DNA of 64,000 nucleotides from Neelides folsomi (taxonomy: Eukaryota > Arthropoda > Collembola > Neelipleona > Neelidae), in the NCBI GenBank assembly GCA_034687125.1, contig JAQGBZ010000333.1, positions 1-64,000 of the forward strand, read 5' to 3'. Made by a program: the position numbers and the translations under genes. Below are positions 1-64,000 of this stretch, one piece after another. How positions within the stretch are numbered: position 1 is the stretch's first letter; every line of letters starts with the position of its first letter. The notes beneath the pieces are model-generated. The model was not told the origin of the DNA and ran no database searches. It saw nothing but the letters and a program-made list of their open reading frames with translations.

Positions 1-1616
1 TTAAAGATTTTTATCTTTAATCACATTAAAATGGTTGCCCATTAAAAAAAAGAAAGATACTTATGGCCCTCACTGTATATGTAGTACACTAGTTATATAA
101 ATAAGTTTATTTTTATTATTATATGTTACATTTATACAGACTTTTGTTAGGATATCCTGATTCCAAAAATTATAAGATTTTTATTTAATAATTTAATAAT
201 AATCTATAAATTATTAATTAGTTTACTATTAAGTAACATACAATTTTTATAAATTTAAAATATGTATTTTTTATTTAAATTAAATTCACATTGTCATGTA
301 TAATTTTATTTACTTTTTATGATAATATTATGTTCGTATAATAATAAATTGATAATTATTAATTATTTAATTTATAAATAATATTAGTATAATTAAAAAA
401 ATGTTTGGTTATTTTTATAAATTATAATTTACTGATTTAACTGATAAACTTTAAAATAAATCAAATAATTGGTTTTTATTTAAAAAGTCTTTTAAATTGT
501 AAAGTACATTTATAACAGCATTTTAAACACATTAAAGAATTACTTTATAAGGCTTAAATATAAGGCATATACTTTATATAAACAATAATAATAAAGGTTC
601 ATTTAGATTTTATATTTTATAATAATTATTAATCATGTAATTAAGCATCTTTAAAATGATTAAAAATATCCATCAAATAAAATCCAAAAATTTACATCCT
701 ACTACTTTTGAATGAATCTTAAATATTACAATTGTAGACTAAAAAATATATAGTCTACCTTCATTTTCATGTAACATTTAGATAATACTTAGAATGTAGA
801 TTTATAATCAAAAAGAAATATTTTTTTACCTATGATTATAACAAAGGTTGCATAAACAGTTATCTAATAATTACTAATAATTGTTTAAACGTTAAACAGT
901 AAAATTATTTAACAAACTACCATACAATAACAAACATTTTACTCATCTGTAAAAAATTTACAATAAAAACATTCAGCGAACAAATCAGAATCAGCTCAAT
1001 TTCTATAATTGATAAGTATGCATTATTAATATAATTTATTATGTATATATTTAATTTATATGTAAATACGTACAAGAATAGTTATAAAATTATTGCTCTC
1101 AATTACAACAGCTCTAATAAGTAAAAGAAAATGGGAGTGTTTAGTGCTAAAAATTCTTAAATTATAACATATTTTGTGAAAATATAACAAAATGTAACCT
1201 AAATATAATAAGTGTACTAATATTGACTACTCTAAAGATTAACACTTATAAATATTTATAATATTATCTCAAGTGTTTTCACGATAAATTCATAGTGTTT
1301 TAAACTCGATGTCAAAACTTATTTAGTTAGTTCAAAGTTTCCGCAAAAAATTTATATGGATTCTTATGGAAATTTTTCGCGGAAACTTTGAACTCGGGGA
1401 ATAAGCTTTTGAAATCGAGTATAATAAGTAATATTATGTAAGTAGTTAAATGTTATAAGTTCAAAAATGATTAACTACAAATTAATAACAAATAATAATC
1501 ATATTATAATAAATATTTATACATACTTAAGTTCGTGTTTCTATTTTTAACAAATTGAAAGGTGACCGTATAACAATGTGAAAGCAGAGAATAAGAAAAG
1601 TTGAATTCAAAGTATT
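1..1616. other. AT-rich intergenic DNA
   Basis: No reading frame with coding character is seen on either strand. The stretch is very AT-rich and lies downstream of the minus-strand secreted-protein gene. Its only structured element is the hairpin at 1304-1420, listed separately. Confidence 0.7.
1304..1420. repeat. 117-bp imperfect hairpin, MITE-like
   Basis: The two halves are inverted copies of each other. The left arm begins ACTCGATGTCAAAA and continues through AGTTCAAAGTTTCCGC. The right arm, read on the other strand, begins ACTCGATTTCAAAA and also has AGTTCAAAGTTTCCGC. Arms are about 50 bases with a few mismatches and one indel, around a loop of about 15 bases. It has no coding capacity. 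A tiny foldback element (MITE) or a structured 3' element of the neighbouring gene are both possible; no clear target-site duplication is visible. Confidence 0.6.
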
Positions 1617-1621
1617 TTATT
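1616..1621 (-). terminator. AATAAA poly(A) signal overlapping the stop codon
   Basis: On the minus strand the last codons read GAA TAA A, so the stop codon TAA sits inside AATAAA. If this is the signal used, the mRNA has a 3' UTR of only a few tens of bases. Confidence 0.6.
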
Positions 1622-3794
1622 CACTGCGGCTTCTTTTTCTCCTCAATTTGTCAATGTGGCTGTTTGCTTTGTACGGAATCCACTGAGGGGAAATAGCACG
1701 TGAGAGACTTGTTCTTGTTAATTTCACTGGCTTCATCTCATAATTTGTACGGGAATCATCAGAAATGTCTCGCCTTCTCCTTCCGAAAAGTTTTGGGAGC
1801 AAAGCGGCCATTGCCGATGAAAAGCGTCGAGCGTCTTCACCAACATTCACGCTCTTAATATTTTCCTTCTTTTTGGAAATGTGTTCATCCACGGTCATCC
1901 GTGCTTCTGGACCATAAATTTCATCATATTCTTTTGAATCGACTTTGATTGGATGACCTTCAGAATCGTATCCCTTTTCTTTGAGTATTCGATCTGTTTT
2001 GTGAATTATTGGAGGTCGGGAGTTTAATTCCAAAGCCCCTTTGATGATTCCTTTCCTGTGATTTAAAACTGGTGTGAGTGAGTTGAGAGTCGCGTTAACT
2101 TTCTCAAACGTTTCATCTTGTTCCCATTTCTTTTTTTTTCCAACGCGATGTCCATAATTAGGATGATATGGATAAGGTTCAAATGGAGATTCCAAATCTC
2201 CGTGCCCATGATGGAACCGGTTACTTCCTTGATAATTAGAAGGGCCATGCCCGCCACTATGGGGGCCGTGTCCGCTACTATGAGGGCCATGTCCGCCACT
2301 ATGTCCTGGCGAAAGTGAAACACGGCGGGTGTTTGAAACTAAAACCCATCTTGGATCATCTTTGTCTCTATTTGGATAAAATGAAGGATTTCCCACTGAA
2401 GGCCTTCGGTTTCCGAATCTTGAAGGAGAAGAACCGGGGGCTGTCCAAGAAGCCACGTTGTTCGGCGGTCTTCTTACTCCGTTGTGATAATCTCGGTCCC
2501 TATCTCTGTCTCTGTCCCATTGTTGAGGGACAACAGGAAATGGGATTCCTTTATTCGTATCCCAACTAGCAGTGGCAGAGAGTGGCGTGTCTGGATAAAT
2601 AATGTCATTCCAACCAGAGCTATCAGGCCTTTTCTGTCCGCTAGCTGTCGATGGGAATCTCGAACTGTCAGACCCTCCTTTGTTCACCCATGACTCGAAG
2701 AGAGAGAAAGTGGGGCGCTTGTTGGAGTAATCATCTCGATCCCACCAAGCATTCGGCCGATCTCTCACGGGCCAATTTGTGGATGGAAGATCGGAATTTG
2801 ACGTTCCTTTTGGAACCCATTTGGAAATTGACACTCCGGCGACGGGAATTGGTTCAAGTTTGACCCAATTCTTCGCATCGTCCTTATGGGAGTTTGACGA
2901 TGGTCTTGATAGATGAGGAGGTTCACCATCGAGGAAAGGTGGTCGTTGAGAGTGATAAGATCCTCCTTTCTGTTTGTATTGTTCTTCAAGCCAAGCAGGA
3001 AGTCTTGAGCCGCCTCCTTTCTGTGACGAGCCTTCGTTCCATCCGTAGCGGTCGGCAAAGCTCTCAGGACTCAATTCTTCCCCGAGCCTATTGGCAAATT
3101 GAGATTGGGGCTCATCGTCACTATCATAAGGGTCATCTTTGGGCCCAACTAGGGAGAATGGGTCGTAGAAAGGAAGGAGCTTCACCCACGAGGGAGAGTT
3201 GACCGACGTCCTTGACATTCTACTCATGGGACCTCGTTTCCCTGTTGGGGAAGAAAAGGAATAGAAATGGTCGAACGGACTTTGCCAATAATTATTCCTC
3301 CATGTGGGATTTTCTCCGTATCGGCCATTGAGGAAGGAGTAGTAAGTCTCGTCAATGGGTCTTGGACAGTTGGGCCCATTACATTGAAAGTTGGACAGAG
3401 CCTCCTGCTCCCCTTTCTTATTTGACATCTTTGATTCCGAGAATTTCTTCGTGTAGAAATTTGACTCGTTCGATGCATCAGTTACAAAGAGCGAAATAGG
3501 TTTTGTGTCAATGAAGACAGATCCGGCTCCTTTGGATCGTTCTTCCAAATCAACATCTTCTCCCTTTTTCATTGAGAATGAGGTTGAGATGGTGCGGGTG
3601 GTGGAGAAGGTCCCATTGGGTCCCGACGGGAAGTTGGGAAGGTCGGAGAGGTCGGAGGGCGTTCGTAGCCGGATGGGTTTTGAGAACGACGTCGATGTTT
3701 CTCCAGATTCCCCACTCTCTACTCCAATGGGTCTGCCAATAGAAAGGAGCAGAACAGTTAAAAAGATACGGTGGGATAACTCCGTTGTAAACAT
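1617..3794 (-). CDS. Secreted low-complexity protein, 725 aa, intronless
   Basis: I do not recognise this gene. The protein opens with a signal peptide (hydrophobic core FLTVLLLSIG at about residues 11-20) and has no later membrane segment, so it is probably secreted. The body is rich in Ser, Gly, Pro, Trp, Asp and Arg. It contains several short Trp motifs (SWVKLLP, NWVKLEP, KWVPKG, SWVNKG, RWVLVS, QWIPYK), a DRDRDRDRD run, and three tandem 7-residue HSGGHGP-type repeats. The last 170 residues are more charged and include a furin-like GRRRRD site, suggesting processing of a C-terminal peptide. Only two cysteines, CNGPNC, are evident. The start is the first ATG, placed directly before the signal peptide. 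A minus-strand TATA box lies about 340 bases upstream and AATAAA overlaps the stop. A matrix, cuticle or silk-like role is only a guess. Confidence 0.85.
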   Translation of the reverse strand: MFTTELSHRIFLTVLLLSIGRPIGVESGESGETSTSFSKPIRLRTPSDLSDLPNFPSGPNGTFSTTRTISTSFSMKKGEDVDLEERSKGAGSVFIDTKPISLFVTDASNESNFYTKKFSESKMSNKKGEQEALSNFQCNGPNCPRPIDETYYSFLNGRYGENPTWRNNYWQSPFDHFYSFSSPTGKRGPMSRMSRTSVNSPSWVKLLPFYDPFSLVGPKDDPYDSDDEPQSQFANRLGEELSPESFADRYGWNEGSSQKGGGSRLPAWLEEQYKQKGGSYHSQRPPFLDGEPPHLSRPSSNSHKDDAKNWVKLEPIPVAGVSISKWVPKGTSNSDLPSTNWPVRDRPNAWWDRDDYSNKRPTFSLFESWVNKGGSDSSRFPSTASGQKRPDSSGWNDIIYPDTPLSATASWDTNKGIPFPVVPQQWDRDRDRDRDYHNGVRRPPNNVASWTAPGSSPSRFGNRRPSVGNPSFYPNRDKDDPRWVLVSNTRRVSLSPGHSGGHGPHSSGHGPHSGGHGPSNYQGSNRFHHGHGDLESPFEPYPYHPNYGHRVGKKKKWEQDETFEKVNATLNSLTPVLNHRKGIIKGALELNSRPPIIHKTDRILKEKGYDSEGHPIKVDSKEYDEIYGPEARMTVDEHISKKKENIKSVNVGEDARRFSSAMAALLPKLFGRRRRDISDDSRTNYEMKPVKLTRTSLSRAISPQWIPYKANSHIDKLRRKRSRSE
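2241..2303 (-). repeat. 21-bp coding minisatellite, three copies
   Basis: Three near-identical 21-base units, each starting GGGCC[AG]TG on the plus strand, encode HSGGHGP/HSSGHGP repeats in the 725-residue secreted protein. Units differ by a few bases. Copy number could vary between individuals. Confidence 0.8.
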
Positions 3795-4131
3795 GACGAG
3801 ATTCCTTCTTCGTTCCTACTGCGAGCCGCCCGTTATGCTCAAATGCATCTGCTGACAGGAGATGCAATCCACGTCAACCTGGAAAACAAGGTAAATGTGT
3901 GAGCTTTGAAGCTTCTTCAACAACCTTTTTTGCAATACTTCACCCCGAGATCTTTCCGTATTGTCACCTTCAATTTTACTACTCGAAAACCTCATTTCAT
4001 CTCCTCCTGTGCCCAGACGCATACTTCACCTGTCTTCTGTTCCATGAGTGGAAGGAACACTTGTGTGAGTAATATAGGTTTGTACGAACATCTTCACTTT
4101 TGACTCCTTCGCTCCCGACCCGTGCCTAATA

Positions 4132-4139
4132 CTTTTATA
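4132..4139 (-). promoter_or_regulatory. TATA box of the 725-aa secreted gene
   Basis: Read on the minus strand the sequence is TATAAAAG, followed by a GC-richer stretch about 25-30 bases downstream where transcription could begin (about 4105). It is roughly 340 bases upstream of the ATG at 3794. The transcript may contain a small 5' UTR intron, because TTTTCCAG, a good acceptor, lies in between at about 3884. Confidence 0.5.
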
Positions 4140-7100
4140 TGAATACAATCAAATGTAGGCAACAACTTCCTTTAACAAAATTCACAATAGCCTAGTACTC
4201 TAAAAACGTGTTTTGTTCGGCTCCTCTCCCCAATCAACATTCAACCTCAGGAGTCCTCTCCTTATCATTTTTACCTCTGTGACAATAAATTAAGGGAGCA
4301 TATACTTCTTACTCAAGAGCGGGAACCCATTTGCGGTTTTCATCTAACCAGATAACCTCAACACACTCAACAGCATGTTGAGTTAGAAAAAACAAATCTG
4401 CCATACGAATTTCATATCTGTCAATTTTAAATGAAATGATATTGAAGATATGGCCAATATTGAATTTACTCATAGACTCATAGAATCAAAAAATTCTTGA
4501 TCATTTCATTAATTTCGTTGGGTTAAAATATTATGTTTTGAAAGATAATTTTTATAAAATACTGATATATATTGCATTGGTGTGCCTAAATATCCAAGAA
4601 AATCTTTTCTAAAAATCTTTTTTTCTACTTGAATACTCTGCCTGCTCTGAGTATATTATTTATTTATTTCATAAAAATTGGTGATTGATTGATAAGAAGT
4701 AATCGTATATTTTATCATAATGTGTATTAAATTAGTACAATAAATTTTTTCTTATAACGGTTATTTTAGTTAAAACGCTAAAATTTACTAAAATCTATTT
4801 TCAAACATTAAAAAATATCCTCACATTATACAATAGTACCTATATATTACCTATGTCATGTCATATTTTAAATATAACCCCGTTTACGTACCGTCAATTA
4901 TATCATTGTTAGAAAACTAATTTGTCTATAAATAACATTTCATAGGTACTTACAATATAAAGATACATAGTTTTATATTCTACGAAATTATAAAACGTTT
5001 TAAATAGCTTTTTTGGGATTATTAAGAACATTACATTCCCTCTAACTCTAATACCAAACTCTTATTATATCTAAATTATATACACTATCATGTAGAGTAA
5101 GTACATCATAATTAGGTATCTATGTTTCAAAGGAAAGGAAGCATTGCATATTTTGAGTTTATGTTAAAACGTTTTTCTACTAGACATTAACTTCATTAAT
5201 AATTTCAGTTTATAAGCACTTGGAACATGTGAGTAAGGCAAATGACAGTACAAGTAAGATCTATTAAATTAAGCCAACCAAACAATTTATGTTACCTATT
5301 TATTCTAAACTTAAGCTTACAAAGTTTTTATTTTCATTCATGAAAAAGTAAATTGTTCCGAAGAAGAAATAGCTTTTAAGTGAAGATCATTGAGCTAATT
5401 AAAAATCTAATTTAAAAAGCACGCTAAAACAACAAAGAGATTGAAATGATAAGGGTATCTTAAAGAGATGTTTATAAGTAAAGACCCACAAATTGAGTAG
5501 ATAATCGACTGGTAGTTAAGAAAAAAATTAATTAAAAACTCCAATTGGGATTTTGAGGGTTTTAACTAATTTTTTTATAATTTTACGTATCAAGATATAG
5601 CATCACATTGTTTGACCACCACACCATTAACTTCCCAATAAGAAGGTCAAAGTAATGTAGAAATTGATGTCGATTAGTCATTCATTAATTTATTTAATGA
5701 GATATGAGATTTAACTTGAAAGACAGAGGCGGATCGACATGATGAGACAAGAGAATAAGAAGAAGGGAATGAATTAAGTCGAAACATTTATTAGAGAGAT
5801 AAATTAAAAGAAGAGATAATTAATCACCTGCTAACGCCTGCCGCTTGTGAATGAGTCCAATTGGTTGAGACAGGTAACCACAGAAAGTTTTTTCTCTTTA
5901 TGATGTGCTTGGACTGGGCAAGTTGAGACGGTCTTTGCTGTCAAAGGAGATGATGGGCAAAGAAGGAAAGTTAAATATTACGAGCGTCGATGGGTCCTTT
6001 GTTTTTCATTGTGGGTCATTTGAGTAGTAGGTCTTGTAGATGCAGAATCCATTCACTTCTCCTTTTGGCGATTTTGGTAGGGATGAGGGCAGGAAGTGTG
6101 TGACCACTCTCGAAGAAAGTCTTAATAAAAGTGATGTTTGTTCCTCATATGGGCCAAGAGGGGCTCGTAAGGAGAGCGGAGAGGAAGCAGCGTGGTTGGA
6201 GTCGTACTGCACCAGAGCAGTGGCAGGTGCCCTGGTTTATAGTGAATCTGAGTCTTCTTCCCTCTCAAGCCTCAACTGATCCCTGTCGCATTCCGTCACA
6301 CCTGGAGAATTAAACCCCTTCAGAGCTACAGCCCCCACTCTGAATCAGGAGTCAAGATTGAGGTCCCTCTCTCATCTTGTAAGTGCTGACGCTGGCAGTT
6401 TCACGCACTTACTTCCGATTCACCTCCACTCAGCACTTCTACGCCCATTGGATTGAGACGGATGAAGTGAACCTCGGCGGCCGCTCGACCAAACCCCGGA
6501 CTCAATAGGACAACTTTGTCCATTAAGAGGACTCATGTAATAATGTCTGTTCGTTGACCATTCGCTAATTGCATGGGGATGAGGGCTAGTCTTCTCGTTA
6601 TTCATTACGTTATTCATTAGGCCCATGTTTGGGAACCGGAACTCAAAGCACCCATGATTTGAAATGGACAAATTCATTTGGTTCTTCTTGATTAACCTCA
6701 TGGGAACCTGCGGCACGGTGTGAAACTTCAAAGCAAGCAGCGAAGAGACCTGGGAGACCCATCGAGCTCCTTTATTCAAAACTTACCTGGCTTCTGAGGT
6801 AATTGTAATCATTCGCCTAATTTGAGCAACCGTCTATTTTATTTATTTTCTATTTGAACTGTGTGATAATTGAAGTTATGATGATGACCACTGAGGATAA
6901 TTTTACAGTTGTAGAAGCTACCAGTCAACGGCCCCACTCTCGGTCCTAATTCCACCCATCATCGATGCATTTTTAGCCTCAATCTCCCTCATCCTCTTTG
7001 CTCATTCTCCCATTATTCCCAATTCATCGAGTATGAATTAATGGGGACGGAGGGAGATAAACTTTCAATAGGTGGACAGTGCCATAAAAAAGAATATGAA

Positions 7101-10100
7101 TTGCTAATTATACATGTTCAGTTTATATTATTATTATACGACCGTCTGGGAGAAGTCTGTCCGCGACTTCCGACTTTAAGCTTCTTTTTATGAACCGTGA
7201 GAATCGCATTGAGTCAAATATGATGAATGGAAATGAATTGACGGGAATAGCAATCAAGATAAGAATATTTATTTAAGTTGGTTGAATTAAATTCCAAGTA
7301 ATTTCCAATTGAAAGGCTCTTGACTTAACACGACAGTGGAGGAACCTGCGGTTGGATTTACTCTCAATTCCTCATTCAATCCTAAATATTTGATCTTCTA
7401 ACTGCCTCTTGATGAGAAGTTGAGCAAATCGTAACATGTTCTCAAATATTCCAGGGATTCTTTTCATCCTCGTCCCTCTCCCCATCAAGAGTGGAGAAGA
7501 ATGAAACAAACGGAGTTGGCCGTGTTGGTCATTTATTCAATCAATTTCTCCTACTGCTCCTTTATTAGACATCTTGAATACGGTCAAACTAGTAATTAAG
7601 ACTCATCACAGGACTGCATTGGAAGGATCTTTGCCAATTTCCTTAAAAGATTCATACTTGCATCTGCAGCTGCATTAGGAAATTAAAATAGAATGAAACA
7701 ATGATTTTTTATTAACAACTTCAGCTACCTAAATATCTTTCTATTTAATATGCATCAGCATCATTATCTGCTCATTATTTGAAGCTATAGAATGATGCTA
7801 ATGAGGCAGTTTAACAATGTTTATAGATACAGGTAATGTATAATTAAACAAAAGATTTACTCAAGTTCAAATTATATAAATGGCACGTCGACAAAATATT
7901 CCCATATATGTAAGTACACATATTTGATATAAACTTTAAACAATTAATCGTCATCATCTACTTAATGATGTACTTTGGCCTTACATGTGAAAGAAGGGTT
8001 TAGAGGGTGAGCAAGAATAAATTCCAAATAGGCACATAAAATGCATTTGTACTTGTTGGAATGAATTAAAATTGATAAAGTCATGGACGATTGTTTTTAG
8101 CCTAGTTTCTCTCCTTGCAAGATTAAAAGGGACTTGTATCATTTCACCAAGATGGATGGGAGAATGTCTCTGTTAGGATAGGTTCATTCATCACAAAGTC
8201 CGGGATCCGTCATAATAAATCCAGTGTACATGACTCGCGTGGTAAAACCTATTTAAAATGATAATATGAGGTGTCAGGTGAGCAAATTGGGCTGCGTTGG
8301 CCTTACAGATGATCGTTCCATTTAAGAGTTCAATTACCAAAAGGCCTGCTGGTTCTATGGGTGTAACAATAATTGGTTGAAGGAACTTAAAAAATAGATT
8401 TTAAAAAATTGAATATAATAAATGTATTTATAAAGGGATGAGAACTCAAGCTGTGCTCTTGACCCTTTAGGTTTATGGCTGAAACACCGTTTCCCATCTT
8501 ACTCGGATTAGACAGTCGCCCTTGGTCACGATCTTCTAACTTGTGCGTTCTCTCTCATCCTCTTCTTTCAATTCCGTCTTACCACTCTTATGAGTTTGCA
8601 TCTCTGGGATTTAATTTTATACTTGAATTCACTGGGAACGAAAGAAGCGACCCGGGGGGTGAGCATGAAATACGACAATCTCGTTCAAATTTTCAGGATC
8701 CTCTAGTTGTTTTACAGTGTGTTTAGCGTTAACTTCTCTCTCTTCTCCAATATCAATAGTTCCCACAGTGGGCAATGAAGAAAATTCTGAGAAGCTCCGT
8801 CGAGAGACTTCCTTTAACTCTTTTACCTCTCGCTTATAAATGTATCATCCGCATATCCAAGAGGGAAGGATGGAAAACCTTCACAGATGAACAATGCTCC
8901 CATGACCATATATTGAAGTGCGTATAAAGCATATGCGTTAAACACTCCATTCGTATTCTTTTCACTTAAAACGAATTTAATCATTCAAATAAAACACTTT
9001 GACGTCTGCTGACATCCAATTTACAATCTTCTCTATTGGTAATTATGCCATGCCATGTAGAGAACATTTGCCTTTGTTAATGGCTTTTACCGCGCTCATC
9101 GGATTTTTATGCCAAAAGTTCACTGTTTTAAATGCGTATTGGATAAATCATTAGTAGTTTGGGTTGTAAATAATCATATCATAACCTATAAAGGTACGAC
9201 GAAGGAAAACATGAAGATTCAAAACTGAAAGACTAAACTTATAAACTCATGTGAAAATGTTCTGAGAAGCATTTTTAATAAAGTAGAGTATAAGAACTTC
9301 TAAGCACTTAAAAACAAATTAAAAAAGAAAGATTCTTGAAGATGCGCTAGCGTTTATGATGTGTCCTGATTGCAATTGATAAATTACTTCCTCTCAAAAT
9401 TCGTAGTTTATGACAAGATGATTTTATGTATAACCAGTAAAACAATAATAAACCTATTTAGAAATAAAAAACAAGAGAGTTTAAAAAAGTCAGTAAACGG
9501 TATGAACTTGAACATGGGAAATTGTAATTATATTCAATTCATTTTCATGGAATAAACGAGAAAATCTTAAATGAAATAAGTAGACCAAGAGTTTTAAATA
9601 ATTTGCTTTGGGTAATAAAATTTTATGGTTTTTTGCTTTTGATGTTTTGGCATTACCGCCCTTGAATTTTTTGTCGGTTTTGTCGAGCTTTAACGGTCTT
9701 AAAAGGTATTAATTTCATTACTTTGCTAGTTGTCTTATACAGTAGTCCATTAAACTCAATTCCATTAAAAATGGAAAATAAGGCCTTTCACTGTAAATCA
9801 TTTTCACCACCCCTTATATCCTAAAGTAAAGTTTGCAGTTGAAATTTTGTATTTTTTTCCTATTTAGAGGATATTGATTAAAAATAAAGGTTAAAAGAGG
9901 GTTAGAGTTTTTTAACTAAAAGATAACTAAAATTGCTCTATTTTTGAATTGATAACAAAACTATGTACATGTTATAAACCAATATGTATGTGTTGAATTT
10001 ATGTTTAAGAAATGGGAATTAATTTATAGCTCATTCAAATACATGCATAAAATATGTAGAGGTAAAATCACTCTTTAATCTGAAAGATCTTAGCATACAA

Positions 10101-13100
10101 TGTGAATTTACAATAATCTTTTACGTAGATCATAGGGCGAGAACCCAATTAAATTGTTCTATTTAACACCCTATAAATAGGAATCAGAATTTTGATTGTT
10201 ATAACTCGATTGTATACCTAGTTACATCTCTAACATGCTCACATGTATATATGTATACAGTGTATTTAAGCTAATACTACAGATATATTCTAACTAGATA
10301 CTACCTACTATACATGGCCTAAAAGTTCTTTTATTATGTGAAAAGTATTTAAAGTAAATAAGTGTATAATTATACGTTGTTAAATCCCGATCTTTTTTTA
10401 TATCGTATAGCAAAATGCTTTTGAACTTCAGAATACATCTAACATTGAATTTTAGATTAGGAAATAAAGATCGACATTTTGGTCGGATATTTCTGATGTG
10501 GTTAGCTAAATGGCGAAAAGATAAGCTGCATCTACTTTTAAATCATTACTCATCTTTTATGATTTAAAAGGAAAAGATGGTTCATGATACGATTGAAATG
10601 AATTTTATGATTTAAATGAAACGAGGCTTCGAGGTTTTAGACAAAGAAGTTAACGGAGCGGATCGAAATGTACTTAAGGCAATTAGCCCCATAATTGTCA
10701 TAACTTTTGCAGAAAGCAATGGATATTGTTCGAGATTACAATATAGAAACTCTGTTGAAGATGGGGACGAGTGAATTGACGCATACATATTTAAATTTTA
10801 AGGGAAAAAAGCTTGGGAGCTTGAAGCGCTAAGAGTTAATAAGCCATTTAATAAGCCGAAATAGAGAGCGAGTTTTAGATTTGAGAGTTTCATGGTTCTT
10901 TGCACACTCAAATTTTAAAGATGTTACACATTAAAAGCCCAGTTTAATTATTCACTATTCAGATCGTGAAACTGAACTTGGATTTAGAGATGAAGGGCAG
11001 AAAGGAGAGATTCGCTGTCCTCCTTCACATCAAATGCCCATTTTTGTGAAATCGCACTTTGAATTAAGAAAGGTTGGAATATAATGTGAGTAGGTTGAGA
11101 AATGGCCTATATGTTTAATATTTAATTTGTCCTTTTCTCAGCTTCAGTAGACCTCACTGTCGTCGTCTCTCGTGTCTCACGCAAGGCGACTCGCGAATCT
11201 TGTCGTTGATCTCTGCAAAAAACGAAAACATTAAAAGACAAAAACTTCATTTGGAAAAGTGATGATGATCCCCATTTCATCTTGGGCTTGTGGTTTCTTT
11301 CATTATTTTGGAATTGCTTCAGTTGAGTCAATTCCCATTTTCCAAATGGATGCGGATGACTGCTGCACTTCCACTCACCTGTCCATATGCATAATATCAA
11401 AGAAACCAAAGGTGCATTTTTTATTTACATACCTATCCTATACTTAAAATTTCAATGGCAATCATTTCATTTCCCATTCACCTTCATTCTTCGTTTGACT
11501 CTCTTTTGCCATCACTCATTGTCCATTGCAGAAGAACAGGTAGGAGGAAATGGCTCATTAGCACAGGAATGAATATAAAAATCCTTAACTTTCTACAAGT
11601 TCCCTGTAGGGTGGCTCTTAATAATATTGAAAAGAATAATTGCCTCTACTTCAGATAACTATGTGCTTGGTTGAAAATGAGAATTGGACTTTTAAGTGTT
11701 ATTGTCCTATCTCTCATGTCATGAGTTTCAAATCATTAAATAGGATTTCCGATTCCGTGTTAAGACTTAGATACAGTCTCAGCATGCATTTTTTAAATGA
11801 GAACTGGCACACTTCAATTAAAATTACGATTCAATTTAACGGAAATATATAATTAATAAATATTATAATAAAGAATTGTGTATACCTATTTATGTTTTAG
11901 GCGTTATAAATAACTTTGAATAGTTAATTAAAAAATGATAATTTAGTGTTTTTCCTAATTGAGTGGCAAAGCACAAATAAATAAGTTATCAGATAAACTT
12001 CATACACATTAACTTTATAAAAATATAATATACTTAAATTAACCATTTTTATATGTAAGTTTTACAAAATTTATAAATGGTTAATGGCAAAGGTTAATTA
12101 AATAAGCACATGGGTTTGAGTAAGAGCAGCATATTTAGTTAAACCTAAATTTCATGCACAATCGAGTTTTTACAAGAGATTTTAAATCCACTTTAGAGAT
12201 TTTTAAATTCTATGCCTTCACTGACAGCAAGTTCACTCTTCTCTATTTGTGCTTGAAGTGCGTGTAGTTTTGGTTAAGCGATTTAGTAAAATGGGTTTCT
12301 TGATAATTAATTCACGGGATGAATTGAGAAGAATGGAATGCGTAGAAGCCGTTGAACATCACTTATTTCGAGTGACATAATTATTGAGGATCTTTCACCT
12401 TTCCAAAACCATCCCATTGTCTTATTGTTCATCACAACGAAAAGGGTGTGGAATCTCATTGCCCCTCCGCGCTTTCACGACAACTCGAGTGTTGACGGCA
12501 TATGAGTGTTATGGGAGTTATACTTTTATTTGTTTTTCTTTCATGAATTACAATAATGGTTCTGGGCGGGTGAGTGAGAAATTGGTATTCTGACACAGGC
12601 TGAGACCCTTCGCGCTTCGCTTCCTCAAAGCGTCTATTCTTCACATTGTGCTCACGTAAAAGAAATCCCCTAAAGGAGAAATTTTTCAGATAACATTAAG
12701 ACTCATAAAACTTCAAGTTTCATTTTACTTTCATTTGCAAGCTTGAGAGCAAAGCACCGTTCATTCCTCTGCAAGATTATGTAGCTTACGTATTATAACT
12801 CTCTTCATTAATAAATCTCTTTTCCCAACTTTGCATCTGCCCGCAAAAGGTCAATAATACTTTCAGCTTAACTCATCTCGATTCCTGAATATTCTCACAG
12901 CTGTACAAGATTTAAGGTATTAAATTTTGATTCTAACATGTACAAGGAATGTTGAGTATTTTACTCTACATAATTTGGCACTCAAACATCAAGACCTTGT
13001 CTACCATATAGTTTGTACGTAGTAAACCGCTTAAACTCATTTAAAGTTTTCATACAAAGTAATGTTAATTCCAATATTGTAGCTTGAACTTCTAACATCT

Positions 13101-15289
13101 TTTCAAACAACCACAGCTAAACAACTCTGACAATGAATAGAGTATTCTAGGTAAACGTGATTTTAGTTAAACAGCCAATTTAGCATTAAAAGTATTGTTT
13201 AACATCTGAAGTTTACCCATTCAATTAATTTAATGCGGTAATAACAAATATTAAAATTAATATAGAGATTTTGACATTGACTTGTGTATTATTTAATAAA
13301 TGATCCAAAGTAGCAGTAAACAAACGTGCGTAATATTTGCAGATTCATTCAATGGCCTGTCTCATTTATAAATGATTATCATTTGAAATTGAATGAAAAG
13401 ATTCTTGACGTTAATGTTGGTGGGTTGCAAAGAAAACGTGATGGGAGTAATTACATGAGGTATGGGAAGTTGCTATTAGGATAATAGTAAATCGGCATTT
13501 ATGAAAGGAATTGGAATTAGCTGTTTGTGTGTTTTGGCGTTTGAAACCATTAGGCCCATTGAAGATGAGGTAAAAAGAGGATCTCACGCAAGAGCGAGAT
13601 TTTTAGGAACACACTCCCACAATCAACTTTACCTATTTGTAGATTTAAGGGGAGTACGCATCGCATTCTCATGTTTACAGAAAGGCACACATCAACTTAC
13701 AGTTAGTTGAACACCATTTACATAATCGAGGCTGTACATTTTAACCTGAACAGGCCTGAACTACGTAGTACGTATCAAAAACCAGAAGCTTCAATTTCTT
13801 ATATTTTCATTCAACTTTGATCATAGTTTTCTAATTTTTTAGATGAATTCATTAAAAGCTTGACAGTTAAATATTTAAAAATCAAATAATTTCCTCTTAC
13901 AAAAAATATTAACTTTCATTTTAATATCTTATGATAAGGCATAATATTAAGAAATTAAAGATATTAAAAAAATCGTTCTGACTTTCCAAATCATTAGTTA
14001 CCTTTTCCTGTCGGTCCATTTCTCAATGATTGATATTAATTACCTTTTACAGTAAATATGATTTTATAAACATTAGGAAGCAATCATCTTATTTCCATTA
14101 TCTAAATAGAGTAATAACGCTTAAATACTGGGTGAGTGCAACAAATGTAAAGTGCATTCCAACTTTTCCTATACTTTCGAACTAAAATATCTAAAGTAGA
14201 ATACATAATGGGTGAACTAAAATCACCCATTTAATAATATTAATTACGGCCCAAGTTAGTTTCACAAAATATGTATTACAATACTTTAAGACGTTTAAGA
14301 CATTATTTCCTGTAGAGATTTGTCACGAGATTAAGTAATTTTGACACTTAACAATTACATTTTCAAAAATAAAAGAATTAAAAGGTAAAAATTGCATGTT
14401 TTTCACACCTCTAACGTCACAAAATTAAACATTTTTATCGCTCTTTATTAAAAATAATTCATCTGCGGCCTGCAACTATAATTAAAATAAAAATGAAAGC
14501 GTTGATACAATTTATCTTGATCTTATCATTAGCAGAGACAACAAAAATGTAATGCTATTAAAGTTAGTATAAATTAAAAGCTTATTTTGACACTTGAAAA
14601 CTATCATGCAAGGCGTCATGTTAAACGAATCAATTATAGTTGCATTGTAATGACGAACTAAGAAATGCAAACGCGAAACTTTTGAAAATCGTGAAGTTAG
14701 TCAGTGTAACAAACAAATTTCAAAAAGAATAGTTCATTAAATTTTTTCTAAATCCTAGTAGAATTTGGCGGTAGATGTTTACACGCTCCTATGCCTATTA
14801 CAATAGTTGTAAAATGATCGTGACATACAAAAGGTATTTTATTTAACCCGAAAGGAACTTTTTTATTGCTCAAATTCTTGACAATAAAATTAATTTTAAG
14901 TATGCATTTTGCATTCTGCTTTGTTCCTTTATTACGTTCTAACTACAAAATAACCACGAAGTAATGACATTTCTAATGGGAAGTCTGAAATTTAGACGAT
15001 GCTTACAACCATCGTAAAACATTAACTTTAAAGATTATTATGATTTAGCTATTTTGCTCAAACATCTCATACAATTTTAATAAACTACTGCATATAAAAA
15101 TATTTAAATGAATTAACACAAACACAATACATTTAATTTCATTAGATTTTGTCTGTGAAACAAAGTACAAAGTTTGTGATTATTTTATTAAGCTGAAATC
15201 AATCTCAAATTCAAACATTAATGTCCAAATCAATAATATTATAAATTACCTAATCTGAATCGTTTTTACAATTTACGTTCATTTTATAG
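4140..15289. other. 11-kb region with no supported gene
   Basis: The ORFs here are short, lack family resemblance and do not join by convincing splice sites. Base composition alternates between AT-rich DNA and GC-richer islands, roughly 5.7-7.5, 8.1-9.1, 10.5-11.4 and 12.1-12.9 kb. These could hold enhancers or non-coding first exons of the gene that starts at 15304, whose coding start follows a splice acceptor. A strong minus-strand donor (CAG/GTAAGT) lies at about 6785-6793 and a minus-strand acceptor at about 11218. Confidence 0.55.
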
Positions 15290-15303
15290 GAGAAGCTGAA
15301 AAG

Positions 15304-17818
15304 ATGGGAAGATCAACGATGAAGGTCTTTACTTTCTTCGTGTTTACTGCATCAGCGCTTGTTCTCGTTCCTGCAACTTTTACAACTCCTTCTTCTGGGA
15401 GCCTGTTGAAGAGTGCAACAGGTGGAGAAGCCGAATCTAAAACTCAGATTCAACCAACTTCCAACACATCTGAAGATGAAGACAAAGAGACACTCGAAGA
15501 TGTAAAACCCCATGCTCGTGGAAGGGATCTCGTCTCTAATATCTCGAAAGAATATGATGGGAGATCTAGAGGAACTGGAAGTACTGGAACCAAAGGATTT
15601 ACCTTTCCTGGCCCTACAACCACTTACTTGGAAGTTAAAAAACCAATTGAGTCTGGTCGCGATTCAAAAAATAACAAAGATTATTTGAAATCGACTGCTT
15701 CCACAGCTCATGAAGAAGAAGACCGAGAAGCCAATGAACAATTGAGAGGTCCAGATTATGCTAAAACTTCTTCGCAATATTACGAAGAGTTTTCTCCTTA
15801 TTCTAATAGCCCAAGCCATGAGGCTCCACAAGGATCTCGTCCATCTAAAGGAGAATATCCTTATGAATTTGACAAAGAAACGACTCCTTATTCCCAATAC
15901 AATGAAGAGGAATATCATCCAATGTCTCATTATAAAGGACAAAAATATTATTATCCCAAATATCTGAGCAGAGGAAAGCAGACACAATATTACAAAGGTC
16001 CACAACCAGCTCCACAAAATGAATATTCTCATACAGTAAATCATATCGACCACGGCCACGGGCATGAACATTATGGGCAACATGGGTATAATAATATTTA
16101 ATTAAATTTCAAATTAAAAGATTGTGACATGAAATACTGATTAATTGGATCTATTTTTAGGACTTATGTTGAACATAAAGGGAATTCATTCGGCTCAGGG
16201 TTTGGCAAAGCACTCCAAGTTCTTATTCCATCGGCTCTCTTCCTTACAGGAGTTTCAGCCCTTTTTCCTAAAAAAGTAAAAGTCCCAATAGATAATATTG
16301 ACCCGTAAGTTGCAAATAAATTACAAAATCTAATGTAATAGAGCAAAACAATTATAATACTTAACACTAATACGTTAAAATACTCATATTGTCTAATTAT
16401 GTTTTTATTAAATAATCTGGTAATAAGTAAAAATTAACATTCAATGTAACATTAAATATGTTATAACTATCCAACATTTTTCAGAAACTCCAATACTTAT
16501 CAAGAACAACAGTTGAAAAATCCATATTTTGGGAATATTGGCTCATACAATCAATTAAATGGCTATGGATATCAATATAAAAGGAGTAAACGTTCAACGT
16601 CATCTGCAGCACATGATGAAGATTATGTCGAAGTTCCATCTAAGCTTATGAAGATTGAACATCGAATGGCTGACGAATATGACTATTTGGATGAATTTCC
16701 AGCCTATGAAGCAACGAGAAATACAGAGAAAAGAGCTTTAAATTCATATTCAGGTCCTAAATCAATAGATCTTGGACCTTCGGGATATTTACCAACACCT
16801 GATACAAGAGTCGCTGCTGCTGCGGCTGGAAATGGACGTGCTGGATTTTCAAAACAAATTGAAGAGTTTAAGAGTCAATTTGATGAATTATTCAGTCCAA
16901 TACCTTCTCAAAATATTCAAGCCCCAAAGAGACAAAATATCAATTTGTACAATCATAGAGTTATTCAGCCAATTTATCGTACTTCGACTTCGACAGCTTC
17001 AACTTCAACAACAGAAAATCAGAGAAATAATTTGAGAAATCGACCAACTCAAACGACAACAACATTTACAGCATCTCGCATCCCCGATGTTGAAGATACA
17101 ACTGAATATTACGACGAAGGTTTAACAACTTTTGGAACTACAAAATCCACACCTCAAGTACAACAGCAAACCAGACAACAGGAGCAGGTGAAGAATAATG
17201 AAAGAATTATTAGCAGTCCAGTACCATCAATTGAAGCTCCAATTCCAGAAATTCGAACCCCAACACCAAGAAGGAGATTCAACAACTTGAAGCCATACAT
17301 TAGAAAAAATAATCTACTCAAAGTTACTCAATATAACTTGGATGGATCGAGATCGGAAGTTCGACTTCCTCAGCGATCTCTTGCACGAGAAATCATTGAA
17401 GAAAACGAGAAAAGGAAATCACTGACAACTTCGACGCCTCGACCTCCACCAAGACCAACAACAACCCCACAACCTACGGAATTTGACCTAAGTCTTGATT
17501 CGCCTGTTATGGGATTATTGACAAACTACGCTGTTCATGACAATGAGTCTCCTGATTGTCAGAAGAAAGCATTGTGTGAACTTGCTCAAAAAGGATCAAA
17601 ACCATCGGGCACAAAGTTTGAAAGATTCCTTTGGACCCTTGCGGAATTGTAAGCATTGACTTTCAAAAATGCTAAAATTAATCTTTTTTATTTTTATTTA
17701 CAGAGTTCCTCCTTCGCTCAGTGGGATGTACGATCTTGAAGATATTTTTGGAGCAATCCGCACCAAATCGTGCTCAGCCTATGTTTGTGAAAACCCAAAT
17801 GTAATTATTCAAGAATAG
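15304..17818 (+). CDS. Secreted/membrane protein with C-terminal Cys domain, 734 aa (family member 1)
   Basis: Four coding exons: 15304-16085, 16161-16304, 16485-17648 and 17704-17818; all junctions are GT-AG and the frame stays open (2205 bases). A signal peptide follows Met1 or Met6 (core VFTFFVFTASALVLV). The next 250 residues are acidic, Ser/Thr- and Tyr-rich with HGHGHEHYGQHG. Exon 2 holds the only later hydrophobic segment (LQVLIPSALFLTGVSALF). A KRSKRS processing site follows, then an Ala/Thr-rich linker. The C-terminus carries C667-x5-C673-E and C720-SAYV-C725, split by a phase-2 intron in codon 697. The coding start is preceded by an acceptor (TTTTATAG at 15282-15289), so a non-coding first exon lies upstream. 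The gene belongs to the same family as those at 21609 and 55703. The cysteine layout is reminiscent of insect DM4/DM12 proteins; function unknown. Confidence 0.85.
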
Positions 17819-19011
17819 TTAACATCAATTACTTATTATTAGTCATTTAAAATAAGTCACAAATCGCAAGTGTTGTTTTTATACTGCTAACTATTATTAC
17901 AATATAAATATGCCTTATTATACAGTAGTGGTGAGTCCCTTTGTCCTTTAAATACTTAATACAAAATTACATTGAGTTATGTTGAGTATCAAAGTGGTTG
18001 TATTGTATAAGCTAATATTCAAATAGAAAAGCAAAGGATTATTTTACTCGTATTAGTAAATACGTGTTTTGTATAAAGAAAGCTCAATTTATAACAATAC
18101 AATTCCATACATAACCAATATGTAAATTGGCAAATAGCGATTGATTAAAAACTGTTTAAAGGTCAGTTGAAAGAAAGTTTTACGTGTGGTCTTCTCTTAA
18201 GTATGCATCCGCTGTTAATTTACTTATTAAATTAAATTGTGAAAGTTGATAATAAATAAATAAATAGCATACATACACTGAACAATTGCTTTTATATTTT
18301 AAACCACTTTTCTACTCAATAGACATAATTTGAACTTATTTGAATAACCTTCCGTATCGAGACTTGTTTGCTACTATTGTAAATCAATTCGAAACCAGAT
18401 TCTTCCAAACTCATATAATAATCAACTTTAAAAGAATATGAGAATTTCCCTATTAATATTGTAAACCATATTTAACTAGAATAGGTATAGCTTCCTTTCT
18501 CAATATTTTGTTTTCTTTTGCTACGTTTTCTCTCGTAGCATTGACCTCTATGATTGCAATAAAAGTTTTTAGATTTTTTGGGATGATTAGTTGTTTCATT
18601 TAATGCATTGATTATATCTGTGAAATTGACTTTCGCATTTCACAATTGTGTACGCATCTGATTGCAATCAATGCAATGGTATACTGATCTTCACATTATT
18701 TCAAGATATACGTACATGCATAATATACCTATTAATTTCAAAGATATACGCAAAAATTTTCAAGTACAATACCCATCTTAAGATTGAACTTCACCTTGCT
18801 TTTTATTCTTATTAACAACATACAAAATTCCTACTTTACTTTATTATTTGTACTTTTATGGTTAGAGATACCTTTAGTTACATATTTTGTGCCTATATAG
18901 TAAAATCAGATAGGTATGTGAGTAATGTAAGTTATATACCACACTTTTGTAGCAAATTCAAAGTAATAAATATTATGCACGAATACAATACACACAGTAT
19001 ACTCATTGAAG

Positions 19012-19132
19012 ATGAATGATCAGACAAAATTGGAAGAAATGAGGTTAACGACCAACCCTAAGGTGAATATTTTCATTTCTTTGATCTTTCTCGTGCTTTC
19101 GCTTCAGCAAATGTCAACAATGGGGGCAAAAG
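19012..19132 (+). CDS. Candidate first coding exon with signal peptide
   Basis: From ATG at 19012 the frame encodes 40 residues with a strong hydrophobic core (NIFISLIFLVLSLQQ) and ends in AAAG/GTAATC, a fair donor, in phase 1. The stretch is GC-richer than its surroundings. A possible partner is the phase-1 acceptor TTTTTCAG at 20224-20231, followed by 68 open codons. No homologue is recognised; it may be the start of a small secreted-protein gene or a chance ORF. Confidence 0.3.
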
Positions 19133-19744
19133 GTAATCGCACTTTAATTAATTAATAATTTCATACATTCTTGTTAGTGGTATGTTAATGTGGAAGCTAT
19201 TATAAAATAAAAAAATATTATTACAATTTACGATAATATATTTAAATCTGCTGATTACATTTTAATATAAACATTTATATGATCCAATTACCATCAAATG
19301 ATTCATATGAGATGCGATAGGCCTATATTATATTTTATATCTTAACTGTTAATTCTTTAGATTCAGATCGTTTCATTGATAGTGTGATTTCATGCTAAAT
19401 GGATTACCAGCTTACTAAATCATATTTCGTATTTCGTATTCATTGCTAAGTTTGCTCATTAAACTTGTCCTTTAAATGGTTTTAAAAGAAAATCAGGTTT
19501 TGTGAGTCAAATATTTCCACGTCTTTAAGTCATTCATGATTAAGATAAAAGCCAAACGGTGAATGAAAAGTTGTTTTGTCCCAATCTTGCGATATGTATT
19601 GAGATTTGTTAGTTTACATACTGTTTACCTTATTTATTCAAATGCATTTTTATAAAAAATATTAAAGCATCTGATTAGAAAATTTGTTTAGTATGAGCTT
19701 TAGATTACGTAAATAAAGTTGAATAAATCAATGTTCCATGTAAA

Positions 19745-19811
19745 ATGGCGCGGAATAATATTTTAATTTTTATCAGTGTTTCAATTGCAACGTTAAGTTA
19801 TGTATCAGACA
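19745..19811 (+). CDS. Candidate first coding exon with signal peptide (second)
   Basis: ATG at 19745 begins 22 codons with a signal-peptide core (ILIFISVSIATLSYV) that run straight into ACA/GTGAGT, a strong donor, again in phase 1. It could be an alternative first exon to 19012-19132 sharing the same downstream acceptor. The stretch is short, so chance is a real alternative. Confidence 0.22.
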
Positions 19812-20860
19812 GTGAGTGAGTGTAATAAAAAACAGGATCAATGAAAATCAGTACAGAACAACATATATTTACATTTACCTAGATTATGGTGCGTATTCGA
19901 GTTAACTGTGATGTTAGTGTGCTAGGATTTGAATAAAAAGACATTTGTCTAGTTTTACCTGAAATAATGTGTTATACAATGATAGGGAAATATGGAACAA
20001 ATCTTGGATAATTAATACTGACTTACTTATTTATAACAGTATAATATTATTAAATATCTTTGCTTATCGATTAATCTTCGATGAGTTATACTATTGAATA
20101 AACTATTATTCACAATTAATTTAGTCTTTCGCTAAATTTATGAAATGCGGAAATATTAAAATTATTATTTATCAATATAATGATAATTTATTAATGGGTA
20201 GAAAACAGCTTGCAAATCTTGAAATTTTTCAGTTCCATCAATTACACTCGTCATTCATCGCTTAAAAATTTTTATAAGAAATTACCTAAAAATATTTTAT
20301 GGCGAATTCGTGATTTTAACATTTTTAAAACGCAGAATTTATATACCCAAAAAATCAACGTTATCCTATTTACAATTAGCAAAAAATGTTTATTTTGATT
20401 CAATATCTTTACTCAAAGAGTACGTGATCTACTGATGAATTTTAACGATCATATTTAATATAAGAGTATGAAAATGTAGCTCAATGTAACACTCATTTAC
20501 GTACAAAGCGATAAAACTGCTCGTCTGCCTTATTGCATTCAGACTCAATGTCAGACATGTCGAACTCGTCTAGTTTAGGAAAATTATATAGAATTGTTGG
20601 AATGTGGAGAAAATGTTCGTGCAATTATATGCGCCTCTGTAAATCTGCGTGTAATGGACGGAAAGGAAGAAGAAATACTTGATTGAATATAAAAAATGAA
20701 AGAAAGGGTTACTGAAAAAATGAATATGAGACCGAATATGGTAATTTATTTGGCCTCCTCGTGAATCTCTCTCGCATTTTCCCAAGTCGTGGAGGGCGAA
20801 GAAGCAGAAAGTTTATTTCAACGTTGGGTGAAAAGAAGGCAAAGCGTCGTGGATTGTGTG

Positions 20861-20868
20861 TATAAAAA
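20861..20868 (+). promoter_or_regulatory. TATA box of the 990-aa gene
   Basis: TATAAAAA lies in a GC-richer stretch 748 bases upstream of the coding ATG. A non-coding first exon would run from about 20890 to 21363, ending AAG/GTCAGT, and join the acceptor CTGTAG at 21591-21596, twelve bases before the ATG. Confidence 0.6.
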
Positions 20869-21608
20869 GGGCAGTAGTTGGTGGAATGTGAGAGCATGAT
20901 TCCCTGTGGTTCATCTCCGCTTTGTTTGTGGCGATGGCCAATATCTTGTTCGCGAGCGAACTGATTATCATAATAAAGAGAAAAGAGGTTCAATAGGAAC
21001 TGAGTTTGACTGGTAGCCTGCCCGGTAGAATAACCTCAACATCTCTCTTACAAAATGGATATGAGGAGATAATGGAAGGACTTCTACTTGGAGATGAACC
21101 CCTTTTCCACAAGTTTTCCTGCTCTGCTGACACAGAAAACAGCAAGTTCTTACGCCTTCTTTTTCTCCATCCGGTCGGCCCAATCTCCTCTCCTGAAGAA
21201 CACACCTATCACCCTCGAGATTCCACTTCAGTTCAATTCCAAACATCTTTAGTGATCATCCTCCTGAGCCCATCTCCTCATTAGGGCACTTTGTGTGGAC
21301 CTTCCTCGATTTAATGACTCAATAGTGGACTTTTTTTCAACCTTTTGGGTTTCTTCACATAAGGTCAGTCATTTTTATTATCATTACCCGCTCCCGCTAT
21401 TTATTTATTTCATAAGACTTTTTTTTCAATTCATTAAGAAATTTAGAAAATAATATTAGTAGAATTTTTCAATATTGATTAGACACAATGTATTGATTAT
21501 TTTAACATCTTTGAAAAAAACAATGAACTATTTAGGATTTTAAAAGATATATTGTTTGAATGGGAAGAATTACTGAGATTCTTTTTCTTTCTGTAGAGTC
21601 TCAAGAAG

Positions 21609-22691
21609 ATGAATTGGAAGGGGAGAATCGGGCCGGTAGCTTTATTAATATTAGTAGCCGTTTTCTCCAGCGCCGAGGAGAAAGATACGAAAAGTTCAAT
21701 TGCTCAATTAGTCACTAAGCTCAAATCATCAGGTGAAAAAGATGGGAGACGTCTTTGGTATGGCGGAGAAAGTCTCTCAAATGTTCCCTCAGCCCTCCCT
21801 TCCCCAGTTTTAATTTCTTCCCAACCCATTACAATAACCGGAGCAAATGGCACCGGGGGAAAGCGAGGGCGAATGCTCGAACCAGCAAAAGTCGACGGAA
21901 TTAAGACCGTCGTTGGTCACCGAGTTCCAGACAACGAAGAGGACAAATTTTACATGTGGAGGAATGCACGAGTCATTAAAGGTCATTTGGTGCCCAACGA
22001 CAAACCTGCGAATCCTCATCGAAAGAGACAAATACAGTATTTGGCAACAAACGGCGGAATTCCTCAACAGCAATCAGCCACAGTGATTGATGCTACAAAT
22101 TTTGGAGCCCAGCAACAGACCCAACAGCAGCAACCAAGTATTTATTATGCACAGACACAGCAACCTCATCAGCAGGCGGCAACAATTGCCCAACAACAGG
22201 ATTTGGGAAATGTGTACGCCGTGAATCAACAGACTCCACAAGCAGTTCATCACTACCATGCTCCGTCGGTAATTCCTCAACAAGCCCAAGTCAACCCATC
22301 AGCCAGCCCCCAGGACGGGCAAGTTTATGTTCTTCAGGATCAAAACCAATATATGCAATATTCAAATCCATCAAGTCCCCATCATGCACAAGTTCAAGCT
22401 CATCAAATTCAACAGCAACAGCAACAACAGCAGCAGCAACTCGCACAAGCCCAGCAAGCTTACGCTTCAAGAAGTGGAGAAGTTGCAGAATCCAATGCCG
22501 CTTCACTCCAGGCTCAAGTTGCTTCTCTTCTCCAACAAGCTCCAGTTGCTCCAAAGCCCATTGAGCACAAAGTCCTCCCTGTCCAACAAATTATTCAACA
22601 ACAGCCACAACAGCAACAGCAACAACACATTGTCTATCAAACACAGCCACAACAAATCCAAGCCCATCATGTTCAACAACTCCAACAGCAA

Positions 22692-22750
<59 letters not shown>

Positions 22751-25700
22751 GCACCAAGCCTCTGTTCTCCATCAACTCCAACAAGCTCAAGTTGTCCAGC
22801 AAGCTCACCCACAACCCCAAGCTGCTCCACAAATATACCAATTACAATCTCAACCAGCTCAGGCTCAAGCTTTTACCCAACAGCTCCCTCACTCACAATT
22901 TGAAGAAAGGCAAGCTGCTTTGCCTTCCAATACCCAATTCGTCATTCAACCACATACTTACATGGCAGGGCCAGGAGGTCAATTGTTCACTCTCCCTGTT
23001 CCAATTCCAGCTAATCATGCCGCTAATGCAAATTCGGCCTCATCAGAGTCCTCAGAACATCAACCTCACGAATTCAAGCTCCCAAGTAGCGCTCGTCGAG
23101 AAGACCACATCAAGGAAAAGAGGCGGGAACGAAATAGGCCAAATATTATGAACAAATTCATGGATGCTATTAGCTCTAACCGCCGCTCAGTTATGGAAAG
23201 AGTTGAGACCAATGCGGCTCTGCCGGTCCTTGCTACCTCAGGTGTTTTGTTCGGTCTTGGAGCTTTGGCCGCTGGATGGTATTTGTCTAAAGGGAACAGA
23301 GAAGTTGGAATTATTAGAAGATCAGGAAAACCCGCGCCAAGTAGTGGAAAACCAGGAAGGATAAGGAGAGCTGCAGCTGAGCAAGTGGACCAAGCTACTT
23401 TCTTCCAAAAGATCATTCAACATGCCATTGCAAAGCAACAGGAAAAGTATGAAGTTGAGCCTAGCGTAGCGGCATCCAGCCACGAACATCATTCTCCCCC
23501 ACCAATCCGAAGAGGCAAAGTGAAGTCCAAGCCACATCACCACCACTCAAAGGGAGATCATCATGATTCACATCACTCCGAGTCCGAGACTCATCATCAC
23601 CATTATCACAAGGGATGGAAAAAGGGACCGAGCAAATTGGAAAGGAAGAAGAACTTTGCCCGAGTTGCAATTCCTGCTGTCATCTTGGGCGGTGCAGTTT
23701 TGGGCATTGGCGGCTTAATCTTCTATTGGTATATGACAGGACATAATAGAGAAATTGCCTTTTTGGAGCCAGCAGCTTATTCCCGAAGAAAGAGATCTTT
23801 GTCCAAGGACCTCTCAGAAACTTGGATTCACAAGACGTTAAGTGCCATTCATTCGAGTCCATATGAGGAAGAAACAACGAGAGATGTGAACTCCGCTCTA
23901 CCTGTGATTGACCCAAATTTCCTTGAACTCAGCAAACATGCAGATGATGCGAAAGTCTCGAATGCAGCTGTTGGAGGCGTTTTGGCAGGAGCTTCACTCT
24001 TTGCCATGATGGCCATTTTACTCGGATGGTATTTTGCAGAACATGGATCAGGACAAGGTTGGAATATTGGAAATAATTTATTTGAACAAGCAGAGTCTCT
24101 TGGTTATGGCCATCCCCCACATGGTTATCCACCATCAGTTCATAAAAAATTAGGACATCAAGCTTCACCGAGGACCAAACGGTCGGCAAATGAACTTTCT
24201 CTCGGATTCACCGAACATCCTGGGTTTTTATCTAGAATTTTGAGCAATTTGGAATTGAGTGAAACGAGCATATTGAAGAAGTTGAAGGATTCTGCTCAAT
24301 ATGGGAAATGGCAAGAAACCCCATGTGCGAAGAGGATCTTCTGTGATGTTATGTCTTCACAATCTGATGACACTGTGATGCTCTTGGAGAAAAGAATTGC
24401 CAATTTCTTAACGCTGTAAGTCATTTTCCTACTCAATTTCATTTTCTAGCGATATGAATTGCTTTTATTTTTTGGTGTCATTATCATATAGCAATAAAAG
24501 ATGTTAGAATAAGGTTAAACCAAATTAAATTTAAACATTGGTAATGTTTAATTTTTCTGACTAAATTAATCAAAATTTCGACTCTCACGATATTCCCATT
24601 ATGCATTAATCGAGCCATTAATCCCAACTTTAAAGTAAGGTTACGTAATTTTGAATTTTTTGTGATATAAATTCCATTATTACCATTTTATTGTTTTAAG
24701 ATAATATAAACTTGTATAATTTTACTAAAGAAATTTAATGATTCTCATTTAACAATAAGATAATCCGTTAATTCACAATTAATTAGGGCAGTTTGAGATT
24801 TAGTAGAAGTAAAAAAGTAAAACAGATATTTTCCTTTTCTTAGCTTATATTTATGTATTGAATCCTTCTAAACATCAAGTTCAAGTAAAATTCATAAGAA
24901 TTCTAGGTCAAATAAGTAGAACCATTAGAATCCGATTTTTACTCAAAGATCAAATAATTGAGAAGGATGTATTGAAGATTAAAGCTGTGAGACAGAGCGA
25001 CCCTCACATTGCGTCTTGCGTTCGTGTAACCATTATGAAACAAGTTTTTCACTTCGAACTTGACTCTATTCTACTTATGATGATGAACATAAGAGTGACC
25101 GAGTGCCCAACCTATTCCAGTGGTTCCCCGATAAATGGCACACATTCTCGCCTTTATTAAGGAGATGTAAACTGGTCTGTGTGGAAGTTTGTTATATGGC
25201 CAAACCCGGTTTCATCTCATTTTATTGAACAAAGGCCAAAGGGAATGTAGGCTAGGATCTTACATCTTCCTCCACTAAACTCCACTTACATACCATAATC
25301 ATCCTCACTTGGCCCAAACACTTCTCCTTCTCTTCTTCATGAAATTCTCGTCGTTTCATTCAATCAGCTCACCTTCTCATCTCACCGATTTGTGGCGAAT
25401 TAGCCAAAATACAGAGAAATTAAGTAGATTAGTCACCAACGATGTTTTTATAATTTACTAGAAAGCGCTTGCGGTTGATGAATATTAAAAAAGGTCGTCA
25501 ATCTTCAATACACAATGCACATTATAGACAAAGGACCAATAACCTGAAACCAAATAACTAATTATTAACTTAATTTCATTTGACGTATGTAGGACTTTCA
25601 GCTGTTTAATTGAGAAAAGCCGCAATCGGAATTTAAATAATTTAATAGCACAATAATCTTTTAAACGTTGTAAACTTCTTCAAATGACTATGAAATGAGA

Positions 25701-26275
25701 AAATGTCAATAAGAAATAAGACATTATAAAATATGATTCTATGCAGAATTGAATAGCAAAATGGATAGTTGTACATATTATATTAAATTATTTGTCATAA
25801 AAGGTCAAATTAGAATCATGACTGTGTTTTGGTCAACTTAATTGAATGGTTCGTAGTCTGATATGATTTAAATTAATAAATGTATTGAATCCCGGAAAGT
25901 TTTACTAATCAATGAAGGCCAGGAGAGCAGAGTTGAAAGGTCTTACTTGCGTTTAGAATGAAATGAAATGTACAGTTTTACTTTTTTGCTCCCTGCACTG
26001 CTTTCATTGCTCATCATCTCCGAGTCATCTCATTCTTTGTATTACAAATGATTAAAAAATGGGGAGAAAATGATGTTCATTTGGTCTAATTTGTTTCGTT
26101 ACTTTCCAGCCTCCCAGACTCGCTCTCAGATACCCTTTCTCGCATTCTTGGTGAGGTGTTTGTGGCCATCAACAAAAGAGATTGCTCATCGTACACTTGT
26201 GGGGGTCACTGGGTCGACACGAGTGTCGTAGACTCCCCAAACTCCCCAAAGTCTTCCTCAAACCAACCGAGATGA
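21609..26275 (+). CDS. PolyQ multi-TM protein with C-terminal Cys domain, 990 aa (family member 2)
   Basis: Two coding exons, 21609-24415 and 26110-26275, join in phase 2 to give 990 residues. The unspliced frame stops just past the donor, so the real C-terminus is the short second exon. Layout: signal peptide 1-22; RKRQ dibasic site near 140; Gln-rich region about 150-480 with a pure glutamine run near 360-386; a His-rich stretch near 640-670. Three similar modules follow, each a hydrophobic segment (about 534-560, 686-710, 784-810) trailed by a basic cleavage site (RIRRA, RRKRS, RTKRS). Last comes the cysteine domain C906-x5-C912-D and C961-SSYT-C966. The intron falls in codon 936, 24 residues after C912, matching its paralogues. 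A TATA box and a 5' UTR intron precede it. Function unknown; probably secretory pathway, membrane-bound or proteolytically processed. Confidence 0.88.
22687..22770 (+). repeat. CAG/CAA repeat coding polyglutamine
   Basis: A (CAG)n block passes into a (CAA)n block, coding an almost pure run of about 26 glutamines within a wider Gln-rich region. The switch from CAG to CAA keeps the same residue while changing the DNA repeat, as expected for polyQ kept by selection or expanded by slippage in two steps. Confidence 0.85.
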
Positions 26276-27416
26276 ACCGGACGAAGATTATTGTAATAGA
26301 GGAAGATACAGAGTACCAAAAATATTATTTACTTTAAATATTTATTCGTTGCAGTGAGCATAAAAATGGGAACTCTTATATGTTCATTTTATACGTTAAA
26401 AGAAAATAATTTAATTTATTAAAGTTAAATATGACTCTGACTGAATATATACAGATGAAGTGTGTGATTCTGGGGACAAAGTGAACATGAATGAATTTGG
26501 ATGCCAGTTGTTGAATGTTAGTTTATTTGTTGAATTATATTAAACATTTTTGTGCTATCGTGTAGTGTTGATTAATTAAATAGGTGACCGTCACAATCCA
26601 TATTATACGCAATGCAAACTAATGCAGTTTACAATTACTCGCATGTATTTGTTGGCTAATATATTATTTAAAATGTATAAAGCTACCTAGCTAAATGAAA
26701 TATGTGAATTTGTAAATGTATAGGTAGATAAAGTGTATGTAAGCATTTTTAAAATAGAAAATAAAATTTTAAACAATTCATATAATATGCGTTTGATATA
26801 ATTTCATATATAACTACTTACCTTAATACTTATATAATGAAATCAGATCCAATTTTGTTAACAAAATGCATATAATTTTTATATTTGTTCTTCATTGTTT
26901 TAAGGACAAAGTACAAAAGCCTACAATTAGACATTATGTAAAGTAGCTAGTAATAATATTTGTAAGATTAATTGTAGACATCGATTATAAATCTAAATTT
27001 ATATTTAAACACAACATAGATGTTTTCGACGAAAAAGAGAAAGGTGAGACCTTGTAGAATTTTGTTATTTTCTCATTGTTTCAAAAAAGAGCTTGGAAAT
27101 GATTCTGCTTCTAGAATGCGTGTGTACAAATATGAAACGAGGATAAGAATGTTTAGAATGAAAAAATAAATAATATTCAATTTAAACTTTTATCCATTAT
27201 TGATTCACTCTCGTCTCTTTAAACTATAATCCACAACATAATTTGCATTTTTAAACATAAGAAATGAGATTAATATGGGATATGTTTAATACCCCTCTTT
27301 CATAAAACATGAGAATAAACGAATGTGAATGAGAAATTGATAAGAATCTACAATTAAATTCTCTTTAATTAAATAAATTTATGTTAATATACTACCTAAT
27401 ACTCTCTTGTACATAA
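26276..27416. other. AT-rich intergenic DNA
   Basis: This is the 3' flank of the 990-residue gene. I see no coding region, RNA gene or repeat in it. Confidence 0.6.
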
Positions 27417-27494
27417 TGGGCCATGGATATAGCGCTATTCCCGATTTCTGGGAATAGCGCTATTCCTACTTATTCCCAGAATTACTTTGCCACG
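27417..27494. repeat. Small foldback element beside the Harbinger insertion
   Basis: A perfect 13-base inverted repeat, TAGCGCTATTCCC / GGGAATAGCGCTA, brackets a 7-base loop (27443-27449). The right side ends ...CTTTGCCACGGGC, which on the other strand (GCCCGTGGCAAAGT) resembles the Harbinger end 43 bases away (GGCATGCCAAAGT). It is best read as a solo end or tiny non-autonomous relative of that element. Confidence 0.5.
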
Positions 27495-27960
27495 GGCAAA
27501 TGAGAGTATGGTATGTTATGTACAAATATACTGATAAAGGCAGGCCAAAGTGTTTTGGAATAAAAGTTGGAATAAGGAGGAATAGCTATTCTTCTCTATT
27601 GCTACCTTTATTCTCTTCTATTCCTGGTATAAATTCCTGGCCAAAGTGAGTTTTAGTGCTATTTGCGAAAATTAAGAATAGCGGAGGAATGAAAGAATAA
27701 GCTATTCTTTCTTATTCTTTAGGAAACGCGAGACAATAAATCTTGGAATCTAGAATTCGCTACAATTTCATAATTATTTAAACTAAAAAGTCAAAACAAC
27801 CTTCGAAGTAAATTCTTCAGGAAATATTTTTATTTGGAAAGAGGAAATCAAAAATGGAAAAAGCGCAGATAATTCTTTTTATATTTTCTAAATTTTAACT
27901 AGTTTTAATAATGAAAAAAACCTTTGTTATAAACATATTTAAGCCTAACCATTTTTATTT

Positions 27961-28611
27961 TTAGAGAATGGTGATCGATTGGGTGGCCGGATCTGAACAA
28001 TCCGATGACAAACCATTTTCTTGATTTTCAGCGAATGTCGAAGGTGTCACAAGTCGGGCATCTGAAGAATAAACCACTTTGTGATTTTCTAGTAAAAATA
28101 CAACATAAAATGAGTGAAAACTCCTTTTTATAAGTGAAAATAAATTGTTTTTAAGGGCAGTTTAATGCTTAAATTCATATTTACCTTTAATCAGTTGATT
28201 GATTCCCTCATCGCTCATAAATCTCAAATCAACGCCTCCGGTGAAACCCGATACGGAAGTCTCTGATATAGTTTCTCCGATTTCTTTGCTTGTTTCATTG
28301 AGCTCAATAAGCCTAGTTGTTCCACCACCCGTTTTTGTCAATTCCTTTTTGTTAAAGGCCATTTTATCTTTGACATTCCTTTTTAACCCTTTCCATTTTA
28401 ACTTAATTTGAGCTCCTGTTCGGTCAACACCACTAACACCTTTACATTGATCAGCCACATACGCAAGGGCCTGTCTTGCTTTTTGTCGATCTAATTACTG
28501 GATGATTTCTTTTTTTAATTTGTAAGCTTTAACCAAAACGGAGACCTCTTCAACACTAAAATTTTGACTTCGAACTCTTTTAGTCGTCGGAGAACTAATT
28601 TTCGGAGGCAT
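27961..28611 (-). pseudogene. Harbinger Myb/SANT-like DNA-binding protein, broken
   Basis: The second Harbinger gene supplies a protein that binds the element's ends and helps bring in the nuclease (known for the superfamily). It starts at ATG 28611 with a basic stretch (TTKRVRSQNFSVEEVSVLV), the first helix of a Myb/SANT-like fold. The fold continues past an in-frame TAA, after EIIQ, into AQIKLKWKGLKRNVKDK. A GT-AG intron (donor at 28184, acceptor before 28088) leads to a short acidic last exon ending at 27961. One stop codon is the only break seen, so the gene has decayed little. Confidence 0.75.
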
Positions 28612-28727
28612 TTTAAAAGAAGAGTAAAAATTGAAAAACAAAAGTTAGAAAAGAGAATTATAGTAATTCGCAATGTTTAGACTGGAGTTATCATAGTAGA
28701 AACTAGAGCTGTCACAATGTTTTGTTT

Positions 28728-30025
28728 TCAAATTGTAAGAGCGACTTGATCCCTAAATTTGTTTCTAGCTTTAAGTGACTTGCTTTCAAGATCATGATGA
28801 ACATTAATTGAAGAATTATTTCCATTTAATGAAGGGGCAACTGTGTAAGTGTTGTAAAATTCGTCTGATTGAGAAAGAGGAGCCTTTAGTTTTATACAGA
28901 TATTGTGAAGCACAGCAGCGGAAATCACAATCTTTGTAGATTTCTCTGGCGAATAATACAACGTCCCCCCGGCTCTATTATAAAAAATATTTTATTAAAC
29001 TAAAAACTAAAAATTAATTATATATTAAAATTTACATATTTATAAATGAATATTTGAGGAAGCTTGTAATCATACTTATCTATACAACATCATCGTGATT
29101 TAAATATTTCAAGGGTTCTTTCAACTAAGCAGCGTGTAGAGATTAACGCTTTGTTGTAGCGAAGTTTTGATGGATGATTAGGATTTTGATATGGAGTCGT
29201 TAACCAGTTTTCTTGAGGGTAGCCCGAATCCCCTGAAATATAAAAAAAATATTAAAATTTGCAAACTAGAACGATACATGAAAACTCCAGATAAAATTAT
29301 TTACTGTGACAACTCTGTATCCATATAGAAATCATATAAAATTACCTAAGAACCAGTCATCGCCCAATTGTCCACTTCTGAGATCTTTTATTTGGGAATT
29401 TTTCCATATAAACGAATCGTGTGTTGAACCGGGGAACTTTGCAACGATATCAGTAAACGAATAATCATAGTTAGCTACTACTTGAACGTTAATGGAACAA
29501 TACTGTTTTCCGCAGAAATACAGTTTGGGATTTATTTTGGGAGCCTTAAGAGCTATCTGAGTACCATCAACAACTTCTAAAACTTTTGGAAATCTCTTGA
29601 TATCATAAAATCTTTGTTTGGTCAGTATTTGCTCTTCTGGAGATTCGGGGAATTTTATCCATTGACGAGCAATTTTAATGAGTGAATTGCAACCATCCGA
29701 AATAATGTATCCTGCAAATTGCCTTGAAATTCCCTTGTCACTTCCAATTAACCATTGGACGCTTCCAGATCGAAGGAATTTTAAAAAAGAATATCTTTGT
29801 CTCAGATGATATTGTCGAATTATAATTTGATTCGAATTGAGGTTCTAATATTTCAATTACATTTTCGACATTATTTTTACTGACTCCACAGTGTTGAATT
29901 ATTTCACTTTCACTTAGTTGTTCAATTAGTTTTCTTCTTTTAATTTTAGGCATTCTTGGTTCAAAAATAAATTGAAATTCCATTTTTGGTGTTAAGGAGT
30001 TGTCACAGAAATGTGGAGCTGCCAC
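28728..30025 (-). pseudogene. Harbinger DDE nuclease (HARBI1-like), broken
   Basis: This encodes the DDE_4-type nuclease that cuts and pastes the element. Read from 30025 leftwards, the N-terminus carries a helix-turn-helix-like segment (SESEIIQHCGVSKNNVENV). After one frameshift comes RSGSVQWLIGSDKGISRQF, then the catalytic motifs VVDGTQIA (first Asp), KFPGSTHDSF (second Asp) and RCLVERTLEIFKSR (Glu). A GT-AG intron (about 29234-29346) sits inside FLG/DSGYP, and a second short intron is likely near 28970-29050. One in-frame TGA follows FKSR. The tail has YYSPEKSTKIVISAAVLHNIC, the usual C-terminal signature. All three catalytic acids are present, so inactivation looks recent. Confidence 0.85.
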
Positions 30026-30446
30026 ATAAATCTGGAGTTTTCACAGAAATTTTAGTCAGAAATCTGGCGTTGTCACAGACCCGAGTAATTGCCGTGCCTT
30101 AAAATTGTTGAAGATGCCTTATGATTGGACTGGAGTAATTTGTAAAGTTTAAAATCGAAATGAAATTATTTGTAACTATTTAAGCAATTGATTTTACATT
30201 TTAAATGGGTTATTACTACCGCTATTCTCGCTCGAGAGCAGGAATAAGAAAGTGGAATAAAATTGAGAATAACTACCTCGTTATTCCACCTTATTTAGCA
30301 CTTTGGCCCAAAAGTCCTTTTTCCCGATTCCTGGCCAAAGTGTCATTGGAATAGCTTATTCTATATAACACTTTGGCCGAAAATTTACTTCCTTCTGGTA
30401 TTCCTCTTTATTCTTCGCTATTTCTGTCACTTTGGCATGCCCCATA

Positions 30447-32349
30447 GAATATTTACTTAAAAGTCTCTTACATATATGTATTACATGCATATAAGATACT
30501 TAATGGGTATGTTTGGTAAATTGAAAACAAATAACAGGTCTAATAATTTGAAACCTGCTACTATTCTCAAATTGGGACGCGAATCTTCGTTGAGTCTGAT
30601 CTGACAATTTAACCAGGAATGTAACGTGAGACAAGACACTTTTGAATCTCTCGACCTTTTATTCCTTCCAAATGGGCGAATCAAATTAGTACCACTGTAC
30701 CACTCATATTTAAGAAAAGAAGATTACATTATATTAGACCAAAGTGATCAACTACATTATATATTCGATCAATTTGTTTATCATTATTTCTCATCGTAAA
30801 CATTGGATAAAATACACAGTAAATCGGTTGTTATAAAATGCATTTTATAAATGGCTATCTCATCGTGGAAAACTTAATTGTTTAACTATAATGTACAGTC
30901 AACAATTAAGTTTTGCAATTAAAATCTTATATATAACGATTATTTATTATACATAGGTAAGGCAGTAGATTTATTGTGTGCCCTCTTCTTTAATATGCAC
31001 ATTTTAAAAATTATGATTGTAAAGGTGCTAAATGAATACTTATTTCACTTTTCTAATATTTTATTGGAATTTAATACGTTCCCCGTATTGACTCGCCATA
31101 AAGCCAATTAAACAGTATGTATTTATTTAATATAATTTTGAAATGTTTGACAATTAATTATTTCAAATTAGGGCTTTAGATAGGTAGTTATTTTGCAAAT
31201 GAGTTTTAAAACATTTAAAATATATTACATGCTTATTAAAATCATTAAATCCTTATTATTATATGTACACAAGTTTATGTAAGTATACAATATTATACTA
31301 AACACATAAAAGTAAGACAAATTTATATAATATATTTAATGTAAATAAATAGGCAGTAGGTGTGCCAAGTAGGCATGCCATATTCAGTATACCTTGGGTA
31401 TTTGAGAATCACTTTTAGTATTTTCATTATTCATTAATCATTAATTTAAAAATAATTTTAAATAATTTTGACATTTTAAGAATTTGGTTCAATCGGATAA
31501 AAACAATTTCAAGCAACATTATAATTAAATTCGCATTTTGATACGCATAATTATTAATTATATAACACCTTTCTTAATGTGAGCAATTTTAATTTACATT
31601 ATATACATTATATCGCGGATACACCTAATATATTAAAATGAGAATTTTTGGTAAATGCCACAAATAAATTTTTATAAACTCAAAGTTTGCAGTAATTCAC
31701 TAACAAACAAACGTTGTATCATACATTATAATTATATACACATTTCCAATAACCATCCTTTTAAATTATTATAATTTACATAATATTATAATTAAATCAC
31801 AATATTAAAAAAACTGTCAGTGCGTAATCTGAGGCGAGAATTGTGAAAATCAATATAATTTATTTTCATGGCTTTTACTGTAGAAGAAACACTTAGATTT
31901 AATAATTTATGGATCAAGTAATCATGCATGTAATACATTTGTGTGTATGTATTTTTATATTTTTTCTTGAAAGAATGGATACAGAGAATACCTACATATA
32001 TATTTATATTAATTGAACTGATTTTAGAAAATTTAATTTGGAATGTTTTCTCAATAATAAAATAAGCAAAGATCAAAGATAAATGTCAAGGTGCCTAAAA
32101 ATTACAATCTTGAATTACGGATATAAAATTTTATGTATTACACACATACACCTGCAATACAATTCTACTGGGCCTATTGAGATACCTGAATTTTAATTTG
32201 AGCACATAAATTATTAAGAAATAAATTGCATAAAATTTATGGTAAGAAGATGACACATTAGCATGACACTACATTTCTCACTATATCATATTGTTAGTTA
32301 ATAGCTCAGGAGAATTCAGTGCGAATAACGGACTAAAAAGGTATGTAGT
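30447..32349. other. AT-rich intergenic DNA
   Basis: I see no gene, RNA or clear repeat. Short minus-strand ORFs here are AT-driven and have no protein character. Confidence 0.6.
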
Positions 32350-33109
32350 TTAAGCGACTTCGAGTTTCTCAATCCGCAAAGACATGGAATCAATTTCGGA
32401 CTTAATATTTCCAAAGTCTGAGCTTCTTTTCCTCACCAGTCCAGAATTATTGCGGATCAAAGTGGAGGCTTCGAAATAAAGCCCACTCCGTGACTTTGAA
32501 ACTTCTCTGAGATCCTCTAGAGACTTTGAACGAGAAAGAGGAACTCGTGGCCTTTTTTCAGTCTTCCTCATCACGATTAAGTCTTCTGGAGATGCAACCA
32601 GAACTTTTTCTTGACCATTTGATCCCAGAACATTGATGACTGACTTCTCTTCAGGACTCTCTCTAAACTCAAACTCTTCGCTCTGTGAAGAAATTATCGT
32701 ATTCAAGGATTTCCTCGGTTGAATCTCGTAAGGAGTCACTCGGGATTTCCAACTTTTCCTTCGAGACGAAGGCCCTGAAGTCCAAAATTGAGATATTTTT
32801 TCTCCTCTAGCATTCTCTTTAGTTGGGTATACGACTCCATTCTTATTGCTTGAAAATTCGTATCTGTTTGAAAAAACAAATTTCCGTGTTATTTATGTTA
32901 GATAAATTATTTAATTTAAGTATGTTATTTATTTTTAAATGATAATTTAATAGGTATTTTTACTGTAAATTCAGGTTGTAGCGATTATTTAAATTCTTCC
33001 TCATCTCGCAAAGATATTCTCTTCTAGCAAATGTGACGGTGCTGAGCATTCCTAATTCGTTCAATGCAGAGTCCAAATTCGGGAGTAAACCAGGTTTGGC
33101 CTCTTCCAT
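32350..33109 (-). CDS. Conserved-looking hypothetical protein, 219 aa, two exons
   Basis: Exon 1 (33109-32964) encodes MEEAKPGLLPNLDSALNELG and about 28 further residues, ending CA/GTAAAA. Exon 2 (32863-32350) follows the acceptor TTCAAACAG. The joined frame is open for 220 codons. There is no signal peptide or membrane segment. The middle is basic and Ser-rich, with SRRKSWKSR and RVPLSRSKSLEDLRE, which look like basophilic kinase or 14-3-3 sites. The last 20 residues (EIDSMSLRIEKLEV) could form a short coiled coil. It is probably a soluble cytoplasmic or nuclear protein. I do not recognise the family. It stands alone, about 2.9 kb upstream of and divergent from the GRAMD1-like gene. Confidence 0.65.
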
Positions 33110-35990
33110 ATTTTGTTTTTTATCCTTCTATCACTGAAAAGCAAATTTTTTTAAATAATGCATTAAATTATATAATAAACGATATGCTAAAACGATATGA
33201 TCGAATGCATAATATTTTATAAACAAGTACAGATTTATGTAATACAGTACATACTCTCATAATTATTTGTTTATTTTGTAATTTTTGTAATATTAAAATC
33301 GTATAAAATATAATACTTGGTATCTTTCCAGTCTGTCAGGTTTTAAGTTCATGTTCATAGTTTTGCCAAATAAAACTCGAGATTTTGATATTTTGAGACA
33401 AAATGTTGGTGGTCACTTTTGTTCTTTTGCCGAAATCGGTGTAAATGAATCTAGACTTGTATCGATTTGTTATCATATGATTTATACAATTTCAGCAATC
33501 TCTCTTTATACCTAAAATAAACAAACAATCATTTATATAGACCACATTCACCATGTTATTTTTGTTTGGCCACACATTTATTGGCACAATCTTTATAAAC
33601 ATTACATATTATTATATGCTATGTAATATACAAAATATGCAAAAATATGATTATTCTATCCTAATATCCGGTATGTCTTCATCTTTTATCACTACCTGTT
33701 TATCATATTACCGTCTATTCATTTGTTCACAGCGGAATTATAAAAGAGTTAGAATATTATAAATTTTAATAAATGCACTAACTATTGAAGCATATAGAGC
33801 TAACAAACTTGATTTCAAATTCTTTGCGACCATATATGATAAACAAACAAATGATAAAGATGATAACCCCACGGACTTGATATAAATGCCATATAAATAA
33901 ATGTTCACTTACCATTCGACTGATTAGATGTGCAGTGTAGTTAATCCTTCTTGAATTTTAAATGATAATTTGGAAGTTATAGATGACGAATGTTTGTTGC
34001 CTCCGAGGTCTTTAATACTTGATAAGTATAGTAATTGGAAATACTGAATGGGGAGGTTCTTTATCTAGCTATTGATGTCGTCTAAAATTAATCCAAAGAA
34101 ATTAAAATTGGAACTCTTTGGAATATAAATAATAATATCTACCCAAGGCCATCCCTAAAGCTGCAATGGAAGGCAATTCCGAACGGAGAGGAGTTGCCAA
34201 AAAACAGCAAAACACACGGCTTGCTCTCACAGACCCTATGCTTTTATTTATTGTGTACGTGGATGTCCGATTTGTCCTTATCCACGTAGACTTAAGAATG
34301 AATGAAAAGAAAACAATTTCTAAAACAAACAATTATTTACATTTTGATAAACAACTTTAATAAGTGAAAAACACCAAATTAATTATGTTTAACCATCTTT
34401 AAATAAATAGAATATTAAATAGAGAGAAGTGATTTCGGGGAATATTGAAACATGTAAGCTATAAGGAAATTAGAGCTAGCCCAATGTAATTAGACTGTTA
34501 AAAAGGATAGACAGAACAATTTGAGCCTCAAAGGGTGGGAATTGGGAATTTTTTGCCAATTCTTTTGGCAATGAAGGCGACTAATGGACATGATAGGGAA
34601 GAGGTGTACACATATTGAGATTACACTGCAGTCTTGTTTATTTTTTTGCACATTGAGCCTTGCTCAGTTCCTGGTGCATTAAAGTTGTTAATTTTAAAGT
34701 ATCTCACGATTGATTCCTCAACTATCATTAATAGTTCTGAATTTCTGATTCTCCTATTATCCCTACGCTTATCAAGTCACGAGTCATTAAGTTCCTTTTA
34801 AGTTTATTTTAATATATATTATATTATATTTATATATTTCTCATTAACGAGTAGTAATTTTCCATCTTTGATTATTGAAGAATTACATTGAGGAGAGTTT
34901 AAAAGTTAACTTTTTTTCCTTATTCTGGGAGCCGTTTAATTGAGTGACCGAGATTGCTTACATGAGTTTTCATTATTTTTCATTCCCTCAATTATCGATT
35001 TTAATATTAAGTTGGCTGGTTCCACATATGCATTTGTACCATTACGTCCCTAATTAACAGGTAATGTCTTTAATAATTAATAATAGCTTATTATGAATTG
35101 AAAACTTATCCTAACATCTTATTTACATTTATCAATTATTTCAATGTTTTAAGATGGGAATTACTCATTTTTAATTGACACGATCCATTTAACTAAAATT
35201 CTATTATTGGATTGAAATTATAGACTCTTATTTTTTGATTTAATCCAATTGATTCTTTCATCCTATCCGATTTAAATAATCTTTTCATTCTCTTTGAATT
35301 TGAATTTGTTGAATTAATTTCTTATTGACTTATAATCTTTTCAATTTAACTAAAATTCACTGGATATTGTGAATATTCATATTTGCATTTTCAAAAGGTT
35401 ATATGAATTGGGGCCATTGATCTCCCAAATTCGCATTTCACTATTTACTCTTTACATTGAATATTGAAAAGCGTCTATTATAATGAGATTATTTTAACAG
35501 TTATAGCTCAGAATATTTATTCGATATAATTTAATGCGTTTGATTTAAATATTATTTACATTGTCAGAATGTTATTGTGTGAACTTCATTGTTTATTGAG
35601 TATTCACAACCTGACGGCATACATTAATTGAGTGCTCTCAAAAGTAGAGCGAAACGCAAATCATTGAGAGGAACAAAACTACGAAAGCCATGATGATAGA
35701 AAGATCCAACCATGATTCAAAGTCTGACAATGATTGAAATAATCCTTATGCATCCCACGTTTGGGACACACTCACTTTTTATACAATAAACAGTTGTGAA
35801 AATTTGTTGCGAGCTCATATACCGTGCTCATTTCTATTTGAGGGTCGGGTGGAAAGAAGGGGATAATAGAATATTACATAGGCCAGAAAAACAAATTAAG
35901 CTGTTAAGCCCAAACATAATTCCTATATTTGCATATATATTTCAGGGCGCTGAGAGGTTTATTATTCAACTCATTGAGTCTCGTCTGACA
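33110..35990. other. Intergenic region between divergent genes
   Basis: AT-rich DNA between the 219-residue gene (minus) and GRAMD1 (plus). It should hold both promoters and the GRAMD1 5' UTR; an acceptor (ATATTTCAG) ends at 35945, 45 bases before the GRAMD1 ATG. No protein-coding gene is evident. Confidence 0.55.
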
Positions 35991-38900
35991 ATGAGCGAAA
36001 TTGACGAAATGGCATCACCGAGTCTTGGGACGAACTCAATTAAACTATCCACAGAACACCTCTCTAGTCTGGATCTCCATCAGTCGATTATAGGAGACTC
36101 CAAGACCAGCGGTATCAATTGTAATAAGGATAAACTCTCAGGGTCAAGAGAGTCCAGCATTGATCGGAACGTTGAGTTCATTGAGATTCTCTCACGTTCA
36201 GAGGACATTTCAAAAACCAAGTCCGCGGAATGTGACAACAAATCATGGGGATACTACGAGGGCGATTCGGACGAAGAAAACAAATCAGCAACTCTTAAAA
36301 AGAACGAGTCACCGCCGAGTGAAGAAAGCCCGACAGAAAATGGACCCGTTTTTAAAGACACATTCCATACGCCCAGCTCCTCATTGCAAAATCTCGTTTT
36401 GACGGATGAGAACAACGAGGGTAATGTTAGTAATATGACATCAAATTCAAGCCCAAGCATAACTTACTCCCCGATAAACATTATTGGATATGAACAATCG
36501 GATCAAAACATCGATCAGATCAGCTTAAGTGAGTCCCTTGACTTGCCGTCAATCCTCATAAGAACTCACCACCTCAACGATGATCTTCAAGCGACTCACT
36601 CAAATTCTACGTCAGATTTAACACAAAGCATGGAGTCGAATTTGTCGACCACTTCAAAAGATTCTCAAGAAAGTTCTAGTTCAATGACAAAGTCGAACAG
36701 AGATCTCTTCATGGGTTCTGTATCCAACAGACCGAATAAGAAAAAGATGTGGTATCATGTATTTTCAGCTTCCTACAAGACGAGAAGTGGAGATTTTAAA
36801 AGAATTTTTAAGGAACTTCCTGCAGAGGAAAGATTAGTCGTTGGTAAGAATTTTTTCAAATTTTTCATACTTAAACACTAATAAAATAAATAAAAGATAT
36901 TTAAAATATATGGTATTCTTTTAAACTAGGTAGTTCAATCAAATTATTAACTATAGTCTTTATATTTATTACTGAATTTGTAATATTAATTACCATAATG
37001 GAATGAATTAATGGATATTTTTAGATTACTCCTGTGCGTTACAAAAAGAGATTCTCATTCAAGGACGGATGTACGTTTCACAAAATTATATTTCATTTTA
37101 TGCAAATATATTTGGATGGGAAACACAGACGTCGATCCGACTTAAAGAAGTCATTGCAATTTCCAAAGAAAAAACTGCACTTGTCATTCCTAATGCTATT
37201 CAAATATCTACTGACATTGACAAATTCTTCTTTACGTCCTTCGTCACTCGAGATGCCACACACCTGTATAAACTTATTAAATTAACAATACTAAATACAT
37301 ACATTTTTACTGTTTATCACTTTTTTGCCAAATTTTTTTTATTACTTTTAATTATTTGTTTTCGTTTTATTCACAAAATTCACAATACAATTAATAAGTG
37401 CATGGCTAAATAATTTAAATATTTTGTATGCGAAGCAAGGTAAGCAAAATAATCAATTAAAATTTTAATATTTCAGAATGCTTTTCAAACTGTGGCAGAC
37501 TGCCCTTTTGGACGGCGTAAGTGAAATTTGAATCAATATTTGAACTTGAAAAGAGAAAAGAAAAAAAGATGAATGAACATTGAAATAATAATATAAATTT
37601 TGGAAATTTTTCAGAACCTTTCAAACAAAGAAATATGGCGTCTGGTTCATTCCAGTTACGGGGATGAATTGGGAGTTAACAGTGAAGAAGACGATGACTT
37701 CTTGGGATGTGATACTGGATCATTGATGAGTGCTCCGAGCATTAGTACTTTAACCAGCGAAGCAGATGACAACAAATCGATAGAAATCGATCAAAATCAG
37801 GTTAGTTCTTTTCAATATTTAATGAAACACTGTTTCTTTATTATTTACGCATCCACCTAGCCGAGTTCTATATTTGATAAATGTCAAATCAATATGCATT
37901 GTGACTTTGAAATTTGGCCTTTCGATCGATGTATTTGAAATGAACAGAATCATTTTTAAAACAGGTATTATTCATTCAATATTTTCCCAAAATGATCTAA
38001 AAGTTAATTTCATTATTTTACTTTATTAAAAATTTTTTTTAATCTTTTAAAAATTATTGATAAAAGTCAATTTGCCTAACAATTCTTAACACCGTATCAT
38101 TTGTAAGTCTTTGTCTTTATTAAAATCACATTTTAGTTTACAAATGCATATAAAGATTTTATAAGTGCAATGAAAGAAAAGGCTTTTCTGTATGGGTAAT
38201 ACAATAGAATACCTCTATGTAACATGTGTTATTCCATTAAAACTTTATTTTAGTAAAACAGCATTTTTATTGGTAGCATTTTGCAAGAAAAACAAGGTTT
38301 TATTTCAATTGAATTTGAGAGGCAAATGCCATTCTAGATAATATGACCAAAATTCTACTAAATCTCACGTTATGTTACCATTAACGAATCTTAAATCACT
38401 AATATTATACAATATACAAATATAACGCAATATGAACCTTTAAGTATAGAGCAGGCTTGAAAGTTATTGTAATACATACCATTTGTTATATTATAAATAA
38501 CAGGCATTAGAAATACTACACACGTCTGTGTATTAAATCATTAAAAATTCGCAAATGATCTGGATTTACGGTATAAAATAATCGATAAAATTCGCAAGTG
38601 TGAGAGTTTTGCGCATACAAAGAAGTCTTATAACATATTACTTTATTGATTGATTAGCTTATTCGCCTGATTAAACGATAAGGAAATGTTGATTAGAACT
38701 GATAATCTTCGATAACGTTAACTGGCGCACTGTATTCTATGCACGTATGCGTAGTGCCATGTGACATGAACTTTTTACAGGAATATAAAATGACTCGGTA
38801 TTAATGTGAATGACATCATCAAAGTAAAGTTTGGAAAAAATATTAAATTTTTATTCCCGATATTAACCACAAATTGAAAGCTGGTAATGATCGTTAATTG

Positions 38901-41900
38901 CAATTTGCTTAACTAATATCATCAAATAATTACTATAATGAATGTGAGGATAACGATATAAGGCCTCAACCTAACTAACTACTATTAAAATAACTATTGA
39001 ATGATTATGTTAATCGTGGGGATCATTACAGAAAGAGAAATTAGTTGATTTATGGTATTCACTACGCATTAAAAATTCTCACCATTGAACTAAATTTTTG
39101 TAGTATTAGTTGGTATGTACGAGACATATACTGAAATTGATAGTTTTGTATAAATAAATATTTTATTGTCCATGAGCTCACTTCCATTTGAACGAAGGAT
39201 CTTAGATTGTGAGTTTATACCTTTACATAAAGTGTATTATCAACCCATGATATTTATAGTAGATTTTTTGTATCTCACAAGGAAATATTTTCATTCCCTT
39301 ACTGCTTTCATTCTTTAACGTTGGCAGCTGGGTTAGTTAGATTGAACCCAAAGCATTGTATTTAAACTCCTAGTTTTATACATACAGTAAACCTTAATTC
39401 AATTGCCCGTGTTGAGTAGTATATATGGAAATCTATTCATATTCATGTCGTCTGTACTCTTAATACTCTTATCGACTCGAAACTCAATTTGCTTCTCAGC
39501 ATTCCTTGTTCAGTCGGCTCTTTCGCTCTCTTCGAATGAGACACGTCGAGTCTTTACCAAAAATACAACTACGGAAATAGACGAATTGGAAAAAAAGTGT
39601 TCAAATTGAGATAGCGAAGCAAAAGCACAATTTCCATGATACACTCTAATTTGGCTGTCTTTAAACTCGGAGTGGTATTCAAATGAGTTTGCAGAGATGA
39701 GTTGGAGTGATTCATTTTCCCCTGTCATGATCCGGAGTCATTCCACGATTGAGAACTTGGACCATCAGAGTAAAGTGAGTGAAGGGAATTTGAGTTCTAA
39801 GTTGAAGAATAATACCAATCGTCTATTGCTCAATACGGCTGGAGAAGATAGCCGAAGTCGAAGTGCGACCAGAGTTAAAAATTTAGACATTAACCCCTTG
39901 AGGGTTTCCAGAAGCTTTGTTGACCTTGCGTCACTCGCCCCAAACAATTCCCGCCGCCCTTCAACACCAACTGTTTTTACTTCCATCAATCCGCGTTTCT
40001 GCAGATATGAGTCCTCTATACGTGATGAAGAGGATTCTTCCGCATTCAAATTTACAAGAACTTTTTATAATGACAAAGGAATTAAGCATGGGATTGAGAG
40101 CAGAAAGGTAGTTTACCTCTACGCAATTCCTCATTTCATTTAAGATATAAAGGAACCATGCATTTATTACATGTTAACCTTTAAGGTCAATGAGGAGGAA
40201 ACGAGGATCAGGGTAAATCGATTATTCTGCATTTCTTGTGGATAATAATAATTTCACATATTGAGCCTTTATAAATACATAGAACTAATAGAATTGTTGG
40301 ATTAGCACACAACATTGTTCAGCTATTTTGATGATAAACGACAACAATGATTAATTATGTTTGTCAAATTCATAAATTATCTGTATTATTCATAAAAGGA
40401 ATTATTAGAATAATTTAAGAATGGTTATTATGCGTTATAAGGTATATTAAAAAACCAATTATAAAAAACCAGAGTAAGTTGAGGTACAGTAGTTATATTA
40501 AATGATAATGAAAAGGTGTATAAGAAATCTTTAGGGTCATTTATGCAAGTTTTCAAGGATGATTTCATGATCAAGATCATGTCTAATATCAAATTGTACA
40601 GCAGACCTATATTCAAGGAAGTAAAAGTTGTTTTAAGTTTTGGCTAGAAAAACTTGTTCGTGTTGTATGCATTTAATCTTTACTCCTCTCATTCATCTTC
40701 ATAGGTATAAGTATTCATTACATTTGCGATTCTATTCTTCAAATGCAAGTTTTGATGATTATGCTCAATGGTTTTACACTACTAGTCGTCTCGTCTTATG
40801 TCATAGCTGAAAGCAGTCGACTTTCAACCACATTTGAACTATCATTGTTATTACTTAACTTATTCAATGTGTGTCAGTTGACCAAGTTGGGTGCTGTGAA
40901 GCATTGTGAAGATTTTTGTTAACAAATCTTAAAGAATTTAAATTCCTGGGAAAATTGATAATACTCATAAAAATCTTCTTGCTATTCAAACTGTTATTAA
41001 ATATCAATACTAGCTTTAGTACAATAATATACTCAAAAAATAAGTGACATCAAGAGAGATTCTAAATAATTTTTTCATTTATCGAGAAAACTTGACTTAA
41101 AATGGTATTTTGCTCATAGTTATTTTGGTTAATTAATCATGTATTCATTTTTTAGGTTTGTGCAAATGAAATTGCCTCTGCAATGGCAATCGGAGCGGCT
41201 TTTGTTCCATCGGCAATAGCATCAAGTGGATTTGGAGCTTCGGAGCAGAATTTGCTTGATATGGATGAGAAAGAAGATCAGAATGAAGCCCACCATGAGC
41301 ATAGCGATCTTACTGATACATCTGACAGTGAGGGCGAAACTCGGAGTGGAATTGACATTCCGCTCATTCGTACTCCAGAAAGTCTTGATATCCCACTTGA
41401 TGTTCCTCCGTGCCCTGTCAATCATACAATTGGAAGAGAGACAGTTAATACGATTATCAATACAGATGTTGACACTCTCTTCACAATGATCTTCACCAAT
41501 TCCAAGTTTTATTTAGATCTCCACACTGAAAGAAAAACCTTTGGTAAAGATACATTTTACATACTAATCAATAAAAACTCATTTATTGAGTATAGTGCTC
41601 TAACAGACAAATTTATTCATTTTGGATCTGTTGGATTAATATAAGCAAAGAAAGCTAAATGGATTTTATTTTCAGATATCGTACAGAGCCAATGGCAGCA
41701 AAGTCCAGAAGGATCTCAAAAAGTCAGACAAGTTTCGTTCACTGTTACTCTTAATCATGTTATGGGTCCGAAACATTCTCAAGTCACTGAAACACAGGTT
41801 AGTGTTAGCCTTCTATTAATATTTAATCAGATTAATCATTTATTTACATAATAATCTTGCATATTACATTAAACATTGAATCTTTATTTCATAGGTTATG

Positions 41901-43309
41901 CTTCCTGAAAGTAAGCCAGGTCGAATGTATGCGATCGATGCCGAATCTGTGAACTCGGGGATTCCTTATGCCGAGAGCTTTTATGTCACTTCACATATTT
42001 GCATGTCTAGAATATCAGCGAATGAATCAAAACTCTGCATTGTCAATCAAATCAAATACAAAAAATCAGTATGGGGGATTACAAAATGTAAGCCTTTGTA
42101 ATTGCTCTTGGAATTTAAATATGAATATGATTTAACGCTAACTTTTACAAAATATTTACAAGTGCTGATAATTGATAAAATTTTATATTTTCCTAGCATT
42201 CATTGAAAAGAATAGCTGGGCTGGAATTGAAGAGTTTTATTCTCACTTGGAAAGAGCACTAAAGGCAGAATGTGAGAATTTGAACGCAATAGACCAGTCG
42301 CCTATGTCTTCACCTAGGCCAAATGGGAGCGGTATTAGAAGACGAGTTCAAAGGAAAAAAGGAAAAGCTCCCGATGTTCCGATATGCACATCTCAAATTC
42401 CACTCAATTTAGTTAGAAATGGTAAAAAATGAACTCAAATGAGGATATAATAAACTATTTATAAAAACAAAATATTGGTATTATTATCAATTAAAATATT
42501 TTTTAATAATACTTATTAGCAGATGGTTTCATTTTTAAACTACAGATAAGTATTAATTTCGATCTTTTTATAGGAAGTATCACGGCTGGTAGTGCTGTGA
42601 CGTCTATGGCTGGAATTAACATAGACGCTTCGTCGCCAAAAGTGTCTGATGGGTCAACTGTTGTAAAAGTGATTTTAAGCATTTTGGCTTGTCTTCTTCT
42701 CCTCAATGCGTTTTTATACATCAAGTTGTCACGACTTGAGACTGCCGCTGCTTCACCGTTTTCATTTCCACCTTTCACTCCTTCTATTACAAAGTACATA
42801 ATTTTGACAAGAATTTTTAATAAAAAAACGCTCTTTTACAATAATTCTTACATTACATTTGGACTAAAATTAATTGAAAGAATATTTATTTATTTCTCTC
42901 AGGGGGATTCCACAAAATCATCAAGAATGGCTATCTCTTCTTCAACAACAAGAAGCACTTCATCGAATAGAGCTTCAGAAATGGCATGAAATTTTGATAT
43001 CTGCACTCAAAATACTTCAGCAGGTATAAAATTGAATATCGATAATTAATAATATTTAGAAAGGAGAAAATCATTTCAATTCCAAATGTCAATTTTCTAT
43101 TAAACATTAATGATTTTGTATAAATTCAGGCTGAATCTGATTTGGAATCTCTCAAGTTTCACTTAACTTCGTATAGTAGTGGAAAATATAACATAGAAGA
43201 CTTTAAGGAAAAGTTTATTAAACAAGTTGAAGATGCAACCGATGACACTGATGAGCTAGCACCAGCAACGAATTTCAGAACTGAGTCAAAATCTGATTTA
43301 GAGCAATAA
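35991..43309 (+). CDS. GRAMD1: GRAMD1/Aster-type sterol transfer protein, 922 aa
   Basis: Aster proteins sit in the ER, sense accessible cholesterol and phosphatidylserine at the plasma membrane through GRAM, and move sterol with the VASt/ASTER domain (known for the family). Coding exons: 35991-36843, 37025-37265, 37477-37516, 37615-37800, 41156-41543, 41676-41797, 41895-42087, 42197-42421, 42574-42793, 42903-43023, 43130-43309; phases agree throughout (2769 bases). Residues 1-250 are Ser-rich and disordered. GRAM spans about 250-378 (MWYHVFSASYKTRSGDF, TRDATHLMLFKLWQ). VASt begins near 530 (PVNHTIGRETV) and continues through IVQSQWQ. The single C-terminal membrane anchor is near 778-800 (VILSILACLLLLNAFLYI), with a short helical tail. 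I chose ATG 35991 because it follows a splice acceptor; an in-frame ATG at 35796 would add 65 untypical residues. Invertebrates usually have one GRAMD1 gene, so the A/B/C paralogue is not assigned. Confidence 0.9.
39697..40107 (+). CDS. GRAMD1: Alternative first coding exon of the GRAMD1-like gene
   Basis: Inside the 3.4-kb intron between GRAM and VASt exons, ATG 39697 opens 137 codons (MSWSDSFSPVMIRSHSTIEN...) that end AGAAAG/GTAGTT in phase 0, the phase of the acceptor at 41156. Spliced there it would give a protein of about 619 residues with VASt and the membrane anchor but no GRAM domain. The exon is Ser/Arg-rich (SRSRSATRVKN, RVSRSFVDLASL) like the N-terminal region. A cassette-exon reading is less likely because the nearest upstream acceptor (TTTGCAG) would place a stop in frame. 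Confidence 0.55.
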
Positions 43310-43468
43310 TTAATATCTACGTACGTACCTATAAAATATATTATATATCTATTATAAATAGATAAAACGAGAGAAATAGTTAAGTATTCTATGTATAATA
43401 ATTAAAACGGTAAAAACAATTAGTCTTGGCACGTTTATTATATTATGAACCCGCCACATTAAATATTT

Positions 43469-43474
43469 AATAAA
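43469..43474 (+). terminator. AATAAA poly(A) signal of the GRAMD1-like gene
   Basis: The first canonical AATAAA after the GRAMD1 stop, 160 bases downstream. A weaker AATAAT overlaps the stop codon itself (CAATAATTAA). Confidence 0.4.
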
Positions 43475-44196
43475 CCAATAGATTCCATTATACAATGATC
43501 ATGTTTATCTTAAATGTACCGTATACTTTTAGTATATCGTATCGTATTGAATATATTGGTATGTTCTAGTGTAACCTAAAAAAATTATTACATTAAGTTT
43601 AAATTTACTTATAAATACTTTCAACAATTTTAGAAATTTTATAGCTTTTTTGACACTGATAAGTACATTAGCCAGTCATATCATAAACTTTTAAGTGCGA
43701 GGACATACCTACCTATTTGTAAAATATCTGTCACTGAACTTGAGAAATGAGAATCACTTTTAATTTAACAAATCTTCTTCAACCTTAAATATCATGTAAT
43801 GATTTAAAAATCTTCAATTTATTCTTAACGGTGCTCTTAGTGAAATATTACATGAATGGAAATGATAGTTTTCAAGAAATATTTCTTTTGTGATTTTACA
43901 TTTTTATAGAGTTGTCACTTAAAACTCTGATAATGAAGAAATCCACTTTAATTCTTAAGTGTGTAACGATAATTTTATTTCATAAATTTTTATTTGAAAT
44001 CGACTCATGTACTCTTGAGTTAATTTATTTAAATAAAATATAAATATTTCGCATTTTGATTTTATTTTAACGATTAATTGAATGTGTTCATAGTGTTCAT
44101 ACAAAAGGGAACTGTGAAGAATTTAAAATTACAAACAATTTTAAATGCTTAAATGGCATTACGAGGAGAAATGAAAGCGATTTTCGTTTAGAAAAA

Positions 44197-44202
44197 TTTA
44201 TT
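44197..44202 (-). terminator. AATAAA poly(A) signal overlapping the EMC3 stop
   Basis: On the minus strand EMC3 ends TCT CAA TAA ATT, so AATAAA contains the stop codon. It is the same arrangement as in the gene ending at 1617. Confidence 0.55.
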
Positions 44203-45066
44203 GAGATCCATTTCGAACCGATCTTACTTCACCATCTGTTATTTCACATCCCATGAGCCTTTTATCGGCATTTTTGAGAATCCACGTGTGCTTTGCAACC
44301 TCGAGGGCTTCCCATTCGGCTTTAAAGGCAACTTTTGGATCGGGTGGCATGGCCATTGCGGCTCCTGACATTTGGTCTTGCATGATGCGGGACTGGTCCG
44401 CTGCATTATTTTCTCCTAGCACCAGTGTGTAAATACTCCTCAGCCCAAATACGTTGAGAAAATACCAGGACGCCGAAGAGACCCAAGAAGCGTCCAAAGT
44501 TAGCAATTCAATTCCTCGTTGGAGCATTGGCTTAAAGCGAAGAGTCAAAGGAAAGGGAACTGAAATTAAACAAAAGTGAAAATTAAATGGCAATTCATTC
44601 AATTTGTATTTTACCTTTTATTTAATAAATTATTTTTTTACTATAATTTACCTTTTGTAGTAACAAATCCAGAAAATGTCCAGTTAATCCAACCACCGAT
44701 GAGAATCATTGGAAGGACATTGGTCAGATTTCCCTTGAGCATCTCGGTCATCATGTTCGGATCCGACATTGGATTTTGCGGTGGAGCAGTTCTCTTCTGC
44801 GTTTTAAAATACCCCGTGTCTTCGTCGTTGAAGAAGTGTCTTCTCATGAGGAAACTCTGTTCTGGCAAATATTTCCCATTTTCTCTCAGCAACCTTGCCC
44901 GAATCATGGCTTGACTATCTTGGACTTGGAGGAGCTCAACTTTTTTCTGGGTTGTTAATAACATAGCCACGTAATGCCGAACGAGCCCGACTAGAAAAGT
45001 AATAATGACGATCGGGAAAAAGACCCATAGTCTAATATCCGGATCTAACATTAAATCGTCAGCCAT
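44198..45066 (-). CDS. EMC3: ER membrane protein complex subunit 3 (EMC3), 258 aa
   Basis: EMC3 is the Oxa1/YidC-related core of the EMC insertase, which places tail-anchored and multipass proteins in the ER membrane. Exons 45066-44652 and 44559-44198 join in phase 1 across a 92-base intron (AAAAG/GTAAAT ... TTTCAG) to 258 residues, close to the 261 of human EMC3. Three membrane segments are visible: about 13-33 ([14 protein letters not shown]), 118-138 ([14 protein letters not shown]) and 163-188 ([18 protein letters not shown]). Between the first two is the cytosolic coiled region with [18 protein letters not shown], highly characteristic of the family; [15 protein letters not shown] follows. 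The gene is divergent from SIRT1 (527 bases between start codons) and tail-to-tail with the GRAMD1-like gene. Confidence 0.96.
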
Positions 45067-45593
45067 TGTAATTTTTATTTACAATCCCCGATTTAATAAC
45101 TTCCTCTCCCGAACAAATCCGAATGAAATCGAAATTGATTGCAAATATCACATTAATTTTAACCAATTTAAGAATCCCACCCTCCCGAAATCTAACCAAT
45201 GGGAAGGGTCCTTGATAGTTCTTTGAACCACGTCCTATACTTTTTTAAACGGACCTTCGCTCCTGCGCCCCACCCAACTATATCCCGATATATTAACCTA
45301 ACTCTTTTCAACATACAATTCCCTTATAAGCCTCAGGTCTTATGTTGTTTGACTACAAAGAAGACGAAATCAAGTGCAGATTAAAGTTGAGCCAGAGCGT
45401 CTATATTGATCTGTGGATAAAAACCTTCCATGTTTCTGACGGAAGGTGTTTGAGGTCTCGTTCTCCTCCGTGTGAGCTGAGGAAGTTCGTGTGCGAAGGG
45501 AAGGGGAGTTGTGTGGACGTGCGGAGCTCCCTCGCCTCTCTACCACCATAAAGAACATACGAAGCCAGACGAGAAAGAGAAGGGGGAAAAAAG
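45067..45593. promoter_or_regulatory. Shared EMC3/SIRT1 divergent promoter region
   Basis: 527 bases separate the start codons of EMC3 (minus) and SIRT1 (plus). The SIRT1-proximal half is clearly GC-richer than the surrounding DNA. No TATA box is obvious for either gene, as is common for housekeeping divergent pairs. ORFs within it have no protein character. Confidence 0.5.
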
Positions 45594-48500
45594 ATGGAGG
45601 AGAGGAGGGAGTTCTGCCACGGACCTAAGCCGCTCGCCCTCGACATCGAACCCGAGCGGAAGAAACGCTGCATCCGTTTCCCCTCTGACCTCTCCACCGA
45701 AGACCCGCTTCTCGTCTCCGACTCGGGCTTCAGCGACTTCTCGGCGGGGAAGACATGGATCGAACATGGCGACTCGGAGGTGTCCCCCTTCTTCGATCTG
45801 GGTGAGTCAGAGGTTCCCCATTGGGCAGTTCAGCCTCAGTCCCCGCCCTTCTTCTCCTCGTCTTCTCCTTTCTTTTTTCCGTCCCCAGACAGGGGGCTCT
45901 CGCTCCTCTCTCCAGTTTCCTCATCTTCCCTCATCTCCATCTCATCTCGAGATGATCGACAAAATCAATAAAAATAATTACGGCTAATGTATTTAGTCTC
46001 TAAAACATGTATTCTTGTATTCGACTTATTACTTCATCGGGCTTATTAAATGGTGTAGGATGAGGCATTATTTAGAATTTTTTTACAAGTTATAAAATCG
46101 TAAATAATTTGATTAGAATATAAAGGGCTGGCAGTTAAAATCATTTAAGCAGGTTTCAATTGAGTTAATCAATTAATCATGATATATATTTACAATTAGG
46201 CGAATTCTCTGTTGAATTAACCTTTTATGTAATGTTTGGCACTTATATTGGGTTGGGTAATGGGCATGGGTATATCTGGTATATCTTGGCTTGGAAGCCG
46301 GCTCAGAGCTCCAGTGAGTTTGAGTCGTAGTCACAAGACTCGAAGAGCGGAGTAAGGTCAGTGCACTCGGCACAAGGGGGATCGAGAGATCTTTTTATTC
46401 TCATCATATCTCTACGTTGATTTACAATTTTTTATGAGATTCTTTTATCTGATTCTTCCAACATCAATTTCAATGGCCTTTTTAGATAGCACAATACATC
46501 ATACAGTAAAAAATAATAAATTTGTCTCATTGAATCATTGCATGGCTTTTCAAATTTTTTAATTTGAAATTTATTTCAGGTGAAAATATTGGATTGTTTG
46601 AAGATTCGAATCATCCAATTTGCACTGGAAGGTCACAGTCCCTCGACAGCGATTCATTAGCTACTGAGGAATTGACCAACGACTTACCAGAGCCAGACAC
46701 CGCCGGGGTAAAATCATCTGAAAGCGAGGAAAGTGAAAAAAACGGCGAAAGCAGCAGCAGCAGTCAATCAAGTTCTGGAAGCGGACTTCCAACATCAGAA
46801 GATTCTTGGGAGCAGATTTTGAATCATAGCGAGATTTCAAAATCTCCTGGACGAACTGCGATGCTTCAGCGTTTTTTGTCACATTTACGGAATAATCCGA
46901 ATGATCGACAGCTCCAGCATTTCCTATCTATTCTTCTATCTGGCCCTGAATTTGCACCGCCAAGGCAGCGCCTCCGTCATGTTGCAAACATCCAGGACGT
47001 CATTAGACTTCTTAGGTAGTTAATCATAAACTATTTTATATTAATTTTTAAACTACCCCAATCGCCACGCCGGTTGAGAGAATTATTCTTCGGCCGGTGC
47101 CAATATTCATTATTGAAAAGGGGAATATTAATCCGTTTGGGAGCTATGTAGGAAGCATTTTGACCATAATGGTTATTAAATGTGCCGAAAACAGATGCCA
47201 CAATTATTTTATCATTGTTATTTATCATTTCCTATTACTGTTTTACTTCATCTTTATTAATTTGATACTTGGTTTTATAGATGCTCTAAAAAAATCCTGG
47301 TGCTGACTGGGGCCGGTATCTCAGGTATGTTAAATAATATTCAAATATTCTACTCACAATTAGTTTAGTAGGAAAGATTTTTTTCAATATATTGAATTTT
47401 ATTATTTACAATTATTTCCAGTGTCGTGCGGTATTCCTGACTTCCGTTCCAAAGATGGGCTCTACTCTCGAGTCTCCAAAGTATTTCCTGACCTCCAGGA
47501 TCCGCAAAGCGTATTTGACGTGCGCCTTTTTCGGAAAGATCCACGACCATTTTTTCTAACTGCTAAAGAACTTTATCCTGGACAATTCGAACCTTCACTC
47601 TCTCATCAATTTATTCGAAAGTTGGAAGCTCGGGGTCAACTTCTTAGAAATTATTCCCAAAACATTGATACTCTTGAGAATATCGCTGGGATTGAAAATG
47701 TTACAATGTGTCATGGTACGTTTCGCCTTTATTTGTTTAATAATTTTTTACTAAATGTATTGGTATTTGCAATAACTGGTTTTAAATGATTTTTTACTAA
47801 TTATATTATGATTTACTAGGCTCTTTTGCGACAGCGACATGCTTAAAATGCAAATTCAAAGTTGAAGGTAGTGAAATTAAAGAAAAAGTTCTAAATGGAG
47901 AAGTTCCTTATTGTCCCACATGCTCGAATGAAGAAGAAACGAAGAAATTAGTTTTCCCACTAGGTCAAAGAAGAGTGTCTTCAGATGCTCCTAATGAACT
48001 TGGATCGCCAAGACATTTGTCTTTTAACGACGACGATGACGACACATATCCTTCAGAATCGTCTTTTCCAACCCCTCCTGTACTTAAGCCCGACATAGTG
48101 TTTTTTGGAGAAGATCTTCCCGATGAATTTCACAATAACTTGCAACAAGATAAACCAGATTGCGACCTTCTGCTTGTTATTGGATCTTCATTGAGAGTTA
48201 GGCCAGTATCTCTAATTCCAGGTATGTTTCTTATTTTCAATTCTAAAATTAATAAATCGGAAATACTAATTGAAATATTTTTTAATATTATTTTTTACCT
48301 TTCAGGAATGCTTCCACCTGAAGTTCCGCAAATATTAATTAATCGAGAATCTCTGAGTCATTGTCGGTTCGACGTTGAACTCTTAGGGAATTGTGATGGA
48401 ATAATTTCACATCTCTGTCGAAGTCTTGGAACCGATTTTGCTGACCTCGCGTCAACTACAGATCTAATGGAAATTGACAATTTACCATCAAGAGAATTTG

Positions 48501-48896
48501 AAAGCACACAATTATCAAGCGATCCCAAGTCAGAGTATGATATTCAGGCTTTAAAGGCTTGTTGGGAGCCAAAAGTCAATGAAAATATTTCGGAGAGACT
48601 TCCAGGTTAGCTTAATTCATTTAAATACTTACAATATTAATGTTTACTGATGGGAACTTGGAATTAAATTTCGCTTTCTTTCCTTTCCAGATAAGTGTTT
48701 TTTGAATTGGAGGCCAAGGCAATATATTTATGAAGGTGCTGAAGTTTTACTTGATCCGGATGACGATGATGAAGAGGATGATGATGATGACTCATCCTCA
48801 AGTGGAGAGAGTGATTCAAGTATCTCATCAAACGAAAACAAGAGTGACAAATTTATAGGCCCCCAACCCGAACCTACATTAAGCCCCAAAAAATAG
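45594..48896 (+). CDS. SIRT1: NAD-dependent protein deacetylase sirtuin-1, 629 aa
   Basis: SIRT1 removes acetyl groups from histones and transcription regulators in the nucleus using NAD. Seven exons (45594-45801, 46580-47015, 47281-47324, 47422-47715, 47820-48221, 48306-48605, 48691-48896) join in frame to 629 residues. The core starts near RQRLRHVANIQDVIRLL. NAD-binding motifs are TGAGIS (224-229), GIPDFRS (233-239) and QNIDTLENIAG; the catalytic His is H327 in MCHGSF. Zinc cysteines are C335/C338 (CLKC) and C359/C362 (CPTC), with the usual 20-residue gap. KPDIVFFGE and GSSLRVRPV follow. Odd: about 54 residues, Ser- and Asp-rich, separate CPTC from KPDIVFFGE, where human SIRT1 has nine. The tail is acidic (LDPDDDDEEDDDDDSSSSGE). 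The start is the first ATG of a GC-rich exon. Nuclear location is inferred from the family. Confidence 0.95.
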
Positions 48897-51800
48897 AGGG
48901 TCTGCTAACATTAGGAGAAACTGGATTGCATAATAAGTAATTGAGAAAAAAATTACATTAAATAGCCAGCACATGACATTTCTGTGAAATTGTCGTCTCA
49001 TGAAAGGAATTTAAAAACCAGGGAGTAATTAATTGAAGTTATTATACGAAATATTTAATTTTTATTTTCTTAATTTCTGCCACGTACTGAAGTTAGCAAT
49101 ATTATCATTTTTTTAAAAAAAAACAATTAATTGTTAAGATAGTTTTTGATTACATGAGCAAAAACTGTTCTGCTCTTCAAATAGAGTATAGAAATTTTTT
49201 ATTTTGATCGCGTTTATCAATTTTAAAATGTAAAAAAGTGAATACTTACGTTGTTTCCTATTAATCAAAATCCACTATGAAATAAGAATTTGTGATACTA
49301 TAAATAATAAAATGATGTTCAATTGAATGAATTGAGGATGCATTTTGCAAAATATGAAAGATAAAACCGACTGGAAATTTTGAGATAAATAAAGATTTAA
49401 GTTACTAAAAGTTAAACTTGTATTTGTACATGAAACATTTTTAGCTCTTAAGGTTAACTACATAAATATAATAATGATTTTATAGATTTGGAGGATTAGA
49501 AATGAATTAATCCCTGATATATCTGATCATTAGGTGTTTACTAGTTTCAATTATAGAGATATTTGCCTCATTTTTTAACTATGTTAGCAATATAAAGTAC
49601 ATTTATATTATATTTAAAATAAATAGTTTCACTATTTAACATATAAATATAATTAAAGTGTGCTTGTTGTAATTATATTGCTAAATAAAAAATTATAAGA
49701 ATTATACAATGAGAGAAATTTGGAGTGAAACTGTAAGAAAGACTAATACCTTTGGCCTTTGATTATTTGTTTACACTATTCGACTTTTTGCTCTTTAAGA
49801 TGTGAGGAAATGTGGATACACTTTTGGTGGATTGAGCGTAAATCGATTATAAAAAGCATAGAGTTAATAATGTAAAGAATTGTATTTCTAATTATATGTA
49901 TTAATTTACTTATGAATTAAGATTAACTACTTAACCTCATGTGTAAAAAATATAATGAAAAAATGAGATAATGATAAGGATCTAATATGCTTAAGGATTA
50001 AGGATAACATGTTGAGATGATAATTAAAAAAATGTAAAGTAAATGGTGGTGAAATTGATGTAGATAAATTCTTATGGTTGGTTTCATCATCTTTTGAAAT
50101 CAAGAGTTGAAAAACATGGAGGTTTATAAGAGTTACTTTAGTTCATTTATATTCCTTTACATTACTAACTAATTAAGCTTATTAATCGATCTAATGATCT
50201 ACTGATTTTCATTGGTGTGCTGAAAGACTTGGTCATTTAATAAGGCAAGAAATTGCAAGTTGTAAACACTAGCCTTTGAAACAATATACTGGTGACTCTT
50301 AATCAAATAAAGATTGAGTTAATGTGAATTATTGGAATTTATTAGCAGTTAGCAGAAATATCATTTTATATCAGACCATATTTATTTATAATACAGACAT
50401 ATCTCATATCATAAACATGAATGGTTTTGGAACTATAAATTAATTATTATTTTATTATGATGAATATTTTGATTAATAAATTGGCACTAATTTACAATCG
50501 GTGTATCAATTTACCATAAGGCGAATTACTCACGATTGAAGTGGTGAAGAAAGTGAGGACGACAAAAGAATTTTTATTACATTTTTCTCTGACAACTCAC
50601 CAGGCGGCCTTTAATGGGATGAGACCTCCTCAAGTTCTCAGGTAAATTCCAAAGCATTTAAATCACACAAAATAGAAATCTCACAAAATATACACAAATG
50701 TTTAATCTGACCCACTTATCTTGTACAACATCCATGCACAAATGTTGTTCATATGATTTGGAATAATGAAAGAAAAATTGAGGGTGTATGTAAATGTAAA
50801 TAGAAATTGAGAGAGAAAGATGTAGAAGACGCACCCAGTTCGGCTTCAGACACGCATCTCTCATATCAAATCCAAAGATGAAATGCTTTCCTTCATAAAT
50901 TGATTCTATTCGCTTTAATCAAGAGTAATTTAATTTATTAGATTAAAATAGGATACCCATGGAATATACTTACATTCACATGATGAGCTATCGGCTATCA
51001 TTGGTTTATTCATGAACTTCATTTTGGCATGATCATTTAGAATATCAGGGTTGAAGATCAGAGATAGACCAAGATTCACCAGGAAAAGGGCCATCCTTCA
51101 TAGCCTTGAAACGCTCAAAAGGATGGAAAGAAGGATCACTCTTCGAAACCTTTATTTGAACTTTGTAAAAGAAGGACGCCTTTATATTGCACCCAGACAT
51201 TTCTCCAGTCGTTTCTCTTTGTTCTCACTGAGAAATTGACACCTCTTCCGGACCTCTTGTAGGGTAATTTTGAAAAATCTTATTTTTCGAAGAAAGAATT
51301 ATGGATAACACCTCTCCGATATCTCGTTGATTGAAAAGAGCACCTTTCCGCTTTGGCATCCATACATTTATGAGAAAGGAAACCTCTCAGACACCGTTCA
51401 ATATTCAATTAATGTTTTGTGAACCAAAATTCTATGAATTTTTGGGTGTTATGTCATACCGGTATACTTAAGCAACTTTAAAAAAATTTCATTCCATCTC
51501 TTGTTCTTGTGAAATATGCATAATAATATATTTATTGTAAGAGATAATATGTATTATACATATTGTATTGTAAGAGGGCATATTTATTTACTCATAGGAA
51601 ACCTTATGGGTATGAGTGATACCCATTTAAGTTTTCCAATGATTTCGAAGGAAGTCTCACGTTTTAATCATGACATCTCATAAGATCTTAATTGGAATAT
51701 TACTTTTTCTTATTTTCTAGAGGGTATCAAAAAATAACTAATCTAATTATTTTTGATCTACATTGAAGAAGTTGAAATGTGAATCTATTTATTAATAATG

Positions 51801-54800
51801 TACCTATTTTATGTAAAAAAGTAGATATGAACTTTTTCTTGCAATAAATACAATATCTATACCTTTTATCTATTGTTCAACATTCAAAATCTTCCATGTG
51901 CATGCCTATTTTGCCTATGCCTACACTTAAAGACAACTTTAAGATCTTATATGCTGACGTAAAATAACAAATACTGGATATGTAAGTAAACCATACATAT
52001 AATAAACAATGTATTAGCTCTATGATTTTAATGGTTCAGTGACCGATAGTGAACTTGATTTCCACTTCTTTTCCTATTAGCCCATCCAATTTTCAAATAC
52101 CAAAAAGCAATAGTGTTTACAAGTACATATGTATTCTATGTGCCTCCATATGTAAGTACAAATAACTATATAGTATGAATGCCATTTGCATCTGTAAAAA
52201 TAACAAAAGTTATTAAATATTGAATTATGATTTTGTCTAATGACACTAATGAATACCTGCGAGACATGTATTTATTTGCAATGTGAGCTTATAATATGGA
52301 ATGGACGGACTTGCTCTCTCTTGCTCTACTGATTCAAATTCCCATGGTTTCACATCTTACATGTTTTAATAAGACAAAAGACACAAATAACCCAAATAAG
52401 AGTAAACGATATGATAGAGCAAGTTAAAATCTGAAAGTTATTTATTTCAAAGTTTTGTTTCCGTATTTGGATAAATAATGTGCTATACACACTCTACACA
52501 TTGATATACTCTAAAATCTCCATTAGAACGCCCCACGTTCTATTCGCAGAATTGAAAAAATACCCCGCGTTCTAATAGAGACTCGCGATCTATTAGAGAC
52601 CCGCGCTCAATCTAAAATTCTACAATTATTTTTTACAATTTTCTTTAGAAAAATTACTATTTCATGTTTAAATTTTGCGAAATATGAATGATTTTCATTT
52701 AAATAGTAATATAGAGTCTATATCATTTAATTTATCAATGCTCACACCTCAAAAAGATGCGAGTTTTCTTATAAAGACCCGCGTACTAATTGGGACCCGT
52801 GTTCTATTAGAGACCCGCGTTCTATTTGAAAATTTTAAATCAACCCCCGCGTTCTAATAGAGACCCGCGTTCTAATGGAGACCCCGCGTTTTAATGGAGA
52901 TTTTAGAGCAATATACCTATTTATTATATTAATTAAGAATGTACTATGTATTGTATATAAAATGCACTATATGCCTTATAACATAAGATATATATGTATT
53001 AGTCTTACAAGAATGTGCCTTACATTCAGATTTATTTTATGTATGCATTTTAAAAGGTTAAATAAATAGGAATAGGATACATTTTCGGTAATTATATGAC
53101 AAGTGCGTGAGATATTACTAATTGCATGTTCTATGAATGGAAGAAGTACATTTAGTTTCAAGACAATTGGAATTTATCATCAATGCCCTCAATATGAGTA
53201 CTTCAAAATCCAATCTCAGATAGAAACATTTATTATTTGACTCCAATTTAAAGAAAGGACTTAAGGCCCTTAAAAGTAATTTAATACTCCCATTAAGAAT
53301 TTGATTTCATTTTTGTTGGATCAATTGGCAGTCCTTATTTTCTACTCACTCCACACTACTTACTACTTATACCTATTCATAAATATTCGGCCGAATAAGA
53401 TTATATGGCCATTTCCTTACTTTTATTGCCTTTCATCGAATATCTTTAGCCTAAATCAATTTGGTTTCAAACTTGAAATAAAAATTAAATGAAAATTTTA
53501 TGAGAATGACATCCTTTCTTTAAAAATTCAATTTAAAGTTTATTAACATTCTATGCTAATACTGTGCATATCTAATATCATGGCCATACATTGGGAGGAA
53601 TTTCCTAACTTTATAAATAACTTTATAAATATAAGTTTAATTTAAACATCAATTCAATTTTTATGGTCATTTTTAAATATGTAAAATAATTGTAATCATG
53701 CCATGGTACCGCCAGAATTTTTGGCAAAGTTTATGGATAATTTATCTTTGAACACAAGATAATCTATTACTTATACCTTCAGCAATGTGTACTTATTTAT
53801 TATTAAAATGTAAGGTAAAAAATATTTCTTTATTCTGTTTTGTTTTAATTAGATTTTTCATACAATTTAAGCTTCGGTATCAAGCGATGAAATAATAATC
53901 CAATTTCTATTTTATAATCAAAGGAACTTTCTGTTACGCCATGCACTAAAAGGAAAAGAGCCAATTAACAATTTTGACATTTTGACATATAAATCCTTCT
54001 TGCTTGTAAAGCGCAAAATGTTAGAAATTCACAATGACTCTTGATTCCAAGTCATCATCTTGTAACTCACTCAACATATTTTCACCTCGTTAATTGTTCA
54101 CTACGATCAAACAAGAATGTATACATAAGTGCGTTAATTATTACATATGCTACATTTAATTTATCCCTCTATGTTTTAACTAGACTTTTCTCACAAAGGA
54201 AGGTGTGTCGGTTAAATTGTACAAGAGGAGAGCAACGAGAGTCATTCAAATGTGTCATTCGTCCTTTCCCTTTCATTGTTAACTATCTCTGAGCGTGATG
54301 ACAGGTGAGTTACGGAATCATGTGCAGGTATGAAGACTGTGTCATTTATTAAATTACGATTAATTACTACTCAAATTTCGTCACAGTGGGATTCCTCCTT
54401 CTCTCTTTAAACTCATTATGTATCATAAAATAATAACAAATTGAGGTAAGAAGTCGAAAGAGGATGATGAAGGAGCAAAAGAGTGAAAACGAGGGCGGTT
54501 CCTTTTTCTACGCTCCTCTGAATAGTCTCATCATACAAAATAATTTCAGGCAATGACAATTGCTTTAATTATAACAACCAAAACTCAAATACTTGACTTC
54601 CAAGTTCCAAGAATGTTGTTTGGCTAAGATAGTTTGCTTGTGTACAAAGTGTGTATCATCAGTTTCTTCACCAGTGTTTCTCTCACTCGAGCACCTGCGA
54701 AAGTCATAAATGCTTAAAAGATAATTGAACTATTGAGTTTTACATACACACCGGCACATAAAATGTTAATGACATTAAAGAATGAGGAGTGTATTAAGCT

Positions 54801-55069
54801 TATGCAAATTGATGAACACAGGTACCGGCATATCTACCAAACTGAAAGATGTTGGGAATAGATGAGCTCTAATGATACCCATATAGTGAGAACGGTGGGA
54901 GTGTGTTATTTGTTATAGGGGAATTGAGCAGACTGACACAGTTTGCAAGGCAAGTTACTTTCGGTGGTGGGAGGGTTCGGGTGGAAAAAAGTGATTGACC
55001 CGCCTTCATTCATTGTTGGCCTTTCTGTGAGTGCCGTGGGAATTCGCGAGAGGAAAGTGGTAGTAGGGA
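48897..55069. other. 6-kb gene-poor region
   Basis: No supported gene. A candidate SIRT1 poly(A) signal AATAAA lies at 49388-49393. A MITE-like element occupies 52.5-52.9 kb. The rest is AT-rich, turning GC-richer from about 54.4 kb towards the promoter of the gene at 55703. The short plus-strand ORF at 51051-51239 is not supported. Confidence 0.55.
52509..52908. repeat. MITE-like element with terminal inverted repeats and internal 18-bp repeats
   Basis: The left end reads CTCTAAAATCTCCATTAGAA, and the right end on the other strand reads CTCTAAAATCTCCATTAAAA, an inverted pair of about 20 bases. TA-rich flanks (GATATA left, CAATATA right) allow a TA target site, but the exact border is uncertain. 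Inside, about ten degenerate copies of a unit like GACCCGCGTTCTAATAGA are clustered at both sides. It is GC-richer than its surroundings and has no ORF. A non-autonomous pogo/Tigger- or mariner-like element is the likeliest reading. Confidence 0.65.
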
Positions 55070-55077
55070 TATATACA
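55070..55077 (+). promoter_or_regulatory. TATA box of the 219-aa family gene
   Basis: TATATACA lies in GC-rich DNA 633 bases upstream of the ATG at 55703. A non-coding first exon from about 55100 to 55390 (ending TCCAG/GTGCGT) would splice to the acceptor TTGAATAG at 55693-55700, two bases before the ATG. The arrangement copies that of the 990-residue paralogue. Confidence 0.55.
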
Positions 55078-55702
55078 TAAGGGGCTCTTGGGTGGCGGAG
55101 TTTACCGGAGGGGTCGCGAAGGCGAGTTTTCCTACATTACCACCTTCGTATTTATGAGGGAATCAGGTCTTGAAGTAAGTCCATTGTCAAGGTAAGAGTT
55201 CTGAGGAGAGGAGAGACGGGCAGAGTGTGTTCCGACGTTCTTCGCCCTATAGTGAAGTTCCAACAGGCAAACCGGTCTTGTGTGCGGAACTCAGCATTCT
55301 TCGCCACCTCAGTAGTTCCTCATACTTGGGACAAGCTCTCGTGAGGACCACCGTTCACCTTTTACCCCGCTTTCGGCCCGTAATCTCCAGGTGCGTTTTT
55401 ATTGCCAAATACACATTATTTTATCTATCGAGGTCATTTCACATTTTTTTATTCGGTCGTGACCATTTCGACATATTTCCAAAAGATAAATTAATTATTT
55501 TGACATTTCACAGTTATTTTTCGGAACCTTTTATTTGTCATTAAGTAAATTCAGTCCGACAATTCAATTTTTTGCAAACAATTAACCTTTGAATCTCATT
55601 TTAGTAAAATATTTTTTTTAAGAAATTTTATTTCATTATGCAAAAAAATTGTGAGTAATTTACAATTTTGGATCATTTTTGACAAAATTTTTTTGAATAG
55701 AA

Positions 55703-58700
55703 ATGAACGGAAGAACAAGTCTCGTCCTACTTGTAGGCATTTGCTGCCTCGCCGTTGCCTTCGCAGCTTCCACCTCCAACTCCAAAAGACTCGTCCGTAC
55801 CAGGATAGTCGGATCAGATAAAATTGAGAAACGAGCCCTCGACGCTCCAAAGACGGACAGTACGAAAGCGATCATTCAAGTGGCCAAGGCCCTCGCTCGT
55901 TCCCACTCAACATCCGAAGTCCTCACTTTGAACTTGACGAATCTCCTCATCCTCATCGTCCTCAAAGCAATCATCTTCGGAATCGGACTTTTCTATTTTG
56001 GCGGTGTCTCCTTCAAGGGCGGTCACGGAGACTCCCACGGAGGAGGGTATGGAAGAAGTCTCGGCGGGAAGCCGTTGATGACAGAAGGAGAAGTGATGCT
56101 TATGCTCACTTACCTTCTTGGAGCTGCAAATGATAAGTATGACTGCATGTACCGAGTTGCCTGTGAAGATCCATCAAAGGCCAAGAGCTACTTGAACGCC
56201 TCAAAGATGCTCCTTAAAGGAGCGAAATTTGCGAAAAAGTGAGACATTTTGATTCAATAACTTTTCCTCTTTCTTATTAGTAGTATCCGCAATCATTAGA
56301 ATATCAATGGTACTTGGTTCCTTTCCCAGCAGTTTTATTTTACTTTCATCATCCCTTTCATATACCAAGTCCCAAGCGTGTGATAATTAAGAGAACGCAC
56401 AGCTCGCACAGTCAAGTTCAAGCGGCGTAGATCAATATCATGCATGGAAAAAGGGAAGAGTGTGTGAGCGAAACAATCGACGGAATAGGATACGAAGAAA
56501 ATTGTTCCATCTTCCGCTTACTCCACTATCCCATAATCCTACATACATAAATCCATTTGTATATTCTTAACTACCACGAGTTCCAACTGAGAAGAAAGAT
56601 TCATAAGTTTCACTCCAAAGCCATTATTATTCAATAATCATTTGACTGACATTTACGACATTGCTAATTCCAACCCTGTAAATTCATAGCAATCCGCTGT
56701 GTAAAAGCAAATTGAAAAAGAGACCGCATTTAACATTTCCCTTCCAGAATATTTTTATTCGAGTACTCAAACACGTGAGTTTATATGGCATTTTTAAATG
56801 GTTAGGTTTTAATCATTTAGCTCCAAGAGCTGAGTCCTTGAACTTGAACAATTTGGGATTGATTATAAAGGTGTGCTCGTATCGAGGAGTTTGCACGAAT
56901 CCACAAAATATAGGGAATGGATAGACCAGAGTTCACAGTTTCACAAGAGGGTGAACTTTTGTGGGTAGAAGTTGCATACGTAATATTGTTAAGGGTGAAC
57001 TCGGTGCATATGGAGGACTCCGCCTCAGTTTCCCAAATCGAGGCGTACAGAGTGACCAAAAGTTATTCAGGCACTTGGCCTCTCTCTTCATAACATTCGC
57101 AAGAGTCCGTTAAGGTCACTCTTCTTCCTGCTAGCCCAATGGGTTGCCCTGTGGAAAAGCCGGCTCGGCAAGTTTTTGAAGATGTTCGTGTAAAAAGTCC
57201 TGTAGGATTCTTCGTCTTGAGGAATTCTTCCCGACTGAAGTATTCAAAGATGTGTGGGATGGAGCGCCAAGAGCAGTAGGGCAATGTGTATCTTACCACA
57301 CACATATACTTATTACCTATCTCCCAACTCATCTTCACCTGTTCCATTTATTATGAGTCAGTCGTTGAGGTTTATTCAGTTTATTGCGACTAATAGAATT
57401 TCTGATGAGCTCTCCAAAATTTCCAATTATAATTAAGTATCTATTTTCAAGCTCATGGTTGAAAGGCTCATTAGGTGAAATTTAAATATTTTATGCGACA
57501 CGTCTCCCTTCATTACAAGTATTTCTTGAGGAAACGAACCCACACTCATACGCTTTCCCTCATCTTCCTCACCACCGTATAATTCTGCGAAGAGCCGGGA
57601 TCTTAATTCCATTCTGGGTCAACGGTCCGAACTGCCTTTAAAATGGCCAAATTGTCCTTCTTTGCTTTTAAAAAATGGAATGAGGTGCATTGGAAGGAAT
57701 CCTGAGCTCACTTATGAATCTTGCCTTGGCAGTTCCGTGAGGTCAAATTCCAATCAACTGACTCTTTCTTAAACAAACTTTAGTTCCTTCTCTTCTATTT
57801 GGCATATTGAAGGAAAACTCTCGATTATCATTACGCATTGGATTAAAACGTGATCATTGGAACCCAATTTCTTCTCAAACCTAGTAAAGCGTCAAAGTAG
57901 ATTTGAACAGGGATTAATTGATGTTACAAATAAAAAAATGTAATACTTTTAGGAATTCAATCATTCTTTTATAACTTGTTTAAAGTTGCTCTATAAGAAT
58001 AATAATCAAACCCAATTATTTATTTTGTATGATTAAATTAATGGTTCATTTCAAATAATGTATTTATAAAGGAAATATTTATACAATACTATTTGTAATT
58101 ACACGGATCAAGTTTCTTTGAATTACAGGCATAAAGTTAATTTGGTGTATTTAAGGTTAAATTAATAGCTTTTCATTTAATAATTAATTGCCCATTTAGG
58201 TATTTCATTAATCAACAACTCTCATTTTTTGTGCTAACTTGTAAAACAATATTGAATTTAAAGTAGGCCTTGAGGACGAATGTGTGCGAGTGAATGAGAC
58301 ACTCTTTTCTCTCATGGGATTTTTGAGAGGGGAAATTGGGAGAAATTAATGTGAGCGGAAGTTGTTATTGTTGTTCCTCTCATTTTATTCACTCTCAAAT
58401 TTGAGTGAAATTACTACATGACCTACCTGCATACATCCATACATTAATTTACCCAAATCATAACTCAATAATATCCTCACAGTTCATTAAGACTCAATTT
58501 GTTCCATTCATGACTCTCATTCTCAACTTTAAATAGCAGCCATAAGGTAAAATTTGGAATTATGGGGATACAATGGTCATAAAGTATATGAGGACTAATT
58601 TAACCCCATGGATGGTATCAAATGAGGTCTGGGATTTGAGTTGCACGAACTCCCCAAGTACCAATAAATACTTCCACAAACACTTTCCTCAAATTTGAGA

Positions 58701-59435
58701 CTTTTATGGCTAAAAATGATTGATCATTTTCAAGAGACGCGTAGAGATTTGAAGACTTCGTTAATTCATAATTTCATACACAAGAATTCCGGAGGTTCTT
58801 TTTGGGGTTAGGAATTTAATTAAAAACAAGACTTGATTAAACCATAGGACAAGTTTACGTAAAGTGTGCCCTTCCGCCTTCTCATCATCAGTAGCAGAAT
58901 GGGTCAGTCCTTCGACTTTTGAATTTGAGGATTTTAAGGAGATTCTCATTCACAGCACTGCGATTAGTTAACGGTGAACGGAAATGGTTTAGAATTTCTC
59001 ATTCCTCTCCGTCTCCGCATGTAAATTACGAATGTCTTCATCCTTCTTTCATCTTTCCACCGGCTGCTCAGGCAGGTTTTCATCGACCATTCATAACCAA
59101 TAACCACTATATATTTGAGCATACCAATCGATGCAAATATGCCTACAACATAAAGATAAATATCTTCCTTCATGTACAAAGAGAAGTAAACACCTTGTAT
59201 GAATAAAGGATTAACTTGCCATTTGCAAATGTAATTTTGCAAGGCGTGATTTTTAAAGCAGCAATTCATTGTAATGTGTTTAATCTAAACATTATGATTT
59301 TCTTGTTCCAGATATGTTACTTACAACCCCAAGTACGAGAACGTCGTTTACGGACTTCAAGACGCCGTCGACTTTAAAGCAAAGGGAGGTGAATGTAGTT
59401 CAAAATATATTTGCTCCGATGTTCCACAACTGTAA
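55703..59435 (+). CDS. Small membrane/secreted protein with C-terminal Cys domain, 219 aa (family member 3)
   Basis: Coding exons 55703-56238 and 59312-59435 join in phase 2 (AAA AA/A) over a 3.07-kb intron to 219 residues. Signal peptide 1-22 (LVLLVGICCLAVAFA). KRLVRTR and EKRALD are possible processing sites. A hydrophobic segment lies at 80-102 (LLILIVLKAIIFGIGLFYFG), followed by a Gly/His-rich linker (GGHGDSHGGGYG). The cysteine domain is C148-x5-C154-E and C207-SSKYI-C213. The intron falls 25 residues after C154, matching the two larger paralogues at 15304 and 21609. This is the most compact member and probably shows the family's minimal plan: signal peptide, one membrane segment, Cys domain. 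Family unrecognised; DM4/DM12-like is a tentative comparison. Without the splice the frame would stop at residue 179 and lose the second cysteine pair. Confidence 0.85.
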
Positions 59436-62400
59436 ATGTAAAATCGCGCACCACTAAATCACTACTTAACTCAATATTACATTAATTACAAATGAAAAGA
59501 ATGAGAGGCGAGGGGAGGCAAAGATGAGTCAACTGGACAGAGTCTAATAGAAATTCATAGGGTGAGAGGAAATATTTTCTATTTCAATCAATTTTCCCCG
59601 TTTCCACTACATTTGAACATCGGCAATCTGTTTTATCCACATTCTACTCCGAATGGCAAAATTATTATGGGCGGACTTTCATGTATAGTTTAAAAATATT
59701 TATCTTTGGGTTTTATGTTTATTATTGTTAAAAATCATGTCTTTGTCTTTTACTACCTTGTGACTCGTTCGTGTCTCGGATTTAGAAAAATACCTAAATA
59801 TGAACTACTTAAATCATTTGCTAAAGTCCATCAAATGAGAAACACGCGGCAATTAAATAATTACTTACGTTGAGGTTGATACTGGATAAAATAATTCTTA
59901 TGATTGGTTTGATTTTTACACTACAAAAGAGAGAATGATTCACGCACACTCGATTTTACCATTCGTAAACTCTCCCTCTTTATAATAGGCAATCCTGTAT
60001 TATTGTTCTAATTGTTACCCTTTCCCACACATATAATGTCAATCGTACTTAAATTGTGCTAATTTATTCATGTGCATTTTTAAAGCTATTGTTTAACTAG
60101 TGATAAATGATTGTTATTTAGTTTTATTTTTATTCAAATGCTTAGATTTAAAGGTTATTTTATCATCCAGAATAATTTTTTAATGTTGATAAATATTAAA
60201 CATATTAAAATATATACATTATATTATATTCATATGGTCAGGTAAAATTTCCGTTCAATTTTAATACATTTTTATTGCACTTGTGAATGTTTTGTAACAA
60301 AAAAGTTAAATCTAAAAAAATAAATGCTATATAAGTCTTGAAACAGAGTCTGTTAATTTCTCATTCATAAAAGTCATATTTACAAACGAGGGTTTATTCA
60401 TATTTGTACTTTAATCTCATGTTCCATTTAATATTGTATGGAAATTTTATATGGAAAAAGTAAGTAGGAAAATATTGTTTGTTGAGATGTTGAGTGGACC
60501 TCTTTTTAGTCATATCATAATCATAAGAAGATACCAGGAGTTGAACTCTCCACCATCACGTGTCCCTCTAACCCAATTTTGAGGTCAAAAATGGGAAGGA
60601 AGAGCCAGACGACGTTCGCTGGGAGATTCCAGTTTTGAGAGTGAGGCAGTGATGGCATAACACATAGAAAGAACCTTCGCTGTCTCATCGCCCTCGTGAC
60701 TTGACACTGACCTTTTGGCGTTGGCGTGGCATGGAATAGCAGATGATGAGGAACCAACACATGCACTTTTTCTATAGAGAGATAATAGGATGAGAATGAA
60801 ACAGGTGTGTGCTTTCTTTGTAACACTTTTAATCCGCCGAGTATTTCAATTGGTTTGAATGGGAATGGAGGTTGGTCCTATAAGGTGTGGCTTCTTCCCC
60901 TTCACCTGTTCATCCTTTCTGATGCTCCGAGTCCTTTTCCAAACGTTGGACATTCAAGAGGGAATAACGGGATTGTCGGAGGAGCAACTCATCCCTGCAT
61001 GATATACTCAATGCCTTGGCTATTAAATCTGTTCATTCGATCGCCGACACCGATTAACCCAGTTCCAAACACGACTCCAAATCATATTTAATAAAAAAAA
61101 ACAATTCTTGATCATATTCTTTATTTTCCCTCATCTATGGTATGTTAGATACACAGCTTCCTTATTAAACACTTACTCCGTGACTAGAAAGACTATTTAA
61201 TTAATAAATTGTTCATATCGAAGAAGTATCGCATCAATCATTATGGATAATAGTTGATAATTAATATATTTCTTATTAACATTTTTTATTAATAAAGTGT
61301 AACTGAACAAAAGGAATGACTTGTGATATAAACATTTATAGATGCTTAACTTATTTACTCATTAATAAATATTCTATAATATAACCTTAATATGTCAAAT
61401 TTTATTTACTATATGGTACAATTAGGTTTATTTTATCAATATTTATTGAATTTTCATAAGAACTAATAAGTTATAATTAACCCAAGTAGATTAAGCTAAT
61501 TAATTATATATTATAATGGATAATTACATTGATATATTTTATAATTTTATTAAAGACAATCTTATTTATTGGTACCTTTATTTGGTATATTTAATTCAAA
61601 TGTAATTTATCTAAAGATATGGAAAGTGACAATTAAGGATATGGTTTAATATTTAACTGTACATTAATGATAAATATACGACTACAGGACATTGCTCGTC
61701 AATATCATGAAAGATTAATTCACCTTCAGGAAAGGAGGCATTCTACTTACAGAAATGCACATTATTCAGATCTCTATACTTCCCTTTACCTTTAATTGAC
61801 CTTTATTTTGGCAAAATTTATTACTTACATTACATGGTATAATTATTAATTATACATACACTCATTCAGATTCTGTAAATAAAAATACAGATCTGTAGTG
61901 TAAGTGTACCTTATAAACTTATAACCTAAATATTAAAAGTAATTATCAAATTACTTTGAGATTTTTACATTACTTTAAGTATGTATGTATAACTTTGTAT
62001 TAAATACATACCTCTCATCCTTGTTTATTTACATTTTCTAATTATATATTGTTCATCATTTCATAGTCAGCATTGTAATTAGACTATCAATGTATAAAGT
62101 ATAATTAAATTATTTTGACACTGACATGGCATGGCACATTTATAAAAAGTTCTTCCAGAAATGTTAATAAAATTGTAAATCTTATCTTTAAACTGTACAC
62201 ACTTAATACGTTCATACAAAATTTAGTTGTAATCTTTAAAGTGTCTATAAATGTGAAAAAAGGAAACATCATGCACATTAACACTTTATCCTACTTACAT
62301 TAAATATATTCATTTACAAATCCATTGTGATTAGCCATTCTCATTTGTATCAGTGTTAATAATTATTTATTTTGTTACAATTTTGACATGAGTCTTAATA

Positions 62401-62736
62401 AACAATATTTATAATTCTACTCAGAAATACCAGTACGTATTATGTTTTTGTTAAAATAATTAAGTTCCTACTTGCATATTAAATAAAAAAAGAACAGAGA
62501 AATTGAAAAATTATAACCAAATATCATAAGTTGCATTTCCACTCAACGATTTTAAACAGGTATAGGAAGGTAAAAAGTAAAAACAGGTAAAGTGGTATGT
62601 ATTTAGAAAAGATAAAAACATTTTCTGACAAATGAAAATAAGGAGGGAAATGATTGATAAGAGAAAATCTTTTTACTGCTTGTAGGCGTATTCTGATGGA
62701 TCCTTGTAGGGAGTGATTATAAAGTTTGGTAGTAAA
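59436..62736. other. Intergenic region, no supported gene
   Basis: AT-rich DNA with a GC-richer island at about 60.5-61.1 kb. The island has ORFs on both strands (60521-60826 minus, 60807-61091 plus), but neither shows domains, a signal peptide or splice structure. It may be a regulatory element. Confidence 0.5.
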
Positions 62737-62853
62737 TTATTGAGTGAGCACGGCTATCAGATAATTGGGATCCTTTGAAGGCTCCTCATCAAAGAAGAGG
62801 TCTTCCTCATTAATGTGCTCATCAACTGCTTGATGGCTTTCACTATGACTACT
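62737..62853 (-). CDS. Candidate 3'-terminal coding exon of a gene entering from the right
   Basis: Read on the minus strand, a pyrimidine-rich acceptor (TCCATATCTTAG) at 62854-62865 leads into 38 codons and a TAA. The peptide is SSHSESHQAVDEHINEEDLF and then FDEEPSKDPNYLIAVLTQ, acidic with a hydrophobic C-terminus. Composition and acceptor look real. The upstream exons must lie to the right, possibly beyond the window. Sixty bases further downstream a second short open stretch ends YKDPSEYAYKQ-stop and echoes SKDPNYL, which hints at alternative C-termini. Family unknown. Confidence 0.4.
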   Translation of the reverse strand, partial: SSHSESHQAVDEHINEEDLFFDEEPSKDPNYLIAVLTQ

Positions 62854-63659
62854 CTAAGATATGGAATAGGATTAGGAGTTCAAATGCGTGAGACATCCGC
62901 ATGCTTATCCCTAATAAACGTCTTAAGAAATAGGAGTGGTTTTGATCAAAGAGTCGATGGCGAACGCATCAACACATTCTCCATTCACACTCACACATAC
63001 AAACGCACGTGTGAATGGAAATCTTCATTCATCATTCTCAAACTTATTCATTAGTGAAAAGCAAACCACTTTCACTACGCTGGCTTCAAGTTCAATTTAA
63101 ATATCTGGAATTCATTTTGGGACATTATCATATCTTAATTATTGAAAATACTTTTTAACACCTTTTAATTATATTATTATTGTAAGTTTTAAATGAGAAT
63201 TATAATATTTTCTGTAGTATGTAATTTAATTTTAAGTATTTATAAGACACACTGTAATATTACTTAAAGGAATTGAGTGTAATAACAGTAATAAGTGTAG
63301 GAAATGGAAGGATAATGAGCACAGGAAATTATAAGTCGCAAATGATTAAAAAGACATTTGGTTACTTAAAATTGAACACACATTAAAATCCAAAGTAGGA
63401 AAGGTAAATTGAGGCTAACATGTTAATTGAGTTGATACTTACATTGTATGAATTTTTGATTTTGAATATAAATATTTATGTCCATTTATGCTCATAAGTA
63501 ATTATTTTGCATGTAGGTGTTTGAATTAATAACTTAACGAGGCCATTCAATTCCTAGTTTTTAAACGTTCGATTTGTTGGCATTTCTTATGAATATTACA
63601 TTACATTAGAGTGGAATTTTTATAATAAAAGTAACTTGTTAAAATGAGATCTTATTTTG
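62854..63659. other. AT-rich DNA between candidate terminal exons
   Basis: No coding region or repeat is recognised. It would be an intron or 3' UTR if the two minus-strand exon candidates belong to one gene. Confidence 0.4.
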
Positions 63660-63987
63660 TTAGTTAGCGCTAGAATTACTGTTCGCTGGAGACGTCGAAC
63701 TGTCTTCTTTGTTAAAATAATAGTCAGTGTAGTAAAATGGGTAATTGGAAGAGACAGCAGGGTTGGGGTCGCCGCCTGAGGAATTGGCGGAATTTCCCAC
63801 TGAAGCGGCGGCAGAGGCGGCTGCTGCAAGAGCCGCTGCGGCCGCCGCAGAGTAATTCTGCAGATTGTTCATGTCTGGTATTGTAACATCGGGGTTGCTA
63901 AGTTTGGATGGTGATGATGATGATGAGAAGTATTCATACGAAGCGCAGATAGACTCTTGTTGTACCATTCTTCCTCCGGGTTCATCC
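63660..63987 (-). CDS. Partial gene: 3'-terminal exon with poly-Ala, gene runs off the right edge
   Basis: On the minus strand TTGGTTTTGCAG (63988-63999) is a good acceptor. Two frames are open after it. The longer runs to TAA at 63660 and gives about 108 residues, with Ser runs, an Ala-rich tract (SAAAAAALAAAASAAAS) and YPFYYTDYYF. Such tails are common in developmental transcription factors. The other frame gives 38 residues (MNPEEEWYNKSLSALRMN, a run of six His, and LATPMLQYQT-stop), which also looks protein-like. Without the upstream exon the phase cannot be chosen; the exon could even be read in both frames by alternative splicing. No DNA-binding domain is inside the window. Confidence 0.55.
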
Positions 63988-64000
63988 CTGCAAAACCAAG

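Follow-up and report, generated by a model that had tools for sequence, protein, structure and literature searches.

Three genes of the collembolan Neelides folsomi as probable divergent relatives of DM4/DM12

Introduction

A 64,000-nucleotide stretch of the Neelides folsomi genome (contig JAQGBZ010000333.1, positions 1 to 64,000; hereafter the window) carries three genes, g1, g2 and g3, whose predicted proteins end in a similar cysteine-bearing domain that is split by an intron. An initial annotation, made from the letters alone, proposed that the three descend from a common ancestor, and that their domain resembles DM4/DM12 but may belong to a separate family. Do these genes form a family private to this locus, or are they part of something larger? 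DM4_12 (Pfam PF07841) is described as a domain of unknown function, and four conserved cysteines near the C-terminus as a feature of DM4/DM12, in an excerpt of PMC12825958. Such cysteines are present in g1, g2 and g3. The excerpts of PMC12825958 and PMC3284338 state nothing about what DM4_12 does, and a literature search for a description of the family of g1–g3 returned no match.

Gene models and protein layout

Splicing the genes in silico gave open frames throughout, with GT-AG borders at all five introns used and a predicted last intron of phase 2 in each gene (3/3). Both the exon joins and the signal peptides of g1–g3 are predictions from sequence.

15304..17818, + strand: g1, four exons (15304-16085, 16161-16304, 16485-17648, 17704-17818), 734 residues, by in silico splicing
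17557..17648, + strand: g1 domain, first half, from CQKKALCE (C-x5-C-E) to the phase-2 donor
17649..17703, + strand: g1 phase-2 intron within the domain, 55 bases, GT-AG, by in silico splicing
17704..17818, + strand: g1 last exon, remainder of the domain, including CSAYVC, and the stop codon
21609..26275, + strand: g2, two exons (21609-24415, 26110-26275), 990 residues, by in silico splicing
24324..24415, + strand: g2 domain, first half, from CAKRIFCD to the phase-2 donor
24416..26109, + strand: g2 phase-2 intron within the domain, 1694 bases, GT-AG, by in silico splicing
26110..26275, + strand: g2 last exon, remainder of the domain, including CSSYTC, and the stop codon
55703..59435, + strand: g3, two exons (55703-56238, 59312-59435), 219 residues, by in silico splicing
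56144..56238, + strand: g3 domain, first half, from CMYRVACE to the phase-2 donor
56239..59311, + strand: g3 phase-2 intron within the domain, 3073 bases, GT-AG, by in silico splicing
59312..59435, + strand: g3 last exon, remainder of the domain, including CSSKYIC, and the stop codon

These models confirm the annotated picture of long genes that end in a C-x5-C-[ED] domain broken by one phase-2 intron, with the split codon at residue 24, 24 and 25 after the second cysteine (Cys2) in g1, g2 and g3, and of protein lengths running from 219 to 990 residues. The paired motifs are CQKKALCE/CSAYVC in g1, CAKRIFCD/CSSYTC in g2 and CMYRVACE/CSSKYIC in g3. The second cysteine pair had been placed 50-60 residues on, which needs correction, as the measured Cys2-Cys3 distances are 46, 48 and 52 residues; its proposed form, C-S-x-Y-x-C, fits g1 and g2 but not g3, which has C-x5-C. 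When the entire 69,630-base contig was scanned in all six frames, seven C-x5-C places had a frame open for at least 15 residues upstream, and four of these were followed 17-32 residues on by a phase-2 GT: g1, g2, g3 and one other, which is without the acidic residue and has the donor GTCTCT.

Hydropathy analysis placed a hydrophobic segment at the N-terminus of each protein, and the four-cysteine domain of about 85 residues lies at the C-terminus, with all cysteines confined to it except for two in the N-terminal segment of g3. In g1, a second hydrophobic segment (about residues 274-296) precedes an RSKR site at 342. The g2 protein has a Q-rich region, hydrophobic segments near 536, 686 and 787, and furin-type sites at 584 (RIRR), 726 (RRKR) and 855 (RTKR); its hydrophobic units are repeated, with units 1 and 2 alike when shuffles kept the hydrophobic segment (0/1000 as good). 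In g3, the segment at 81-99 is followed by a Gly/His stretch, and KR occurs at 28 and 43. Long low-complexity stretches accompany the hydrophobic segments in g1–g3. As the annotation had observed, the remainder of the proteins does not align: across 28 pairs among eight regions, shuffled with the hydrophobic segment kept, the N-terminal regions of g1, g2 and g3 showed no mutual similarity, and the only pairs with at most 10/1000 shuffles as good were the two g2 units (0) and g3 with L045 (3), a further relative introduced below. On this comparison we rejected homology of the N-terminal parts.

Similarity among the three domains

The domains of g1 and g2 aligned with a score of 80, where shuffles averaged 24 (z 12, 0/1000 shuffles as good), and the similarity persisted with the cysteines held fixed (z 10, 0/1000). 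For g1 and g3 the score was 48 (z 5.1, 0/1000; cysteines fixed, z 4.3, 3/1000). Between g2 and g3 we found no direct similarity (540/1000 shuffles as good), and a profile of g1 and g2 reached g3 at E 4.5 only (39/6000 shuffles above). These sequence comparisons support the proposed common descent to differing degrees: the case is strong for g1 and g2 and moderate for g1 and g3, and kinship of g2 with g3 is supported only by way of g1 and other relatives. The placement of g2 leans mainly on g1.

DM4_12 genes in the same genome

Pfam DM4_12 matched seven places in the genome (L002 to L008). DM4/DM12 resembles g1–g3 in its C-x5-C-[ED] motif and in having four cysteines near the C-terminus, the second pair about 50 residues on, and C-x5-C with its acidic residue recurs in all seven places. 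The domain is interrupted in four of them (L002, L003, L004 and L007), which were chosen without regard to introns, and in 4/4 the intron is of phase 2 and falls within the corresponding portion of the domain, splitting residue 23, 23, 21 and 27 after Cys2; L005, L006 and L008 have no domain intron. Because DM4_12 genes detected by Pfam share this phase-2 intron region, the intron is not the mark of a three-gene family, and a private family so defined is rejected.

Direct matches were harder to obtain. Pfam searches, which the annotation had suggested as a check, listed no DM4_12 match to g1, g2 or g3, as full proteins or as domains, at a maximum E of 10, a search in which HMMER's filters discard most matches above about 0.1. 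A profile of four canonical DM4_12 genes alone missed all three (E 15 for g2, 16 for g1, 140 for g3), and none of 12 pairs of g1–g3 with canonical genes had at most 10/1000 shuffles as good with cysteines fixed. Using all seven Pfam-found places, the profile found g1 at E 0.032 (3/6000 shuffles above) and g3 at E 0.083 (5/6000), and g2 only at E 6.0 (131/6000). In the opposite direction, the first match of a g1+g3 profile was L005 (E 1.2e-4, 0/6000 cysteine-kept shuffles above), which itself scores 24.6 bits with PF07841, above the cut-off; g3 and L005 are alike over both domain halves (z 6.6, cysteines fixed). When the three were aligned with five DM4_12 domains by hhalign, the match had a probability of 55% and covered 31 columns around C-x5-C.

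Further relatives and intermediates

Searching with a pattern built from g1 and g2 gave 48 matches, against 24 in a reversed control. Inspection of the 46 outside the window left five (L045, L063, L054, L080 and L047), and together with the second C287 gene the pattern search yielded six further relatives. All six have the cysteine framework of g1–g3, and a phase-2 intron is found in L045, L063, L054 and L080, the intron search having been limited to phase 2 in four of the five pattern-derived members. The open frames upstream of L045 and L063, taken unspliced, have a signal-peptide-like start and a hydrophobic segment ahead of the domain. In four of the six, the top Pfam match is DM4_12 below threshold: L063, L045 and L080 (E 0.0007-0.0011, 20.0-20.7 bits against a cut-off of 22) and L047 (E 0.034). 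Relatives of g1–g3 lie on 11 other contigs, the superfamily occupying 12 contigs of the genome, and clustering within the window is therefore no defining feature.

The Cys3-Cys4 spacing sets g1–g3 apart. It is 4, 4 and 5 in the three, against 6 in the four canonical genes; it is x6 in six and x7 in one of the seven Pfam-found places, and the second pair of g1–g3 is never C-x6-C. Among the further relatives the last pair is x6 or x7 but x4 in L054, so that 11 of 12 other members have 6 or 7.

We built a profile from 12 other members, five of them pattern-derived, leaving the second C287 gene out of all profiles. It found g1 at E 0.0009, g3 at 0.0025 and g2 at 0.008 (0, 1 and 3 of 6000 shuffles above), and the 7/1745 ORFs that rank above them are all exons of family members; without L045, g3 fell to E 0.022 (7/6000 above). 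This profile aligns with g1 and g2 in the domain's first half only. The first match of the g1+g2 profile was L063 (E 1.3e-5, 0/6000 shuffles above). In pairwise tests with cysteines fixed, z was 10.5 for g1 with L063 and 7.0 for g2 with L080, the latter match comprising 21 residues around C-x5-C, and 10 of 36 pairs (three genes with 12 others) had at most 10/1000 shuffles as good, six involving g1, two g2 and two g3. The domains of g3 and L045 alone were matched by 139/1000 shuffles; when the comparison also took in the hydrophobic segment upstream and a GG-GDSH stretch, 3/2000 were as good. A blind alignment put the introns of g3 and L045 about 20 columns away from the others. Profiles and cysteine-kept shuffles alike show likeness of g1–g3 to the superfamily beyond the cysteine pattern, weakest in g2, whose link rests on g1, L063 and the short L080 match.

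Other searches added little. Searching the DNA for C-S-x-Y-x-C-G yielded 26 matches, g1 and g2 among them, against 49 in the reversed control, and no C-x5-C exon with a phase-2 donor could plausibly be placed within about 1.5 kb upstream of the other 24, a range beyond which g2's own exon lies; the AGY form gave one match. NCBIfam matched none of the three domains (0/3), and among solved structures there was no relative, the best E values (0.6 for the L063 domain, 0.03 for alignment A2) both being to unrelated proteins.

Intermediates among these relatives join g1–g3 to DM4_12. Could g1–g3 instead share an ancestor unrelated to DM4/DM12, with the C-x5-C spacing and intron place agreeing by chance? 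The missing Pfam matches, the shortfall of the canonical profile, the shorter Cys3-Cys4 spacing and the weak hhalign result would all fit such a history, yet the phase-2 intron in every interrupted Pfam-found gene, the Pfam-positive L005 as first match of the g1+g3 profile and the existence of several intermediates make it unlikely. The earlier impression of likeness to DM4/DM12 stands, and the suggested separateness finds no support, in view of the intron and the intermediates. The three differ from DM4_12 in a sequence that has diverged beyond the reach of the Pfam model and in the shorter spacing.

It is somewhat less likely still that only g1 and g2 are paralogues and that g3 came from elsewhere, alike by the common cysteine pattern. 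The lack of g2-g3 similarity, the modest g1-g3 score and the poor reach of the g1+g2 profile point that way, but g3 has the same intron phase at nearly the same place, resembles L005 across both halves with cysteines fixed and is still recovered when the 12-member profile is used, even after removal of L045.

Two further readings have little probability. Basic sites occur in all three proteins, as in peptide-hormone precursors from which active peptides are freed, a rival on role rather than kinship; but G-[KR]-[KR] amidation-type sites number only two, both in g2 (residues 46 and 84) and far from the domain, and the long low-complexity stretches and hydrophobic segments make this role very improbable. 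Least probable, and largely excluded, is a branch of the Osiris family (PF07898, DUF1676), whose proteins likewise combine a signal peptide, a two-cysteine region and a transmembrane segment (PMC3284338, in excerpt) and two of whose planthopper members are also annotated with DM4_12 (PMC12825958, in excerpt), since g1–g3 have neither a DUF1676 match nor the AQxLAY motif, carry their cysteine pairs C-terminally, and the single DUF1676 match detected in the genome is on a different contig, in a 3.3-kb locus that reaches at best E 5.8 with the family profile.

Discussion

Based on these comparisons, we consider g1–g3 to be, with good probability, divergent relatives of DM4/DM12 within a superfamily spread over 12 contigs, encoding secreted or membrane-tethered precursors with a C-terminal four-cysteine module. 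Membership in one large, poorly understood secreted-protein family that comprises DM4/DM12 and its relatives is the most likely reading, and the shared domain intron would link members whose divergence puts them beyond the standard family model. Unlike DM4/DM12, both g1 and g2 encode long precursors that bear furin-type sites, and g2 also has repeated hydrophobic units.

In the proposed scheme, the N-terminal hydrophobic segment would act as a signal peptide, and a furin-like protease may cut at R-x-[KR]-R in g1 and g2 or at KR in g3; the proteins would be secreted or membrane-tethered and probably processed precursors. The four cysteines would pair in two disulfides and give the tail the fold of a compact module, and the poorly conserved, low-complexity remainder may serve as a spacer or as part of a structural matrix. 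The most likely role, which we put forward tentatively, would lie in the apical extracellular matrix or cuticle, as one of its components or as a factor in its assembly. The domain's phase-2 intron is probably an old feature of the superfamily that was lost in some copies.

The idea of g1–g3 as a family private to the locus is corrected, and our findings point to one C-terminal module shared by secreted precursors that otherwise differ widely. It is possible, as a broader conjecture, that an ancient phase-2 intron within this module marks a large arthropod superfamily, for the most part unrecognised, of processed, membrane-tethered secreted proteins, of which DM4/DM12 would be the visible core; N-terminal parts (poly-Q, Gly/His, repeated hydrophobic units) would turn over so fast that only module and intron betray kinship, and the module could be a common assembly or docking unit of differing matrix proteins. 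The intron, shared by relatives below the reach of the DM4_12 model, offers a means of tracing the remaining superfamily members.

Three predicted genes share a cysteine domain and an intron

The initial annotation grouped three predicted genes of contig C333 (69,630 bases, in a genome of 75.1 Mb and 840 contigs) by a C-terminal four-cysteine domain and a homologous intron. The window spans 1-64000 of this contig.

15304-17818, plus strand: g1, 734-residue predicted protein
21609-26275, plus strand: g2, 990-residue predicted protein
55703-59435, plus strand: g3, 219-residue predicted protein

Repeating the proposed splicing in silico, we obtained predicted proteins that are open throughout, with GT-AG borders at all five introns and a phase-2 intron within each domain. 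The first cysteine pair is C-x5-C in all three, the split codon lies at residue 24 (g1), 24 (g2) or 25 (g3) after the second cysteine (Cys2), and the gap from Cys2 to Cys3 is 46, 48 and 52 residues, respectively. The second pair is C-x4-C in g1 and g2 and C-x5-C in g3. The domain holds the only cysteines of g1 and g2; g3 has two more, both within its N-terminal hydrophobic segment. Scanning contig C333 from end to end in six frames, we found seven C-x5-C places in frames open for 15 residues upstream, and a phase-2 GT follows 17-32 residues on at four of them: g1, g2, g3 and one other, which is without the acidic residue. The original observation of the three genes is real.

By local alignment against 1000 shuffles, the g1 and g2 domains scored z 12 (z 10 with cysteine positions held); their alignment is gap-free from Cys1 to the intron, which falls at the identical residue. 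The g1 and g3 domains scored z 5.1 (z 4.3 with cysteines held), and direct similarity between g2 and g3 was absent. On these alignments g1 and g2 are clearly related, and g1 and g3 moderately so.

Precursor features and neighboring elements

All three proteins carry an N-terminal hydrophobic segment and one or more internal hydrophobic segments, with R-x-[KR]-R sites at residue 342 of g1 and 584, 726 and 855 of g2, and KR sites at 28 and 43 of g3. Such proteins would enter the secretory pathway, undergo proprotein cleavage, may be tethered to the membrane, and could form two disulfides in the C-terminal tail. Going by what such proteins usually do, we would guess at the apical extracellular matrix or cuticle as their location, a placement that is rather more likely wrong than right.

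Residues about 498-905 of g2 (within 21609-24415) contain three hydrophobic units, and a furin-type site comes after each of them. With the hydrophobic segment kept, none of 1000 shuffles was as good as the match of units 1 and 2; units 1 and 3 were weaker (5/1000, 13/1000 on repeat) and units 2 and 3 weakest (33/1000 and 32/1000). It would be unusual for a membrane segment and a cleavage site to be repeated together within one protein.

Other elements lie around the three genes.

1617-3815, minus strand: open frame of 732 codons, hydrophobic close to the start and containing an RRRR site
29332-29844, minus strand: transposase-like gene or fragment (DDE_Tnp_4 match, E 1.9e-13)
37012-37413, 44198-45078 (minus strand) and 47364-48610: between g2 and g3, conserved genes represented by one GRAM-domain exon, two exons of EMC3/TMCO1 type and two of the Sir2 family
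52564-52905: tandem repeats, about 18 and 68 bases long, with CCCGCGATCTAATAGAGA among the units

The 732-codon frame matched neither Pfam nor the family profile, and is one more secreted-looking orphan beside g1-g3.

A phase-2 intron shared with some DM4/DM12 genes

By Pfam's own threshold, g1-g3 are not members of DM4/DM12 (DM4_12, PF07841), the family whose layout the annotation had likened to theirs: there were no matches for g1 and g2 and a chance match only for g3. Pfam located DM4_12 at seven places in the genome, six above the cut-off, genome-wide domain-match counts being lower bounds. Four of these domains (L002, L003, L004 and L007) are interrupted, all by a phase-2 intron, with the split residue 23, 23, 21 or 27 after Cys2; L005, L006 and L008 have no interruption between the cysteine pairs. 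With its split at residue 24, 24 and 25 in g1-g3, the intron is one that these genes have in common with DM4_12, and the best interpretation is an old intron of the superfamily that some copies have lost.

We then sought relatives with a DNA pattern encoding C-x-K-[KR]-x-x-C-[ED] with one further base fixed after it, which matched 48 times versus 24 for a reversed control. Reading the 46 matches outside the window gave four loci with a phase-2 intron, the only phase sought (split residue 20 in L045; 21 in L063, L054 and L080), one without an intron (L047), and a second gene adjoining L080 on C287. DM4_12 is the top Pfam match of L045, L063 and L080 (E 0.0007-0.0011; 20.0-20.7 bits versus a cut-off of 22) and of L047 (E 0.034); L054 had no Pfam DM4_12 match. 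Open frames upstream of L045 and L063, putative parts of the same genes, have signal-peptide-like starts. The family is larger than the three genes proposed: counting g1-g3, 16 genes were seen on 12 contigs.

Some DM4_12 relatives form adjacent pairs about 1 kb apart (L006/L008 on C527; L080 and its neighbor on C287), and C6:48407, known by motif only, may pair with C6:50721. Open frames near L063 on C91 (L093, 1-1431, plus strand) and L054 on C32 (L094, 402-728, reverse-complement count) have hydrophobic segments somewhat like the family's, with no family-profile match in the stretches read.

A probable link of g1-g3 to these relatives

A profile of 12 other members (excluding g1-g3 and the second C287 gene) matched g1 at E 0.0009, g3 at E 0.0025 and g2 at E 0.008, with 0, 1 and 3 of 6000 cysteine-kept shuffles scoring above them; the ORFs ranking above g1-g3 (7 of 1745) were all exons of family members. 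Dropping close partners as well gave E 0.00023 for g1 and 0.0011 for g2 (0/6000 above each), and 0.022 for g3 (7/6000). Because five of the 12 members came via a pattern modelled on g1 and g2, a stricter test was limited to the seven Pfam-found places, yielding E 0.032 for g1 (3/6000), 0.083 for g3 (5/6000) and 6.0 for g2 (131/6000). In reverse, the first match of a g1+g3 profile was the Pfam-positive L005 (E 1.2e-4, 0/6000) and that of a g1+g2 profile was L063 (E 1.3e-5, 0/6000); the latter profile reached g3 only at E 4.5.

With cysteines held, 10 of 36 pairs between g1-g3 and the 12 others had at most 10 of 1000 shuffles as good (six with g1, two each with g2 and g3), none of them involving the four canonical DM4_12 genes. 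The top pair was g1-L063 (z 10.5); g2-L080 (z 7.0) spans only 21 residues, and g3-L005 (z 6.6) spans both domain halves.

Several results count against the link. A profile of the four canonical genes alone misses g1-g3 (E 16, 15 and 140 for g1, g2 and g3), hhalign gave 55% across 31 columns surrounding C-x5-C, and only the first domain half of g1 and g2 aligns to the 12-member profile. Introns occupy profile positions 47-55 in the eight interrupted others and 55 in g3, yet a free multiple alignment sets those of g3 and L045 about 20 columns off the rest. The putative link of g2 is the weakest case, resting mainly on g1.

Comparison with Osiris proteins

PMC12825958 describes DM4_12 as a domain of unknown function and as a motif of 115 residues in which four cysteines are highly conserved; the paper assigns it to two planthopper Osiris proteins. 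Features of Osiris proteins are described in PMC3284338, which gives the family as insect-wide and missing from other groups. Unlike Osiris proteins, which carry DUF1676 and an AQxLAY motif, g1-g3 showed neither, in a Pfam search and in their sequences respectively. The genome has at least one DUF1676 match, on a contig other than C333: L018 (C457:42921-43256; 27.3 bits versus a cut-off of 24.3). The frame that holds it has 225 codons and includes a signal-like stretch. Set against an insect-wide Osiris family, this lower-bound count is no more than a hint that the species is not an insect.

The probabilities we attach to alternative readings are not mutually exclusive, and the last, peptide-hormone precursors, concerns role rather than kinship. 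Judged from sequence, g1-g3 are best described as divergent DM4/DM12 relatives, and the common intron gives entry to a family that sequence models miss.
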